DNA from: Polychytrium aggregatum
Taxonomy: Eukaryota > Chytridiomycota > Chytridiomycetes > Polychytriales
Assembly (NCBI RefSeq): GCF_025602895.1
Contig: NW_026516222.1
Coordinates: 682,001 to 746,000 of the forward strand
DNA: 64,000 nt
Direction of reading: 5' to 3'
A program made the translations under genes and the position numbers. Shown here one piece after another: positions 1 to 64,000 of the stretch. Position 1 is the first letter of the stretch; each line of letters starts with the position of its first letter. The notes below the pieces were generated by a model, which saw nothing but the letters and a program-made list of their open reading frames with translations, had not been told where the DNA came from and searched no databases.

Positions 1-87
1 TGGCACGTGCGCTCTCCTGAGCTGGATGCTGGGTCCGATGTCAAATTGGTCGACCTGAAGGCGGTGCCGATGTCACCATTCGTTTAG
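1..87 (+). CDS. possible 3' end of a truncated gene
   Basis: Frame 1 is open from the left edge to a TAG at 85-87 and would encode about 28 C-terminal residues ending in SPFV. It has no recognisable motif and could be a chance open frame. The gene body, if real, lies outside the window. Confidence 0.15.
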   Translation, partial: WHVRSPELDAGSDVKLVDLKAVPMSPFV

Positions 88-825
88 CACCACAGTGCCT
101 TGGGCCGGGTTATACTTGTGGGAAAGTGGACAACCCAATCATCCGATCCTAGAGCCCGTAACCTTCATCCTGACACATGACACCAATTTGGATTGTCACA
201 ACTCTCCAGGCGAAAGTATGAATTCTCGATGTGGGAGAATCGAGTTAGGCACATCGGGCACTCCTCACCCTCATTCGTGAAAGCCTCGTTTGAACAGCAC
301 GTCTCAATTATTGGAGTCGATTGGAGGGGCAGCAGACGACGGGCAACATCACTGGTGTTCCTGACAGGCTTCCGCGATCGCATGTCAGGAATTCATGATA
401 TCAGGACTGTTGGAAAGCCACCCATGCCAACGGATCTATCCACGCTTTGGATCGTGGCCCACAACAGTGCGGTTTGAGGACGCTGTTTCAGTGAGTCGCT
501 CAAGATACCCGAGGGTCCGGCTATGAGTACGCGGGTGACTAGGCAACCTGAGCGGATCAACAACATCTGTCGCTTCCAAAGTGCATCGTATTCCTAAAGC
601 CACTAGTCCGATACATGATATCACGACGGAACAAGCCCTCTGTTCAAAGACATGCTTTCGTTTGAACAACCAAGACCCAACAAAAATGGATGAAAGAGGC
701 GGGCTTGTTCAGCATCCGGCTCGTGCGGGTAACTCAATCCAAATGGCTCTGGGTGTTGCGACAATGCACCAATCCGATAGGCATGCTCGGTTTGCAGTAC
801 CGTCATGCAATGTCGTCATGCAGCA
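88..825. other. no supported gene
   Basis: Short open frames on both strands have no family motif and no convincing splice structure. It lies downstream of the TMX-like gene and probably contains its 3' untranslated region. Confidence 0.5.
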
Positions 826-1833
826 CTAGATCCGGCGACCATCATCAAACGCCAGTAGCTTCCAATGCGGACCAAAGAAAGCGGCTTGGTACAGTGTAAA
901 TACAAAGAGCGCCGTCAATATCATAGTCACATATGTCATCAACGGATCTTGGAATGCTGGCTGCAGTAGATCGTTCAGTCGATGGAAAATGGCATGCTGG
1001 CCAAGGAGACGTCAGGTGTTAGGTCGGAGTCTCCAGATGGATGGAGGCAGGCCGAGCAATGCGGGCCTTTCCAAGCACCAAGCACGCTGCTTACGGAGTG
1101 TCTTGATATCATGTTGTGAAGATCCAACTGGATTTTGTACCTGAATGTGCAGGAGGGAATCGAAAAGTCAGCTGCAGATACATGGACTCAGGCCGAGATC
1201 CAAGAACTTGGCAGGTCCGAGCAAATGAGCTGCCAAGATTCCGACAGAGCTTGCATCATACCATATCGAGTACGACTGGGGGAGCTGGTTGAGAATATGC
1301 TGCTGCTTCCATTTCTTGACAACCCAGAGTTCGATCATGGCCGGAGAGTATTCGGCCTCACTGCCCTCGTCGGTCAGAGATGAACTCGAAAACGAGCTGT
1401 AGGTCCAAACGTGCGTGCCATTGAGGATCAATTTGATGGACGGATACTGCCTGATCTCCAGCAAAGCCGCCGTCCTGGTGTTTTCCTGGGCATTCACCCT
1501 TGCAAAGCGAAGCGTCTCGTTGGTCAGGGTCAAGTTGCGCAGAGCGCTGGCACCGAGGCCGGACTCGGGCTGATCCTCGTGCAGATGCCAATGTGAAAGA
1601 ATCGCTTGGGAAAAGGCACACCAAGGGGCATAGGCAAGGACCAGCCAGTCGCCGTTGCGCAACTCGGTATAGTTGGAGTCGGTGATGACGTGCACACTAT
1701 TGTTCGTGAGGACCTGGGGTTGAGCCGCTGGCGTCGATGTGTCGTTTGCCGACTCGGTCTCGGACAGGGCGGAAACGTAGATGCTGAGAGCCAGCAGGAT
1801 GAGAGGCGCCGCAAGCACCGTCGACAGTCTCAT
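826..1833 (-). CDS. thioredoxin-related transmembrane protein (TMX-like)
   Basis: This is an ER-type thioredoxin-fold protein, likely a membrane-bound disulfide handling or chaperone factor. The first exon (from 1833) starts with a hydrophobic signal peptide (residues 1-22). A thioredoxin domain follows with active-site motif WCAFS at residues 71-75 and the cis-proline in RQYPSIK (P131). Several N-glycosylation sequons are present. The first exon could read through to a stop at 1168. However, an in-frame downstream segment (about 1010-826) encodes a clear membrane helix (MTYVTMILTALFVF) and a basic tail ending GRRI, as in animal TMX proteins, so an intron is inferred; its donor near 1260 is not certain. 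The active site is C-x-x-S rather than C-x-x-C, so a single reactive cysteine is expected. Confidence 0.7.
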
Positions 1834-2011
1834 TGCTCAGAGCCGAGCTGGCTGGCTGGCTGGTGGTGGTTGTGATGGAGCGAAATAACCCCAGAGCGAC
1901 GACAGAACACGATCTCGGGGGCGCCAAAGCGAGGAGGCGAGAAGCACCAGCATCCAGCATCCCGACTGAAACTATCAGTTTTTCCGGCCCTCGCGGCAGC
2001 TCATCTCGATC

Positions 2012-2270
2012 ACCTGAAAGTCACGTTGACGCATTTGGTATCGCCTTGAGCCAATTGACGGTGATGGTGGGCGATTGGTGTGGAGGAATGACCAATTGTA
2101 TCATTGTTGGAAGCTCCACTCCGATTGCGGGCAAGAACCACCACCATCTGAATCTCTCTGGTGGGAAACCTAGTCAAGCGTAGCTGTGTGTCAGCGAGAT
2201 GACATGGTCGTTTGGCTATCAGGCAAGACTCACCTTGACAAGATGTCTTCCCACGACTGATTGAGCGTGG
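2012..2270 (+). repeat. conserved 5' block of the Fanzor element, copy A
   Basis: This stretch of about 255 bp is matched almost base for base by the reverse strand of 28585-28865, which lies upstream of Fanzor relic B. Copy A lacks about 45 bp near its left end that B keeps. Similarity stops in both copies at the same point, just after GATTGAGCG. No open frame of the nuclease runs through it. The opposite strand carries good splice signals (GTGAGT donor, ACACAG acceptor after a CTGAC branch-like site), so an antisense transcript is possible. Confidence 0.7.
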
Positions 2271-3584
2271 GAGAGCGATCGGGGTCGAGTCGCCACCAAG
2301 GCCGATCTCGAGTTCCTCTACCCGGACTTTGGCCACATCCTGGACGAGTTTCGGTACAGCAGCGACCAGGACCGCTTCCGGGCCCTCCATCGCCTCTCAC
2401 ACCATGTGAGAATCCTCGCCCGAGACAAGATGGTCGACAATGTCCACAAGTGCATCGACTGTGACATGCCCGCCCTCCGAGTCACCGAGCTGCAGCGCCA
2501 GGCCAAGCTGGACGAGCTCACTGCCCGAGGCATTCCCTCCGACGACAAGAGGTTCACCACGGCCAAGTCTGAGCTCGGCACCACCAAGGCCAAGATCAAC
2601 AAGCTGGCATCCAGGATCAAGTGGGCTCTCAAGCAGCTCGCTCTCGACACTCCTCCGTCCGTGTGCACGATAGGTTCCTCTATGCACAGCCAAGGGCCAA
2701 GTATGTCAAGATTGACACGGTCACTCTCTGGCAACTCCTTGACACCGAACATCGTCTTAGACTCACCATGGGACATGCTCAAGGATGAAGGTGAGGACGG
2801 TAGTCAACAACCAGGATCGTACTCTGGCGCAGTTGCTTCAAGCTGCGTAGCTTCCCTCTTCCAAGAGCGGGACGTGAACAAGAAGCTGTTCAACTACGAG
2901 ATCAGCACCGATGGCATTGGATGCACCATCGGTCTCGTCAAGTTTCTGCCTCGAACCGATCACACCGAGACCATCGAGCCTCCTCCGACTGCCGAGCAGC
3001 GTATCCAGGCCCACATCGGCGACCCAGACCCCGATCGCACCACTTGGATTGGCATCGATCCTGGAGTCGGCTCCATATTCACGGCGGTCATCCAAGCACC
3101 GGGCCGCCAAGACGAGGTGGTCTCGTTCTCCAATGGCCACTACCAGCACATGTGTGGCCATACGTCCAACACCAAGTGGCACAACACCATGAAGTATCGA
3201 CTCGACATCGAGACCTGGATGTCGACCACTCCCTCGCCCAAGGTGTCGTCCTCGGAGGCTTTCAAGGTCCATCTCACCCATGTCCTGCGACCGGAGCTTC
3301 GGGTGCAGCTCGACTTCCACCTTGGCAAGAAGACTCGCCACCATCGATTCACGGGCCACAAGAGACGCCAAGTGGCCGTCGACAGGATGTGCAAGGCCGT
3401 CCTGAAGCACGCCCCGATACGGACCGATGTGGTGATCGCCTTTGGCAATGCGTCATGGCGACAGGGCAAGGGATATGCATCCAGCCCTCGGAGGCAGCGA
3501 TTTGCTCGGTACTTTGAGCAGTGCAGGTCGATTGTGGAGACCGGAGAGCGACGTGAGGTTTTCACTCGGAGGCTGCCAAAGTGA
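2264..3584 (+). pseudogene. Fanzor (TnpB-like RNA-guided nuclease) relic A
   Basis: Fanzors are eukaryotic relatives of transposon TnpB that cut DNA under guide of a 3'-derived RNA. An N-terminal helical part is open from 2264. A pre-RuvC segment follows with NYEISTDGIGC (about 2895-2930), then RuvC-I as WIGIDPGVGSIF (about 3046-3081) and a RuvC-II region as DVVIAFGNASW (about 3427-3460). Comparison with copy B shows a 228-bp in-frame deletion after YFEQ that removes the CxxC zinc finger and the RuvC-III aspartate. A frame change around 2663-2790 is likely, because FLYAQPRAKYVKIDTVTLW is encoded in another frame there. No canonical ATG opens the frame upstream of 2406. It lies 135 bp from the MTQ2 stop. 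It is almost certainly catalytically dead. Confidence 0.8.
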
Positions 3585-3718
3585 TTTGATGTATTTCTTG
3601 TGGCTTTGCTTGACGCAAGCGCATCACATACTATGCTATCATGTGTCCCCTGAAAATGCGGTTTCCCGTTGTCAGGGGCCGATATTAACCCCTGCTAGTG
3701 CATTTCGCCAGCAGAATA

Positions 3719-5020
3719 TCAACTCCGCGCTGGCCGCTGGAATCGCAGGATCGACAGGCCTTCTTGCCCCGCTCGGCGGCTCATCACAACCTGTGCCATA
3801 ACAGCAAAGATTTATCGTTAGAATGTGTGTAGTAGCAGCAGCAGGAAGCCGGGCGGCAGGGTACGTACCTGCGACTCCAGTCCGTACCGGGATCGCATCA
3901 GGTCCATGAGCTCCTCCGGCCGGTTCTCCCGGATGACGACCATGTAAAATACCCCGCCAGGTGAAAGCAGCTCCTGCAGGGTTCAAAGTGTCGGTCAAAG
4001 ACTGAGATTAGCCCGGTAAGTGCCGACGGATTCGCACGATCGTCGCATCCACAAGCAAAGTGCTTCGATGGGAGGCAGGCGGCGATATTTACATTGACCA
4101 CGGGTAGCGTTCGGTCAATGACTTCCCGACCATCGATTCCGCCAGCCCAGGCAGCCTCGATCGATCGGGAGCCAACTTCGTCGCTAGTTGTAACCACGTA
4201 TGGTGGATTGAAGACCAGCAGATCGACTTGGCCATTCAGTCGAGGCTGCAGGGCTTGAGTCAGATCGGTGAGAACAGCGTTCACTGCAACCTGGATGGGA
4301 AGAGGAGTCAACCCGGTCATCAGATCATTGACCGAGTCGGCAGCTACCCACCGCATGGAGTGACTTTGAACATGCGGCTGGAACCCTCGACTGGCTGCGT
4401 GAAATGCTGTTCGCATCTCCACGAAACGCCTGCTCGATAAGCCTAGAGATTTGACGACGCTGGGCAAGCAGCTATATGGAGCAACAACGTGCCCAATGCA
4501 GATGGATTGTTGAGACTGGGTCCGTACCGAGTTTTTCTGTGCCGTCTGGATGGTAGCTGAGGCAGCTTTGGGATTAACGTCTGTGCAGAAGAAGGCTGAT
4601 GGCGGCGATTGACATGAGTCGCAGTGCCTTGGCAGCAGAGAAAGAATTCATGATGCGGCGCACAACAGGACCAAAAGGCGATCAGATATGCAGTCGCCCA
4701 GCGCGGCCGGGACCCCGGGTGTACCTCGACTTCGAGACCCAAGCATGCTCCCGAGAAAGGCGGTTGCACATCCGGAGCCAGATCTTTGAGTAGGAATGGG
4801 GTGAGTTCCGAGTCAAACGCACGTGGATAGGTAAGCCTAATCGAGACAGTCATTACCCGATTTCAACGCAGAAAAGTGGGTCGAGCGTCTCCAGAAATCG
4901 ATAATCCTTCTCCAGAGCATCGAGCAACAAGAATGTGTCCTCTGCTGGCTCGTAGACAAACTTGTAGTGGCTGGAGTTGAGGTGAGAGAGATCGGGTGTG
5001 GGGAATGATGGCCCACTCAT
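3719..5020 (-). CDS. MTQ2: eRF1 glutamine methyltransferase, MTQ2/N6AMT1 family
   Basis: This cytosolic enzyme (with Trm112) methylates the glutamine of the GGQ motif of release factor eRF1. Six exons splice to exactly 222 codons: 5020-4857, 4783-4725, 4595-4528, 4290-4093, 3973-3869 and 3790-3719. The 221-aa product compares with about 214 aa for the human protein. Visible motifs are YEPAEDTFLLLDALE near the N terminus, the SAM loop EIGSGSG split across introns 1-2, CTDVNP, the catalytic NPPYV followed by IEAAWAGG and DGREV, and SRRAGQEGLSIL near the C terminus. It is divergent from RPS15 with about 570 bp between starts. The placement pairs a termination-factor modifier with a ribosomal protein, though shared regulation is only a guess. 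Confidence 0.95.
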
Positions 5021-5588
5021 GGCTCGGGAGACAGAGGCTGAGTTTCAAGCGAAGTCAGGAACAGAACCACCGTGGAGGAAGAGCTGAGGGCAGACGATCG
5101 CGCGGATCTGCAAGTTTTGGCGTCGACGATAGACGATTGGGAAGTTGCAAATCGGCTGGCTGACACAGCCGCGGAGTTGCAACATCGACGCCGGCGAGTT
5201 TGCAGAGAGTACGAGCGAGAGAGCGATGCCAGGACCGGCATCTGGCCAGCATCTTGAACGCCCGCGCTAGTCGAATTGTGCCGTGTAGTGCGCTTTCGGA
5301 ATACAAGGCTTCGTTCGATCTGAAGGGCGACCTTGGCGAGGCTTCATGGACGGGCCGGTTCATGGACTGCTCCCCTCCCCTCCAGCGAGAAGCCAGCGAG
5401 AAGCAAGCGAGAAAATCGACGCGAATCACCGTTCTGTGCACGCTGCCGCCACGGAACGGATGTCTGTGCGACCGGGCGCACCCGCCCGAGCCCAGCAAAA
5501 TGAGGGCGGCCGTCTCCAATTCCTTTTGCTCCTCCTTTCTGTCAATTCGGACTCACTCGTTACAAGTCTTGACACTAACTCTGCAACC
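5021..5588. promoter_or_regulatory. divergent intergenic region MTQ2 / RPS15
   Basis: The stretch separates two divergent start codons and should contain both promoters and 5' untranslated regions. No open frame with family similarity was seen. A pyrimidine-rich tract (around 5510-5580) precedes the RPS15 start, as is common for ribosomal protein genes. Confidence 0.5.
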
Positions 5589-6930
5589 ATGGTCAGTGCG
5601 CCCATCCATCCATCCATCCATCCATCGATCCATCCATCGATCCATCGATCCGCCTATCTATCCATCCATCCGTCCATTTGTGTGTCTGCTGGAGCGAGCT
5701 TGGTTCTGCTAGGGCGGTGATTCCAACGATGGGCGGAGCTCGGTCGCCAACAAGAAAGTCTCCAAGATTTATCAATGCGACCAGAGCGAAACAAGACAGG
5801 GAGCTGGGTCGTTAGCCAGCCGTGGTGCGGCCAGGACGACACAGCCCGGAGCACCTTTGCACGGACGCTGCAGCGGTACATCGATTTGGACCCTGGATGC
5901 CTGTGATGGACGGACTTCCAGGACGCCAACGAATCGATGCTGTGGCCGATGGCTAATGCACCGGGAGAAGCACGCGGAACGATGCAGCCCTGGCCAGGTC
6001 ACTCGCCACATCAGCCCACGCCGGAATCCGACCGACTAAGCCGACAGGATGCGCGACCGTCACGGACCAGCAGACACACGGGATGCGAGAAGCGAGACAG
6101 GGCTGGGCTCATGCCCCTCGATACGCCGTACTAACCGGAATGCCATCGTCGACCAGGCTGACGATCGTGATTACGAAGGCATGACTCCTGAGGAGATTGC
6201 CGAGCTCAAGAAGAAGAGAACCTTCAGAAAGTATACCTTCCGTGGTATCGATCTTGATGCTCTCCTCGATCTCTCCAGCGAGCAGGTATGTGCAGCCGGC
6301 GTTTCATCCCGACCGTTGAACTGTGAGCACTTCAGAAGCAACCTTCTCACTTACAATGTCCTCTGTGGCAGCTTATGGACATTGTCCACGCCCGCGCCCG
6401 CAGACGCTTCCAGCGTGGTCTCAAGCGCAAGCCCATGGGTAAGGCCGTCATTCCGGGGCACAACTGCGCCGAGTGTTGAACCGGGGCCAAGGACTGTGTG
6501 TTTCATGGACAGTCGCTCACCCAATCCTTCTGTTCCCACATTCAGGTCTGATCAAGAAGCTCCGCAAGGTAATTGTCGGGTCTTTGCCGTGAGATCCAGG
6601 AGGATAGGAGAGTAACAAGCGAGCAACTACGGGAAGGATAGGTGATTGTACATTAAGCTGTTGCTTCCTCGAATATAGGCCAAGAAGGAGGCTCTCCCCA
6701 ACGAGAAGCCCACCACCGTCAAGACCCACCTCCGCAACATGATCATCGTCCCCGAGATGATCGGCTCCGTCGTCGGTGTCTACAACGGCAAGGTCTTCAA
6801 CCAGGTTGAAATCAAGCCCGAGATGGTCGGCCACTACCTCGGCGAGTTCTCGATCACCTACAAGCCCGTTAAGCACGGTCGTCCCGGTATTGGTGCCACC
6901 CACAGCTCGCGATTCGTTCCTCTCAAGTAA
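5589..6930 (+). CDS. RPS15: 40S ribosomal protein uS19 (S15)
   Basis: This small-subunit protein of the ribosomal head contacts tRNA near the decoding region. Five exons give exactly 158 codons: 5589-5591, 6157-6285, 6372-6438, 6546-6568 and 6679-6930. Exon 1 is only the ATG, followed by a 565-bp intron with a CTAAC branch-like site at 6131. Family blocks seen are [17 protein letters not shown], the arginine-rich [37 protein letters not shown] and the C terminus [14 protein letters not shown]. The product (157 aa) is slightly longer than the usual 145 because of an N-terminal insert containing [14 protein letters not shown]. Exon 4 is only 23 bp. Confidence 0.97.
5600..5682. repeat. CCAT/CCATC microsatellite in RPS15 intron 1
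   Basis: Degenerate tandem CCATC/CCAT units occupy the start of the first RPS15 intron. They produce spurious open frames rich in histidine, proline and serine. Confidence 0.85.
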
Positions 6931-7273
6931 AGGAGAGAATTTTGTCATTTGCTGTTTGTGAATGTTGTAAAAACCATAATAAACCCCTCCGTCGATTCGC
7001 AGAATGCTGTCGATCAACACGGAGGTCGACCGAACATACACCACGCCCACTTTTCTTCTGTCTCTGGATCATCTCTTATATTGTGTGTTGATTATGATGA
7101 GTCTGACGGACCAAATCGAGTGCTGGGGTGAATGCACAACGCGGGAACAACGCCGGGAGGAGATGCGGTAATATATATAGTCATGTCGGCGAGGGGAACC
7201 ATTGACGCAAAACACAGGCAAAAATGCACGGTGCATGGGACCGAGCACGGGAGAACACAGTGCGGCGCCACAA

Positions 7274-7424
7274 CAGGAAGCAGGAAGTAGGAAGCAGGAA
7301 GCAGGAAGCAGGAAACAGGAAGCAGGAAGCAGGAAACAGGAAGCAGGAAACAGGAAGCAGGAAGCAGGAAACAGGAAGCAGGAAACAGGAAACAGGAAGC
7401 AGGAAACAGGAAACAGGAAGCAAG
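7274..7424. repeat. GGAAGCA/GGAAACA minisatellite, arm 1
   Basis: About twenty 7-bp units alternate between GGAAGCA and GGAAACA. Six-frame translation gives artefact proteins rich in RKQEAG or CFLLP. Confidence 0.9.
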
Positions 7425-7581
7425 ACAATCCAGAACAAATCAGGACCAACATGGCCAGACAGCAGTCTGTGCAATGGCAGTGAGAGCAGCTCAAAGCAAC
7501 AAGCGATGCAGCGACTGACAGGAGGGAAAGAGACCAAAGTGGCAAAATGGAGAGACGGAATCAGGAAACAACAGGTCCGAG

Positions 7582-7653
7582 AGGTCCCACCGAGATTCGA
7601 ACTCGGGTTATCAGATTCAAAGTCTGATGTGCTAACCGCTACACTATGGAACC
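7582..7653 (-). tRNA. tRNA-Gln (anticodon TTG), arm 1
   Basis: A cloverleaf folds on the minus strand with acceptor GGTTCCA pairing to TGGGACC, anticodon stem TCAGA/TCTGA around loop CTTTGAA, and T-arm GAGTTCGAATCTC. The loop gives anticodon TTG for glutamine. No intron. It is identical to the copy at 14641. Confidence 0.95.
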
Positions 7654-7772
7654 GCAGTGCGTCTGGGTCTCCCGGGCAGCTCTGTCCCGGACATCACGGC
7701 TGATGGCGCGTGGAGGCACAAGAGGAGCGAGGCACGACCAAGCAAAGAAAAACAGAACATTGCAAAACGAAT

Positions 7773-7845
7773 TGCCTTCTACCAGAATCGAACTGGTGAC
7801 CTTCTGCTTACTAGGCAGACGCTCTGCCAACTGAGCCAAGAAGGC
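7773..7845 (-). tRNA. tRNA-Thr (anticodon AGT), arm 1
   Basis: Acceptor GCCTTCT pairs with AGAAGGC; the anticodon stem TCTGC/GCAGA encloses CTAGTAA, giving anticodon AGT (read as IGU after deamination). The T-arm is CCAGTTCGATTCTGG. A poly-T run lies downstream on the minus strand. Only 7 bp separate it from tRNA-Glu. Confidence 0.95.
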
Positions 7846-7852
7846 ATGGGTA

Positions 7853-7924
7853 TTCCGCATCGGGGAATCGAACCCCGGCCACCTCGGTGAAAGCGAGGGA
7901 TCCTAGCCACTGGACCAATGCGGA
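7853..7924 (-). tRNA. tRNA-Glu (anticodon TTC), arm 1
   Basis: Acceptor TCCGCAT pairs with ATGCGGA; anticodon stem CCTCG/CGAGG holds loop CTTTCAC, giving anticodon TTC. The T-arm is CGGGGTTCGATTCCCCG. It is upstream of tRNA-Thr with a 7-bp gap and no intervening T-run, so the pair may be one transcript. Confidence 0.95.
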
Positions 7925-8074
7925 CGTGTTGCTCTGTAACGTCCTCGGATCGAACCCCCACAGTGCCGGCTCGACGATTTCGTCGTTCCCGTCGGGCCAA
8001 AGCCCAATTTACCCGAAGATATCTAAATGTTATATCTGAACTAAATCTAAACCCTGTCGAGCCAAACCGAAACC

Positions 8075-8158
8075 AGGTCAAACCGAAACCAGGTCGAGCT
8101 GAAACCAGGTCAAACTGAAACCAGGCCAAGCTGAAACCAGGCCAAGCTGAAACAGAGC
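8075..8158. repeat. 17-18 bp tandem repeat, arm 1
   Basis: About five units of the form GAAACCAGGTCAAGCT lie near the inner end of arm 1. The same block is present in reverse orientation in arm 2 (about 14141-14226). Confidence 0.8.
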
Positions 8159-8324
8159 CAGAGCCAGAGTCAAAACGGCCCAAGCAGCCGGACCAAGCCA
8201 AACAAGCCACGGCCCCGATGTCGCAGCGCCATGGCCCGACCCCGTCCTCCAGCCACTCCCAACTCCCAACTCAACTCCCATTCGGTCGACTCTTGCTTCC
8301 TCAGCATGACGGCACAACCGAATC

Positions 8325-8649
8325 TAAACGAAGTACAATGTCCATGTACGTTGAATGGTGTTGATTCATCTCCTGGCTGAATGCTGCTGATCGTCGCTCG
8401 CGCTGCGATGGTCTCGGCCGCCGAGATCGACCACAGAAACATTGGAGTTGTGGACAGTCTCTGTGGGGACACCCAAAGGAAATGGCTTCACCCACATAGC
8501 GAGTTTATCATGCAGTCCGACTTTGGCAGGCTTGTGTTCCAAACCCATGCGTTCGGTTATTGTTTCAACACCTTGTAATCCCTCATCCATAGTGAACTTA
8601 TCAAGGAAACCCATTGATCACTTCAATGTCATTTTCACTGGCTTTATTA
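8325..8649. other. no clearly supported gene
   Basis: A minus-strand open frame (8366-8614, about 82 aa, starting MGFLDKFTMDEGL) lies just beyond the stop of the next gene. It could be its 3' untranslated region or a small separate gene. No motif was recognised. Confidence 0.3.
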
Positions 8650-10824
8650 TTAAACAGCCTCGATAGAACAGAGTCCCAGAGCTGGTGTTCCAACTGCGTG
8701 CTTCACAGCAGCACCGTTGTCCGGACGAACGACCTGGAACCGAACGGCCCTTGGCAGCTGATACTGATGCTGAAACTTTGGTCGATGGTAAATCCAACCT
8801 TCTGGCGGCATGTCGATGAGAGTTGCTCGGGGAAGATGAATGTTTCGTTCCAATTGTTTTTGCTTTAGTTTGAAGAGCTGGTTTTGCACAGCTAGTCCTG
8901 TGGCAATAAGCATTTCAATTGGAAGCTTCTGCCTCTGCCGGTTTACTTCGGCGTTTTCTTCTTGTGGATCGTGGCTCGGTTCTTTTTTGTCGGCACTGCG
9001 ATGGTGGTGATGGTGGCTGTGGCTGAATGGGACGCTCGACTGGGATTTTATCCATGGGCGATCCATCCGTAGATCCCATTTCTCAGGGGTGCCCCTCTGC
9101 TGTGACTGGAAGCTCCCTACAATCGTAGCTGTGGCCTGGTCCTGGATTTTAAAGATCCGATTATCGCCATTTCCTGTAGTGCCAGGAAGCTGTCAGTTTC
9201 AAATACGTTGAATCATATCACTTAACCTTGTTGACCTATCCATGACATCGACGAGGACGTACCGATGAGTGCGAGGCTGGCACCTTTGCATTTGATATCA
9301 AGTCGGGCAAAGGAGGTGCCCGAACTTCGATCGATTGTTCCACGCAGCTTCCAGTCTCCGTTCTTCATCTTGGCAAAGACATCGAATCCGACACTCTGCA
9401 AACGGCCATATCCGCCTCAGTCAGATCGATCCATTTCTCTGTTCTCTCTCTATGAATTGTGTAAAGCTTGACGAAACATCGCACCTCCGAAGACTGCCAT
9501 TGATAATTCTGCAACACTAGTGCTTACACCGGATCTTTCGGAAACCTTCCAAATCTCGCGACCCTCGGGGTTTTGCAGGAAGATCGATGTGTGAAGTGCC
9601 ACATCCTTCTGAAATGTTGTGTAGATCAGGGCACCGTCCTTGCCGAACCGCACATCGCCGTCTGTCTCGCCGAAGGAAAACTCGATCAATGACATGCACA
9701 TCTCTGCAAGAAGACCAGCCGCGATCGGGTGCAAGCGTGCCTGGGATGATGCTTGGATTACGTACGGCATTTGTATCCTCTGCTGTTCAGCACAAAATGA
9801 AGCTGCCGGTCGGGCTTGAGATCATTGTTCTCGATCGCTGGCATTTTGAGGAGTACTGGCCTGAACTTGCTGTCGATCTCGATGGGCTCTCTCTCCGGAC
9901 TGCTCTGGCGCCTCACTTGACCCTCTGTTACTGCCGATGGAAGGTCACAGCGCTTGGCACACTTTTGGCAAGCATCCGGATTCGACATGGCTGGGATAGC
10001 CGGGTGGCGAGCAGACGTCGGAACGGCTGCAGATGTACCCCGAAACACAACCCTCTCGCAACTGACGCCTGGATGGCAGTTTGAGCAAAAGTGCGGGATC
10101 CGGTGAATCAGATGATGGAAGCAATGATGGGATCTGCGTATCTTTGGAGACTGCGGAGGGGCCGACGGCTTTGTCAGCGACGGCATCCTAAGCGTCTCGG
10201 ATGGAGAGCCTGGGTGTGTTGCGTTCGGGTACCGGATTCGAACATGTTAAATCCAAGGGTTTGACAGAGTTGGGTAGTAGAACATGCATTCACGGAGGGG
10301 AGCAGAGTCGTCATCAGTGCAATGTAGCCAGACAGCATCCGAGGGAATCGACTGCTGTTTGAACGAATGCGCTGCATTGCAGTGCATCGAGCCTCACCAC
10401 TGGGCTTTTCCGAGACCAGCACTAGGTTTCGCAACGAGGCGTCACGAAAGCGATCCAGCTCCGAGCGGATCGTGTCCTGAGTTTCGGTGTCGAGGGTGCA
10501 TCGCTTGGTCGAGGTGTCGGCAATTTCGAATACACCAGCTGGATTGACGATGGTTTTTGACGGCCGATGTGTATTCAACTCGGATTTGTGGACCTTGACT
10601 AATGCTGCTGGCCGCTTTGCACAGTAGCTGTGTCCCCGTCCCATCTCCTCGGGCCACCTCCAGACAGGCTCGGGTGCTTCGGGCATATCATCGGGAATGA
10701 GGAACGGGATGCGGGGACGACATCCTGCCATGCGTGGGGAGCCGCTGCGACCGGGCTCATGCGATGGAGTCTTCCTGTTGCTCCAGTCTATTGATGACAT
10801 GGTGACATCCGTGAAATGGTGCAT
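8650..10824 (-). CDS. multi-exon protein of unknown function with paired CxxC motifs
   Basis: Five exon-like segments on the minus strand are joined by good GT-AG signals. They are 10824 to about 10398 (start MHHFTDVTMSSID), about 10215 to 9768, about 9705 to 9532, about 9392 to 9263, and about 9175 to a stop at 8650. The second contains CSNC and CQKCAKRC about 45 residues apart, a possible zinc-binding pair. Segments three and four have a beta-rich look (FGETDGDVRFGKDGALIYTT and VGFDVFAKMKNGDWKLRG) ending in a glycine-rich turn. The last exon has a histidine run and a charged helix. I do not recognise the family; a beta-barrel such as a Tubby/LURP-one fold was considered but cannot be shown. 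The gene is confined between the inverted arms. Confidence 0.55.
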
Positions 10825-11490
10825 CGGCCGCTTTGGCAGGGGATGGGCACGAAGACTACGACGATCGCGGCGTGTCTACGTTGGTCGCATTTGCTGGATA
10901 GGGGGGGGCCTTGCCGTTGCTCACGTCGGTATCAATCGGGTCACAATTCAAAGACTTGTGCTCGAATGATTCGCTAGGAGAGTTGGTATCTGCGTTCTAG
11001 AAACCGGGGCGCACATCTGGCAATCACGCCGAGACGGACTCGGCGGCGACGAAGACAGTGGCGGTCGAGTTCTGGGATCGAATCCCGAGGTATGATGGCC
11101 AGGTGGACTCGGGGGATCTCGAACCGATCTCCCTGTCATAGAGCATCGAGCTCAGCTGGAGATATCTCTCGGGAGCTGCCGAAGCAACCGTCATTTGATC
11201 GCATGCAGGATACAGGCCGCCACAGTCTTGAATGCACCCGGTCGATCTCCTGCGGTGATGGTCAAGTGGCATCTGTGACCACAGCGGAACGAACCAAAGT
11301 CGGTTCGTTTCCCACGCTCTGCCGCACACACACACATGCGCGTGGCTTGGGTGCACGTGACGGCGTTTTTTCTTCGCCTTTTTTTGCAGCCGCGACAAAA
11401 TCGTGCCCAGATCCTGCAGGTCCGAGCGCCCGCCGTCTTCTCCCTGTCGCCCACACTCAAGGCCAAGCACAACCCTCCCAAGCCGTCGCC
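10825..11490. other. intergenic between unknown gene and eIF3d
   Basis: This divergent interval should contain both promoters. It includes a 48-bp Fanzor-end fragment (11225-11272), a CACACA run near 11325 and a pyrimidine-rich leader before the eIF3d ATG. A tRNA T-arm-like string near 11067 does not fold into a tRNA. Confidence 0.5.
11225..11272 (-). mobile_element. short Fanzor 3'-end fragment
   Basis: Read on the minus strand, this segment matches relic B from TGCCAGTCGATC through GATCGACCGGGTGTATTC with about eight mismatches in 46 positions. In B this corresponds to codons after the RuvC-III motif. No other element sequence is visible on either side. Confidence 0.65.
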
Positions 11491-13811
11491 ATGGTTGAGT
11501 CGTCATCAAAGCCCCGCTTCGTGCTGCCCAAGGTCACCGACAACTCGGCCGGATGGGGCCCTTCTGCCGAGTCGCAGTCTGAGCTGGCCGATCTGCCCTA
11601 TGCGCCCTTCTCCAAGTCGGATCGCCTCGGCAAGATCGCCGACTGGGGAGCCCCGGCCCAAGACGGTGTTCTGCTGGATCGCCGTGGAAACCCCGTCACA
11701 GAGGAGCGCTCCAACCGTCGCACTGGCCGCGGCCAGGAGGTCTTTGGTGCCGGACACGCTCCTCTCTTTGCCTATGCCCACTCGGCCGAGGACGATGCGG
11801 CCTTTGCTGTCGTCGATCGCTCCACAGGTCTCCGCAAGTCCACTGGCCTGCGATCAAACCGCGGTGGCCGCGGTGGTGCCGGTCGCGGATCGAGCTTTGC
11901 TTCCAACCGCAACGCCGGCCCGGGCGGCAAGTTCTCACGTGGCCAAGGCCAAACCGGCGGTTTCCAGCGAAAGCGCTATGGGTTCAACGATAAGCCTCAG
12001 CGTGTCCGCGAGTCATCCGTCAAGATCGGCACCGAATGGACGGTCGTTGAGGAGGTGGATCTGGCTCGCCTGAGCAAGCTCTCCTACGAGGTGGATGAAG
12101 CCGAGGACATGTAGGTTGAAGGCAAATTGCCCGTGGGATTGACGGCGGCTGTGGATATATGCCGTCGCTCCTGATACGATACGATGCGAAACGATGCGAT
12201 GCGATATCAATGCTCCATGTGCCAAGTGACGATTCACTTCGTGCCCGACCACCATGAGGGCTCACATATTCACACTGTCTGATGGCGAGAGCAGCACAGA
12301 TGGAACGTGTGTGCGTAGCTAGTCATCGAGCACCAGACACTAACTGCGTTCTGTGGCCTGCTATATCGTGTCGTTGGCACAGCTGCTGCTACGGCGCGCT
12401 TCACTACTACGACAAGAGCTACGATCGTGTCACCGTCAAGGCAGACCGAAAGCTTCATTCGATCGATCGCATCTACCACAATGTCACCACCAGCGACGAC
12501 CCCGTCCTGCAAAAGGTACGACAATATGCGGTAGCATGGACTTTTGTCCTGTGCGGCTCTCTCATAACTATCGGTCACAGTACATAATTAACTCTGTTGT
12601 CGGACTTCCAGATCGCCCAAGAAACCGAAGGCTCTGCTGTGTTCGCCACGGACAACATTCTCTCGGTCCTGATGTGTGGTCCGCGATCTGTCTACTCCTG
12701 GGACATGATCATTGTCAAGGAGGGTGGCAAGATCTTCATGGACAAGCGTGATGGCGGATGCTATGGTGAGTCCAATGGCATCGGCCTCTCTGCTGCTGAT
12801 GCTCTCCATCGTACTATGGCATGGGTTCGGCCATGGTATCACTCCATCGGCTCCGTCGATTGCCTTTGGCTACTGCTTAGCACCCGCATGAGGCTCCGCT
12901 TTATACAGTCGCACGAGTGCCGGCTTCGCTCCATTCGACTAAAGCGCCTTTCAATATTGATCACCCCTCTATCAGATAACTTCAGTGTCAACGAAAACGC
13001 TGCCGAGCCTCCTCTTGAGAATGCTGAGAAAGATAGCCCCAACACTCCCCAGGCCCTCTCCGAAGAGGCCACCCAGATCTACCACAACTTTGCTCACCAG
13101 TGTGTCAAGTCCTCGGAGGCGTTTACTTTCGAGAACGAGAACCCATTCGCCGAGGCTGGTGACTCGGATTCGCTGGCTTCCGCCGGCTATCGCTACCGCA
13201 AATGGGATCTTGGCGACGACTTTTCTCTGATTGCACGTACCCAGATCGATGCCGTCATGCACCAGGCTGGCGCCAGCAACTCCAACGCCTCCCAGGTCGA
13301 GATCGGGTCGTCGAGCTATCCCCAGAACGAGACCATCTTCGTCAGCCTAAAGTCCCTGAATGAATTTGACTCGAAGGCCCCTGGTGCTGGTGGCGCTCCC
13401 GACTGGCGACAGAAGCTGGATTCACAACGCGGTGCCGTCATTGCAACCGAAATGAAGAACAACTCGAACAAGCTTGCCAGATGGGCGGTAGAGAGCGTGC
13501 TCTCGGGCGTCGATCAGGTCCGTGTGGGCTTTGTCTCGCGTGTGAACACCAAGGACAGACGAAGGCACACTATTCTGGGCACCTCGTTCTTCAAACCGCG
13601 TGAGTTTGCTGCCCAGATGAACTTCTCCATGTCGAACGCATGGGGTATTCTCAAAACGATTGTCAACCTCATCGCCAACCTGGATGATGGCAAGTACGTG
13701 ATTGTCAAGGACGCCAACAAGCCCGTCATTCGACTGTACTCTGTTCCTCTGGAGACTTTTGAGGAGGTGCCCGAGGATGCTGATGCTGAAGCAGAGGCCG
13801 AGGATTTGTAA
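11491..13811 (+). CDS. translation initiation factor eIF3 subunit d
   Basis: This subunit of eIF3 can bind the mRNA cap. Four exons sum to 581 codons: 11491-12110, 12383-12515, 12612-12765 and 12976-13811. The N terminus (residues 15-60) contains DNSAGWGPSAE and PYAPFSKSDRLGKIADWG. The middle has a glycine/arginine-rich stretch, then CCYGALHYYDKSYDR and VYSWDM. The cap-binding-type core shows YRYRKWDLGDD, WRQKLDSQRGAVIATE and KNNSNKLARW. The end has AWGILKTIVNL followed by an acidic tail. At 580 aa it is close to the family length. The gene sits between the inverted tRNA arms, 159 bp from arm 2. Confidence 0.96.
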
Positions 13812-14369
13812 CTTTGTACGTACATAAAGATATTTGTTTCCACTGTTTCTTGTTCTCGTCCCGAATTTCCACCCCCCGTGTCATCCATGCGACGTCCCTG
13901 TCGATGACTGCATGCCGCCGCTATCAGGGCTCTCATGGCGCATATATTACTATCGGCCGACCCGGCTTCGATTCGGTTGTGCCGTCATGCTGAGGAAGCA
14001 AGAGTCGACCGAATGGGAGTTGAGTTGGGAGTTGGGAGTGGCTGGAGGACGGGGTCGGGCCATGGCGCTGCGACATCGGGGCCGTGGCTTGTTTGGCTTG
14101 GTCCGGCTGCTTGGGCCGTTTTGACTCTGGCTCTGGCTCTGTTTCAGCTTGGCCTGGTTTCAGCTTGGCCTGGTTTCAGTTTGACCTGGTTTCAGCTCGA
14201 CCTGGTTTCGGTTTGACCTGGTTTCGGTTTGGCTCGACAGGGTTTAGATTTAGTTCAGATATAACATTTAGATATCTTCGGGTAAATTGGGCTTTGGCCC
14301 GACGGGAACGACGAAATCGTCGAGCCGGCACTGTGGGGGTTCGATCCGAGGACGTTACAGAGCAACACG

Positions 14370-14441
14370 TCCGCATTGGTCCAGTGGCTAGGATCCCTCG
14401 CTTTCACCGAGGTGGCCGGGGTTCGATTCCCCGATGCGGAA
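14370..14441 (+). tRNA. tRNA-Glu (anticodon TTC), arm 2
   Basis: Identical in sequence to the arm 1 copy. Acceptor TCCGCAT/ATGCGGA, anticodon loop CTTTCAC, T-arm with GGTTCGATTCC. The spacer to tRNA-Thr is 7 bp (TACCCAT). Confidence 0.95.
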
Positions 14442-14448
14442 TACCCAT

Positions 14449-14521
14449 GCCTTCTTGGCTCAGTTGGCAGAGCGTCTGCCTAGTAAGCAGAAGGTCACCA
14501 GTTCGATTCTGGTAGAAGGCA
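14449..14521 (+). tRNA. tRNA-Thr (anticodon AGT), arm 2
   Basis: Identical to the arm 1 copy; loop CTAGTAA gives anticodon AGT. TTTT and TTTTT runs occur within 25 bp downstream and would terminate RNA polymerase III. Confidence 0.95.
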
Positions 14522-14640
14522 ATTCGTTTTGCAATGTTCTGTTTTTCTTTGCTTGGTCGTGCCTCGCTCCTCTTGTGCCTCCACGCGCCATCAGCCGTGA
14601 TGTCCGGGACAGAGCTGCCCGGGAGACCCAGACGCACTGC

Positions 14641-14712
14641 GGTTCCATAGTGTAGCGGTTAGCACATCAGACTTTGAATCTGATAACCCGAGTTCGAATC
14701 TCGGTGGGACCT
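14641..14712 (+). tRNA. tRNA-Gln (anticodon TTG), arm 2
   Basis: Identical to the arm 1 copy; loop CTTTGAA gives anticodon TTG. It is separated from tRNA-Thr by about 120 bp. Confidence 0.95.
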
Positions 14713-14869
14713 CTCGGACCTGTTGTTTCCTGATTCCGTCTCTCCATTTTGCCACTTTGGTCTCTTTCCCTCCTGTCAGTCGCTGCATCGCTTGTTGCTT
14801 TGAGCTGCTCTCACTGCCATTGCACAGACTGCTGTCTGGCCATGTTGGTCCTGATTTGTTCTGGATTGT

Positions 14870-15007
14870 CTTGCTTCCTGTTTCCTGTTTCCTGTTTCCT
14901 GCTTCCTGTTTCCTGCTTCCTGCTTCCTGTTTCCTGCTTCCTGTTTCCTGCTTCCTGCTTCCTGTTTCCTGCTTCCTGCTTCCTGCTTCCTACTTCCTGC
15001 TTCCTGT
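14870..15007. repeat. TTCCTGC/TTCCTGT minisatellite, arm 2
   Basis: Same 7-bp units as in arm 1 on the opposite strand, with about two units fewer. This is the only clear length difference between the arms. Confidence 0.9.
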
Positions 15008-15172
15008 TGTGGCGCCGCACTGTGTTCTCCCGTGCTCGGTCCCATGCACCGTGCATTTTTGCCTGTGTTTTGCGTCAATGGTTCCCCTCGCCGACATGAC
15101 TATATATATTACCGCATCTCCTCCCGGCGTTGCTCCCGCGTTGTGCATTCACCCCAGCACCCAGTCCCAGCC

Positions 15173-17850
15173 TTATGCGCCTGTGGCTTCATTGGTGACC
15201 TTCATCTTTTGGTATTCGGCAACCAGAATCTCCATGATCTGCTTGTGACTTGCCCCAACGTTGTCGGTCTTAATCTTCTTCATGTTATCCTGCTCCATAT
15301 TAGACTGATGAGCTTGACTGACATGGTATGTGTAGGAGGGCTTCCTCATCCCTTGGACCTGCCTCTCTCCTTTTACCCATCGGCTCTGCTACCCATCCCG
15401 GCAAATCTACCTTCATAAATACTTGGAACCCGTTCTTCTTGTAGGGCGTGCCATCCCTCTTCAGCTTATCCAATAGTTTTAGCCGCGAACCGCAACGCCC
15501 GCAACCTTTTGCATCCAAGTCGATCGATTTGCTGTGCCGTCCGTATCTGACATTCCGTCACCCGTGCAATGGCGTTAGCAGCAAAATTATTGTCTGTATC
15601 GGCATGCCGGCCTCTTTGCGCTCGACTGATTCGATCATCTCAGCTTACCTTGCCTTGCAAGCGTCATTCTTGCACTCGTACCAGTATTTGTACGATATCT
15701 CATAGTTGTGACAAGTCGTCACTTGGATGTCGGCAAACGCCATCTGGGCCGCGTTTCCCCTATTCAGTGCAGATCTGCATTGGCCTTCGCAGGTTCGAAG
15801 CGTGGTGATCCCGGCTTCATCGAACAATGGAGAGATAGTGCATTATACCCACCATCCCTTGAATACTTTGCCATGGTTATCGTTGACGTGATCGATATAC
15901 CACGACGCTGCATGACACATCTCATGGATCAAAGTCGCTCGAAGCTTCACTGTGGGATTGTAGGACCGGATGAGGTTCATTACATTCTCAGTGGCGTTAG
16001 TCATAACAACACCTTCCTCGCTTACCTTCGTCGTCAATGACTTTGGTAGACAGCTCAATCCAAAAACTGTAAACGTGCCTTCCGTCCAACGTTTTCCTGT
16101 CATGCATTCCCGTGACATATCATCAGCACCATTTACCGATGCCAACTGCTGCTGGGCAACTCACAGGATCCCAGGGCCTACATCTGCTGGTGACACCGGC
16201 CAGCGGTCGTGTTCAACTTGACGCTCCTGTCCATTCGAACAGCCCGGCGTATTAGTGTGGGCGCTGACTCTCCAACGTGACCTATCAGAGCTTCAGAACA
16301 AAGCTCATCCTACCAAACAATCGCTGGCTCTTGTGGGAGCTGGTCTCCAAAGACCTTGCAGTTAGCGTCCTTGTAGATACCTATGGCCAGGCTCTCACGT
16401 TGCCGTTTGAATTTGGCGAGCAAGCCTTTCAAACAGCCAAGTGTTGATGGTACAGCAACCAGCCAGTCAGCCATTCGGGATGCTCTGATTTACCGCAGCG
16501 CCCCAGCCATAGGTACATCCTTACGCCTTCTCGCCACATGTTACAACTATTCAACGTGGCTGGCTGCCATCATTTAGCAGCCACCCAACTGCTCTTGTAC
16601 TCAACAAGACCTGCAAAGTGATTGGGAATGGGCTTACCCGTCCGTGGTGTCATCGGAACGATGCCAACTCGAGGCTCTTGCGGTTTGGGAGGCTCATCCT
16701 GCAGGTGCAGATCCAGCGGGGGCTTGATGTTGCGAGTGCGTCGTGGAGTCCCATCGCTATGCCAGTTGCGAGGCCATTTGCAAATTAAGCCGCTGCCTCT
16801 CGCAACCACAACCTTCATGTATAATGGGACGTGCGCAATCGACTTACAAGACGATGATCGATCCTATCAATGCGCGACTGAGCTCCTCGTCCCCATACGA
16901 ATCGCTGCTTTCGTTTCCATTTTCGGTCTTGTCGTCTAATGCTGCAGCGACTGGGATATCCTCGGCATGCTCGGCGGTCCGTTTGGTTTCTGGACTTCGG
17001 GGGCGTCCGATGACCTTGTCGCTGAAGATGCGATGTTCGGCAGGCTCCTCCAGGTCTTCGTCGTCAGAGTCGCTGCGGATCACACGAGTATCGCTCAGCA
17101 TGCGCGCTTGAGAGACTATGAAAATCCCATGAGTCGAGGACCTGCTCGCACCTGATCGATATTGGGGATGCCGGCGGTTTCTTGACCTGGCTCTGCGGAG
17201 TCTGAGGAGACTTTGACCGCCGAATGGGCCGAGCCACCTCGTCGTCGCTATCGCTATTGTGTGAGTAAAGAAGATGATATGCGCTCGATCAGTGACAAGA
17301 ACCATTCGCTCCCTCTCCTCCCGCAGTGCTTGTTTGCACCTTATTACAATGACCTCCACGGGCTGGTCGACTGCTCCTGGTTTCGTGGCCACGGCGAATG
17401 GGGCATCCGACAAAGCCTCTGGTTGGTCGTCTGAGTGATGTGCAGCAGATGTCCTTGAAATTGAACCGTCCTTCGTCTGTCCAGCGCCTATATTGAGCCG
17501 GCTGGCCATCTAGGAGCATATACGGAGGTGTTGATTATCTGGGCGCTCTTGTCAACAAGATATCAGCCTCGGTTTGGGGCGGTGATGATCGGTCCCGCAC
17601 TGCCCTGGGCCAATACCTGCGATGCTAGCTCGTCAAACGGCGAGGCTACTGAGCCATTTTGCTTTGCCGAAGGGCTTTGGCCTGGGCTCGTGGCTGTCGC
17701 CGTCACTTCGTCGTCAGAGTCGATGATGTAGATTCGCCGGAGGGGGCTCGTCGGACCAGGCCGGGGGACAACCTCGTCGTCGGAACTGCCCTCGTCGCTG
17801 TCAACGGCCGAGGCTTGGAGGCGTGGTGCGGAGCCGCCCATCGTACCCAT
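15173..17850 (-). CDS. GCNA/ACRC-like SprT-domain metalloprotease
   Basis: This is a likely nuclear protease that removes DNA-protein crosslinks. The N-terminal half is disordered and acidic, with SUMO-interaction-like strings IYIIDSDDEVT (near 17735) and VIRSDSDDEDLEE. The SprT domain carries the zinc and catalytic motif LIHEMCHAASWYIDH (about 15925) followed by NDNHGKVFKGW. A zinc ribbon follows (YECKNDAC in one exon, AKGCGRCGSRL in the next), then a C-terminal HMG-like helix containing ASHKQIMEILVAEY that ends at the TAA at 15173-15175. The start at 17850 (MGTMGGSAP) has a good context; an upstream ATG at 18159 is possible. Exon joints in the acidic part are approximate. It is divergent from BCS1. 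Confidence 0.8.
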
Positions 17851-18308
17851 CTTACAGGCTTGGTAATGGTCGCTGGCTTGCGTTGGCCAGGCGAGGTGCG
17901 GATGCTGCTGGTTCGGGAGCTGCATATCTGTCTCAGGGTCGTCTTCTGGGCCGCTCCTGTCCTGGCGGGAGGGCGCACAGGCGATCCAAAGATGGTCAAA
18001 TTGATTCCGGCTGCGCGCACTGCCACATCCGCAAGTCCGATTCGTGATTTGATCGGCCATCCAGGAGCGGGTCCGCAGTCCACCTTGGTCCTTGATCTGC
18101 ACCACCAACAGCCCAGACTTCTCGTCGCTTGTTCGTACGCTCAACCAGTAAGTCTGCAAGCGCCGTGGTCATCCGGATCGGGGCGGCGGCTTGCGTCGTT
18201 GCTAATGGTCCTTTGAATGCACCCAATCCAGTGATATGGCAGCGGCTTCCTCTCTCATCACGCTGCGGTCTCCTTCCGACGATTGGGGCGGCTGGCCTGC
18301 TGCGATCC
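17851..18308. promoter_or_regulatory. divergent region GCNA-like / BCS1
   Basis: About 460 bp separate the chosen starts. The GCNA-like reading frame stays open upstream to 18159, so part of this may be coding. Confidence 0.4.
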
Positions 18309-21084
18309 ATGTCGACGATCGGTCCGGCGCAGTCCGAAGCAATCCAAAAAACGATCGTGTCGCCTGACTCGGTTGCTCCTGGCATCGTCGAGCCGGCGCT
18401 CAAGAGCATTGGGCACTTTACCAAGGCGCTGGCGGACCAAGTCGGGATCAGCGGGAACGAAATCGCCACGGGTGGTGAGTTGCTTGGACATGGGGGGAGG
18501 GAGAGTCCCGGGCGGCGCTTGGAAAGTCAAGAGAGTCCAGGGCGGTGCCAGATCTGCTGCAGTTTCAGTTGCTATCCTTGCCAAGGCACCGAACCCCATC
18601 ATGCTCGGCCCTGACCACCTCGACGGAATCCAATCTTGACAACGCAGGCTTGACCCTGGCCGTCCTGGGCGCGGGCTTGGCTGGGGCTCGGATTCTGGGC
18701 GACATTCTATTTGAGATGGCCAAAAAGCAATTCATGGTTACAGCCGAGTTTGCCAGCAAGTACGAAGCTACCTTTGTTCTGTGCGGATGCAATCTTGTCT
18801 GAAGCGCTGTTCCTCACAATTGGGGAGGAGTGTCACGGGCAATGACTTTGTGAGCTTTGGGCTTTGGCATGAGGAGAGCCATGTGTCCCGATGTACCACT
18901 TCAGAGTGGCGCATACCCGGTCTGGACTTTTCACAAACACTGGCCTCTCTCCTTGGAACAACAGCGATGAAAGCTACAGGTAATGTGGACATCATCCAGC
19001 ACGGGTCGTGGGTACCACTTCAGGTCGCTATTCGGCCGTTGGTAGCCAGCGTGAATGCAAACCCAGCAGACTGGCGTTGCTGACAGGACCGCCAATTCCT
19101 GTTTCGTAGCTGGATTCTTGGATATCTCTCTGACCACCCTGTCTCGAAGCGTACGACCCGGTTCACAGTGACATCTAGTGTGTCCAAGACCGGCGCGGAT
19201 GCCGATGCCGTCGCTACTGCACAGGCTCCTCAGAGCGAAGGGTCCGGATTCTCGATTCTGCCGCGGGTGTACTTCCTGCCCTCGCCCGGTGAGTGCTTCC
19301 TATACAGCTGCTGATTCACTACAGGGATTTCCCACGGCGCTGTCCCTCGCGGTGCCTCGCTGGCACACATCTGCACATCGATGGAGCGTCTCGCGAGAAG
19401 ATCGCAGACTCTTGTAGAGCCGCTCAATCACCGAATGGTGACAGCGACATTGGGACTACAGTTTGATCATCACCATATGCTCCAATTCTTGCCTCGAGAT
19501 CGCTGCTGACTATCCGCAGGCATCCACTTTTTCTTTTACGAGGGCCGACTCGTATGGCTGGAGCGACACCGCCCCAAGGGCCATGGCGGAAGCGAGATCT
19601 TGCCCGAGCGAATCACTCTGACAACCTTTGGCCGCTCTCGGGAGCTGCTCCACCGGCTCGTGCTTGAGGCACAGCGGCAGCATGTTGAAAAGGACCACTG
19701 CCGAACTGTCATCTACAGTGCCGACCAGTGGGGCAACTGGCGGCGCACCCGGTCGCGTCCGATTCGGCCGATGAACAGCATCATTTTGGACGGTGACGTG
19801 AAGCAAAAGGTCGCCCGGGATATGGTCGAGTTCCTGAGAAGCGAAAAGTGGTATGCCGATCGAGGCATCCCGTATCGCCGAGGATACATGCTCTACGGAA
19901 GCCCCGGAACGGGCAAGACTTCGTTTGTGACAGGTGCGCCATTATTCTGACGAGGCCGTTCGGCTCGGCCGCTCGTGCTGGCCGGCCTCGGGTGGGGCAT
20001 GGGATCATGTCTTCACAAAGACAAACATCAGAACGGAGTCTGATCGTCAGATACCTGTTTTGATGAACTCAGCGCTCGCCGGCGAAGTCAAGCTCAACAT
20101 CTATGTCATCAGTCTGGCGAACAAAGGTCTCAGCGACGAAAGTAGGTCCTGCTATGATCGGATTCTGGCTCGGTGACTGTGCCGTGAGAGCGTAATAGAC
20201 CGACGCACGTTCACGGCCAATCTGCATGTTTCAAGCAGGGAACTTGTTCCGGGATGGAGGACAGCGTGATGCTAGTTATATATCACTTGCGTCATACACT
20301 GATTCGCCATGTCACCCCTTATACTCTCTCCCAGCCCTCACAGAGTTGATGGTCGATACTCCTCCACGCTGTATCTTGCTCCTCGAGGATATTGACGCAG
20401 CGTTCGTCTCGAGAGAAAGTGCCGCCGCGGTGGCCCCTGGGGCCAGTACGGCTGCGGCAGGAACAGCGTCGGCCAATGTGACTTTTTCTGGGCTCTTGAA
20501 TGCCATCGATGGCGTGGCTGCCCAGGAGGGCCGTCTCCTCTTCATGACGACAAACCACATTGAAAAACTGGATCCGGTGAGTTTCGCGCTGGGCGAGGGT
20601 CAGACGCATCCATCTGAGTGAGAGTCGGGAAAATGGGAGGTCCTCTGCCATTCGATAGTTACTGCTGATCAATGCCATTGTGAATTGGGTTGGCGTGCAC
20701 ACGCGGTATTACCTTGTCATCACAGCCGTGCAGGAGTAGCGTTCGCAGTCGCCATCGGCCAAGGCGTGGCTCCTGAACTGACAGGGCCATCATTTGACGA
20801 TGCAGGCACTGATACGGCCAGGACGAGTCGACGTCAAGGTGCTGCTGGACTTGGCGACTTCGTCGCAGGCGCAGGGGCTGTTTGATCAATTCTATCCACA
20901 CGACGAGACCAGCAGCGAGATCATGGAGCTCTCGATCGAGTTTGCCCGAGGTATTCCCGACCGCACCTACTCCATGGCGCAGCTGCAAGGCTACCTCATG
21001 CGATACAAGAACAACCCACAGCTTGCTGTGCAGAATGTGGGCGAGCTGATCCGAGGCGGCGCCCAGGTTCTCAGGAGCGACTAG
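18309..21084 (+). CDS. BCS1: mitochondrial AAA chaperone BCS1
   Basis: This inner-membrane AAA ATPase translocates the folded Rieske iron-sulfur protein during assembly of respiratory complex III. Seven exons sum to 484 codons: 18309-18474, 18648-18759, 19110-19288, 19520-19933, 20073-20141, 20344-20576 and 20806-21084. Exon 2 encodes a hydrophobic segment ([16 protein letters not shown]), matching the single membrane helix. The BCS1-specific domain follows, then Walker [10 protein letters not shown] (exon 4), Walker [13 protein letters not shown] (exon 6), the sensor region [13 protein letters not shown], and ALIRPGRVD with the arginine finger (exon 7). At 483 aa it is near the usual 420-460. 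Confidence 0.95.
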
Positions 21085-21795
21085 GACGCCACTTGCTCCA
21101 CGTGCGAAGGCGAAACCACAGCCAAGCGTCTCGGCATCGCGTTGGGACAGTGCTTCGACTCGCTGGATAGATAGCCCTGCCGGCGATCGGCTGTGTCTCG
21201 AGACGACACAGCTTGTTTTTCACACTCGTCGCCGATGTTGCTTCCCTACGATTCGATGTTCGCTGCAACGACTCTCCTCCCTGGGCTGCCTGACTGTCTC
21301 CACAGTCATCGCATCAATAGATTCTCCCTGTAGTCATGTCGCCATGTCCCAAGTCGTGCGGCTGACGCAATCTTATTGGGTTGGTCAGGGGATGAGCGGA
21401 TACGACAGGGTTGAGATATCGGCGCGATATTTCGCTTTAACAGGGGCAAGTCTTTGGTGTATGATCTTTGCTGAGTGGCTTCAATGGGATTTCAGGGTAT
21501 CAGTGCTTTGAGGCTCGATGGGTTTAGGCTGTTTACGATCCATTCGACGAACAGAGGTCTGACCTTCGACAACTGTTGGTGGCAGCAGTGGAGGTGATCT
21601 TTGAGGAGTTGGAGCGAATTAGTATCAATCGGGGGAACAAAGACAGCGCAGGACACGGAACAGCATCACCGCGAAGGGGCAGAACCACGCTCGAACCCAT
21701 GTCCTCGACAGGGTGCCAAGAATGGTACGTGCAGATGGAGTCTGCTAGCGTTTGTGTATGTGTCTTGCAAAACTCTTGGTGGGTGGGAGGGCAAC
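21085..21795. other. convergent intergenic region
   Basis: This is the space between the 3' ends of BCS1 and the kinesin gene. No gene was recognised. The kinesin frame ends at GTGTAAGT, which also resembles a splice donor, so one more short exon of that gene may lie here. Confidence 0.4.
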
Positions 21796-24700
21796 TTACA
21801 CTTTGGGATCACCCTGACGCTGAGGCTTGTGTGATGGCAGCATGATGGGAGGCAGCGTAACATTCTCTCGGCTTGATTCCCACGACAGACCAGACGCCCT
21901 CCGGTCCAATCTCGGTCTGCTCGCCAGAGATGGCGCCGAGGACCGGCCAAGCGTTGCTTCGATATTGTCCCAGCTGTTCTGCAGCTGTGCAACAGATGCG
22001 CTCAGCCTCGGGAGCGAAGCCATCGTGCCCTGCAGTTCTTCGAGCCTTGTTGATGCAGCTGTCATATCGGACATGGACATTGATCCAAGCATCGTCTCGA
22101 TAGAGCCCGCGTCGGACAAATGTTTTGGACCAACTCCAGCAAGGAATTTACCGGTAGAGTCCGTGTTCTCGACAGCGGCCGGAGCCATCGCTTGCAGCTG
22201 CTGGACAAGTGGGTAGATGGCCAGCAGCTCGTTGGTGGGCTTGACTTTCTTCTTGGCCAGCAAGTCCCTTTGAGAATCGATTGCCTGGAGAAGCGATGGA
22301 ACGACGGACGACCGGAGAATCTTGTTCTGGGTCTGGACATGGGACAGGGACTCTGCTAGATGCTGACACTGCTGCTTGAGGTAGTGCGCTGTTTGTGTGG
22401 CCCCGTCCGTGCGGAGGGGAGGCAGCCGATCAAAATCAAAGGCGCAGGGTTATCAAAATTGAAACTAGAGATCGGTTGCATTGACTAGGGGACCAAGACT
22501 CGGGGTGCGTTCGACATAGTCAAGCATCCTTTGTCCCCACAGTGCGGACGGCAATACAAAGGGAGCTGTCCATACATCCGTTGCAAGGGATGACGGGCAA
22601 GCAATACAGAGGTTGGGATGGCTATACCTTCGATAGACTCATAGTGCAGAGCTAGGAGGAAAACCAGGTACTGTGGAAACTCTCCAGAGGTTGATCTTTG
22701 CGTGACCTTGATGTCGTGAGACGGTCGGTCGGGACATGGGTTGTTCATCGGAGCGGTGCATCAAATGTCAGTGCTGCTCTGGCCGAGTACACGTGGAGGA
22801 CGGACTCGATGCAGCAAGCGCTGCGGTGTCACTCGGCCTGCCTCCACCACCTCGCATACCTTGACGAGATCATGGATCTTGTGCTCGCACTGTAGAATAT
22901 CATTCAGAAGGCTCGATCTCTGGGTCTCTTGATCATCAGACTTATTCTCTGACAGGAGTATAGCCACCAACCTGCGGTGCATTTCCATTTCTTCTCGGAA
23001 GAGCTGTCGAAGATCCGAAACGAGCTTGGCCGAGCAGGCGCCCGAATCAAGCAGCGGAACTTTGCCTGTTGATTTGGTGTGGGTCAGGGGATTGGGCACC
23101 TTGCATGCCAGTGTCTTGGTGGTCGCGGGGCGTTGCTGCTGGCGCAAGTGTGCCGGAAACTTGGGCTGGAAATCGGGTGGCAGGGGCACGACGTTGTACT
23201 TTGTTTGAATCTGTGGGATTTGGGGGGCAACCATCAATGGAAACGATTGGCGTCGCGGCGTTATGCGGTTGCTCAAGGCAGTGGCGGTGTGGTCTGGAGG
23301 GGCGACGAAATCGTGTCTTTGACTCGGACTGCTGCATATACACCGTATCTGTGACAGACCTTGTTCTTGATCGAGCGAGCACGAGTGGCATACTTGAGGG
23401 TGTTGACTGTTTCGTCGTAGTGGACTTGGGATGGACTGATGTTCACAATCATGATTGTCCGGCAATGTCCTCCCAAACTATCCTAAAGCCAGAGCCGCTC
23501 CATCAGTCGGGTCTCCGATGCAGAAACGACGACAATCCGCGGCCAAATCCAACCAACCAAGGGAGCGATGGTCCACGAGTCCCGCGACTCACTTTGAGCA
23601 GCCGCGTCAGTTTGCTGTCGCGATAGTTGATGTATTTCCCCTTTTGTCCCTCTGACAGGGCGTTGATGCAGTTACCGAGTGCCAACAGCGAACGGTTGAT
23701 GCTGGCACCTTCGACCATACGAATCCCACGATTCTATGTTGTGATGATGATGATTATTGCGATTCAGGATCGAGCCGCAGTATTGGCCCCATTTCGATTG
23801 TCCAATGCAATTTGCAGTGAACAGAGTTGTCGAGAGTGAAAGGCCTGTCAGCAAGCCAGTGATGCTCGATGCATTCTCCCCATCCATCATGGCAGGCATC
23901 GGTCCCATGCGGTCATATTCGAGCAGCGATTGTAGCTCTTCCCCAAGCACTGACGACGCTGGTGATACTTGCATTTGTCTCGGCAGCTCGCTCTATCGAC
24001 ATGGCCCCGAGATCAGCAGCCACCAAGGAGAGTGTATTGGCGACAGAACCGATAATGCGAAGTTCAAGCCACGCAGCCATGCATTGAGTTGGACAGGCAT
24101 CAGACGAGGATGTATCGAGATTACAGGAGGTTAGATGATACGGAAGCGCTTGGTGTATTCAGTCCATTTGCCAGGAGCTCCGCGAGTGGTCATTGTGGCA
24201 TTTTGTTGTCTGCTCCCCGCTGAAACGTACCTGATCCTGCAAGGTCGATTAGTCCCATTTTGGCCGTTCGCCGTGACTTACGCTTTGAATTCGAGACGTC
24301 GTCCCACTCGATCTGGATTTGCATGATGGCGTGGCTCCGGGACGACACCTCGTTTGCCCCTGTGGCTTGCTGTGATCTGAGCCGATTTCCCTTGTCCAGG
24401 AGCTCGAGGACTTTGTCTGCAGTCGAGACAGTGATCTCATTCAGTCCGGCCACAAACACCGACCCAGAGCCGTCCTCCCGCAGCTCCAGGCACTCAAAAT
24501 TGGGTTCGGCGGAGAGCAAGTCATAGATGCTCTCGTTGTAGATCTCAAGATACGACATTCTGAGACTGCAAGCTTGCAGGCTGCCCGCTCCGACGGCATC
24601 AAAGAGATCGTGTAGCGTCCGGGACATGATTCCGGGATCAGCCTCGGTGCCGAGCATCGTGTACCTGCGATACCGGGTCGGAGAGCAGAGCGGAGGCCGA

Positions 24701-25621
24701 CATTGGGAGTCAATCGAGATGGGCGAGCGTGCATGGGTGCAAAGCGGGTGCCTCTGACACACTCCGAGGCATGTTAGGACAACACCAACGTTTTTCCACA
24801 TCCAGTGGCTCCTGCATTATCCGTCAGTCAAAAGCGTGGATTAGCATTGCAGCTGTGACTGCGAGTGGTCGTCGTGGATGTGTTGGCGAGAGAAGCTCGA
24901 GGGCTGACAAGTGATGGACGTGCACAGAGCGACTCATGCTGGAGGGAAACCAATTGACACGCGAGATGGTGATGGAAGGCAGAATGGTGGGAGTCGGTGT
25001 GGCATTTGGTGTTGGGGAGGGCCCAGGAAAGCGGGCGCTATCCGGCAGCAGAGAGTATTCGGAGCAGACGGCAAGAACGCACCATAGGCGAACACGGTGA
25101 CGTTGTATCCGTCCAGGAGCGAGGGAATGAGGTCCTTTGCTGTCCGGCAGTATACATCGGCCTGGGTATCCTTTTCAGAGAACACACGATCGAAGGAGAA
25201 GAGCTGCTCCTTGAATTTTTCTCGCTTGCGGATCTCGTCGGCAGCAGGTGGATGCGGTTCGGTCACCTGGATCGTCTACCAGCCGCAAGTCGGAGCCACA
25301 AGAGAGATCCATTGGGTGAGAGCCAGGAGAGTATGCAGAAGTGAGTGGACAGATGCTGGTCGAGGAGCATCCATTGGTGCGTGGGCTGCTGGTGATGGTA
25401 CCTTTGAGTCCAAGGCAGTGACGCAGATGGTGGGATCCTTTGCTCGCTCCTTTTGTGAGAGAGGACGCAGTCGCACGGCGACCTGCGAGATAACCGCAGC
25501 GAGGGCAAGTGAAGGTGATGTTACTAAAGTCGAGAGGATATCGACAGGAGACCGACAGATCGGTCAGGGGTTGGATGCCCACCAAGACATTTGGATGCAG
25601 ATCGTCGTCGTCCTTGCTCAT
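21796..25621 (-). CDS. kinesin-8 family motor (KIP3/KIF18/KIF19-like)
   Basis: This is a microtubule plus-end motor expected to limit microtubule length in the spindle or flagellum. The start [12 protein letters not shown] is at 25621. The motor domain is split over many exons: [28 protein letters not shown], the P-loop GATGCGKT (about 24800), [17 protein letters not shown], the switch I motif NEVSSRSHA, the switch II motif [23 protein letters not shown] and [16 protein letters not shown] micro-exon near 23975-24000 seems to supply the ERA after LIDLAGS. Coiled-coil segments (about 23000-22780 and 22260-21990) form the neck and tail. [11 protein letters not shown] is typical of kinesin-8. Exon edges in the tail are approximate. 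Confidence 0.88.
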
Positions 25622-25842
25622 GGAGCTCTGAGCCGCGGGCACGGGCGATGCGGAGACATGCAAATCAAGAAGCAGGCAAGCGTCGGTGTCTTGTGGACAG
25701 GCAGGCCAGCGGCGAGGAGCGAATATGGATGCGGGAGTCGGGGAGAGAGAGTCGAGGTTTGAGCGAGTGCGATACTGAGGAGGGCGGCATTGACGGATGA
25801 CGACACGGACGAAGCAGAGACGAATCGCAGTGACGGGACACT

Positions 25843-27294
25843 GCCGCCCCAACCAGACCCAGCGCCTCCTTGACATCTGCGAGGCCCACAGCATCGAGAA
25901 CCGATACCAGTTCTCGCCTCCGAAGTGCGAGGTGATGTTCACCGAACAGCACCCAGAGAAGGATGCCAAGGTACACCTGTACGGCAAGGAGCTGCCAGTC
26001 GCCAAGGAGTTCCGATACCTCGGAGCCATCGTCGACATCAACGGCTTCAGGATGGACCGCCAGATCCAGAACCTCACCCACAAGGCCCAAGGCGCCGCCG
26101 ACAAGCTGGTGAAGCACGGAATGAGTCTGGGCCGATACTCGGCCAAGACAGTGACGAGGGTGTTCAAGACCTTCGTTCGGCCCATGCTCGAGTATGGACT
26201 GACCCTCGAAGTGCTCACGAAGCAGCAAGCCGTGATACTCAGACGAGCACAGATGCACTGTCTGACCCGACTCTTCAGAGTGGTGCGGAACACGTCCTAC
26301 GGAGCGATGCACCTCGGATGCGGACTCATCACCCTGCCCAACCGCCTCAAGCAGCTGGCCCTCCAGAACCGAGCCGTCTGGGAAGACCGTCTGGACCACA
26401 ACGACAAGATGGTCTCGATGGTGTTGAGATATTCCCGCATCCAGCCCAGCCTGATGGATGCATCCCTCGGCTCCCAGTTCTACCTCGACGAGTACTGGCG
26501 GCAGCTGATCGTGCTGAAAGAGCAGTGCCAGCCGGACTACCCGATGAAGGAGCTGTTCAGGAACGGCCACCACGAGCTCACAGGGCCACCAGTCAAGTTG
26601 CAGATTCACATCGATGACGCGCAAGGCTTCGACAGGTCAAAGGAGCTGACTTCGGCCCGCACCGTGACGACGACCATGTCGGGACTGTGGGCCGAGCGAG
26701 GGCCCAAGAGAGATCGATACTATCACAACATGATGGTAAGATGGACCCTCGGTGCCTTTCCTGGACACCCGTATGGTCACTATCGGCTGTGCATCTCCTG
26801 CACGAAGAGCCGAGGAGAGTTCGTCGCGATGTGCCGGACCCACACCCAGAGCTGCGTCGGAAGAGGCGGCTCGTGGCAACGGATAGTGGACGAGCTCGAG
26901 CTGCGGCACCCCGAGTGGCAAGAAAGCGAACACGAAAAGGTCGGCCCGATCGACAAGCTCCTGGACCTGACGAACGTAGTTGGCTACTACGAGCTGGATG
27001 GCATGAGAATGTTCAACTGGCAAGACCCAGATATCCATACCCTGTGGCGAACACTCCGAAGGGTGTTCAAGACGCTGATCATCGCCAAGGCGGGGTGGAA
27101 ACCCCCCAGGCGATAGGCGGCATGGTCGAAGCAGAGCGAGAGATGAGGGCATATGGCTCTCATTTCTCAAGACTGCTCACTAGGTCTATAAGAACTTTAT
27201 TTTCTATCCTTTTTTTTTCTTTCCTTTCCCCTGATATACTGCTAGGGCCGACCAGGCCTTGATAGCTTTCAATTGAAATATTAAAAAAAAAAAA
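25843..27294 (+). mobile_element. 5'-truncated LINE (non-LTR retrotransposon) with poly(A) tail
   Basis: An open frame to 27116 encodes the C-terminal part of a LINE polyprotein, beginning just after the reverse transcriptase active site. It shows NQTQRLLDICEAHSIEN, PPKCEVMFTE and FRYLGAIVDING, which are post-catalytic RT and thumb motifs. Further on is a cysteine/histidine segment (RLCISCTKSRGEF and MCRTHTQSC) of the kind found at LINE C termini. A 3' untranslated region with a long T-rich stretch ends in an A-run at 27282-27294. A second fragment at 38625-38982 contains the missing RT core. The insertion lies about 220 bp upstream of the kinesin start. Confidence 0.85.
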
Positions 27295-27590
27295 CCGCGA
27301 CGCTGCCAAAGTGGCCCGTGGGACACTATGAAAAAAATTTCATGTTAATAAAATGAGCGAGAACGAAAAAACGCGCTCTCGGAGCCACCTCGGTCGGCGA
27401 GAAGAGCAGTCTCTGGCGAGAGACCCCCGAGGGAAGGCGAGAAGCCTCTCGCCGTCACACACACACACTTTGCACACACACACACATTGCACACACACAC
27501 TTTGCACAAGGGAGTCAAACACCTCCCATCGACCATCCCAAGAGGGATGGCAACCCCGAAGTGGACTGCCCAGAATATGGGCGACCCGGC
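27295..27590. other. short intergenic strip with CA repeats
   Basis: The strip separates the LINE tail from Fanzor relic B. A CACACA microsatellite interrupted by TTTG and TTG occupies about 27457-27512. No gene was seen. Confidence 0.6.
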
Positions 27591-28580
27591 ATCCACTGTC
27601 GAAATGCACAAGAAACAGTGCGAGATACTTACAGTCTATCCAGAAAGAAACGGGACAGTCACTTTCTGGCTTCAGATGTCTGAAGCCCGTTGACTGACTG
27701 TAGACCCCAGTGGGCAGGTCGTGCGATTGTTTCCCGTCCTGGTTGGCAATCGAGTGGTTTTGGTTGGTTTGGGAAACATGGTCTTGAATACACCCGGTCG
27801 ATCTCCTGTGGCGATGATCGACTGGCATACCGAGATCATGTTCCTGGCTGCATTGATGTCTCGATCCCACAGCGTATGGCAGCTTGCACAGCTCCGGACA
27901 AAGTGTGGTTTCTCGATATCAAGATGCTCGGGTGACTCAAGTCGCTTGGCTTCCCGACAATGTGAGCACACCTGGGATGTGTTGAACTCGTTCACCGAGC
28001 ACACATGGATCTTGGAGACGGATCGGTCTGGTGGTCGTCTCTGGTGGTGGTGGAACTGCTCAAAGTACTTGGCGAACCTGAGCCTCCGTGGGCTGGATGC
28101 ATATCCCTTCCCCTGCTTCCAGGATGCATTCCCAAAGGCAATCACCACCTCGGTTTCCTTTGGTGCCTGGTCGATGACTCGCTTGCACATCTCGTGGACA
28201 GTGCGCTGTCGCTTGCTGTGGAGATCGAGTCGCTTGAACCGCCGTCGCCGGGTCAGGCTGAAGTACAGCTGTTTGTCCAGCATGTCTCCATCGAACACAT
28301 GGCGAATGTATTGCAGGAAGGGAGCCAACCCAGGGATCTTGGGACTTGGTGTGGTGCTCATCCATTTCTGCAGACCAAGGATCTTGTGGGTGTTCTGGAT
28401 CCACTTGGTCGCCTGGGTGGTGTCTTTCTCTTGGGAGCCATCTGGCGAGAAAATAGCGACGATGGCTGGTTCTGCCCTCGGGGAAGAAAAATTCTCCTCA
28501 AATCCAGCGCATTTGGGCTGGCAGAGATACTGTGCAGTGGCGTCCTTGATTCAGATCCAGAAACGCATTGCTCGCTCAAT
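27591..28580 (-). pseudogene. Fanzor (TnpB-like RNA-guided nuclease) relic B
   Basis: The C-terminal half of the nuclease is intact. It shows WMSTTPSPK, the RuvC-II region VVIAFGNASWKQGKGYASS, a zinc finger with VCSHC and CASC, and RuvC-III as LWDRDINAARN, with the stop at 27672. Upstream, at about 28500, the frame can be aligned to the RuvC-I segment of copy A, but it reads ALDLRRIFS, so the DPG loop is lost. All of the N-terminal lobe present in A is missing between this point and the 5' block. The 3' untranslated region contains a perfect short hairpin (CTTCAGACATCTGAAG) and an end-like string TTTCTGGATAGACTG also found near 59025. It is not expected to be active. Confidence 0.85.
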
Positions 28581-28584
28581 CAGT

Positions 28585-28865
28585 CGTGGGAAGACATCTT
28601 GTCAAGGTGAGTCTTGCCTGATAGCCAAACGATCATGTCATCTCGCTGACACACAGCCACGCTTGACTAGGTTCCCAACCAGAGAGATTCAGATGGTGGT
28701 GGTTCTTGTCCGCAATCGGAGTGGAGCTTCCAACAATGATACAATTGGTCATTCCTCCACACCAATTGCCCACCACCGTCAATCGGCTCAAGGTGATATC
28801 AAATGCCTTCAACAGACCATGGCCGGATTCCAATTTTGCTGCGCCACATCCAACGTGACTTTCAG
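28585..28865 (-). repeat. conserved 5' block of the Fanzor element, copy B
   Basis: This matches 2012-2270 at roughly nine positions in ten, which is far closer than the coding parts of the two relics. It includes a 45-bp stretch absent from copy A. Read on the plus strand it holds GTGAGT and ACACAG splice-like signals. Confidence 0.7.
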
Positions 28866-29786
28866 GTGACCGAGATGAGCAGCCACGCGGAGCATCCCGG
28901 ATGCACGATCCAGCGACGATCCGGAGAGACCCGAAGCCAACCCCGGATATCGGCGCGCATCAGCCCGAGTGCGGCTGGCCACAGCGGCGACAGGGCAGAC
29001 TTGGACACAGGGCAGACGAGGACAACGGTGGAACGTCGGACGGGGACGCCAGTGGCGTTCTGAGCGGAGCATTCGGCCTTTGTGGACGGGGCACAGGACT
29101 GGCGGCTGCGCAATGGCGGCGCGGGCGCGCCTTTGCTGGCGAAGGGCACAAGCGGCCACAGCTCGGACGGCCACTGTTGTGTGGTGGCAGTTGTGAGACT
29201 GGAATGGGACTGGATTGGGACAACCGAGGACTGCAACTTGAATGTGCTGCAGCATTGACATTGGCATTAACATTGACATTGAAATTGATGTTGATATTGA
29301 TGTTCCAAGTCGACCACTCCATATCGACTACTCCAAGTCGACACTCCATATCGACCACTCCAAGTCGACCACTCTATATCGACCACTCCAGCAGCTGGAT
29401 TGCGCTCTCTCCTTCCACGACAGGCCTCTTTGCGCTCTCGAGCACAGCAGAACGGCAACAAAGCCCCCCCCCAAGACCACAACACATCCACCGGTGTGTT
29501 TCTTCGACTGCCAAGTGCAACATCCCACGCCCGCCACAAACTCTCCATTCCCGCAGTGCGCTCGATCCCGCACAGCCCTGTCTTCTTGGCTCCTTCTGCT
29601 GCCTTGGTTCCTTTCTTTGGTCTCGGCCCCGTCTGTCCTCTCCCCCCCCGCGCCCGCTCTCTCGGATTTTCGGTCGCATCTGTTCTTTCTCCCGGTCCAT
29701 CCTCCAATCCACCCCCCCCATCACCACCGCCATCGTCGTCGTCTCGCTGCTGGCCCTCCTTAGCCCTCCTCCGACATACCGCCGCC
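28866..29786. other. intergenic region with low-complexity tracts
   Basis: Long open frames on both strands here are compositional (arginine-, proline- or serine-rich) and show no family motif. Tandem repeats lie at 29300-29390 and a pyrimidine-rich leader precedes the permease start. Confidence 0.5.
29300..29390. repeat. CGACCACTCCA tandem repeat
   Basis: Units of the form TCGACCACTCCAAG or TCGACCACTCCATA alternate for about 90 bp. Confidence 0.85.
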
Positions 29787-32700
29787 ATGTCGATCCAGGG
29801 CGAAGCGACCGCCGTCCCTTCCCTGCGCTCTCGTCCTCCCTCGCTGTCACCAAGCGAGGCACCGTCCCGCCCGTCAACTTTATTTGAGGTGCGCTGTGCT
29901 CCTCTCGGTCTCCACGAAGCCGCCGGGCCATGCAACGGACTTTGACTGCCTGGCCTTGCAGCATCCTGATCCTGTCTATCCCCTCTCTTCGTCCTCGTCC
30001 GATTGCCGCTCCAGCTCCTTCGGGTCAAAAATATCGGAAAGGCAAGCACAGCACCCCCTCTTGCCAGCTGCTCCCTGGACTCTTCGCACCGCAACCATCC
30101 AGACTGATTTGCCTCCTCATCTCACAGTTCGGAAGTGTGTGCTTCATCTATGGGTCCATCCTCGGCCCAGGTGTCCCGCAAATCCAAGCGGCCTTCCAGC
30201 AGGTACTGATCACAACCACTGCCGTCAGACCGCAGCTCTCCGTCTGCACTCGCCATCTACTTACCCTCTGCTGCTCTCTGTCCTGGCAGTATGGCTGGTT
30301 CACCACCACGCTCTTCTTCCTGGCCTTTGCCATCATCAGCACCCTTGGCTCTCTGTTCATTGTCGAGGCCATGCAGTGCATCCCCGGCAACCGCCACTTC
30401 CAAGGCACGATCGAGTTTGGGACCCTGATCAACTTTTACTTTGGCCGGCGCTTCTACATTGTCGGCCAGTTCTTCCTTCACTGCTCGCTTGTTGCTGCTG
30501 GCGCTGTCTCCATCATCCAGGCTGTACAGGTACTGCACGATATCATGCCATCCCTGCCTTGCAAATCCTCGTAGATCTCACTCATGTGTCTACAACATCC
30601 TATCGATCTTCTTGCCCAACTCCTGTTGTCGATCCTGCCCTCGACTGATCTATCCTCCACTCATTCCAATCAACTCGGACCCCTCCACCAAGACCATGGA
30701 TTCCATCATCGTCGATATTTTGCGGTACACCTGTGGCATTGGAATCGGCGACGGAACCAAGGGCTGGATCTGCGTTCCTCGCGAATTCGCCACACAAGCG
30801 ACCGATCAGTACTTTCACTATGGAAACGAAATCATGCTCATGACCGCCGGCGCTTTGGTACGAAGTTGCCCTGCACACAAAGGCGCATCGCCTGGAGCGC
30901 TCGCTGTGTTTTGGAGGGCATGCTGGTCGCCATCAGAGTCCGGATGACCTCTCACGCCTGATGCTCGAATGAATCCGTGCTCTGGCTCTGAGCGCCCTGT
31001 CGACAGCCGTGTCAACCTCGTTTGGCGAAACTCTAACGCTTCCTCCCCGCCACTGCCTTTCCAGGTGATGATGCTGATCATTATTCCGCTGACGCGCCAG
31101 CAGCTTAACGAGAATATCTACGTCCAGATTGGTGAGCTGGCCCTTGCGATCATGATGATTCACTGCATACATGTCCGAAAGCTGACTCTCGATTCCCTTC
31201 TTCACGTCGACCCGCTTTCCATCCGATCAGTCTCGTTCATCGTCACCATCGCTGTGTTCTCGTTCTGGGTGGGCATCTCAATCCAGAAGCTCGTAACCAG
31301 CGGTCCCGAGGCGCCCGTGCCCATGTTTGGCCCAGTTGTCGATTTTGGTGGCGCTTTTGGTCCCATCATGATGAACTATGCCTACATCACCGTGATTCCG
31401 TCGTGGGTCAACTTGAAGGTAAATGCCATCGCCCGCTCATTGCCGATCAGGCGATCAAAGCACCTCGTATTCGGTCCAATGCCGATCTGGCTGTGCTCTC
31501 GTCAGACTCGACTGGTTCGCTGTTCGCCCGTTGGACGCCTCAGCATCCACGCCTCTGACAGATGACTTTGCTCGTTCGCCAGGATCGGCACATCAACATT
31601 CAGCGCACGCTGTGGGAATCGTCCAGCATGGCTTTCTTTACCTATTTATTTGTGGGCTTGATTCGTAAGTGCAAGGCCGTGTTCGACTTGCTTCTCTCGT
31701 GGCTATACATTTGTCCAGTGGATACCTTTGAAAGCGCCCCTCACCGAGTATTCCACCGCATACAAGCCTCCATATCCACGTAGCCTCATCGTGCCCACCT
31801 CCTTCACCGACGTCCACTCGGCTGGTGCCTAACCCTTATGCTGCGTCTGCGTCTGCGTCTGCGTCTCGGCGGTAATCGCAGCCGCCCTTGCGTTCCACAT
31901 CGACGACAACTCAAACCTGTTGCTTGTGCTGAGCTCAAAGAACAACCTCCTTTACCGCATCGCTGGATATGTCTATGTCCTGCTCGTGCTCATCGCCTCG
32001 ATCCCGGTCTTTATGATCGTCAGCCACCACAACCTAGTGCAGAACAAAGCAGTCTCGCCACGTACGTCTTGCCATTCTGTGGAACTCGCAATGTTGGCAT
32101 GATCGAGGATGGGATTACAGGAGCCACCTAGTCCTTGAGTGCCGTAGCGATCTGCCCTGGTCGCCGTGCGCCACAGTTTCTCATACGTTATGCTCCCGTA
32201 ATGCGTCTCCCCTGCAGTGTTTGGAAAGTTTTTGTCCTTCGCGGTGCCCTGGATCGTTGCCATCCCGTGCCTGTCGGGGCCTCTGCTGATCCGCCTCACC
32301 GACTGGTCCGGCTTGGTCTTCATCGTCATCACGAACATGATCATTCCATTTCTGATCTACCTCCGGGCGGTCAAGTTTAGAAGGGTCTACAACCGCACTC
32401 GTGGTAAGCACCGTATCTGTATCACTTCCGAGCTCCGATCTGCTGCGCCGACCGCAATCGACAGTTCCATGCAAGTCTCATTCCAACTGCACGGGCTCGC
32501 TTCCTCGCTTCCTCGCTTCCTCGCTTCCTCGCTTCCTCGCTTCCTCGCTTCCTCGCTTCCTCACTTTCGATGATCAAATCTTACCTGCAGAGCTGTCGCC
32601 CCAGCAAAAGGAGCTCTTGCGTGAGATCCACTGGCCCTCAAAGACAATCCTCAAGTTCCTCGACCGTCTTCCATCAGAGTCCCCAGATGGCATCGCAAGC

Positions 32701-33861
32701 ATCGGTCGGACTTTTACTTCCTTCATGAAACGCACGCTCTCCAAATCCAAAAATGCGGACGCTCCGATCGAGCCAACCGAGCCACCCCAGCCACCCAACG
32801 CCGAGCATCCCTCACCCCGAGCTCCGTATGTTGCCAGGCAGAATTCCAAGCCGGGAAGGAAATCAGGGGCCTCGTTTGAGCTCCCACAGATGCTCAAACT
32901 GCCATCGCTTGGACCCAGCTTTGACCTGTCGCTCCGCCGGCCGCCAAGCTCGCCAGCATCCCCAGCGCACACCATGGCGACCAATCCCGATGCAATCAGC
33001 CCCTATATCGACGACCACTACTACCAGAACTATCATATTCATCGTCACTGCTCCCCCCATGACTGTGACGGAGAGTCGGTCAATATCGACGAGATGCTGG
33101 ACTTGTTTGGCGATGTGGTTGACCCCGACCGCGACGATGACGCCATTCCAGTGCCGGACCTCTCTCCACCCGCGGTGATCTCCCAACGCTCGCATCCGGG
33201 CTCGAGCACGCTGCCTTCCTCTGCTGCATTTCACGACGCCAACCACGCCCGGCCCAACTCTTGCGAATATTTGCAGGCCGATATTCCAGAGATCCTCATA
33301 TCCCAAGCCGACGACACTGTCGCTATCACAACTCCGATCATCCTTGTCAACGATGCCGACAAGCCCATGCTTGCACAGGAAGCCGTTCTGGTCCATCCCG
33401 ATGCGGTAGCTGCGCCCGAGCATGAACAGCCCCAGTCGGACTTGTCGGTGCCGCTGACCACGCGTACCGAGTCCAAAAAGTCGACAACATCGAGTCTCGG
33501 CAGCGGCTTGCCGGCGCTCCGGTCGCCGTCCCTGCAGACCACCCCAACTCACGGCATCCAGCCGAGTTCTCCCCTCGGTCTGTCCAAGCGCGCTTCCGAG
33601 TCGTCTCTCAAGCCAAGCGATGCCTACGAGCTGGTGCGTCAAGTCTCGCAGCCCGCCTCGGTGACGGCGCGGCTGTCCATCGCCAGCGGATACTCGCTGC
33701 GGCCCGGAAGCCTGCCGATCCATCCCGAGTACACGACGCCCGTCTTTCGGGTTCTGCCTCGCAAGTTCCCGATCCCGGGTGTGTATGTAGCCTACATATC
33801 CCTCGTTATCACCCTCACCGTTACCATCTGGTCGCTGTATAATCTGTCTCGCAATTTGTGA
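29787..33861 (+). CDS. multi-pass amino acid permease-like protein (AAAP type) with long cytosolic tail
   Basis: About nine exons encode a polytopic membrane protein. After the N-terminal MSIQGEATAVPSLRSR comes GSILGPGVPQIQAAFQQ, which resembles helix 1 of amino acid/auxin permeases. Clear helices include GWFTTTLFFLAFAIISTLG, MMLIIIPLTRQQLNEN, FIVTIAVFSFWVGI, FFTYLFVGLI and WSGLVFIVITNMIIPFLIY. The last exon (about 32590-33861) encodes a serine/proline-rich tail of roughly 400 residues. It ends with a further hydrophobic segment, GVYVAYISLVITLTVTIW, at the extreme C terminus. Substrate cannot be told from sequence. The terminal helix after a long tail is unusual for the family. Confidence 0.6.
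32497..32568. repeat. CGCTTCCT microsatellite in permease intron
   Basis: About eight units of CGCTTCCT lie just before the last exon of the permease-like gene. The pyrimidine run may act as the acceptor's polypyrimidine tract. Confidence 0.85.
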
Positions 33862-34350
33862 ATCGGGACGACAGGCCCTGCTTGTCGACACTCCAGGCTG
33901 CCATCGATGCGTCTGTATCTACTACAACTACCGCCACCACCATCGCCACCACCCACACCTATTCCTCCATCTTCACCCTGTGGATATTTTGTACTATTTT
34001 GTTTACCCACCTAGTATCCATATGCCGCGCCTCTCCAATAATCATGTCCCAGGGGTGTTTGGGATCGGGTCGCTTCGACCTCGCCCTGCAACTCTCCTAA
34101 GAAATATAAGCACACCCCCAGACACTTCAGACTTGACGCCATGTTCACCGAGCAGTAGTGCATCAAGAGCGGTCGGTATGTGTTGCCGGGGCGATTATTG
34201 CGAGCCCGAGGCTGGCTGTTCCGAGTCCATCCGGCGGCCCATTCCGAACCGCCATCTTGACCCAGATCAACCCAGATCAACCCAGATCAGATCCGGCACT
34301 CTCTTCGCTCTCTCCCCCGGCCACTCGCTCGCTGTGATCCGAATCTCGAC
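33862..34350. other. intergenic, no gene seen
   Basis: Low-complexity ACC-rich sequence near 33910-33960 is followed by a possible promoter of the next gene. A threefold AACCCAGATC repeat sits at 34260-34290. Confidence 0.5.
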
Positions 34351-35163
34351 ATGTGCCGTCGAACCACACTTTTCCTGTGGCTGTTTCTTGCCACTCTGAT
34401 CGTCGTTGCTCAGGCCTCTGGAGCCGACGGGCGAATTCAAGCAAAGGGCAGACAGGAGCTCGAGGCCCTCAATCTCGATCAAGTGCGCAAGCACTGCCAG
34501 GACCTGGGCATCCCCAAGTGTCTGCGGCTGCGGGGCAAGCGAGAGCTCCTGTTTGCCATCGAACTATCGCAGCAGTTCCCTGGCGAGACCATCCCCGAGA
34601 TGTTCTACGTGCCAAAGATCGAGGAGCACATGCGCATCGCCAAGCGCATGTTCCGGCTCATCCGCACACAAGTCGAGAGCGATCAAGCTGACGATCGTGC
34701 CGGCATCGTCGACCTGACCCAGCGCAAGGACAGGGACGGCATGCTGTACTCGCTCTTCCGGACCGACCCCAGCGGGCCAACCGGCTACGAGGCCCTCTAC
34801 AAGAACGAGCTGTATCTCGGTCGCTTTGCCGGCTACGACCCCGCCGAAGCCGTCGAGGACTGGGAGCGTCGATGCGGCCAGACTGCCCGTCTGAAAAAGT
34901 TTGTCCGGGCCGAGCGGGTCCGGCTTGCCCTCGATCTGCTCAGGCTCGAGCTCCAGGTCCGCGGATACTCGCTGAAGCACATTCCGACTCCTGACGACGC
35001 CCGGATTTCTGAGGGATGCGAGCTGAGCCAGGGCTGGGTCAGCGCTCCGGCTCCGCTGGTGACCGAGCTCATGATCAAGTGGCTCAAATATGTGAAGCGG
35101 GTGTTTGTCGACGAATGGCAGTTCCACCGCGAGGGCGAGGGCACCCAGCGTCAAGAACTTTAG
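34351..35163 (+). CDS. secreted or ER-luminal protein with SAP-like segment, unknown function
   Basis: A single exon encodes 270 aa. Residues 1-23 form a strong signal peptide (LFLWLFLATLIVVAQASG). Residues 35-70 (LNLDQVRKHCQDLGIPKCLR and following) resemble a SAP helix-extension-helix. The remainder is charged and helical without another membrane segment. No enzymatic motif was found. The codon pattern, open over the full length with a C/G-rich third position, supports a real gene. A SAP-like fold is normally nuclear, so its pairing with a signal peptide is odd; the similarity may be structural only. Confidence 0.7.
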   Translation: MCRRTTLFLWLFLATLIVVAQASGADGRIQAKGRQELEALNLDQVRKHCQDLGIPKCLRLRGKRELLFAIELSQQFPGETIPEMFYVPKIEEHMRIAKRMFRLIRTQVESDQADDRAGIVDLTQRKDRDGMLYSLFRTDPSGPTGYEALYKNELYLGRFAGYDPAEAVEDWERRCGQTARLKKFVRAERVRLALDLLRLELQVRGYSLKHIPTPDDARISEGCELSQGWVSAPAPLVTELMIKWLKYVKRVFVDEWQFHREGEGTQRQEL

Positions 35164-36380
35164 TTTGAGCATGGTCGATGAGTATGGTCGATGAGCACGA
35201 ATACGGATATGCCAGAGCAATACACAGATGGACACTTGACACATGAGCAACGGGGACACCCCTCCCTCTTTTATCCATATCAACGCAGCGGTGGGTGTGT
35301 GCATTCAGGAGCCAGAATCAAACGGCAGAGAAGGAAAATCACCATGATCAGTACTATCTCGGCAACTGCCACCGTTATGGCGTCGGCTATCGACGGCCTC
35401 AAGCAACTGGGCAAGGGCCGGGTTGGGTTGTATTCGACAGTAAGCGCATCCAATACATTCAATACGTTAAATATGCAAATCAGTGCCTCCCCATAACAGT
35501 GGCCGATGTTGATCGATCGATTGAAACATCGAATAGCATAACAACGAACTCCCCTCTCACCAGTTGAGTTTCATCCTGCAAACCCCACGGGTGCAAAGAG
35601 TGGCCACCATGCCCATCATTATCGATTGATCGACAAGCATTGGCCATGGAAATGCAGGACCTGGGTCCTCCGAGCTCAAGTTTGAATCCCCAGAGCCATG
35701 AGGCCAAGAGTGAGAGTTGTGCTTTGATTCGCCATGTGGGTTGAAGAATCAGCGACCACCCTACTGGGATGAGTCAGTGTTTGAGCAACTGTTGCTCGAT
35801 TACTCGTAGTCCTTGTGACTTGTTCCGGATTTTGAATAGACGCAACTTCAAGCCAACACAGATATCGCGGTTCTTCGTTTATATCGCCCCAATTTCCTTG
35901 CATCCAAGAGTCACTGCCCTGATCATAACCTGCCCATGATCGCCTCGGTCATCGGCATTTCCATCAGTATCACTGTCCCATGATGGATGATTCTCGGGTG
36001 TCTGTGGTGCTCTCTAAACTGATGGTAGAAATCACTACGATCAAGTCCGGGTGGACTTGCCTCGAGAGAGGGATATCTTCATATCTAGTCCTGTTGCACA
36101 TCATCACAACCGGCATTCATATCAACTCAATGCATCCAGCTGAACGTAACCAGTGACGCTCTTGTGTGAATTGTCATGGATTTGGAATAGTTGCTCTGTC
36201 TGTTACATCAGGAGAGCCCTTCACACAAATCGATCAAAGTACATCAATGGGCAGGCACACAAACCAAGAATACGACCAAGCCCAATGTCCAAGAGTATGA
36301 CTATGAACTGTCAAGTGGTTCAATATCCACCCCGTTTCTCGGTCCAGCAAGACCAGATCCAACCAAGCCACCAGAATCAA
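35164..36380. other. 1.2-kb intergenic region without recognised gene
   Basis: More AT-rich than its surroundings, with only short open frames. I see no RNA gene, repeat or element end in it. Confidence 0.5.
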
Positions 36381-38513
36381 TTAATGTTTGATAGCCTGGT
36401 AAACACCATACACCGCGCCTCCTAGGATCCCAAGCACAAAGGAGACAAAAACGAGGCGTGGAAAAATTAATCTTATCCATATGAGAAAATACTTCCGTTC
36501 CATGAGGAACCAACTTGAAAAGTTCCCATAAATGAACTCATAATCTTTAGAGAAATTGACGCGACAGCCTTTCGGTAGCCCTGATATCCTCGAGCTCGTT
36601 ATGTTCCACCGATGACCAAAGTTGCCGAATACCAATTTAGTGAGACAAGATCGATCAGAGCGCAACGGCGATTGTGCATCGAGGTGTAGTTGCTTGAGAG
36701 ATGGCAGCTTCTTGGCCAGTCCTCTGATCCTCCTTATCGAGCGAGGGGTGTGGAGGACTTCAAGGTTTGGAAGAGAGGGCATTTCATCCAACGATTTCAA
36801 TTCGTGGCACTTCTTCAAATCAAGGACTCGGAGTGGGCTTTCTTCGAGATGTAGATCAGCCAAGCTCACGACGGATTTTGACAGGACCAGCTGCTCAAGT
36901 TTTGGCATCCTTGGGAGCTGGCTCAAGACATTGTGTGGTTTGTTTGAGCCCACTGTGAGGTTGATGAGGGCTGGGAATTCCTCAGGTACATCCACGAGGG
37001 TGTCAACGCTGTATGCGATGTGCAATTCCAGAAGCTTTGGCATCTCAGAGATCCCCTTGAGTGATTTCAAACCTTTGCAATCACCAAAGTGAAGGCTCGT
37101 AAGTGAGGGCAGCACTCTCGGCATGCCCTCGAGGCTCTCGAAAGGACCATTGAGATGGAGTGATTCCAAGCTCGGCGTTTCAGGCATTCCCTTGAGGGAT
37201 TTTAAATATTCATAACAACCAAAGTGGAGGTACGTGAGTGAGGGTAGCGCTCTCGGCATGCCTTCAAGGTTCTCGAAGGAACCTTGAAGACAAAGTGCCG
37301 TCAATTTTGGCATTTCAGGCATCCCCTTGAGAGATTTCAAATCTTTGCAACAATTAAATCTGAGGTTGTCAAGTGAGGGTAGCGCTCTCGGCATGCCTTC
37401 AAGGTTCTCGAAGGAACCTTGAAGACAAAGTGCCGTCAATTTTGGCATTTCAGGCATCCCCTTGAGAGATTTCAAATCTTTGCAACAATTGAATCTGAGG
37501 TTGTCAAGTGAGGGTAGCACTCTCGGCATGCTCTCGAGGCTCTCGAAGGAGCCTTCAAGGTGGAGTGTCGTCAATTTCGGCATTTCAGGCATCCCCTCAA
37601 GGGATCCGAGGTTTCCAAGATCGAGTCTTCTCAATGAAGGCAGCACATTTGGCATGCCTTGCAAACTGGATAGGGGACTGTATGTTTCATACCGGTATTG
37701 ACCATTCTCATTCGTCAGTCCTTCAGTCATAGAGAACACTTTGGGCCATCCGGACACCTCCAAAAACGAGATGTTGCAGATATTGACACATTTGCCCGCC
37801 TGATCGATCCCTGGGATCGTGAAGGGCAGCAGTTTGGAGACATAGGCGTCACCCCTCCGTGGTACATTACGTGAGATCGTCATACCGCGGTAATCTGACC
37901 AGATCTCTATCGGAGATACGATGGTGAAATTCATTCTCTCAGCAATATTGATCCTCTCCTCTATGGACAGCTTGTTGGGCGAGCTCGAGTGTTGTGTAGT
38001 TGGAAACTGGAACGAGGGGTCGATAACTTGGCAGTAGCGCGAAACTTTTGAGTAGAGCGTTTGATCACGGTAGACTTCGGCCCAGAGTCGATTCTCCTTC
38101 TCCAGCATTGATTTGGTCGGTGGCTTTCGTCGGTATAGGCGGATCAGATAGCAAAAGAGTCCCTGCATGACGTCGAGGCGGTTGACGGAGGCATCGACGC
38201 CCTGGAACATAAACTGGGCTGACACTTTCAAGCGAGTGGAAAGGAATCGTTCCCACATCCTTTCGGTGTTGAGGATGGCCCGATGTTTCTTTGAAACCCG
38301 CAAGAGCTTGGCGAACAACGGCGGACTGGCATTGCTGAAGAATGCCTCATTTGTGATCAGGACCGTGAGCAGGTCGAAGCGAGCGAGGCCCTCTTGAACA
38401 GCCAGCGATACCATCAGTGCTTCTTGGGCGGCGAATGGCTTGGCGGGGGAAAGGATGGAGTGGGTGGGGCTTGTCATGAGCGAGACGGCAACGGGAGGAA
38501 CGGATGGAGGCAA
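36381..38513 (-). CDS. leucine-rich repeat protein with C-terminal membrane anchor
   Basis: A single 710-aa exon. The N-terminal third (residues 25-240) is helical and lacks an obvious F-box consensus, though its position resembles one. From about residue 285 a series of LRRs follows a long consensus around LxSLxGMPxxPxLxxLxL. Two 45-residue units (nucleotides about 37250-37520) are almost identical, a very recent tandem duplication. The extreme C terminus (about 685-708) is a hydrophobic helix (LVFVSFVLGILGGAVYGVY) ending in KH, like a tail anchor. It has no intron although neighbours have many, and its base composition is more AT-rich. The role is unknown; a receptor or adaptor is possible. 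Confidence 0.8.
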   Translation of the reverse strand: MPPSVPPVAVSLMTSPTHSILSPAKPFAAQEALMVSLAVQEGLARFDLLTVLITNEAFFSNASPPLFAKLLRVSKKHRAILNTERMWERFLSTRLKVSAQFMFQGVDASVNRLDVMQGLFCYLIRLYRRKPPTKSMLEKENRLWAEVYRDQTLYSKVSRYCQVIDPSFQFPTTQHSSSPNKLSIEERINIAERMNFTIVSPIEIWSDYRGMTISRNVPRRGDAYVSKLLPFTIPGIDQAGKCVNICNISFLEVSGWPKVFSMTEGLTNENGQYRYETYSPLSSLQGMPNVLPSLRRLDLGNLGSLEGMPEMPKLTTLHLEGSFESLESMPRVLPSLDNLRFNCCKDLKSLKGMPEMPKLTALCLQGSFENLEGMPRALPSLDNLRFNCCKDLKSLKGMPEMPKLTALCLQGSFENLEGMPRALPSLTYLHFGCYEYLKSLKGMPETPSLESLHLNGPFESLEGMPRVLPSLTSLHFGDCKGLKSLKGISEMPKLLELHIAYSVDTLVDVPEEFPALINLTVGSNKPHNVLSQLPRMPKLEQLVLSKSVVSLADLHLEESPLRVLDLKKCHELKSLDEMPSLPNLEVLHTPRSIRRIRGLAKKLPSLKQLHLDAQSPLRSDRSCLTKLVFGNFGHRWNITSSRISGLPKGCRVNFSKDYEFIYGNFSSWFLMERKYFLIWIRLIFPRLVFVSFVLGILGGAVYGVYQAIKH

Positions 38514-39383
38514 TATGGGAAGATGGAGGAAGGGGAGCGACAGGAGGGAGACAGCCGAGGAGAAAACGAACGGCTTCGTCGATGATACCGGTGTGGCTTG
38601 GGATATTGAGGCACAGCCAGCACGCCCCGTGCACGGCCACCCTCAGGCTCCTGAAGGCCATGTTCGACGATGTGAAGATCCAAGTCGTCAGCGAGAGCCG
38701 TCGGTCCAATCGGATCTGGCTGCAGAAGGGACTGATCCAAGGATCGGTCCTGAGCCGCGGATGTTCAGTGTGTTCATTGACGATCTGCGAGGACGCTTCC
38801 GAAGCATGGGAGGTACTCCCTCTAGAGCAACACCGGAGTCACCATCGAAGTGAACTCACTGTGGTTCGCCGATGGGGTGCTCATCTGCCGCCGCAACCAG
38901 ACACAGCGCCTCCTTGACATTTGCGAGGCCCACAGCATCGAGAACCGATGCCAGTTCTCGCCTCCAAAATGCGAGGTGATGTGAAAGCGTCTCGTTTCAA
39001 AATCAGTTTGCTGTAGCACGTCCTCGGCTGAGATGATATGCAAGTCGGTTGATTGATTGATTGATGCGGCGCCTTCTCAGTCCCTTGCCCCACCGCCGAA
39101 ACCGGGACGAGTCACAGCCCCTCGCTCGCACACGTGATCCTGCGCACCCTGGTCGAAAGTGCTCTTGCCGTTGCCCTCCGGATCTGTCTCCGGGCATTTG
39201 ATTGCTCAGGCTCCCATCCGTCGCCGCCAACGCCCCGTCCATCTCGGCTCTTCCCCGCGAGTTACTCATCTGCCTCGCCGTCGCTCTCATTCCATCCACC
39301 TCCACTCTCTTTGCCAAGGAGTCTTCAGCCATCCGCTCGTGCACCTATCCTCGCCACCACACATTTCTTCAGGCAAGCTCGGA
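38514..39383. other. intergenic with LINE fragment
   Basis: The stretch carries the LRR gene's upstream region, a degraded LINE fragment (38625-38982) and the pyrimidine-rich leader of RPN1. Confidence 0.6.
38625..38982 (+). mobile_element. LINE fragment containing reverse transcriptase core
   Basis: The RT motif LQKGLIQGSVLS and the following MFSVFIDDL are visible in two frames, so at least one frameshift is present. The active-site region reads LWFADGVLICRRNQT, where FADD would be expected. From RRNQTQRLLDICEAHSIEN the fragment is nearly identical to the LINE at 25843. It stops abruptly after PPKCEVM. It is dead and truncated at both ends. Confidence 0.85.
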
Positions 39384-42300
39384 ATGACCAAGGACGAAAC
39401 CCTGGCCGATCAGAAGAAGCAGCAGCAGGCCGACGACAAGGCTGCTGTCTCCAAGGCCGATCCGAAGAAGAAGGAGGCCGAGGAGGAGGAGCTGGTAATG
39501 ACTCGACCAGCAACGGCGTGGCCGCCCTTCTGCATCGCTCTTGGTGTCAGGACTCGACCGATCTACCGTCGGCACGGCCTGGCAACGGTTCTCCTGGTTT
39601 GCGCTCGCGCTCACCCATGTCTGCTGTTTGATTCTCGTTTGTCATCCATCTCTCCGTGCCCATATTGCCCGATCGCCCGCTTGATGGCGACCTCCTTGTC
39701 GACCACTCCAGTCCGAAGAGGACCAGCAGCTGAAAAACGAACTCGAGATGCTGGTCGAACGCCTCAAGGAAAACAACGTTGTCCTCCACAAGCCTGCTCT
39801 CGAGACCCTCCGTACACTCATCCGAACCTCGACCTCGTCCATGACGGCCGTGCCCAAGCCCCTCAAATTCCTGCGCGCCCACTACTCCACCAGCATCGCT
39901 GTCTTCGAGGAATGGCCCCAGAGCGACAACAAGGTTGGATTTCCCTCCTGCTGTTTGATATTATCTTGCTTTGTGGCCTCGATCTGGTTGATTGTCTCAA
40001 TTGGTCGCTCCGGCTAAACCGGACCCAGTCGACTGAGATGATCGGCTCGTGGTGGCTCCCAGCAGAGCGTTCTCGCTTCGACTGCTCCGCGAGATCTCTC
40101 TCGTTTGCTGGTCCATTGCCCTTGTCATTTGGCCTCATCGAGGACAATCTCTGTTGCATATCTGTGCCCAGTTGTTTGAATCGTGCAGCTGCATCCCTCG
40201 CCTCGCCTTCTGCGACGTTTTCATCTGCTCGTATTGATTCGGATCGCATTTCGACATGGCCGCCATCCAGAAAGACCTGGCCGACATTCTATCGGTACTC
40301 TCCATGGCCTATGCCGAGGAAGGCAAGCGCGATAGCTTGAAATATCGTCTGCTTGGATCTGGCGAGGCTCCTGGCTCCTGGGGTCATGAATATGTTCGGT
40401 AAGGACCGCACTCAGGCACACGTAGTGCCCATGCTCGGATATACCACCAATATCCTCCCCTTCAATCGTATTGGTCTTTTGATGCTCCTCCGGTTCTCAC
40501 ATCGTGACACCTCCCCCTCACCTTTTGGATCTCAAGACACCTCGCCAGCGAGCTTAGCGCCGAGTATCTGGCCAACTCCGAGGAGGAAAAGCCCACCGAC
40601 TACATCCTGGCTTTGGCCCTGGAGCTTGTTCCCTTCTTCCTGCAGCACAACGCCGAGGCCGATGCATGCGATCTGCTCCTCGAGATCGAGGCGCTTGACC
40701 AGCTGCCCAAGTTTGTCGACAAGAACACCTATCAGCGTGTCTGTCTGTACATCATCAGGTAACCATCTGTGTGTCTGGCAGAGGTCGCGCATGTGACATA
40801 TACAGCATCCGCTGTTGCAAGGTCGCTGCTCACCCTCATGTTCACGCTTCCGACATCTTCGCTCCCATACATAGCTGCGTCAACTATGTTGCCCCGCCCG
40901 ATGATGTGTCCATCCTCAAGACGGCCCACACCATCTACCGCAACCTTGGCCACTTGCCGGAGGCCCTGCAGATCGCCATTAAGCTGAACGACCAGGAGCT
41001 TATCCATGAAGATTTTAATAGCTGCCAAGACCCGTGAGTATCGGCTGCATTTGTTCGTACATAATGAGTTCTTCGCGCAATCTTGGGGGACGCTCCAAGA
41101 GTCCAGGAACAAGTGCTTAGCCACACCTGCGTCCTCCTCCTTCCTTCCTCGTCTGCGCTGCTAGACTGCTACAAAAGCAGCTCGCCTACATGCTCGCTCG
41201 CCAGCAAGTCAAGTTTGATGCAGACGAAGCCATCACCGAGATCCTCAACAACACCCAGCTCTCGTCTCACTTTTTGGCTCTTGGCCGCGACCTCGACGTT
41301 ATGGAAGCCAAGACCCCCGAGGACATCTACAAGAGCCACCTCGAGAACATTCGTACGTCTCTCGCTGCGGCTGTTCTTCGCTCATCTCTTGGAGCTGACT
41401 CCAATTCGTGTCGATATTGACTCTCACATCTCATTCGTCCTTGTCCTTTCTTGGGCATTGTGCTCATCGTTGCTCCCGATGCACCGTCACCGATGACCAT
41501 GGCGGCTCTCTGGCGGACCCTGCTTGTCCCACCAATGCGGCATGTAGGCTCTGGTGTTACAACCGTCGACTCGGCCAAGCATAACCTCGCCTCCACCTTC
41601 GTTAATGCCTTTGTCAACGCCGGCTTTGGCACCGACAAGCTCATGCTGGATCAGGATCAGAGTGGATCGTGGATCTACAAGAACAAGGATCACGGTGAGA
41701 CTCTGCTCGACTAGGCTCTCTGTGCTGCAGTGAAATGACAGCGGAAGGGGGCCAGATCCCGGCTCGAGAGCTGGCGCTCATACCTACTTGTTGGTAACTG
41801 CAGGCATGATCAGCGCCGCGGCGTCGATTGGCTCGATCATGTTGTGGGATGTCGAAACGGGCCTCACCCACATCGACAAATATCTGTACGCCGAGGACAA
41901 CAATGTCAAGGTAGGCAGTATCCACTCCCTTGGCCCATGAGGCTTTTGCACATGTCCATGCCGAGTGATTACGAACCACTCATCATTTGCTTTGATCATT
42001 CAAGGCCGGCGCTCTCCTCGCCATCGGACTGGTTACGGCCGGTGTCAAGAACGAGTCCGACCCCGCCCTTGCCCTGCTCAGCGAGTACATCAACAGCGAT
42101 CAGTCCGTCCTGCGCACTTCGGCCATCATCGGGTATGTATTGCGCTCGGTGGATGGTGATCGGTTTCAGCGAGCTGATCTCGGACGTGTCGAGTAGACTA
42201 ACGTTGCTCTCTCTCTCACTGTACTTGCGGAGCTCAGCCTTGGCATTGCATATGCTGGCACTGCACGCGAAGATGTCTTGGAGTTGCTGCTGCCCATTGT

Positions 42301-44264
42301 CAGCGACACTGGCTTGACCATGGAGATCTCGTCCCTGGCGGCCCTCTCTTGCGGCCTCATCTTTGTCGGCACTTGCCATGGCGACATCACCTCAACGATT
42401 CTGCAGTCGCTGATGGAGAGCGAGGACGCACAGCTCAAGGACGGCTACGCCAAGTTCATGGGCGTGGGACTTGCGTTGCTCTACCTCGGCAAGCAAGAGG
42501 CCAGCGAGCCCACGCTGGAGACTCTCAAGGTCATCGAGCACCCCATCGCCAAGCAAATCGAGGTCATGGTGGAGACCTGTGCCTTTGCCGGTGAGTTCTG
42601 CCTTGTGATGTCTTTCCCTCGGATCTGTGGCAACAAGTTGCGTCGCCGGCCTCGGTGCACGTTTGCATGGCAAAGTAGGCATGCATCCTGCGCATTGGCG
42701 CTGCCCACTAACGTCCGTACGAATGGCTAGCTACCGGCAACGTGTTGAAGATTCAAAAGATGCTGCATCTTTGCAACGACCACCTGGATCCCCAGAAGGA
42801 CGACGACAAGTTCCAGGCCATCGCTGTCCTTGGTGTGGCTCTCATTGCTATGGGCGAAGACATTGGCGCCGAGATGGCTCTGCGGCAGTTCAACCATTTG
42901 GTGGGTATACCAACAAGCCTGGCTACTCCTCCACGCTGGGCCACATCCTCAACTGCAATCGCTGCTTTCGCTCGTGACGTGTCTGCATTGGATCCCGTGC
43001 CCACATCGAATATCATGCCTCGTCCTGGGCACCATATCCAGGCGTTCCTTGGTCTCGCAAGCGAGTCTGCTTTCTAATTCTACCGTGATTCGATCGCAGA
43101 TGCACTACGGCGAGCCTGTGATCCGACGCACTGTGCCCCTGGCTCTGGGTCTCTTGTGTGCGTCCAACCCCCTCGTGCACGTCCTCGACATCCTGAGCAA
43201 ATACTCGCACGACAACGATCCGGATGTCGCCATTTCGGCCATCTTTGCCATGGGTCTGGTCGGCGCCGGCACCAACAACGCCAGGATGGCACAGATGCTG
43301 CGGCAACTCGCTGCCTACTACCACAAGGAGCCCAACCATCTGTTTGTCGTCCGCATCGCCCAGGTTGGTTTCTGTGTCGTGGTGCCGCATATCCTCACCC
43401 CCCCCCGTGCGCCTATTCGTTGACAGCGGCCATACGGACGCAGTCCCATCTTTCTCGCTGCCAGGCACAGCGTTTTGCTGACATGCATTGTTTGCTTGAT
43501 TTCTTCCGAAACAGGGCCTCCTCCACATGGGCAAGGGCACTTTGACGATCAACCCGTTCCACTCGAACCGCATGCTGCTCTCTCCTGTAGCTATGGGCGG
43601 TCTCTTGACCACGCTGATCGCATTTATGGATCCCAAGTACAGTAAGTGGCCGCATAGCATCTCCGATCTGACAACACCCTGAGACATCAGAGCTCCCCCC
43701 CCCGTCGATATGGCGTTTCTTCTGTCCATGTGTGCGTAGCAGAGTTCGTTAACCTCATCGGATCTTGTCCATATCGTACTGTCCTTGCCCAGCTATCCTG
43801 GCTCGAGCGCACTACTTCCTGTACTATCTGGTGCTGGCCATGTACCCGCGATTCCTGGTGACTCTGGATGAGAACCTGAAGAGCATCCCGGTGACGGTCC
43901 GCGTCGGTCAGGCCGTCGATACTGTTGGCCAGGCTGGACGACCCAAGACCATCACCGGCTTCCAGACGCACTCGACTCCGATCCTGCTGGCCTCGACAGA
44001 GCGTGCCGAGTTGGCAACGGAGGAGTGGCTGCCGTTGACGCCCGTGCTGGAGGGCTTTGTGATTCTGAAGAAGAACCCTGAGGTAAGTCGACAGTCCTCT
44101 CGCTCTGGCCCTACTTGAGCTTGCACATGAGAACACCACGCCATGTTGCCGCGGCTGACACCCAACTCGTTCTGGACATTGATTCGCTTCATCTCTCGCC
44201 AACCCACTCACTGCTGATTCGGATTGCCTCGCAGTGGATGGACGAGGACAAGGACACAAAGTGA
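39384..44264 (+). CDS. RPN1: 26S proteasome regulatory subunit RPN1 (PSMD2)
   Basis: This large scaffold of the proteasome base binds ubiquitin-like shuttle factors. About fifteen short introns interrupt the gene. The start is [12 protein letters not shown] with a lysine/glutamate-rich N terminus. Typical blocks are [62 protein letters not shown] and [19 protein letters not shown]. The PC repeats follow: [53 protein letters not shown] and [16 protein letters not shown]. After them come [17 protein letters not shown] and the C terminus [14 protein letters not shown] / WMDEDKDTK. All parts of the family are present in order, so a full-length product is expected. Confidence 0.95.
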
Positions 44265-44867
44265 TCCCGCCGCTGCTTGAGCGTGATAGCGCATCCATTT
44301 CCACCCTCCCGAGCATCATTTCTTCTGCCTTTGGTGCTCCCTCCATGGGATCGACTGCAGGACGTGCTGTATCGTTCCAAGCTTCCGTCCTGGACAATAA
44401 AATGCGAAATGAGCCCACCTTGAACATTCGTGCTTGCCCCCAGTGGTGTCTTTGTCTTGGTCCCCGGGCGCAGCTGTCGATCGTGGGCAACGCTCCAGCC
44501 AACATACAGCTGCCGATCTGGCGGGCTCCGGTTCATGTATCCCACTCGCTTGCCGTTGCATTTGTCGTTGCCCCGCCCTCCTCCTCGACTGCGACTCGGC
44601 CCCCATGACAGCACCCACCCGTTGCTGACAAAAGGGCGCCATCAAAACCGAGGCGGCACCGGGCTCTCTGACATCCGAGCGCGGGTCGCCAACAAAGAGC
44701 GTGTGGGGTTCATATTCAGGAGCATCAGCCGGATCCGCATCAGCAACGGGCGATCAGGCATCGCAACGACCCAGAGACCCCAGGCTTCTCGCTGGCATCG
44801 CTGAGCACTCACCAGACTCGCTTTCGGCAACCCCTCGCTCGTCTTCTCGATCCATCTGTCAAGCGAC
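44265..44867. other. intergenic, no gene seen
   Basis: Between RPN1 and the methyltransferase. Open frames here lack motifs; promoter and leader of the next gene are expected. Confidence 0.45.
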
Positions 44868-45683
44868 ATGGCAACACCAACCCCAGAAACGATTGCTACC
44901 CGCAACCAAGAGCTGCTCCAGTGCTGGGACAACTTTGCCAACGACTTTCGGCACTACGAAAAGATCATGCAGCAGTCCTGGCGACCACTGCTCAGCCACA
45001 TGGACCTCGGCTCGGCCCGCAGCATCCTCGAGGTCGGATGCGGGCGCGGCGAGTGTGCCAAGGCCATCCTGGGCATGGCCCCGTCCGGCTGCAGCGTCGT
45101 CACGTCTGACTTTTCCTCCGAGATGATCAAGGCAGCTACTGCCGCTCTCGAGGCCCATGACGCCCTGCCAAACCCTGGCAGGGAGGGCCAGCTGCGGATC
45201 GAGCAGATGAGTGCCCTGGATCTGCACAGCGTCCCCACGGCCTCGATCGATCGGTACATCGCCAACATGCTCCTGCACCTCGTGCCCGACCTGGACGGCA
45301 TGCTGCGCGAGACTCGCCGTGTCCTCGATGCCAAGACCGGCATCGCCGGATTCACCATCTGGGGCGACCGAGCGCAGAGCCTGGTCTTCAGCCTCCGCCC
45401 GGGCCGAGAAGACAGCCCCAACTTTGACGCCGGCCGTGATCTGGATGCACTCGCTCGACGAATCCATGCCGCCGGCTTCTCCAAGGTGCGCATGTGGCGC
45501 CAGCCATGCATCTTTGAGCTGTGGGACCCCGAACGGGTGGTCGAGTTCTGGATGCACTCGGAGGGCAAGACGATCCAGGACACTGAGTGGCTCCAGGAGG
45601 CCCGCAAGCGAACCACCCGGGCAATCTGTGACGAGGGCAAGCCGATTGGGCTCGAGGCCGTGATCATCCTCGCGATGCCCTGA
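44868..45683 (+). CDS. class I SAM-dependent methyltransferase
   Basis: A single exon of 271 aa. The Rossmann-fold motif I is ILEVGCGRGECAKAIL (residues 52-67). The acidic residue after strand 2 is in VVTSDFSSEMI, and motif post-I and the IDRYIANMLLHLVPDLDGML segment follow the usual order. It resembles UbiE-like or Methyltransf_11 enzymes, but the substrate cannot be told. There is no targeting signal or membrane segment, so a soluble location is likely. The short leader and lack of introns contrast with its neighbours. Confidence 0.85.
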   Translation: MATPTPETIATRNQELLQCWDNFANDFRHYEKIMQQSWRPLLSHMDLGSARSILEVGCGRGECAKAILGMAPSGCSVVTSDFSSEMIKAATAALEAHDALPNPGREGQLRIEQMSALDLHSVPTASIDRYIANMLLHLVPDLDGMLRETRRVLDAKTGIAGFTIWGDRAQSLVFSLRPGREDSPNFDAGRDLDALARRIHAAGFSKVRMWRQPCIFELWDPERVVEFWMHSEGKTIQDTEWLQEARKRTTRAICDEGKPIGLEAVIILAMP

Positions 45684-46060
45684 GCACCGATCTGCGGGAG
45701 GAGACATGGATGAGAGCAGTCCATGGAAATACAGTCTCGATCCATGGAAATACAGTCTCGATCCATTGAAATACAGTCTCGATCCATTGAAATACAGTCT
45801 CGATCCCGTCGCATGAAGTTCCTTCGCTCATGGAGATCCACTGGTGTGGGCCGTGGCCATCCCGGCGAACGAGTTGCTGGGCCGATGTGGTCGGCACTGG
45901 TCGGGAGTGGAGTCGTCCCGCGCTGTGCTCTCGCTGTGTTCTCGTCGATCCTCGCCCTGCCAAGTCCGCTGCCAATGTCCGGTTCTCGTCGGCTCCGTTT
46001 CGAATCCCATCAGCCCACAGAGCCCACAGAGCCCGCTCACACCACTCCCAGCAGCGCACC
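45684..46060. other. intergenic with 21-bp tandem repeat
   Basis: It holds the tandem repeat described separately, followed by the leader of the VAMP7-like gene. The opposite-strand open frame with repeated ETVFQW units is an artefact of the repeat. Confidence 0.6.
45722..45805. repeat. 21-bp tandem repeat
   Basis: Four units of ATCCATGGAAATACAGTCTCG, the last two with ATTGA in place of ATGGA, sit just downstream of the methyltransferase stop. Confidence 0.9.
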
Positions 46061-47351
46061 ATGGCATCGTCGTCGTCCTCAGCAGGCTCCTCGATCATCT
46101 ACGGCCTCGTTGCTCGAGGCCCTGTGATCCTGGCCGAGCACGCCACCTCGACTGGCAACTTCACCACCATCACCCAGCACATTCTCGAGAAGATTCCCCA
46201 AGGCGACTCCAAGCTGACCTATGTTTACGATAGGTTGGGCATCGCAGAGGATGCGGGAGATGGACCTCAGCTACGGCGATTACGGGACCGCATCGCTCGG
46301 ATTGCGACAGCACCATGTCACTGGAGGCGTTTCTCTGGCCCCAAGTCGCATAGTATCAACATGCATCGTGCGACTCGCCAGCGCCGGCATTGATGGCCGG
46401 ATGCTGTTCCGACATCGACCCCGAGCACGGTATGCTGATCGATTTGCGTTCCTCTATCCCAGATATCTCTTCCACTATATCCAGCGCAACGGCATCATCT
46501 ACCTGTGCCTGGCGGACGACACCTTTGGTACGTTGTTCTGCCGCCGACTGATGTCTGTCAGTCTCGGCCAGGGCACCAGAGAGCGGGGTGATGGATGCCC
46601 CTTGCTCATTCACAGGATCGAATGGCCCTCGCTCCGTCTGGCTAAAACAGAACTGCGCTGCTGACTTGATCCCAGGCCGACGCATCCCGTTTGCTTTCTT
46701 GGAGGACATTGCTGCCCAATTCGAGACAACCTACGGCGCCCGGGGACAAACGGCCATAGCCTATGGACTCAACGAGTTCTCCAAGACCATTGCCGCCCGG
46801 ATGGTATGCAGGCTGCAGTCGTCTTGGCCCGGCGTATCTGATCTCGACAATGCCTCCAGCAGCACGGCGACGGACAACGGCTTGCCAAGTGGGCCTTTGG
46901 AGACCGCTGCCCCCTTGGGCAAACGGGCGGGGTGGGGGAGAGTGAGGGCGATGGAGCAACCAAAGGTGGCTTGCTGACCCCGACCGATCCAGACCGATCC
47001 AGGCTGATCCCGACCGATCTCCATCGACAGGAATACTTCTCGGCCAACCCCGAGGCCGACAGTCTCCGCCGAGTCCAGGGCGAGATCGACCAGGTCCGCG
47101 ACGTTATGGTCCACAACATCGAAAAGGTCCTCGAGCGCGGCGAGCGCATCGAAATCCTGGTCGACAAGACCGAGTCGCTGAACGCAACGTCGTTCGCATT
47201 CAAGAAGCGATCGACGGCCCTCCGCCGCGCAATGTGGTGGAAGAATACCAAGCTCATGGCCGTGTTGGCCGTCGTCGCCGTCCTTCTGGTCTACGTGCTT
47301 ATCGGCAGCGTCTGCGGCCTCCCAGCCTGGGGCCAGTGCTTTGCCAAGTGA
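46061..47351 (+). CDS. longin-domain R-SNARE, VAMP7-like
   Basis: This is a vesicle SNARE for fusion with the vacuole or endosome. Four exons sum to 229 codons: 46061-46233, 46463-46527, 46676-46803 and 47031-47351. The N-terminal longin domain starts SIIYGLVARGPVILAEH and continues through RRIPFAFLEDI. The SNARE motif in exon 4 contains VQGEIDQVRDVMVHNIEKVL with the zero-layer arginine, then ERGERIEILVDKTESL. A C-terminal membrane anchor (MAVLAVVAVLLVYVLIGSV) is followed by a short luminal tail. The 228-aa length matches VAMP7 (220 aa). Ykt6 is excluded by the membrane helix. Confidence 0.95.
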
Positions 47352-48365
47352 TGTTACTGCCCTTGTTACCAGCAATGTGGCAATGCTGTTGTCAATGCGG
47401 TCATGTTACTGCGGGCGTGGTAATATTACAACTTGACAATATTGAACCGGGACACCCTGGGCTGTCGCTGTTTCCCGGTCTGAATACATCGCTGTGGATG
47501 TATTCAAGACGGGAACAACCGCACGATCTGCCCACCGGGGCTACGCAAGCTCAACAGACCTGTGTCGCTGATGCCAGAGAATGCGGACACTGCCCCGTTA
47601 TTATCAGCAGCGACTGCACTGTCGATACCGACACCATCGTCGTCCTCTGATATCCAACCCCGGCCCGTGCCCTGTCTTGGCTTTGCCCAACTCCCCGCCC
47701 TTGATTTGAACACATCCCTTCCCATGTCCAGCCCGCATCCATGACATTCCCGTGCTCGTATTCTCGTCCGGCAACCCGTCCTTCCAGAGCCACCGCCATC
47801 GTCTCCATGCCGCCGTCGTGCTCGCTGGACTGCGAGCGGACGCCCCTCGGGCCAGTTTTGGTCCATTGTCATGGCTCTCCCACTGCCCGCCCCGTCCGCC
47901 CCCCAGTCCCTCGTCGCTGCCCAGCTCGTCCCGGCGGAGACCCCTCCCTCGAGCCAGGACGGCAATCTCCACCCGCACTGGTCTCTGCGTCGAGGAGCAT
48001 CGGCAGGCCACTCACCGATGGTGCCCTTCATCCCCCCTTCATGTCTGGCTGGCCCAGAGCCGGCCTCTCTCGGCGCCAGCATCGATCGATCGTCGTCCAG
48101 GACCGAGCCGCTCGTCGTCAGACCTGATCCGTTCGCTGCTATCGCCGGTCTTGGATCTCAGCCGCCCGACTCTGCCTGGTTCCGGCACATTCTCGCTCCA
48201 CTCGCTGGGGATCGCCGATTCGAAATCCAAACTCGCAACCGCATTTGCTGGAGCTCGCTCTCTGTGGATCGCACCCTGGCAATTTTCCCACACCCGCTCT
48301 CGTCTTGCAACTCGGTTTGCGCATCCCTGGACATCCGGGCACAGATCAAACCAGCCTGACTTGCT
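47352..48365. other. intergenic region containing a Fanzor-end mini-element
   Basis: Apart from the mini-element at 47443-47610, open frames on both strands are serine/proline/arginine-rich and unconvincing. Some could be an upstream exon of the VAC7-like gene, whose true start is uncertain. Confidence 0.4.
47443..47610 (+). mobile_element. Fanzor 3'-end mini-element 1
   Basis: The first part (47443-47530) aligns over its length to the reverse strand of 59040-59120, including GCTGTCGCTGTTTCC and a hairpin GTCTGAATACAT...ATGTATTCAAGAC. The second part (47505-47600) aligns to the 3' end of relic B from GGGAAACAATCGCACGA through the last bases before its end. No nuclease coding sequence remains. 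It lies about 90 bp downstream of the VAMP7-like stop. Confidence 0.7.
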
Positions 48366-51300
48366 ATGGCATCGACTGCCGCTGCTGCCGATCGACAGGG
48401 CAAGGAAGCCAGTCCTCTCGAGCCTACCCTCGAGCGCCAAAGTGCAGATCGCCCGGTGGATCGCCCAGCGGGTCCCGCCGATCTCCAACGCCATGGTCCT
48501 CGCACCCATGCTCGGGGTGCTCGATTTCAACGCCACCCGCAGCACACTGTCTCGCTGAGCCCAACCACCACCACCACCACCGGCAGCAGCAGCACCAGCA
48601 CCACCACCAGCAGCGCCCATATCTCCACTATCACCACCAGCCCGGCTCTCGTCGCCGACTTGCCCGGCTCCCACTTTGCGGGCCAGCAGGACCCCACGTC
48701 CTTGGCGACCTCTGGGAAGCACCTGGCCTCGATCTCCATCCACAACCGGTCGCCCAGTCGCCCTGCAGGCTTCGGTCGCTATCCAAAGCGGCCCTCGGCC
48801 CTGGCCACCCATCTCCACATGCCGATCTCACGCCAGGATGTCCCTCTGCACTCGCCCGAGTCGAGCGACCACGACAGCGACCTGATGCAGCAGACCCCGC
48901 CGTCCATGTCGTTGCCACCGCCGATCCGCCATCTCCCAAGGACGGCGACGCTGCCTGTTCCGGCAAGGTCGACATCGGCATCGCCGTCAAAGTCCCACAG
49001 CCTGCTCGTTCCTGTCGTTGCCTCGCCCTCCCACTCGATTGGATACGGCGGGTTGCGCTCGTCGTTCTACCAGTCGCAGAGCCACCAGATCTCGGTCGAG
49101 ACCTCGCTCTCGATTCATCCGCACCATCCCCAGGCCCGGCCCTCCATCTTTTCATGGAACTCGGTAAGTCCATGCGCTTGTCGGCCTGTGTTGCGTCCTT
49201 GTCATCGGCAGCGTAACATGGGCACCTGTCCCCCAGTGCGGCACCGCTGTCCGCTTGTTCCGAGGCTCCTTGTCTGGCTTGCTTGGGGTTGTCTGGCATC
49301 GCTGGGCATCGCCAGACATCGTCAGGCATTGCACAACATCCCAGGCTTCACCAGCAACCGTTCTGCCTTCAATTTGCCGGGTCACCGCCTCACATCACCT
49401 GGTTTTATCGGCCGTGGTCTATCCTTGCCTGGCCGCCGGACTGGGCCATGTGAAGCGCATCTCACTCCCGTCCCTGCCGAGCCCTGCTGAGCATCCATGC
49501 CCGTGTCCGGCCATGATGGCGATCCAGGCCGATATTGACCCGGACGACTGGTGTTTCGGTTGCGAGCTCGCACTGCGGTCATGATTTCCCTTGGCAGCCT
49601 CGGGGCATATGCGCCGATGTGAATGCGCCACCAAACGAGTCCAGCCGTTCTCACCCGCCTTGACCACACTCTCTCTGCCTCGCTCTGCCACCCACCACAC
49701 AGGGGTCAGGCAGCACATCGGCGAAATCGGGAGGTAAGATCCATCTGTCCACGCCAGCAGAGTGCGGTGTCGACGATTGGCTTGTTATTTGAAGCGAGCA
49801 TGTACTCCATGCCTATGCACCAGCCAGACGATTGAAGTAGATATCCACTGATAGTGGTTACGGATGCGCCTCTGATGTCCCTCGCACAGACGACGATGAG
49901 GATTTTGTCTACACTCGTTCTACCGGCCGCCGCACCCTCCGCGCCCTCAAAGGAGCTATGGAATACCGTCCGCTGTCGAGTCTTTCGGGCTCGTCCGGCT
50001 CTTCGTATCCTTCTCTTCAGTCGTCTCCCGGTGGCTCAGCCGGGTTACTGCATCCAAATCATGCTGCTCCCGTGAGCCCTTCCCAGTCCTTTGGTCGCAA
50101 CCTCCCCTTTGGCTACGGTTCGTTTGTTCGGCCAAAGCGTCCAGGGCCAGCCCGCAACATCGGCTTCAAGGATAGCCCCGATTCTCGGCGGACAGGATAC
50201 TCCAAGCTCACTGGCCAGCGGTCGCCGGGCCTGGAACATGAAGGCTTCAACCTCCCCGGTGGCGACGAGTCACTGCAGTCCCCGATGGCACTCGATTCCC
50301 GTCCTCTACTTGCGCAGACCCACGAATACGTCCGCACATTCTACCGATCGTTGCTGTCTCGGCCGACCCACGCCGCTCCATTCGAACACCCTCCTCCTGC
50401 CGTGCTCGTGCCCGTGCCTGGCGAGTCAAGTCCGCTTCTCCCCCGATCTCGGATGGACGTTTCCGGCATGGATCGTTCTCAGGCCTTGCTGCTGAACGAG
50501 CGCCTGGATCCAGCTTCCCGAGACCCACTCAGGGTCTCTGTCGCTCGAGGCATCCTGATCCAGTCGCCGCGACCCAATCCATCGCGGTCGTGGTTCCTGT
50601 CATCGATGCTGTTTTTGCTCATGGTCGTTTCGATCGCAGCCTTTGGAGGATTGCTGTCGTATATCCTCCTGTTCGGCAAGCCTTTGATTGGTCTGGGCTG
50701 CATCGGCATCAACGGCAAGACCCTGGTTGCGACCAAGCACGTCTTTGCATTCGATGTCGAGCTGGAGGCCCACAACTTCAACATGAGCCCCGTCGAGGTC
50801 GTCTTTGGCGAGATCGACATTTCTGTCGCTCGTCCGGGTAAGCGAGTGTGAGAGTGCTGCAGGGACTTTAACGCTCCGTATCGCCGACTTGTCTTTGCGG
50901 ACTCGCTCGCCGAGTACATTCGACTCATGAGACTTGCGCTTCTTGCACGTCTTTAGATGACTTTGGCGGCAACGGCTATTCTAACGGCACAAACTCGGAG
51001 GCACCAGGAAGGACCATCGTGGGCCACGTCTCGCGTCTGAAGGAGCCAGCGTTCTTTGACAGCAACCAGCGCTCAGTTGAAGTCATCCGGATTGAAGTGC
51101 CGAGCCCCCGACCAGGGTCCCACGAGTAAGCTGCATGGAAGGAATATGCTGGCTGTTGTCGTGATAGGGGCGGCAGCGGTGGTCTTGGTGACAGGGGCGC
51201 GATAACACATCCATCCTTTCCGACGACGTGGAATGCTGAGCGAATGTGCCTCTCTTGTCTGATCCGAATGTGGCTGTTTCGACATGCGTGATGGTGCGAG

Positions 51301-51457
51301 CAGGATCTACGAAGCCTTCCCATATGTGCTGCGGCTGCAAGGCTTTCTGATCTACAACGTGACCGGCGGCTGGATTACGTATCGCAACCGGCTCGACCAC
51401 GCCTTCTTCATCGAGAAGCGCCATCACCGCGAGCTCCAGAGTCAACGCCTGGGCTAG
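48366..51457 (+). CDS. VAC7/TAG1-like vacuolar membrane protein
   Basis: This is a likely regulator of vacuolar phosphoinositide signalling. Four exon segments were read: 48366-49164 (start uncertain), 49889-50837, about 50957-51123, and 51304-51457 (stop). The N-terminal half is disordered and rich in serine, proline and threonine. Exon 2 begins DDDEDFVYTRSTGRRTLRALKG and carries one membrane helix (FLSSMLFLLMVVSIAAFGGLLSY, about 50590-50660). After it comes a LEA-14-like beta domain with LVATKHVFAFDVELEAHNFN, the pattern known from Vac7 and Tag1. The C terminus YEAFPYVLRLQGFLIYNVTG continues that domain. No enzymatic residues are expected. Confidence 0.65.
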
Positions 51458-52422
51458 TTACAGCAAGCTGTGTTCATCACCAGAGCCTCCAAGCAGTTTT
51501 TGCAGTGCCTTGAAGTGATTTCCGAATGGTCACCGACCTATTCCTCCCCCCCCCGAATGACTCCCAGCGATTCCGATTGCAAATAGTATATATTCAGTGT
51601 CCATATCGATGAGCCCAGGTGTAACAATTGGTGTGATGAGCTGTGGGTGCCTCTGCTTCTCAGTAACCAGCCCACCGCACATCCACATCCACATCCACAT
51701 CCACATCCACATCCACATCCACATCCACATCCACATCCACATCCACATCCACATCCACATCCACATCCACATCCACATCCACATCCACATCCACATCCAC
51801 ATCCACATCCACATCCACATCCACATCCACATCCACATCCACATCCACATCCACATCCACATCCACATCCACATCCACATCCACATCCACATCCACATCC
51901 ACATCCACATCCACATCCACATCCACATCCACATCCACATCCACATCCACATCCACATCCAAAACAGCGCCACAGCCGAAAATAGTGTCTGCTCCCTTGT
52001 CCGGGAATGGCGCTGGCTTGTTCGCGGCGTTGGGTTTCACGCCATCGGCCGATTGTGTCGCGTGCCCGCACTCGAGCCGGATGGAGCCGGAGCCGTTTCA
52101 GGCTCTGAAAAAGCGTCCCAGCATTATTCGCACGCTTGGGCGGATGTCGCTGTCTGGCCAAGGAGACCGCTCCAGCTCGCCTCTGCGAGAGCAACAGCAC
52201 TCACATACGCTCCTCCCGCAAAGACATTCGGCTTCGACGGTAGGACTGCCGTGTGGGAGAGTACGGCGGCGCACCGACTGCTCCGACTGCTCCGTGTGCG
52301 CCGCAATCAATGCGACCCGGCTGGTCAGGCTCGGGGCTAACGGACTGGGTTGGTCCTGCTTGCGTCTGCGTTTCAGCCACAACGAAATAAGCGAGCTCGT
52401 TTCCCTCTCCCTGGATTCAAAC
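51458..52422. other. intergenic region with hexamer satellite
   Basis: It contains the satellite at 51677-51961 followed by about 460 bp of unique sequence before the E2 start. Open frames spanning the satellite are artefacts. Confidence 0.7.
51677..51961. repeat. (CACATC)n hexanucleotide satellite
   Basis: About 47 essentially perfect copies of CACATC. Translation in any frame gives dipeptide repeats (HI, HP, MW, CG, DV), explaining several long open frames. Confidence 0.97.
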
Positions 52423-54355
52423 ATGTCCGCGCACGCCCTGCGAAAGCAATATCGAGGTAGGCCACAGGACGAGATGTCTCTCTCTCCCCTGCTAGTAGCA
52501 GCAGAGTGATTTTTCAAAGATCTGCACAGGCGGGGCAGATTTGTGCCGGACAGCGATCCACCGTCTCTCGCCCGACTCGAATCCCGACGCTGCCGGACAC
52601 GACCGGAACTGCGATCACTGGCTCCATGTAGCCGATCGCACAACGGATGTTCTCGCTCTGGATGGAACCGGTCCGCAGCTGAGCTCAATGGGCGGATGCT
52701 GACCATGACCATGTCGCTCCTTTGTCTCGATTGATTTCGTCCGGCAGAGCTGGTGAACAACCCCGTTGCCGGGTTTACGGTCTCGCTGCAAGATGATAGC
52801 ATCTACAAATGGAAGTAGCGTGTCGTTCCTCCCTCCCTCAGCCGAGAGAGACTCTTGTTCCCTTGGCCGTAGCTGCGGTAGCTGTCGTAGCCATCGAAAT
52901 GGGTTGACGGAATTGACAAGGCAAGCCAGCTAACGATCCCATATCGGACCGTGCGCTCCGTCTCGAACAACATCCTCTCACAGAGTCGGAATGGTCGGAC
53001 CCCCGGATACACCATATTCAGGCGGATTCTTCTGGGTATGAGCCGTGTGTGTCGATGGAGGGGACATGATTGAGGGCGGGAAACATGCGGGATCTTGGAC
53101 AGCGTGGTGGTCGTTCCGGGGTGAGCTGCGGAATGGGTCCAAGCTGGTTCCATATGCATCTCGAGGAATGCCCGTGGTCTCATTCTTCGCACAATTGACT
53201 GGTTTGCGATGCTACCGATCCTCCAGGCCACGATGAAGTTCCCCGAGGATTTTCCCTTCAAGCCTCCGACGTTCTCCTTTGACAAGCCGCTCTACCACCC
53301 GAACATGTGAGTGTGCAGGCTCTACTCTTGCTGACCATTCTCGCTTGCTGCACTTGCCGACTCGGTGAGTCTGACGCTCCTTCCTATCTGTGTTCCTGCC
53401 AGATATGGCGATGGCCGGCTATGCATCTCGATTCTCCACCCGCCTGGGGATGATCCGATGAGGTGAGCGTCGGTCATGAGCTCGACCGTATGTCCCGGAG
53501 CCTGGCGCAAGCCTCTGCACTGTTATGAATAAGTGTCCTGCACACCGCGGTGCATATGGTTGGTTTTGTAGAATGCGTCGCTAATGCTCGCATGGCGTCT
53601 TTCCTGTCCGGCTTCATCGATCTAGCGGCGAGTTGGCCGCCGAGCGATGGAATCCCACGCAGACCGTCGAATCCATTCTCCTGTCGGTCATTTCGCTGCT
53701 GGGCGACCCGAATTGCTCGTCGCCGGCGAACGTTGATGCAGCGGTGAGTTCATTTGGGAGAGGCTTGTGGATGACATCGAAGGGTACCCTCGAAGGGTGC
53801 CCTCGAAGGATGCCCTCGATGGATGATGAGCGGGCACTCTCCATTGGCTTGGAGCAGGGCGGTCGGCTGGGCTGGCTCTCCGGCTGCGTCGCAGCACAGA
53901 ACTAATCAAGCTGGTCTTGACTGGGGTCGCTAGGTAATGTTCCGCGAACGACCAGAGGAATACAAGAAAATGGTGCTCAGCCAGGTGCAGGCATCCCGAG
54001 CAGATATCCCGGAAGACCTGTATATTCCCGGCTGGGGTGCGTATGGCAGCTGCATGTTGCGGCTTGAGCGGTTGATTGTCTGTTGCCGCTGATTCTGCTG
54101 CGTTGTGGGACAAGGTGCTCCGTCCTGACGTCTGCTCCTCGGTCCTGTTCAGACGAGAGCCATTCGCATACACGGGGTGCGTCGGGCGCTTCGGAGGACG
54201 ACGCCGAGTCCGAAGACTTTTGGTACGACGACAACGAAGACGAAGCCGACGAGGACGAGGACGAGGGCGACGACGACGACCAGAACAACGAGTGGGAGGA
54301 GCAAGCGGACGACGACGATGATGCGCAGGGTACATGTGAAGAGGACGACAACTGA
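52423..54355 (+). CDS. ubiquitin-conjugating enzyme E2, CDC34/UBE2R type
   Basis: This E2 works with SCF ubiquitin ligases, building Lys48 chains in cell-cycle control. Eight exons sum to 239 codons: 52423-52456, 52748-52814, 52984-53035, 53227-53306, 53403-53462, 53626-53743, 53934-54036 and 54153-54355. It shows [30 protein letters not shown], and the catalytic cysteine in [13 protein letters not shown]. The acidic-loop insertion [16 protein letters not shown] is specific to the CDC34/UBE2G group, and [12 protein letters not shown] and SSPANVDA follow. The C-terminal tail from about residue 175 is strongly acidic ([20 protein letters not shown]), as in Cdc34. At 238 aa it matches UBE2R. Confidence 0.95.
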
Positions 54356-55053
54356 TGTGTGTTGATATCGACGAATACAGAAGGTTTCGCAGCGACAGGA
54401 GACCGGGGCAATCGGCTCGTCCCGCGGGTGGGGGCGGATGCATCCCTTGTCGGGCAGGCTCGGCTCCCAGGGAGTGCGGCCTGAGGCCAAGTGGAGCGAG
54501 TGGGGTATTGGCTGTGGCAGTCGACATTGGCTGTTACATGAGTTGTTACATCAGTTGTTACATGAGTTGTTACATTAGTTGGTATATGAGTTGGTATATG
54601 AGTCGTTACAGTCGATCCAATAAAACGGGCACCTTGGTCTTTGACTTGATATTTTGTTACCCAATAACTATTGCTTGACGAATTCCATCGCATACGACGC
54701 CAACCTATGGGATCGTGAGGGTGTCTCGTTTGCTCATATGCAAAGTGTTCATTTAACAATCGATTGTTACATTGTTAAACGATGCTCTAACATGTCCCCA
54801 CTCGTCTCACAGTGACACTCTCAGTCTCCCCCCCCCACCGCCCCGTCGCGCCGCGCTCTGTGCGCGGATTGCCTGGGATGGGCCACCGTCCTTCTGCTCG
54901 CCCCCCGACCCGCACCCCCCCCTTTTCTGCCGTGCGGTTCCTTCGCTGCCCTTCGCTGCTCCTGTTTCTCCAGGGCCGTCTTCCGTCCGCTTGCCCCAGG
55001 CCTGCCCCCGTCGCCCTCCCCGCTGATCCGCTATTCTGCCCCCCGTCGTTGCC
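54356..55053. other. intergenic, tandem repeat and pyrimidine-rich promoter region
   Basis: A TTGTTACATGAG-type tandem lies at 54526-54608. Homopolymer C runs near 54830 and 54918 precede the receptor start. No gene was seen. Confidence 0.55.
54526..54608. repeat. TGTTACATGAGT tandem repeat
   Basis: About six 15-bp units based on GTTGTTACATGAGTT, decaying into TGGTATATGAG at the right side. Confidence 0.85.
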
Positions 55054-58000
55054 ATGCACATGCAGCGCTTTCGCCCGGGCGGCATCGGCGCCCTTGTCCG
55101 TCTGGTCCTTTTGTCGGTGTTGCTGCGGCCCAGTTTGCAGCAAACTGGGGCACCAGGTAAGCGACCCCGCTGTTGGCTGCCGTGCATTTGCCGGCTCGCT
55201 TGTTGCCGTGCATTTGCTGGCTCGCTTGCTGCCGTCTGCCGTCCCAGCGACTGAGTCTGATGCACCCTCGACCGCCCAGATCTCGACGTCAGTGCTTCCG
55301 GTGCAACGTTCCCCGGCGCCCTGTACATCCAGCTCTCGTCCGACTTTTCCTCGGCCTTCACCGACAACTTCACCTATTCGCCCACCTCGTCGGGCCAGGG
55401 CGTCAGCTCTCTTCTCGACCCGTCGCAGCCCCTTGGCTATGCTGGTTCGGATCTCATCCCCAGCACGCTTCAGGCCAACGGATTGCAGCTCGTTCCCGTG
55501 CCCTCCTTTGTCAGGTATCTGATCTGCATCACCACAATCCGCCCCCAATGTCTCCCTGCCACTTGCCCCTGCCATCTGCGCCAGTGTCTCCCTTGCGATA
55601 CCGCCACTCATCATCACACCACTCGCCATCCAGCGGCATCGTCGTCGTCTACAACCTTGGCCCGCTGACCGCCAGCAATCCCCTCAAGCTCACCCGCAAG
55701 AATGTTGCCGACATCTTCCAGAATGTCGTCACGACCTGGAGCGACCCCAGTCTGGTCGCCAACAATCCTTGGCTCGCGGGCACCAACCACTCGATCCAGC
55801 TTGTCACCCGCTCCGGCACCTCCGGCACCAACGCCCACTTTCTCGATGCCCTCAGCAGCTTCCGCGACAACTTTACCACCCTCTCCAACGGTGTCTTCCC
55901 GAACGTCAACCAGTTCTGGGCCCCCACCAACGACTATGTCGGTGCTGTTGTCAGCAGTGTCAACTACTCCATTTCGTACATGGACTTTCCCGACGCCCTC
56001 TCGAACCGCCAGGCCAACGCCGCCTTTGGCATCGCCCAGCTCTTCAACAAGGCTGGCAATCTCATTGTTCCGTCGCTGAGCTCGATCCAGAGTGCCCTCA
56101 ACAACCTCAACTCCACCTCCAGCCTCGATACCTCCAACCTTGCCTGGTCGATCAACAGCGCTCTCACAGACTCGCCTGATCCCAATGCCTATCCGATCAT
56201 CGGCTCGACTTTTTACATGCTCCGCCATGACAGTCCCAGCTCCGTCAACTCGGCGCTGACCGAGAGCGACATGCGCGCCGCCCTGCGCTATCTGTGGTGG
56301 ACGCTCTTCAACGGCACCGAGCCGACCCCGAGCCCCTTCTACAATGCCACCTCGACCGTCACCTCCAAGTCCTTTGTTCGATACCCATTCGCCTTCCGAA
56401 ACTACTCGTACAGCCTCCTCCGCACCGTCAGCTTCCGCGGAGTCCAGCTCTACAACGACCAGGAGCCCTGCAACCCCCGCTTCGATGCCAGCGGCAACTA
56501 CCTCGGCCCCAACTCGTGTGCCAATGGGTTTTGTCTGATCGACGGGCCTTTCCAGTCCGGCTCCACCTGTGTCTGCCAGGCAGGCTTTATCAACATCAAC
56601 CAGCGGGACTGTTCCGAGCAAGCCGTGTTCTTCAACTACCCCCTCGGCGCCCAGGACTCGTACCATCTGCGGTTGATCCTGCTTGTGCTGCTATGCTTGG
56701 GCTTTATACTCATTGCCGCGATCACAGCCGTTATGATCTGGAAGAGCAAGGAGAATCTCATCCGTGCGATTGCGCCGGCGTGCTGCTATGTGGTCCTTGG
56801 TGGATGCGGTAACTATCCGGCAGTCGTTGATGTTGCTGCGTTGCGTGGTACTTGCATCGTCGTCTTGGCAGGTCATGGGCCATTGTCGTACTTTGATGTG
56901 AGGCTCGATCACCCCAGATTCCCATACCGCGTCACCCTGGCTAATCCGACCTCGCCCATCGCTTCTGTTCTGCAGCCATCGGTCTCTTGGGTGCCCTGCG
57001 CCTCTCGGAAGTGCCCACCAGTTTGACCTGTGTCTTTGACTTCTTCCTGGTCCCGGTTGCCTTCACAACCGTGTTTGCCATCCTGCTCCTCAAGGCTTAC
57101 CGGATCTATGCCATCTTCTCCTACAAACGCATGTCCACCTCGTCCATCATCCCCAACACCAAGCTCATCCTCGTCAGCCTGGGTCTCAGCGTCGTGCAGC
57201 TCCTCATCTCGGCCATCCACACCGGCATCATCCGTCCCAAGGCCTCGGTTGCCCTCATCGGCGAGCAGTATGTCGTCACATGCCCGATCGACCCCGGCAT
57301 GTTTGGCGGCTTCATCTCCTTCCTGGTGATCACAATTGCCTTCAACCTGCTTATCCTGGTTGGCTGCTTGGTCCTTGGTGTTCTGACCCGCGGCGCCCAT
57401 GTGACCTTTACCGAGTCCAAGGAGCTCTACTACTGCCTGATTGCCACGGCCCCGACGGTCATTCTGGGCACGATCATGGTGTGTCTCCTGCGTGGCCTGA
57501 GCTTTACCGGCTCGGACACGGTCTCGCAGTTCTTCACCTCTCTGGTCATCACCATCGTCTTTGGCTTCATTATTCCCTTGACCCTCTTCATGCCGCGCAT
57601 CGTTGCCGTGCTGAGGGGCTCGGACGCCAAGCCCGGCCTCGAAGCCGGCCCCACCGACAGCCAGAACCTGTCGAGCCCCGTGGCTCCGTCCATTGGCTCG
57701 TGGGCCATCCGTGCGCACACCTACGAAGTCGGCGTCCAGGGCCTCAAATTTGGCTCGGCCTGGACCTCGGTCTCGCTCCTGACCCTCCCTGAGATGGACC
57801 TGATTGTGTTCCTGGACTCGGTCAACACCAAGAAGGCCCTCATGTCCTTCCAGCTCAAGACGGTCGAGATCAACTACGTCCAGCCCAACGGCGACCGCGC
57901 CGACGAGCCCACCAAGCGCATTCAGCTGCGGCCCACGCCGCTGTCCAAGACCCACTTCAAGATCGAGTTCCCGGTCTTAGAACAGGCCACCCGCTTTGCA

Positions 58001-58369
58001 ACGGCCGTGGCCCAGTTCCAGCGCCTCAACCAGAGCTCTCCCTCCGACGGCAGTTCGGCCAACTTTGGGCCTCTGTCGTCACTTGCCCGTCTGAGCCAGC
58101 CCAATCTCGACTCTCCGGTGGCGCTTACGCCCATGACTCTGCCTCCACTGAACCCGTCCGTCATCAGCCGGTCGTTCCCTGCCGAAAGCCGCCTGTCATC
58201 GGTCCACTCCCAGCTCTCAAAGGCGCCGCATTCCGAGAAATCGAGTCCCACCGCCGTGACTTCCTCCGAGTCCTCGCTGGGTGGACGCCTCATGACCCTT
58301 GAGAGTCTCGCGTCCGATTCTCATCTGAAGGACGACGATGGCGACGAGCTCTTGGTTCTCAGGCCCTGA
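55054..58369 (+). CDS. PstS-like phosphate-binding domain fused to class C (GABA-B-type) seven-helix receptor
   Basis: Four exons sum to exactly 969 codons: 55054-55156, 55280-55514, 55634-56808 and 56976-58369. A signal peptide (residues 1-30) precedes DLDVSASGATFPGALYIQL, the N-terminal signature of PstS phosphate-binding proteins. SSGQGV and VTRSGTSGTNAHF, which match PstS ligand-loop regions, follow; the domain extends to about residue 390. A cysteine-rich EGF-like linker comes next (CNPRF ... CANGFCLIDG ... CVCQAGF ... C). Seven membrane helices run from about residue 463. Helix 3 reads FTTVFAILLLKAYRIYAIF, very like GABA-B receptors (FGALFSKTWRVHRIF). The cytosolic tail (about 260 residues) is serine-rich. 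The likely role is sensing extracellular phosphate or another anion; this is inferred from domains only. Confidence 0.88.
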
Positions 58370-59227
58370 AGGATCCATGTGGGCTCGACCGATTCCAACC
58401 GCCATCTGCAGACACCTGCCATACTGAGCCTTCCTGCTGCTCGGACATGACACTTGCTACCGTGCCCACCTCGTATAAGCCTGCTTTCCTCCACTCTCTT
58501 CCGCCTGCGTTCCTGGCGCATTTGACTTTGTTGCTGTTCTATGTTGTGATGTTGATACTTTGATTTGCTGGTCGTTTGTGCGATGCTGTATCCGAGCCTT
58601 TTCTCGTTCTCTTGTCCCCGTTTGTGTCCTCAAAATTATCTTGCTTGAACCCTGTCCCTCCCCCTGAATCTCACTTCGGTCCCCGCCCTCGTGTCTCTCC
58701 GCTTGTTGTCCGTCCTACGCCCACCTATATCGCTTGGTCTAAATTGTACCCACCCTGCCCTCCCATCCTGTTGGGGGTGGCTCTTTTCCTCTTTGAATAA
58801 TCCCCTTCCTCTAAAGCCTTCCAAGAGAGAAGCCCCGTTGGAGGCTACCAGTGAAAATTATGATTTTCAGAGTCGACCTATGAACCAGAGCTTCCGTACT
58901 AATGAACCAGAGCCACCATTCTATCGTGCACGGAGCTTTCTTTGGCGATGCCCGGTGGCATTGCTTGGTCAAGAGAGGGGAGTGGGGCTGGAGGAGTTAG
59001 TAGGAGTATACAGTCCATCCAGATAGAGAAGATAGTGCGATTGTTCGTCTTGAATACACCCGGTCGATCACAGCGGTGTATTCAGACCAGGAAACAGCGA
59101 CAGCACTGGGTGCCTCGTTTCAAAATGAACACTTCACCACTGCCGGTTTCCTCTCACATTCGTTTGCTCGCTCGCTTGTTTGCTGTTTCTGACACAAATG
59201 GACATCCCATTCATGACAGGAGCGGCT
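58370..59227. other. intergenic region with Fanzor-end mini-element
   Basis: Receptor 3' untranslated region, then unique sequence, then the mini-element at 59022-59120. No protein gene was seen. Confidence 0.6.
59022..59120 (-). mobile_element. Fanzor 3'-end mini-element 2
   Basis: On the minus strand it begins near ATTTTGAAACGAGGCACCC. It runs through GCTGTCGCTGTTTCC and the hairpin GTCTGAATACACC...GGTGTATTCAAGAC, with GATCGACCGGGTGTATTC identical to relic B. It ends in TCTATCTGGATGGACTGTA, which resembles the end of relic B (TTTCTGGATAGACTGTA). The part of B between the hairpin and this end is deleted. Confidence 0.7.
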
Positions 59228-61039
59228 TCATTCCTCGCAGCCAAACAAGCCTGACCCAGGACGATCGGCCACCTGGAACTCGATCGTTGCGATATCTTGA
59301 TCCGATCCAGGGTTTCTCAAGCCGCCTTGCAGAATTTGGCCTGGCAAAACGGGTCCAACTCCAGCGGGCGTGCCTGCATCATGGTGCAGTTCCGAGCGAC
59401 GAAGCGATTGCAGAAGCAGAACAATACGAATGAGCACCGCTGGAAACGAGCATTGCGATGACTCGGGATAATGTGAACGGCGAAAACGCTCCATCAATGG
59501 CGACGCTACCAAGTATGGTGTAGCGGGGTTGCGAAAACAGGATGCATGGGTGCATCTATAGGACATGAAAGTGGGGATGGCAGGATCAACCCAAGTTCCG
59601 TGCCCAAGCTTACCAGTCAGAATGACATCACCGGCCTCAAGCCGCATGACCGAGCTGACATACTCGATCAATGCAGGGATACTGCATGCGTTGCCCGAGA
59701 GGATGCGTGGAGAATATGCAGCATCCGTCAGGATCCTGGTTGACACTTTGGCGAGCAGGGAAGGACGGCCGACGAGTGACCGTACTACCAACTATCTGGC
59801 TCGCAACTGCTTCCGCAACTAACCCTGAGCAAGCATGAAGATCGACGCGGGTGATGCTCGCCAGGAACGAAACGCACCTGAAGAGCATGTCCCTGGTGTT
59901 GCCGTTTTGAACGAGCTTGCCATCATTCTACAAGGATGATGGTTCGTGATATCCCACAGTGTGAGCAGCATTTCATGCCACAGAACTATCGAGTGTTCCT
60001 GCTGAACCCGATCCATAGGCTGCATTGACCAAACGGAGGTGCTGTCGCAGTTGTATCATTCAATTTAGACTCACCTTGAGCCAAATGTCAAGATTGCTGG
60101 GATCATGGACTCGCTCTTTTTCGATAAACTCGCTACCAGGATAAAGAACCAATCGTCAAGGAGGCTCACATTCGCGACTGGATCATGACAAGGGGTATTT
60201 CTCTACAGCAACAGGGCGTCGACGACAGAGCATCCTACCCGATCGGCGTAAAGGTGTCGAAGCCCTTGGCCACAGACCAGGGGTGGCCTTTGCTCTTGGC
60301 AGCATCCTGGTCAGATAGATTTTGGGGAAGGGGTCAGATTCGTATCAAGAATCAAGTGCAACTCTACTGGTGTGCCCGAGGGAGGCGGGCACATTTGAGG
60401 CCAACGGCAGACTGGCTGTTTGTCGTGGACTGGATATTACCTGGAGGTTTCTTGCAGTCATGTCCAAGGCCAGGGCATAGCCTGCAGCAACATCCGCTGT
60501 CATGAGTCCCAGTCTCAAGGCGCTATTCCATCCCAAGAAGGTTCGCAGCGCAGATCTCTGCAGGTTCGGTGAGCACCGCAACACACGCACTCGAAATAAT
60601 GCCATCGAGACCCGCCCTATCTAACCTGAGACATAGTCCATGGCCCGGCTGGCCTTGATGTCCCTTCCATTCTTGCCGATGACCAGGGCCAGCTCGATCT
60701 CATGGTGTAGGATCACGTTCTTGGGACGCTCGATGATGCCCAACGATCCATCGCTGGGCCGGACGAGGTAGGACGATGTGGGCTTGAGGAAGAACATGGG
60801 GCTCTTGGGGACGGCATTGCCGAGCTCTTTGGCATGCTCGCTGGCAGGTAAAGAGCAAAAACAATGTCAGACCAGCACGGATCGGCTCTGAGGCCGGACA
60901 TACTCCAACGGCGGATCTATTAGTGGGCGAAGTGGGCTGTGGTTGGATTTGTGGAGGGCGGTGTGGGTGGAAGAGGGGCTTACGCATAGTTTCTGCCGAT
61001 GGCGATGATCTTGCGGCCGATTTGGACAAAGTCTCTCAT
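59228..61039 (-). CDS. fumarylacetoacetate hydrolase-domain protein, FAHD1-like
   Basis: Proteins of this family act as acylpyruvate hydrolase and oxaloacetate decarboxylase, usually in mitochondria. Several short exons are present on the minus strand. The start MRDFVQIGRKIIAIGRNYA is at 61039, immediately followed by a GTAAGC donor. The next exon has SPMFFLKPTSSYL and VILHHEIELALVIGKNG, whose HxE..E residues bind the metal. YALALDMTARNLQ follows, then KGHPWSVAKGFDTFTPIG and the C-terminal GNACSIPALIEYVSSVMRLEAGDVILTG. A final exon contains TPAGVGPVLPGQ. The protein starts directly on the catalytic domain, so no mitochondrial presequence is visible. The last residues (GLFGCEE) end at a TGA at 59228-59230. 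Confidence 0.9.
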
Positions 61040-61328
61040 GGCAAGAGTGCGGTGGGGGAGCGGTTCCAAGCGGACGGGAGAGGAGATGGCGGTTGATCCA
61101 GATCGGAGGAAAGCCGGCGATCTCGGACTGGACGAGCTGGCGGATGCAAAATGCAAGCGCGTCGGGGATGGAGCTGCAGATCGGAGGTCATACGATCAAG
61201 GGCTGCATCCAATCCAACGTATATTATCACGATCAAGAAACGAGTGCGGTGGCTGTGATGAGTCTCCGAAACATCTGGCCGGTACGCAAGCATGGCGGGG
61301 CAATGGCCGTCTCTGCACCGATCCAGGT

Positions 61329-63554
61329 TCAGCCCTTCATCGCTGCGGATTTGGGGCTTTCGACTTGTTCCGCCCGTTCGTCCTCGCTTGAGACGTGCTG
61401 AACGGAGAAGAACAGCGCTCCGGCGACGATAAAGGAGCCCAACAGGAACCACAGCGAGTTGCGGCGGTATCCGGTGCCCTGGATGATGGCTCCGACAATG
61501 AGCGGCCCGATAGCCGAAGATCCCTTGTCGGTGATAGCTGGGGATTGGGGGGAGAGTGGATGGTCAGCCCGAGGTGCAGTGGCTCGGCTTTCATGATATC
61601 ATGGGCAGACAGCGACAGCGGCATCGAGGGATCCTGAGAAGCTGCCTCGACATCATACTCACTCATCATCGAGAAATACTCAGCCTCCTGGCCCGGCGGG
61701 ATCATCTGGGAGTACCAGACTCGACATGAGCTCTGCGTCGCTCCGATCAGCAATCCATGCCACACGGCGCACACCCAGATCTCCCACTTGTGCTTCAGGA
61801 AGAAGACTCCGTAGAGCGTCAGGAGCGCATAGAGGGATGCTTGCGCAATCAAAATTGGCTTGGTAGATCGCTTGGTCAGGTTTTGGATCCACGGGAAGGC
61901 CTTGAGGCCAACGATGCCGGCGACAAAGATCGTCAGGGCGATCCCAACGAGCTCCAGCTGGCTGGCGCCGAGCTCCTCCTGGGCAATCAACAGCGCAACC
62001 GAGAGCAGCGTGTTGAAAGCATCTGCGTAGAGGACCCAGCCGAGCAAAAAGAAGATGATATGCCGCTCGTCCCGTGCGGCCTTCCTGAGGGTCTTGCCGA
62101 CTGTGGAGCAATGGTGACCGAGGTTATCGTTAGGGTCAAGGGAGGCGATGCTATCAGCGGCTCATGCAAACTGTCCAATGACGGAGACCGAGCGATGCCG
62201 GGCAGAGCTCGAGGCCGCTTGGCTGTTGGACCTAACCTTCGCTCCATATGGTACTGCCATGCTTACCTTTCTTGAATGAGTATGTCAGTGGATTCACCTC
62301 GGCTGGAAGACAAGGGCCGGGACGAGACTTGAGCCATGCAGCAGGGAACCAGAGGAATCCGAGCCACCACACGCTCGAGAAGGCCACCACGATCTGCGAC
62401 GGATACGTTGACGTAGGCATGGCTGGGTTGGATCCAAGGAGATAGATGATGGCTGAGCCAATAGCCAAGGTGACGAGGGTCCCGCCATAGCCAAAAGCCA
62501 CCGCAGTGGAGCTGATGCGGTTGGCAGTGCGATCGTATGCGACATCGGCGCCGACTGTGGTCGAGAGGCTCAAATAGTCCGGATGGGCTCGGGTCAAGAC
62601 AGGGATGTAAGCAAAGAAGAACAGGTACGAGCCCACGAACAGAACCGAGCCTGCAATAAAGAGCAGGCCCGCAATCCAGAAGAGTGCTGGAATCGTTGGC
62701 GGTGCGAGATGAGCGTCGCGGTTGTCGGGAATGATAGGTACAGCGATCAGCAGCGGCTTCACCACCACGGATCTCGTTCGTGCTGAACCGAGGGTGGACC
62801 TGCGACGGGCGCATTCGCACTCACCGGCTTTGAGGACGAGAACGAAAGCCAGACCGCAGAAACACGAGAGTATTGAAAAGATAATCATCCATCGCTTGCG
62901 TTTCTCTGGAAACCGATGTCGATAGGGCCATAGATGATGAGAACATGCCGACTGTGAGCCTGATACCGGTGCAGACGCAGCCACATCCAAGCACATGTCT
63001 CATTCGGCTTGGCGACTCACCTCCGTAGTCCGACAGCGCCCCGAAGCCGATCAGAACGAACATCTGCAGAATGGTCGCTGCCGAGCTCAGATACAGGAAC
63101 AGCGAGCCGGTGTCGAGGCAGCCAGAGCCGATTTTGACACAGCACGAGTACGAGGCGGCAGTGATATCGCAGGGGACGCTATTATCGAGGAGATTCCAGC
63201 CGCTCTCGGCCGCAAGGCCCCGGACGACCACAGGCATCAGCAGAGACATGGACATGCCCCTGGATGAAACAGGGCAGCGTCAGCAGAGCAAAGACCCTGA
63301 TTGTATATAACAAGCTGGTGTTGGAGCTGGACTCGACGTACATGAAGCATTCGCTCTGCAGTCGAAAGAGGAGCATGGAGTAGCGAAATGTGAGTTTATG
63401 AGGGCCTCCAGTGTCTGCAGCAAATGTGACAGAGTGTGGTCGGGTTGGAGCGACAATGGCTTACAGCAAACGAAAAGATATAGTACCCCCACAGTTCCCG
63501 TTTGGAAACAGTGGTGGGGTCTCCCGCGGATATCGGCATCGAATGAGACTGCAT
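61329..63554 (-). CDS. ATG22-like major facilitator, vacuolar amino acid effluxer
   Basis: A multi-spanning transporter likely exporting amino acids from the vacuole after autophagy. The start MQSHSMPISAGDPTTVSKRELWGYYIFSFA is at 63554, followed by at least six exons. Helices include MSMSLLMPVVVRGLA, ATILQMFVLIGFGALSDYGG, MIIFSILSCFCGLAFVLVLKAG, ALFWIAGLLFIAGSVLFVG, GTLVTLAIGSAIIYLLG, HIIFFLLGWVLYADAFNTL and IALTIFVAGIVGL. The motif MIPPGQEAEYFSMMSEY resembles the ATG22 block PPGREAEFFGLYE. The order WGYY...SF at the N terminus and the YxFFFxYIPVL helix also fit ATG22. The C terminus is short and charged, with TGA at 61329-61331. Confidence 0.82.
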
Positions 63555-64000
63555 CGTCAAGGGGTATGGGCTCTGGCCTGGGTTGCAGATGGCAGAGTCG
63601 TCGGGGGGGGGGAGGATGTGGGGAAGGAGGGAGGAATGCAGTGCTCTCAGGCAGGGTCGGGTGGAACTGCATCCTTGTGGGCAGTGGTCGGCATGGGCAG
63701 CCAGGCGCGACTGTGGCGCCACTGTACAGCTGTCGGCGCCACGCGTTTGCATCACGACAGAATTCCTTGTGGATCGCGCATCAAGGGAATACACACAGTT
63801 CACTGCCACAATCCCAGATCACGCGGAAGGGTTGGGTCAGGTGATGAAATGGAAAATGGATTCATGTTGTTCGAACAACGGGAGAGGGTCCATGATGTTA
63901 AGATACAGGAGTGGGGTGGATATTTTTCTTTCTTTATTGTGCGCCGCCGTGGCGGCGCACTAGCCATCAGGACCCCGTGGTCCCCGGCATCTCGCTCTTC
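63555..64000. other. right-edge region, no gene seen
   Basis: Upstream sequence of the ATG22-like gene with a G-run near 63605. A perfect GC-rich inverted repeat, GTGCGCCGCC GTGGCGGCGCAC, lies at about 63939-63960; it could be a short hairpin or part of an element continuing off the window. Confidence 0.4.

Follow-up and report, generated by a model that had tools for sequence, protein, structure and literature searches.

What do two differently broken Fanzor copies in one stretch of a chytrid genome represent? Both lie in the window analysed here, 64,000 nucleotides of Polychytrium aggregatum (contig NW_026516222.1, positions 682,001 to 746,000). The first-pass annotation took them for complementary halves of one family's element and treated them as isolated relics.

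Two deleted Fanzor copies with a common 5' arm

The relic A element occupies positions 1970..3700 of the plus strand (approximate ends, read by eye). It consists of a degenerate CACTA-type 5' end (AACTATCAG...), a 5' arm, an A-type Fanzor fragment and a 3' end in CTAGTG; no target duplication was recognised at its ends. The open frame (2265..3584, plus strand, 439 aa) includes TDG, the RuvC-II region and the RuvC-I motif GIDPGVGS with the DPG signature of the Fanzor lineage (3051..3074, plus strand). About 290 N-terminal residues of the A-type Fanzor are missing, and an in-frame loss of ~77 residues near 3521, common to C221 and C235, covers the zinc finger and RuvC-III. A Pfam search of relic A returned no match. 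Relic A is not a product of chance, because the other 95 scored genome matches are 82-85% identical to it.

The relic B element (27324..28893) lies on the minus strand, which the first-pass annotation did not state; that both relics are Fanzor, as annotated, is correct. It is an internally deleted copy in which a B-type Fanzor, a fossil mariner-type right end (GTCCCGTTTCTTTCTGGATAGACTGTAAG, 27628..27656, minus strand) and the last mariner transposase codons are enclosed in CACTA...TAGTG ends. Compared with L056, relic B has two internal deletions and a 5' end shortened by ~20 bases; the 3' end, CATAGTG, is present. The open frame (27675..28550, minus strand, 292 aa) retains RuvC-II, the zinc finger (CSHC, CASC) and RuvC-III (DRDINAARN), with PF07282 (Cas12f1-like TNB, zinc finger plus RuvC-III) matched at 27837..28013 on the minus strand (Pfam E=1.2e-10). 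The N-terminal lobe and RuvC-I are absent, and the first ATG is at the RuvC-II region. Thus, both broken copies are real, and the parts that the annotation named as missing from each are indeed missing.

Both relics include a non-coding 5' block of 237 bp that is 95% identical between them (2031-2267, plus strand; 28806-28573, minus strand) and that the first-pass annotation did not mention. The arm of relic A (2025..2267, plus strand) is 96% identical to L056 and 95% to relic B, and ends in a remnant of a mariner transposase tail. In relic B (28573..28806, minus strand) the tail DVFPRLIERAMRFWI, followed by its stop, stands at the downstream end of the arm. Genome searches gave 145 matches to the 5' junction (a 35-mer at 2231-2265 in relic A), 122 to the left end and 151 to the right arm, and none to reversed controls. 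The short form was found at 47 of the first 100 junctions listed (145 in total), and the deletion junctions of relic B are bridged in one alignment by 23/23 other short loci examined. Because these junctions and the 5' arm are shared, the relics are not isolated wreckage. Chitin synthase gave 26 matches in this genome and none in any of 14 control genomes; this and a gene with PBP and 7tm_3 domains indicate a fungus, and receptors of that kind suggest an early-diverging lineage.

Two Fanzor1 subfamilies and a probable Tc1/mariner-like parent

The 64.7-Mb genome contains two high-copy Fanzor1 subfamilies, A-type and B-type, whose full proteins are only 43% identical. The coding parts of the two relics are similar (82%) over only 100 bp and belong to different subfamilies; the reading of them as halves of one element was rejected. 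Intact copies had been predicted elsewhere, and copies with all motifs were found. The A-type RuvC-I pattern has 248 genome matches; uncollapsed haplotypes in the assembly inflate all such copy counts, perhaps twofold. The frame is uninterrupted over at least 743 codons in 75 of the 96 top-scoring A-type matches. Sixteen B-type copies, picked for long frames, are each open over at least 893 codons. dN/dS is 0.28 for 15 A-type copies and 0.19-0.29 for the C-terminal cores of B-type copies, in sets without copies missing the trimming motif; in short and composite copies the ratio may be lowered by recombination with full copies, and the choice of copies by similarity rank and open-frame trimming biases the sets toward intact ones.

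The motif descriptions in PMC10711439 give DPG in RuvC-I as the mark of the Fanzor lineage and TDG in the WED domain as a Fanzor1 trait. Both GIDPGVGS and T488 D489 G490 are invariant in 8/8 full proteins; the former is present in relic A and was lost from relic B by deletion. The Fanzor1 pattern as written in PMC3627910, D-X(125,275)-[TS][TS]XX-C4-X(5,50)-RD, fits L012 (D538; T717 S718; C721 C724 C747 C752; R758 D759), and neither relic alone fits it in full. Carriage by a non-IS607 eukaryotic transposon, a Fanzor1 trait, is seen in the DD34E transposase and TA-flanked ends described below. Structural traits of Fanzor1 in general are a kinked-helix REC2, the three-dimensional fold and a RuvC-II glutamate at the alternative place. 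The best solved relative is the Fanzor1 of Spizellomyces (SpuFz1; profile E=3e-4). When 7995 candidates out of a collection of 5.8 billion proteins were scored, none reached E 0.01, and none of 7994 in another protein search reached E<=0.001. By these comparisons the lineage is divergent, as had been anticipated. Fanzor1 systems take their guide (omega) RNA from the 3' end. Diversity in the A-type 3' stretch is low, at 0.017 (96 columns), compared with 0.043 for the whole frame and 0.028 for the final third of the frame, but the RNA folds predicted at the 3' end are weak (A-type z -1.4 to -1.8, B-type z -0.7 to +0.3).

Tc1/mariner elements are recognised by a DD34D/E transposase, a TA target duplication and inverted repeats. 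The A-type parent shows these features in its transposase, its TA and an inner repeat. It is a TA-flanked element of two genes, with a DD34E transposase (a DDE_3 region in the full A element) upstream of Fanzor. At L059 the transposase is a 325-aa frame with D-D-34-E (34 residues from D2 to E; Pfam 1.7e-25). Among the 150 transposase matches listed, at least 51 of 96 A-type Fanzor matches have a DDE_3 match on their own strand at a distance of 1104-1250 bp upstream, and none of the 96 has one downstream. TA is present at the right end of 14/15 full-type A copies shown and precedes CAG at the left end of 3/3 A copies. The inner repeat AAAAACGGGACA, read by eye, is common to both mariner-type ends. 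B-type copies of mariner only, with unique flanks, were found at five loci (L058, L070, L071, L077 and L078).

CACTA-ended composites and probable recombination among copies

CACTA (EnSpm) elements have CACTA...TAGTG ends and a 3-bp target duplication. The composites here have CACTATCAATTTTTTCCGG and CATAGTG at their two ends, and in the B-type composites the fossil mariner right end continues into a constant arm of ~300 bp. The arm motif was detected in 39 of 47 sequences scanned and is preceded by the mariner right end in 39/39, with at most 3 mismatches over 29 positions in 38 and with 6 in one. Both ends were recognised in only 16 of 49 sequences scanned for duplications (neither L043 nor L026 fits the end motifs), which left 14 B-type composites and minis once two duplicates were removed. 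An exact 3-bp target duplication flanks nine of these 14 (chance ~1e-13, at 1/64 each) and is missing from five; a duplication of 2 bp was seen in one copy and of 4, 5 or 8 bp in none. Neither of the A-type composites examined at both ends, relic A and L026, shows one. Derivatives of the composite fall at ~1.6 kb, 0.67 kb and, without Fanzor, 0.25-0.3 kb. Two minis examined have lost the site just after the mariner right end.

The genome has 29 Transposase_21 matches, and the six loci examined had no matching composite end within ~3.2 kb of each. Since no CACTA transposase was seen linked to the composite, we call the vehicle CACTA-like. No unoccupied insertion site in a CACTA element was found among the five candidate loci examined (L086-L090), which are deletion derivatives and minis only.

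By sequence, the short copies mix with the composite and mariner ones (permutation of label against sequence, p=0.29). Together, the tree and this permutation led us to reject purely clonal descent of the short copies. Seven of 45 B sequences, which had no trimming motif (L045, L063, L067, L069, L071, L072, L076), were left out of the tree, the permutation and the short-copy dN/dS, and four duplicates were removed for the latter two; permutation and linkage used 13 of 20 A loci, and linkage 17 of 24 short loci. Within the Fanzor frames linkage is down to the independent level within ~30 bp. Short composites show slower decay along their right arm (r2 0.215 at 30-100 bp and 0.112 at 100-300 bp, against an independent value of 0.063). 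For the stretch that precedes the A-type frame, r2 at 30-100 bp is 0.150 (independent 0.085). This unevenness counts against an even mosaic. That variation is limited to the Fanzor frame was considered and dropped, since non-coding parts vary and recombine too. L056 and L057 are near-identical insertions with different Fanzor frames.

Probable capture of Fanzor by a second vehicle

We consider it probable that a nested insertion brought a Fanzor1 out of a mariner and into a CACTA-like vehicle, and that the composite then spread. Because no unoccupied CACTA site was found, the nested insertion rests on the fossil ends. We infer the following order of events. From the TA-flanked Tc1/mariner-like parent, with its DD34E transposase followed by Fanzor1, one B-type mariner copy would have inserted into a transposon bounded by CACTA...TAGTG. 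The left mariner part, including nearly all of the transposase, would then have been lost, and Fanzor and the mariner right end kept. The composite would have spread as one unit with 3-bp target duplications, either with a full Fanzor or as internal-deletion derivatives. Relic B would be one of the 1.6-kb derivatives, and relic A a composite-derived form in which a deleted A-type body replaced the B-type body. The nuclease would act as proposed for TnpB and Fanzor; by analogy, guide-RNA-directed cutting of element-free sites, with repair restoring the element, is likely.

Ordinary decay, in which the relics are dead, unrelated and randomly truncated pieces from one Fanzor family or from two, would account for the catalytic parts missing from both, the truncated 5' end of relic B, the lack of a target duplication in relic A and the higher dN/dS of A-type derivatives against full copies (0.41, against 0.28). 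We judge it very unlikely, given the relic B junctions that recur in every other short locus aligned, the short form at nearly half of the first 100 junctions listed, the in-frame deletion that relic A has in common with C221 and C235, and the 5' arm of identical type in both relics. The short C-terminal-only frames might instead be maintained as products in their own right, for example as a regulator of the nuclease. This would agree with a dN/dS of 0.23 in 20 short copies (codon bootstrap 0.13-0.35) and with singletons that comprise 27 nonsynonymous and 16 synonymous changes and no stops. However, these copies were selected by similarity and open frame, the ratio rises to 0.37 over a longer stretch that includes the C-terminal tail, and stops are present in some short matches. 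The late first ATG of relic B also speaks against it, and the constraint may come from recombination with full copies, with which the short ones are intermixed. Maintenance of the short frames is in our view improbable.

A different doubt concerns the mosaic of alleles and the differing frames of L056 and L057, which could be assembly or polishing artefacts of a high-copy repeat. The mosaic was read from an assembly that retains uncollapsed haplotypes, and linkage also decays in some non-coding parts. On the other hand, linkage in the Fanzor frames is gone within a distance shorter than a usual read, and the frames stay open, with indels of 3 and 9 bp. We regard an artefact as a possible but doubtful account.

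If Fanzor was captured by nested insertion, the nuclease might also drive its new vehicle. The composites share near-identical sequence after the mariner right end, which would give all of them a single guide aimed at the CACTA vehicle itself. Fanzor-free sister copies would then be converted, and the breaks would keep copies recombining, leaving near-independent alleles beyond ~30 bp in the Fanzor frames. We offer this as a speculative and rather unlikely extension.

In this genome a donor form that encodes its own transposase co-resides with a recipient form that has other ends, each in high copy and with open Fanzor frames. The contribution of the nuclease to each vehicle is therefore directly comparable. 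PMC10711439 leaves to future study why Fanzors, unlike TnpB, occupy many transposon superfamilies.

SPu-1/SpuFz1 of Spizellomyces punctatus, as described in PMC3627910 and PMC10432273, likewise combines Fanzor1 with a TA target duplication and inverted repeats. The counts there are 42 Fanzor loci, of which 19 are full-length, and 134 ghosts; copies without a Fanzor frame occur here too. The SPu-1 account in PMC10432273 reports no transposase within the elements, whereas the parent here carries a DD34E transposase, and the second, CACTA-ended vehicle goes beyond the SPu-1 arrangement. The mariner-associated Fanzor1 of Bao and Jurka 2013 (PMC3627910) also rides on Tc1/mariner-type transposons; here a single subfamily occupies two kinds of vehicle, one mariner and one CACTA-ended, and the words CACTA and EnSpm are absent from the main text of that paper. 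Evidence of Fanzors swapped between transposon bodies is described in PMC3627910 for the Sola2-Fanzor chimeras of Dictyostelium and Polysphondylium and for CMe-1A/TE-N2_CMe (~150 copies of CMe-1A). What differs in P. aggregatum is that the donor's fossil end can still be read within the new vehicle, and that donor and recipient forms occur side by side in one genome.

Two Fanzor subfamilies and their mariner parent

Relic A (open frame at 2265-3584, + strand) and relic B (28550-27675, minus strand) are broken copies of two Fanzor1 subfamilies, A-type and B-type, whose proteins share 43% identity. Both subfamilies carry the DPG, TDG, C4 finger and RD motifs at the published Fanzor spacing, and an eight-protein profile matches Fanzor1 of Spizellomyces (3e-4) and of Guillardia (0.13). 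A conserved N-terminal CX2CX4HX7C motif occurs once in the A-type and twice in the B-type (L012, L056 and L058); it has no Pfam zinc knuckle match. Separately, four loci on C124 and C379 (L002, L003, L006 and L007) form inverted pairs with about 5 kb between members. Their 477-aa frame combines a MerR-like helix-turn-helix (a weak match, E 0.006), by eye the apparent start of an IS607-type serine recombinase, with a TnpB/Fanzor2-like nuclease part (PF07282, 2e-18; PF01385, 1.5e-8).

A complete A-type element of about 3.75 kb was pieced together from L053 plus L012. It runs from TA-CAGGCAATCCAATAAAAAACGGGACA... through a DDE transposase region and the Fanzor frame to ...GTCCCGTTTTTTTCTGAATAAAGTG-TA. 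A frame change breaks the transposase frame in this copy; many other copies, among the matches listed, hold a 325-codon transposase frame. The L059 transposase matches DDE_3 (1.7e-25); 34 residues separate its second D from its E. Based on the best 150 of 335 PF13358 candidates in the genome, which were scored and listed, at least 51 of the 96 A-type Fanzor matches have a same-strand PF13358 match lying 1104-1250 bp upstream; no downstream match accompanies any of the 96. Five B-type loci (L058, L070, L071, L077 and L078) finish with a right end like that of the A-type element, and the sequence beyond it is unique.

The window lies at C113:682001-746000 in an assembly of 64,678,306 bases in 418 contigs. 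Host chitin synthase genes come in pairs, nearly identical and on separate contigs, which probably reflects uncollapsed haplotypes, and L010 and L011 show 0 differences over 4.3 kb; copy counts in this genome may therefore be up to about twofold too high. The contig pairs with near-identical host genes are C61/C101, C11/C83, C73/C372 and C74/C364. With relic A as the query, the best 96 of 1451 first-look candidates were scored, a ranking biased toward intact copies. The 95 other matches are 82-85% identical; a frame of at least 743 codons without a stop is present in 75 of the 96 rows, with a stop in 10 and a shorter frame in 11. The relic B query (best 134 of 1763 candidates scored) retrieved frames of roughly 770-1010 codons and a large, relic B-like group of about 300 codons, some matches being intermediate in length or stop-bearing. 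A 29-base pattern from the A-type RuvC-I has 248 genome matches with at most 3 mismatches (reversed control 0), and should count mainly A-type copies, since it mismatches the three B-type copies examined at 4-6 positions. For the A-type right end the count is 329 (control 0).

The CACTA-ended composite

The B-type Fanzor is also carried by a second vehicle. At L056 and L057, frames of 898 and 894 codons lie within a 3.7-kb unit with the ends CACTATCAATTTTT and TTTTTTCATAGTG. Only the final stretch of the mariner transposase (DVFPRLIERAMRFWI*) separates the left arm from the Fanzor. Downstream of the Fanzor comes the right end of the mariner, preserved as a fossil, and then about 300 bp of constant arm. 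The right-arm motif is present in 39 of 47 scanned sequences, in every case with the mariner right end ahead of it, and no empty insertion site was seen among these 39. A scan of 49 sequences for target duplications found both end motifs in 16, 14 of them non-duplicate; 9 of the 14 have an exact 3-bp duplication and 1 a 2-bp match, with none at 4, 5 or 8 bp. At one composite (L043), an 11-base repeat (TTCGCCACATC) flanks the unit in place of the expected CACTA end.

Across the genome the 5' junction has 145 matches, the left end 122 and the right arm 151 (reversed controls 0). Of the first 100 of the 145 junctions, 47 have the B-type C-terminus within the next 300 bp (short form) and 24 have it 1.9-2.3 kb away (full form); the other 29 have none of the 134 scored B-type matches after them. 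Frames of 893-1011 codons without a stop are present in 16 composite copies selected for long frames. Composite ends are also retained by a 665-bp derivative (L089) and by Fanzor-free derivatives of 250 and 295 bp (L086, L087).

Anatomy of the relics

The first-pass annotation had treated the relics as differently broken copies of one element, and the losses it named for each relic are correct. The relics share a 237-bp non-coding 5' block (95% identity); the match between their coding parts is limited to 100 bp (82%). Small indels aside, relic B is L056 minus two internal stretches (L056 2728-3093 and 3153-4945), with a left end about 20 bases shorter. All 23 other short loci span its junctions in a single alignment, and a C150 copy, 99.3% identical over 3.9 kb with flanks included, is probably its allele.

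The A-type Fanzor part of relic A starts at residue ~290 and is fused to the composite's 5' arm. An in-frame loss of about 77 residues, also carried by C221/C235, removes the zinc finger and RuvC-III. L026 has the same 5' junction but a whole C-terminus; neither it nor relic A has a target duplication, and the ends of both are degenerate. In such composites the B-type body seems to have given way to an A-type one, and a 43-bp transposase tail common to A-type and B-type forms (95%) is a plausible crossover point.

Elsewhere in the window, 1.2-kb repeats at 7120-8327 and 13967-15160 form an inverted pair (98.7% identity). The stretch 55173-58369 (+) probably encodes a class C receptor whose binding domain is of bacterial type: PBP_like_2 comes first and 7tm_3 after it, in a frame that overlaps.

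Probable exchange among copies and a possible mechanism

Sequence does not separate the short, composite-full and mariner forms of the B-type (p=0.29). In 13 A-type copies, linkage (r2) is 0.51 for sites less than 10 bp apart and 0.08 for those more than 30 bp apart (independent sites, 0.084); in 34 B-type copies it drops from 0.23 to 0.03-0.04 (independent sites, 0.031). Decay in the 5' arm is similar; the short-composite right arm decays more slowly and does not reach the level of independent sites (0.215 at 30-100 bp and 0.09-0.11 beyond; independent, 0.063). L056 and L057 are, judged by their flanks, the same insertion (5 differences in 2278 bases upstream, 0 in 5978-6390), and their Fanzor frames differ at 110 alignment columns, against 4 in the preceding 847 bases. 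The mosaic could be an effect of the assembly; the simplest reading is that copies exchange sequence often. For 15 A-type copies, dN/dS is 0.28. For the B-type C-terminal core it is 0.23 (20 short), 0.19 (10 composite-full) and 0.29 (4 mariner-form copies; bootstrap 0.14-0.63), and for a longer stretch including the C-terminal tail 0.37 (21 short copies).

By analogy with TnpB, and with the discussion of Fanzor in PMC10432273, the right-end flank would supply the guide for the nuclease, which would cut element-free sites, and repair would then copy the element in. Sequence past the mariner right end is nearly constant among composites, so their guide would be common to them, which is the basis for the speculative and rather unlikely idea that the captured Fanzor drives its CACTA-ended vehicle. 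In the searched literature, which omits most subscription papers, no paper was found to treat Fanzor and CACTA together, and the one paper containing both Fanzor and EnSpm mentions them separately. Passages in PMC3627910 already describe mariner elements with Fanzor1, Fanzor exchange among transposons and one Fanzor family at about 150 copies, and copy numbers up to hundreds are mentioned in PMC10711439.
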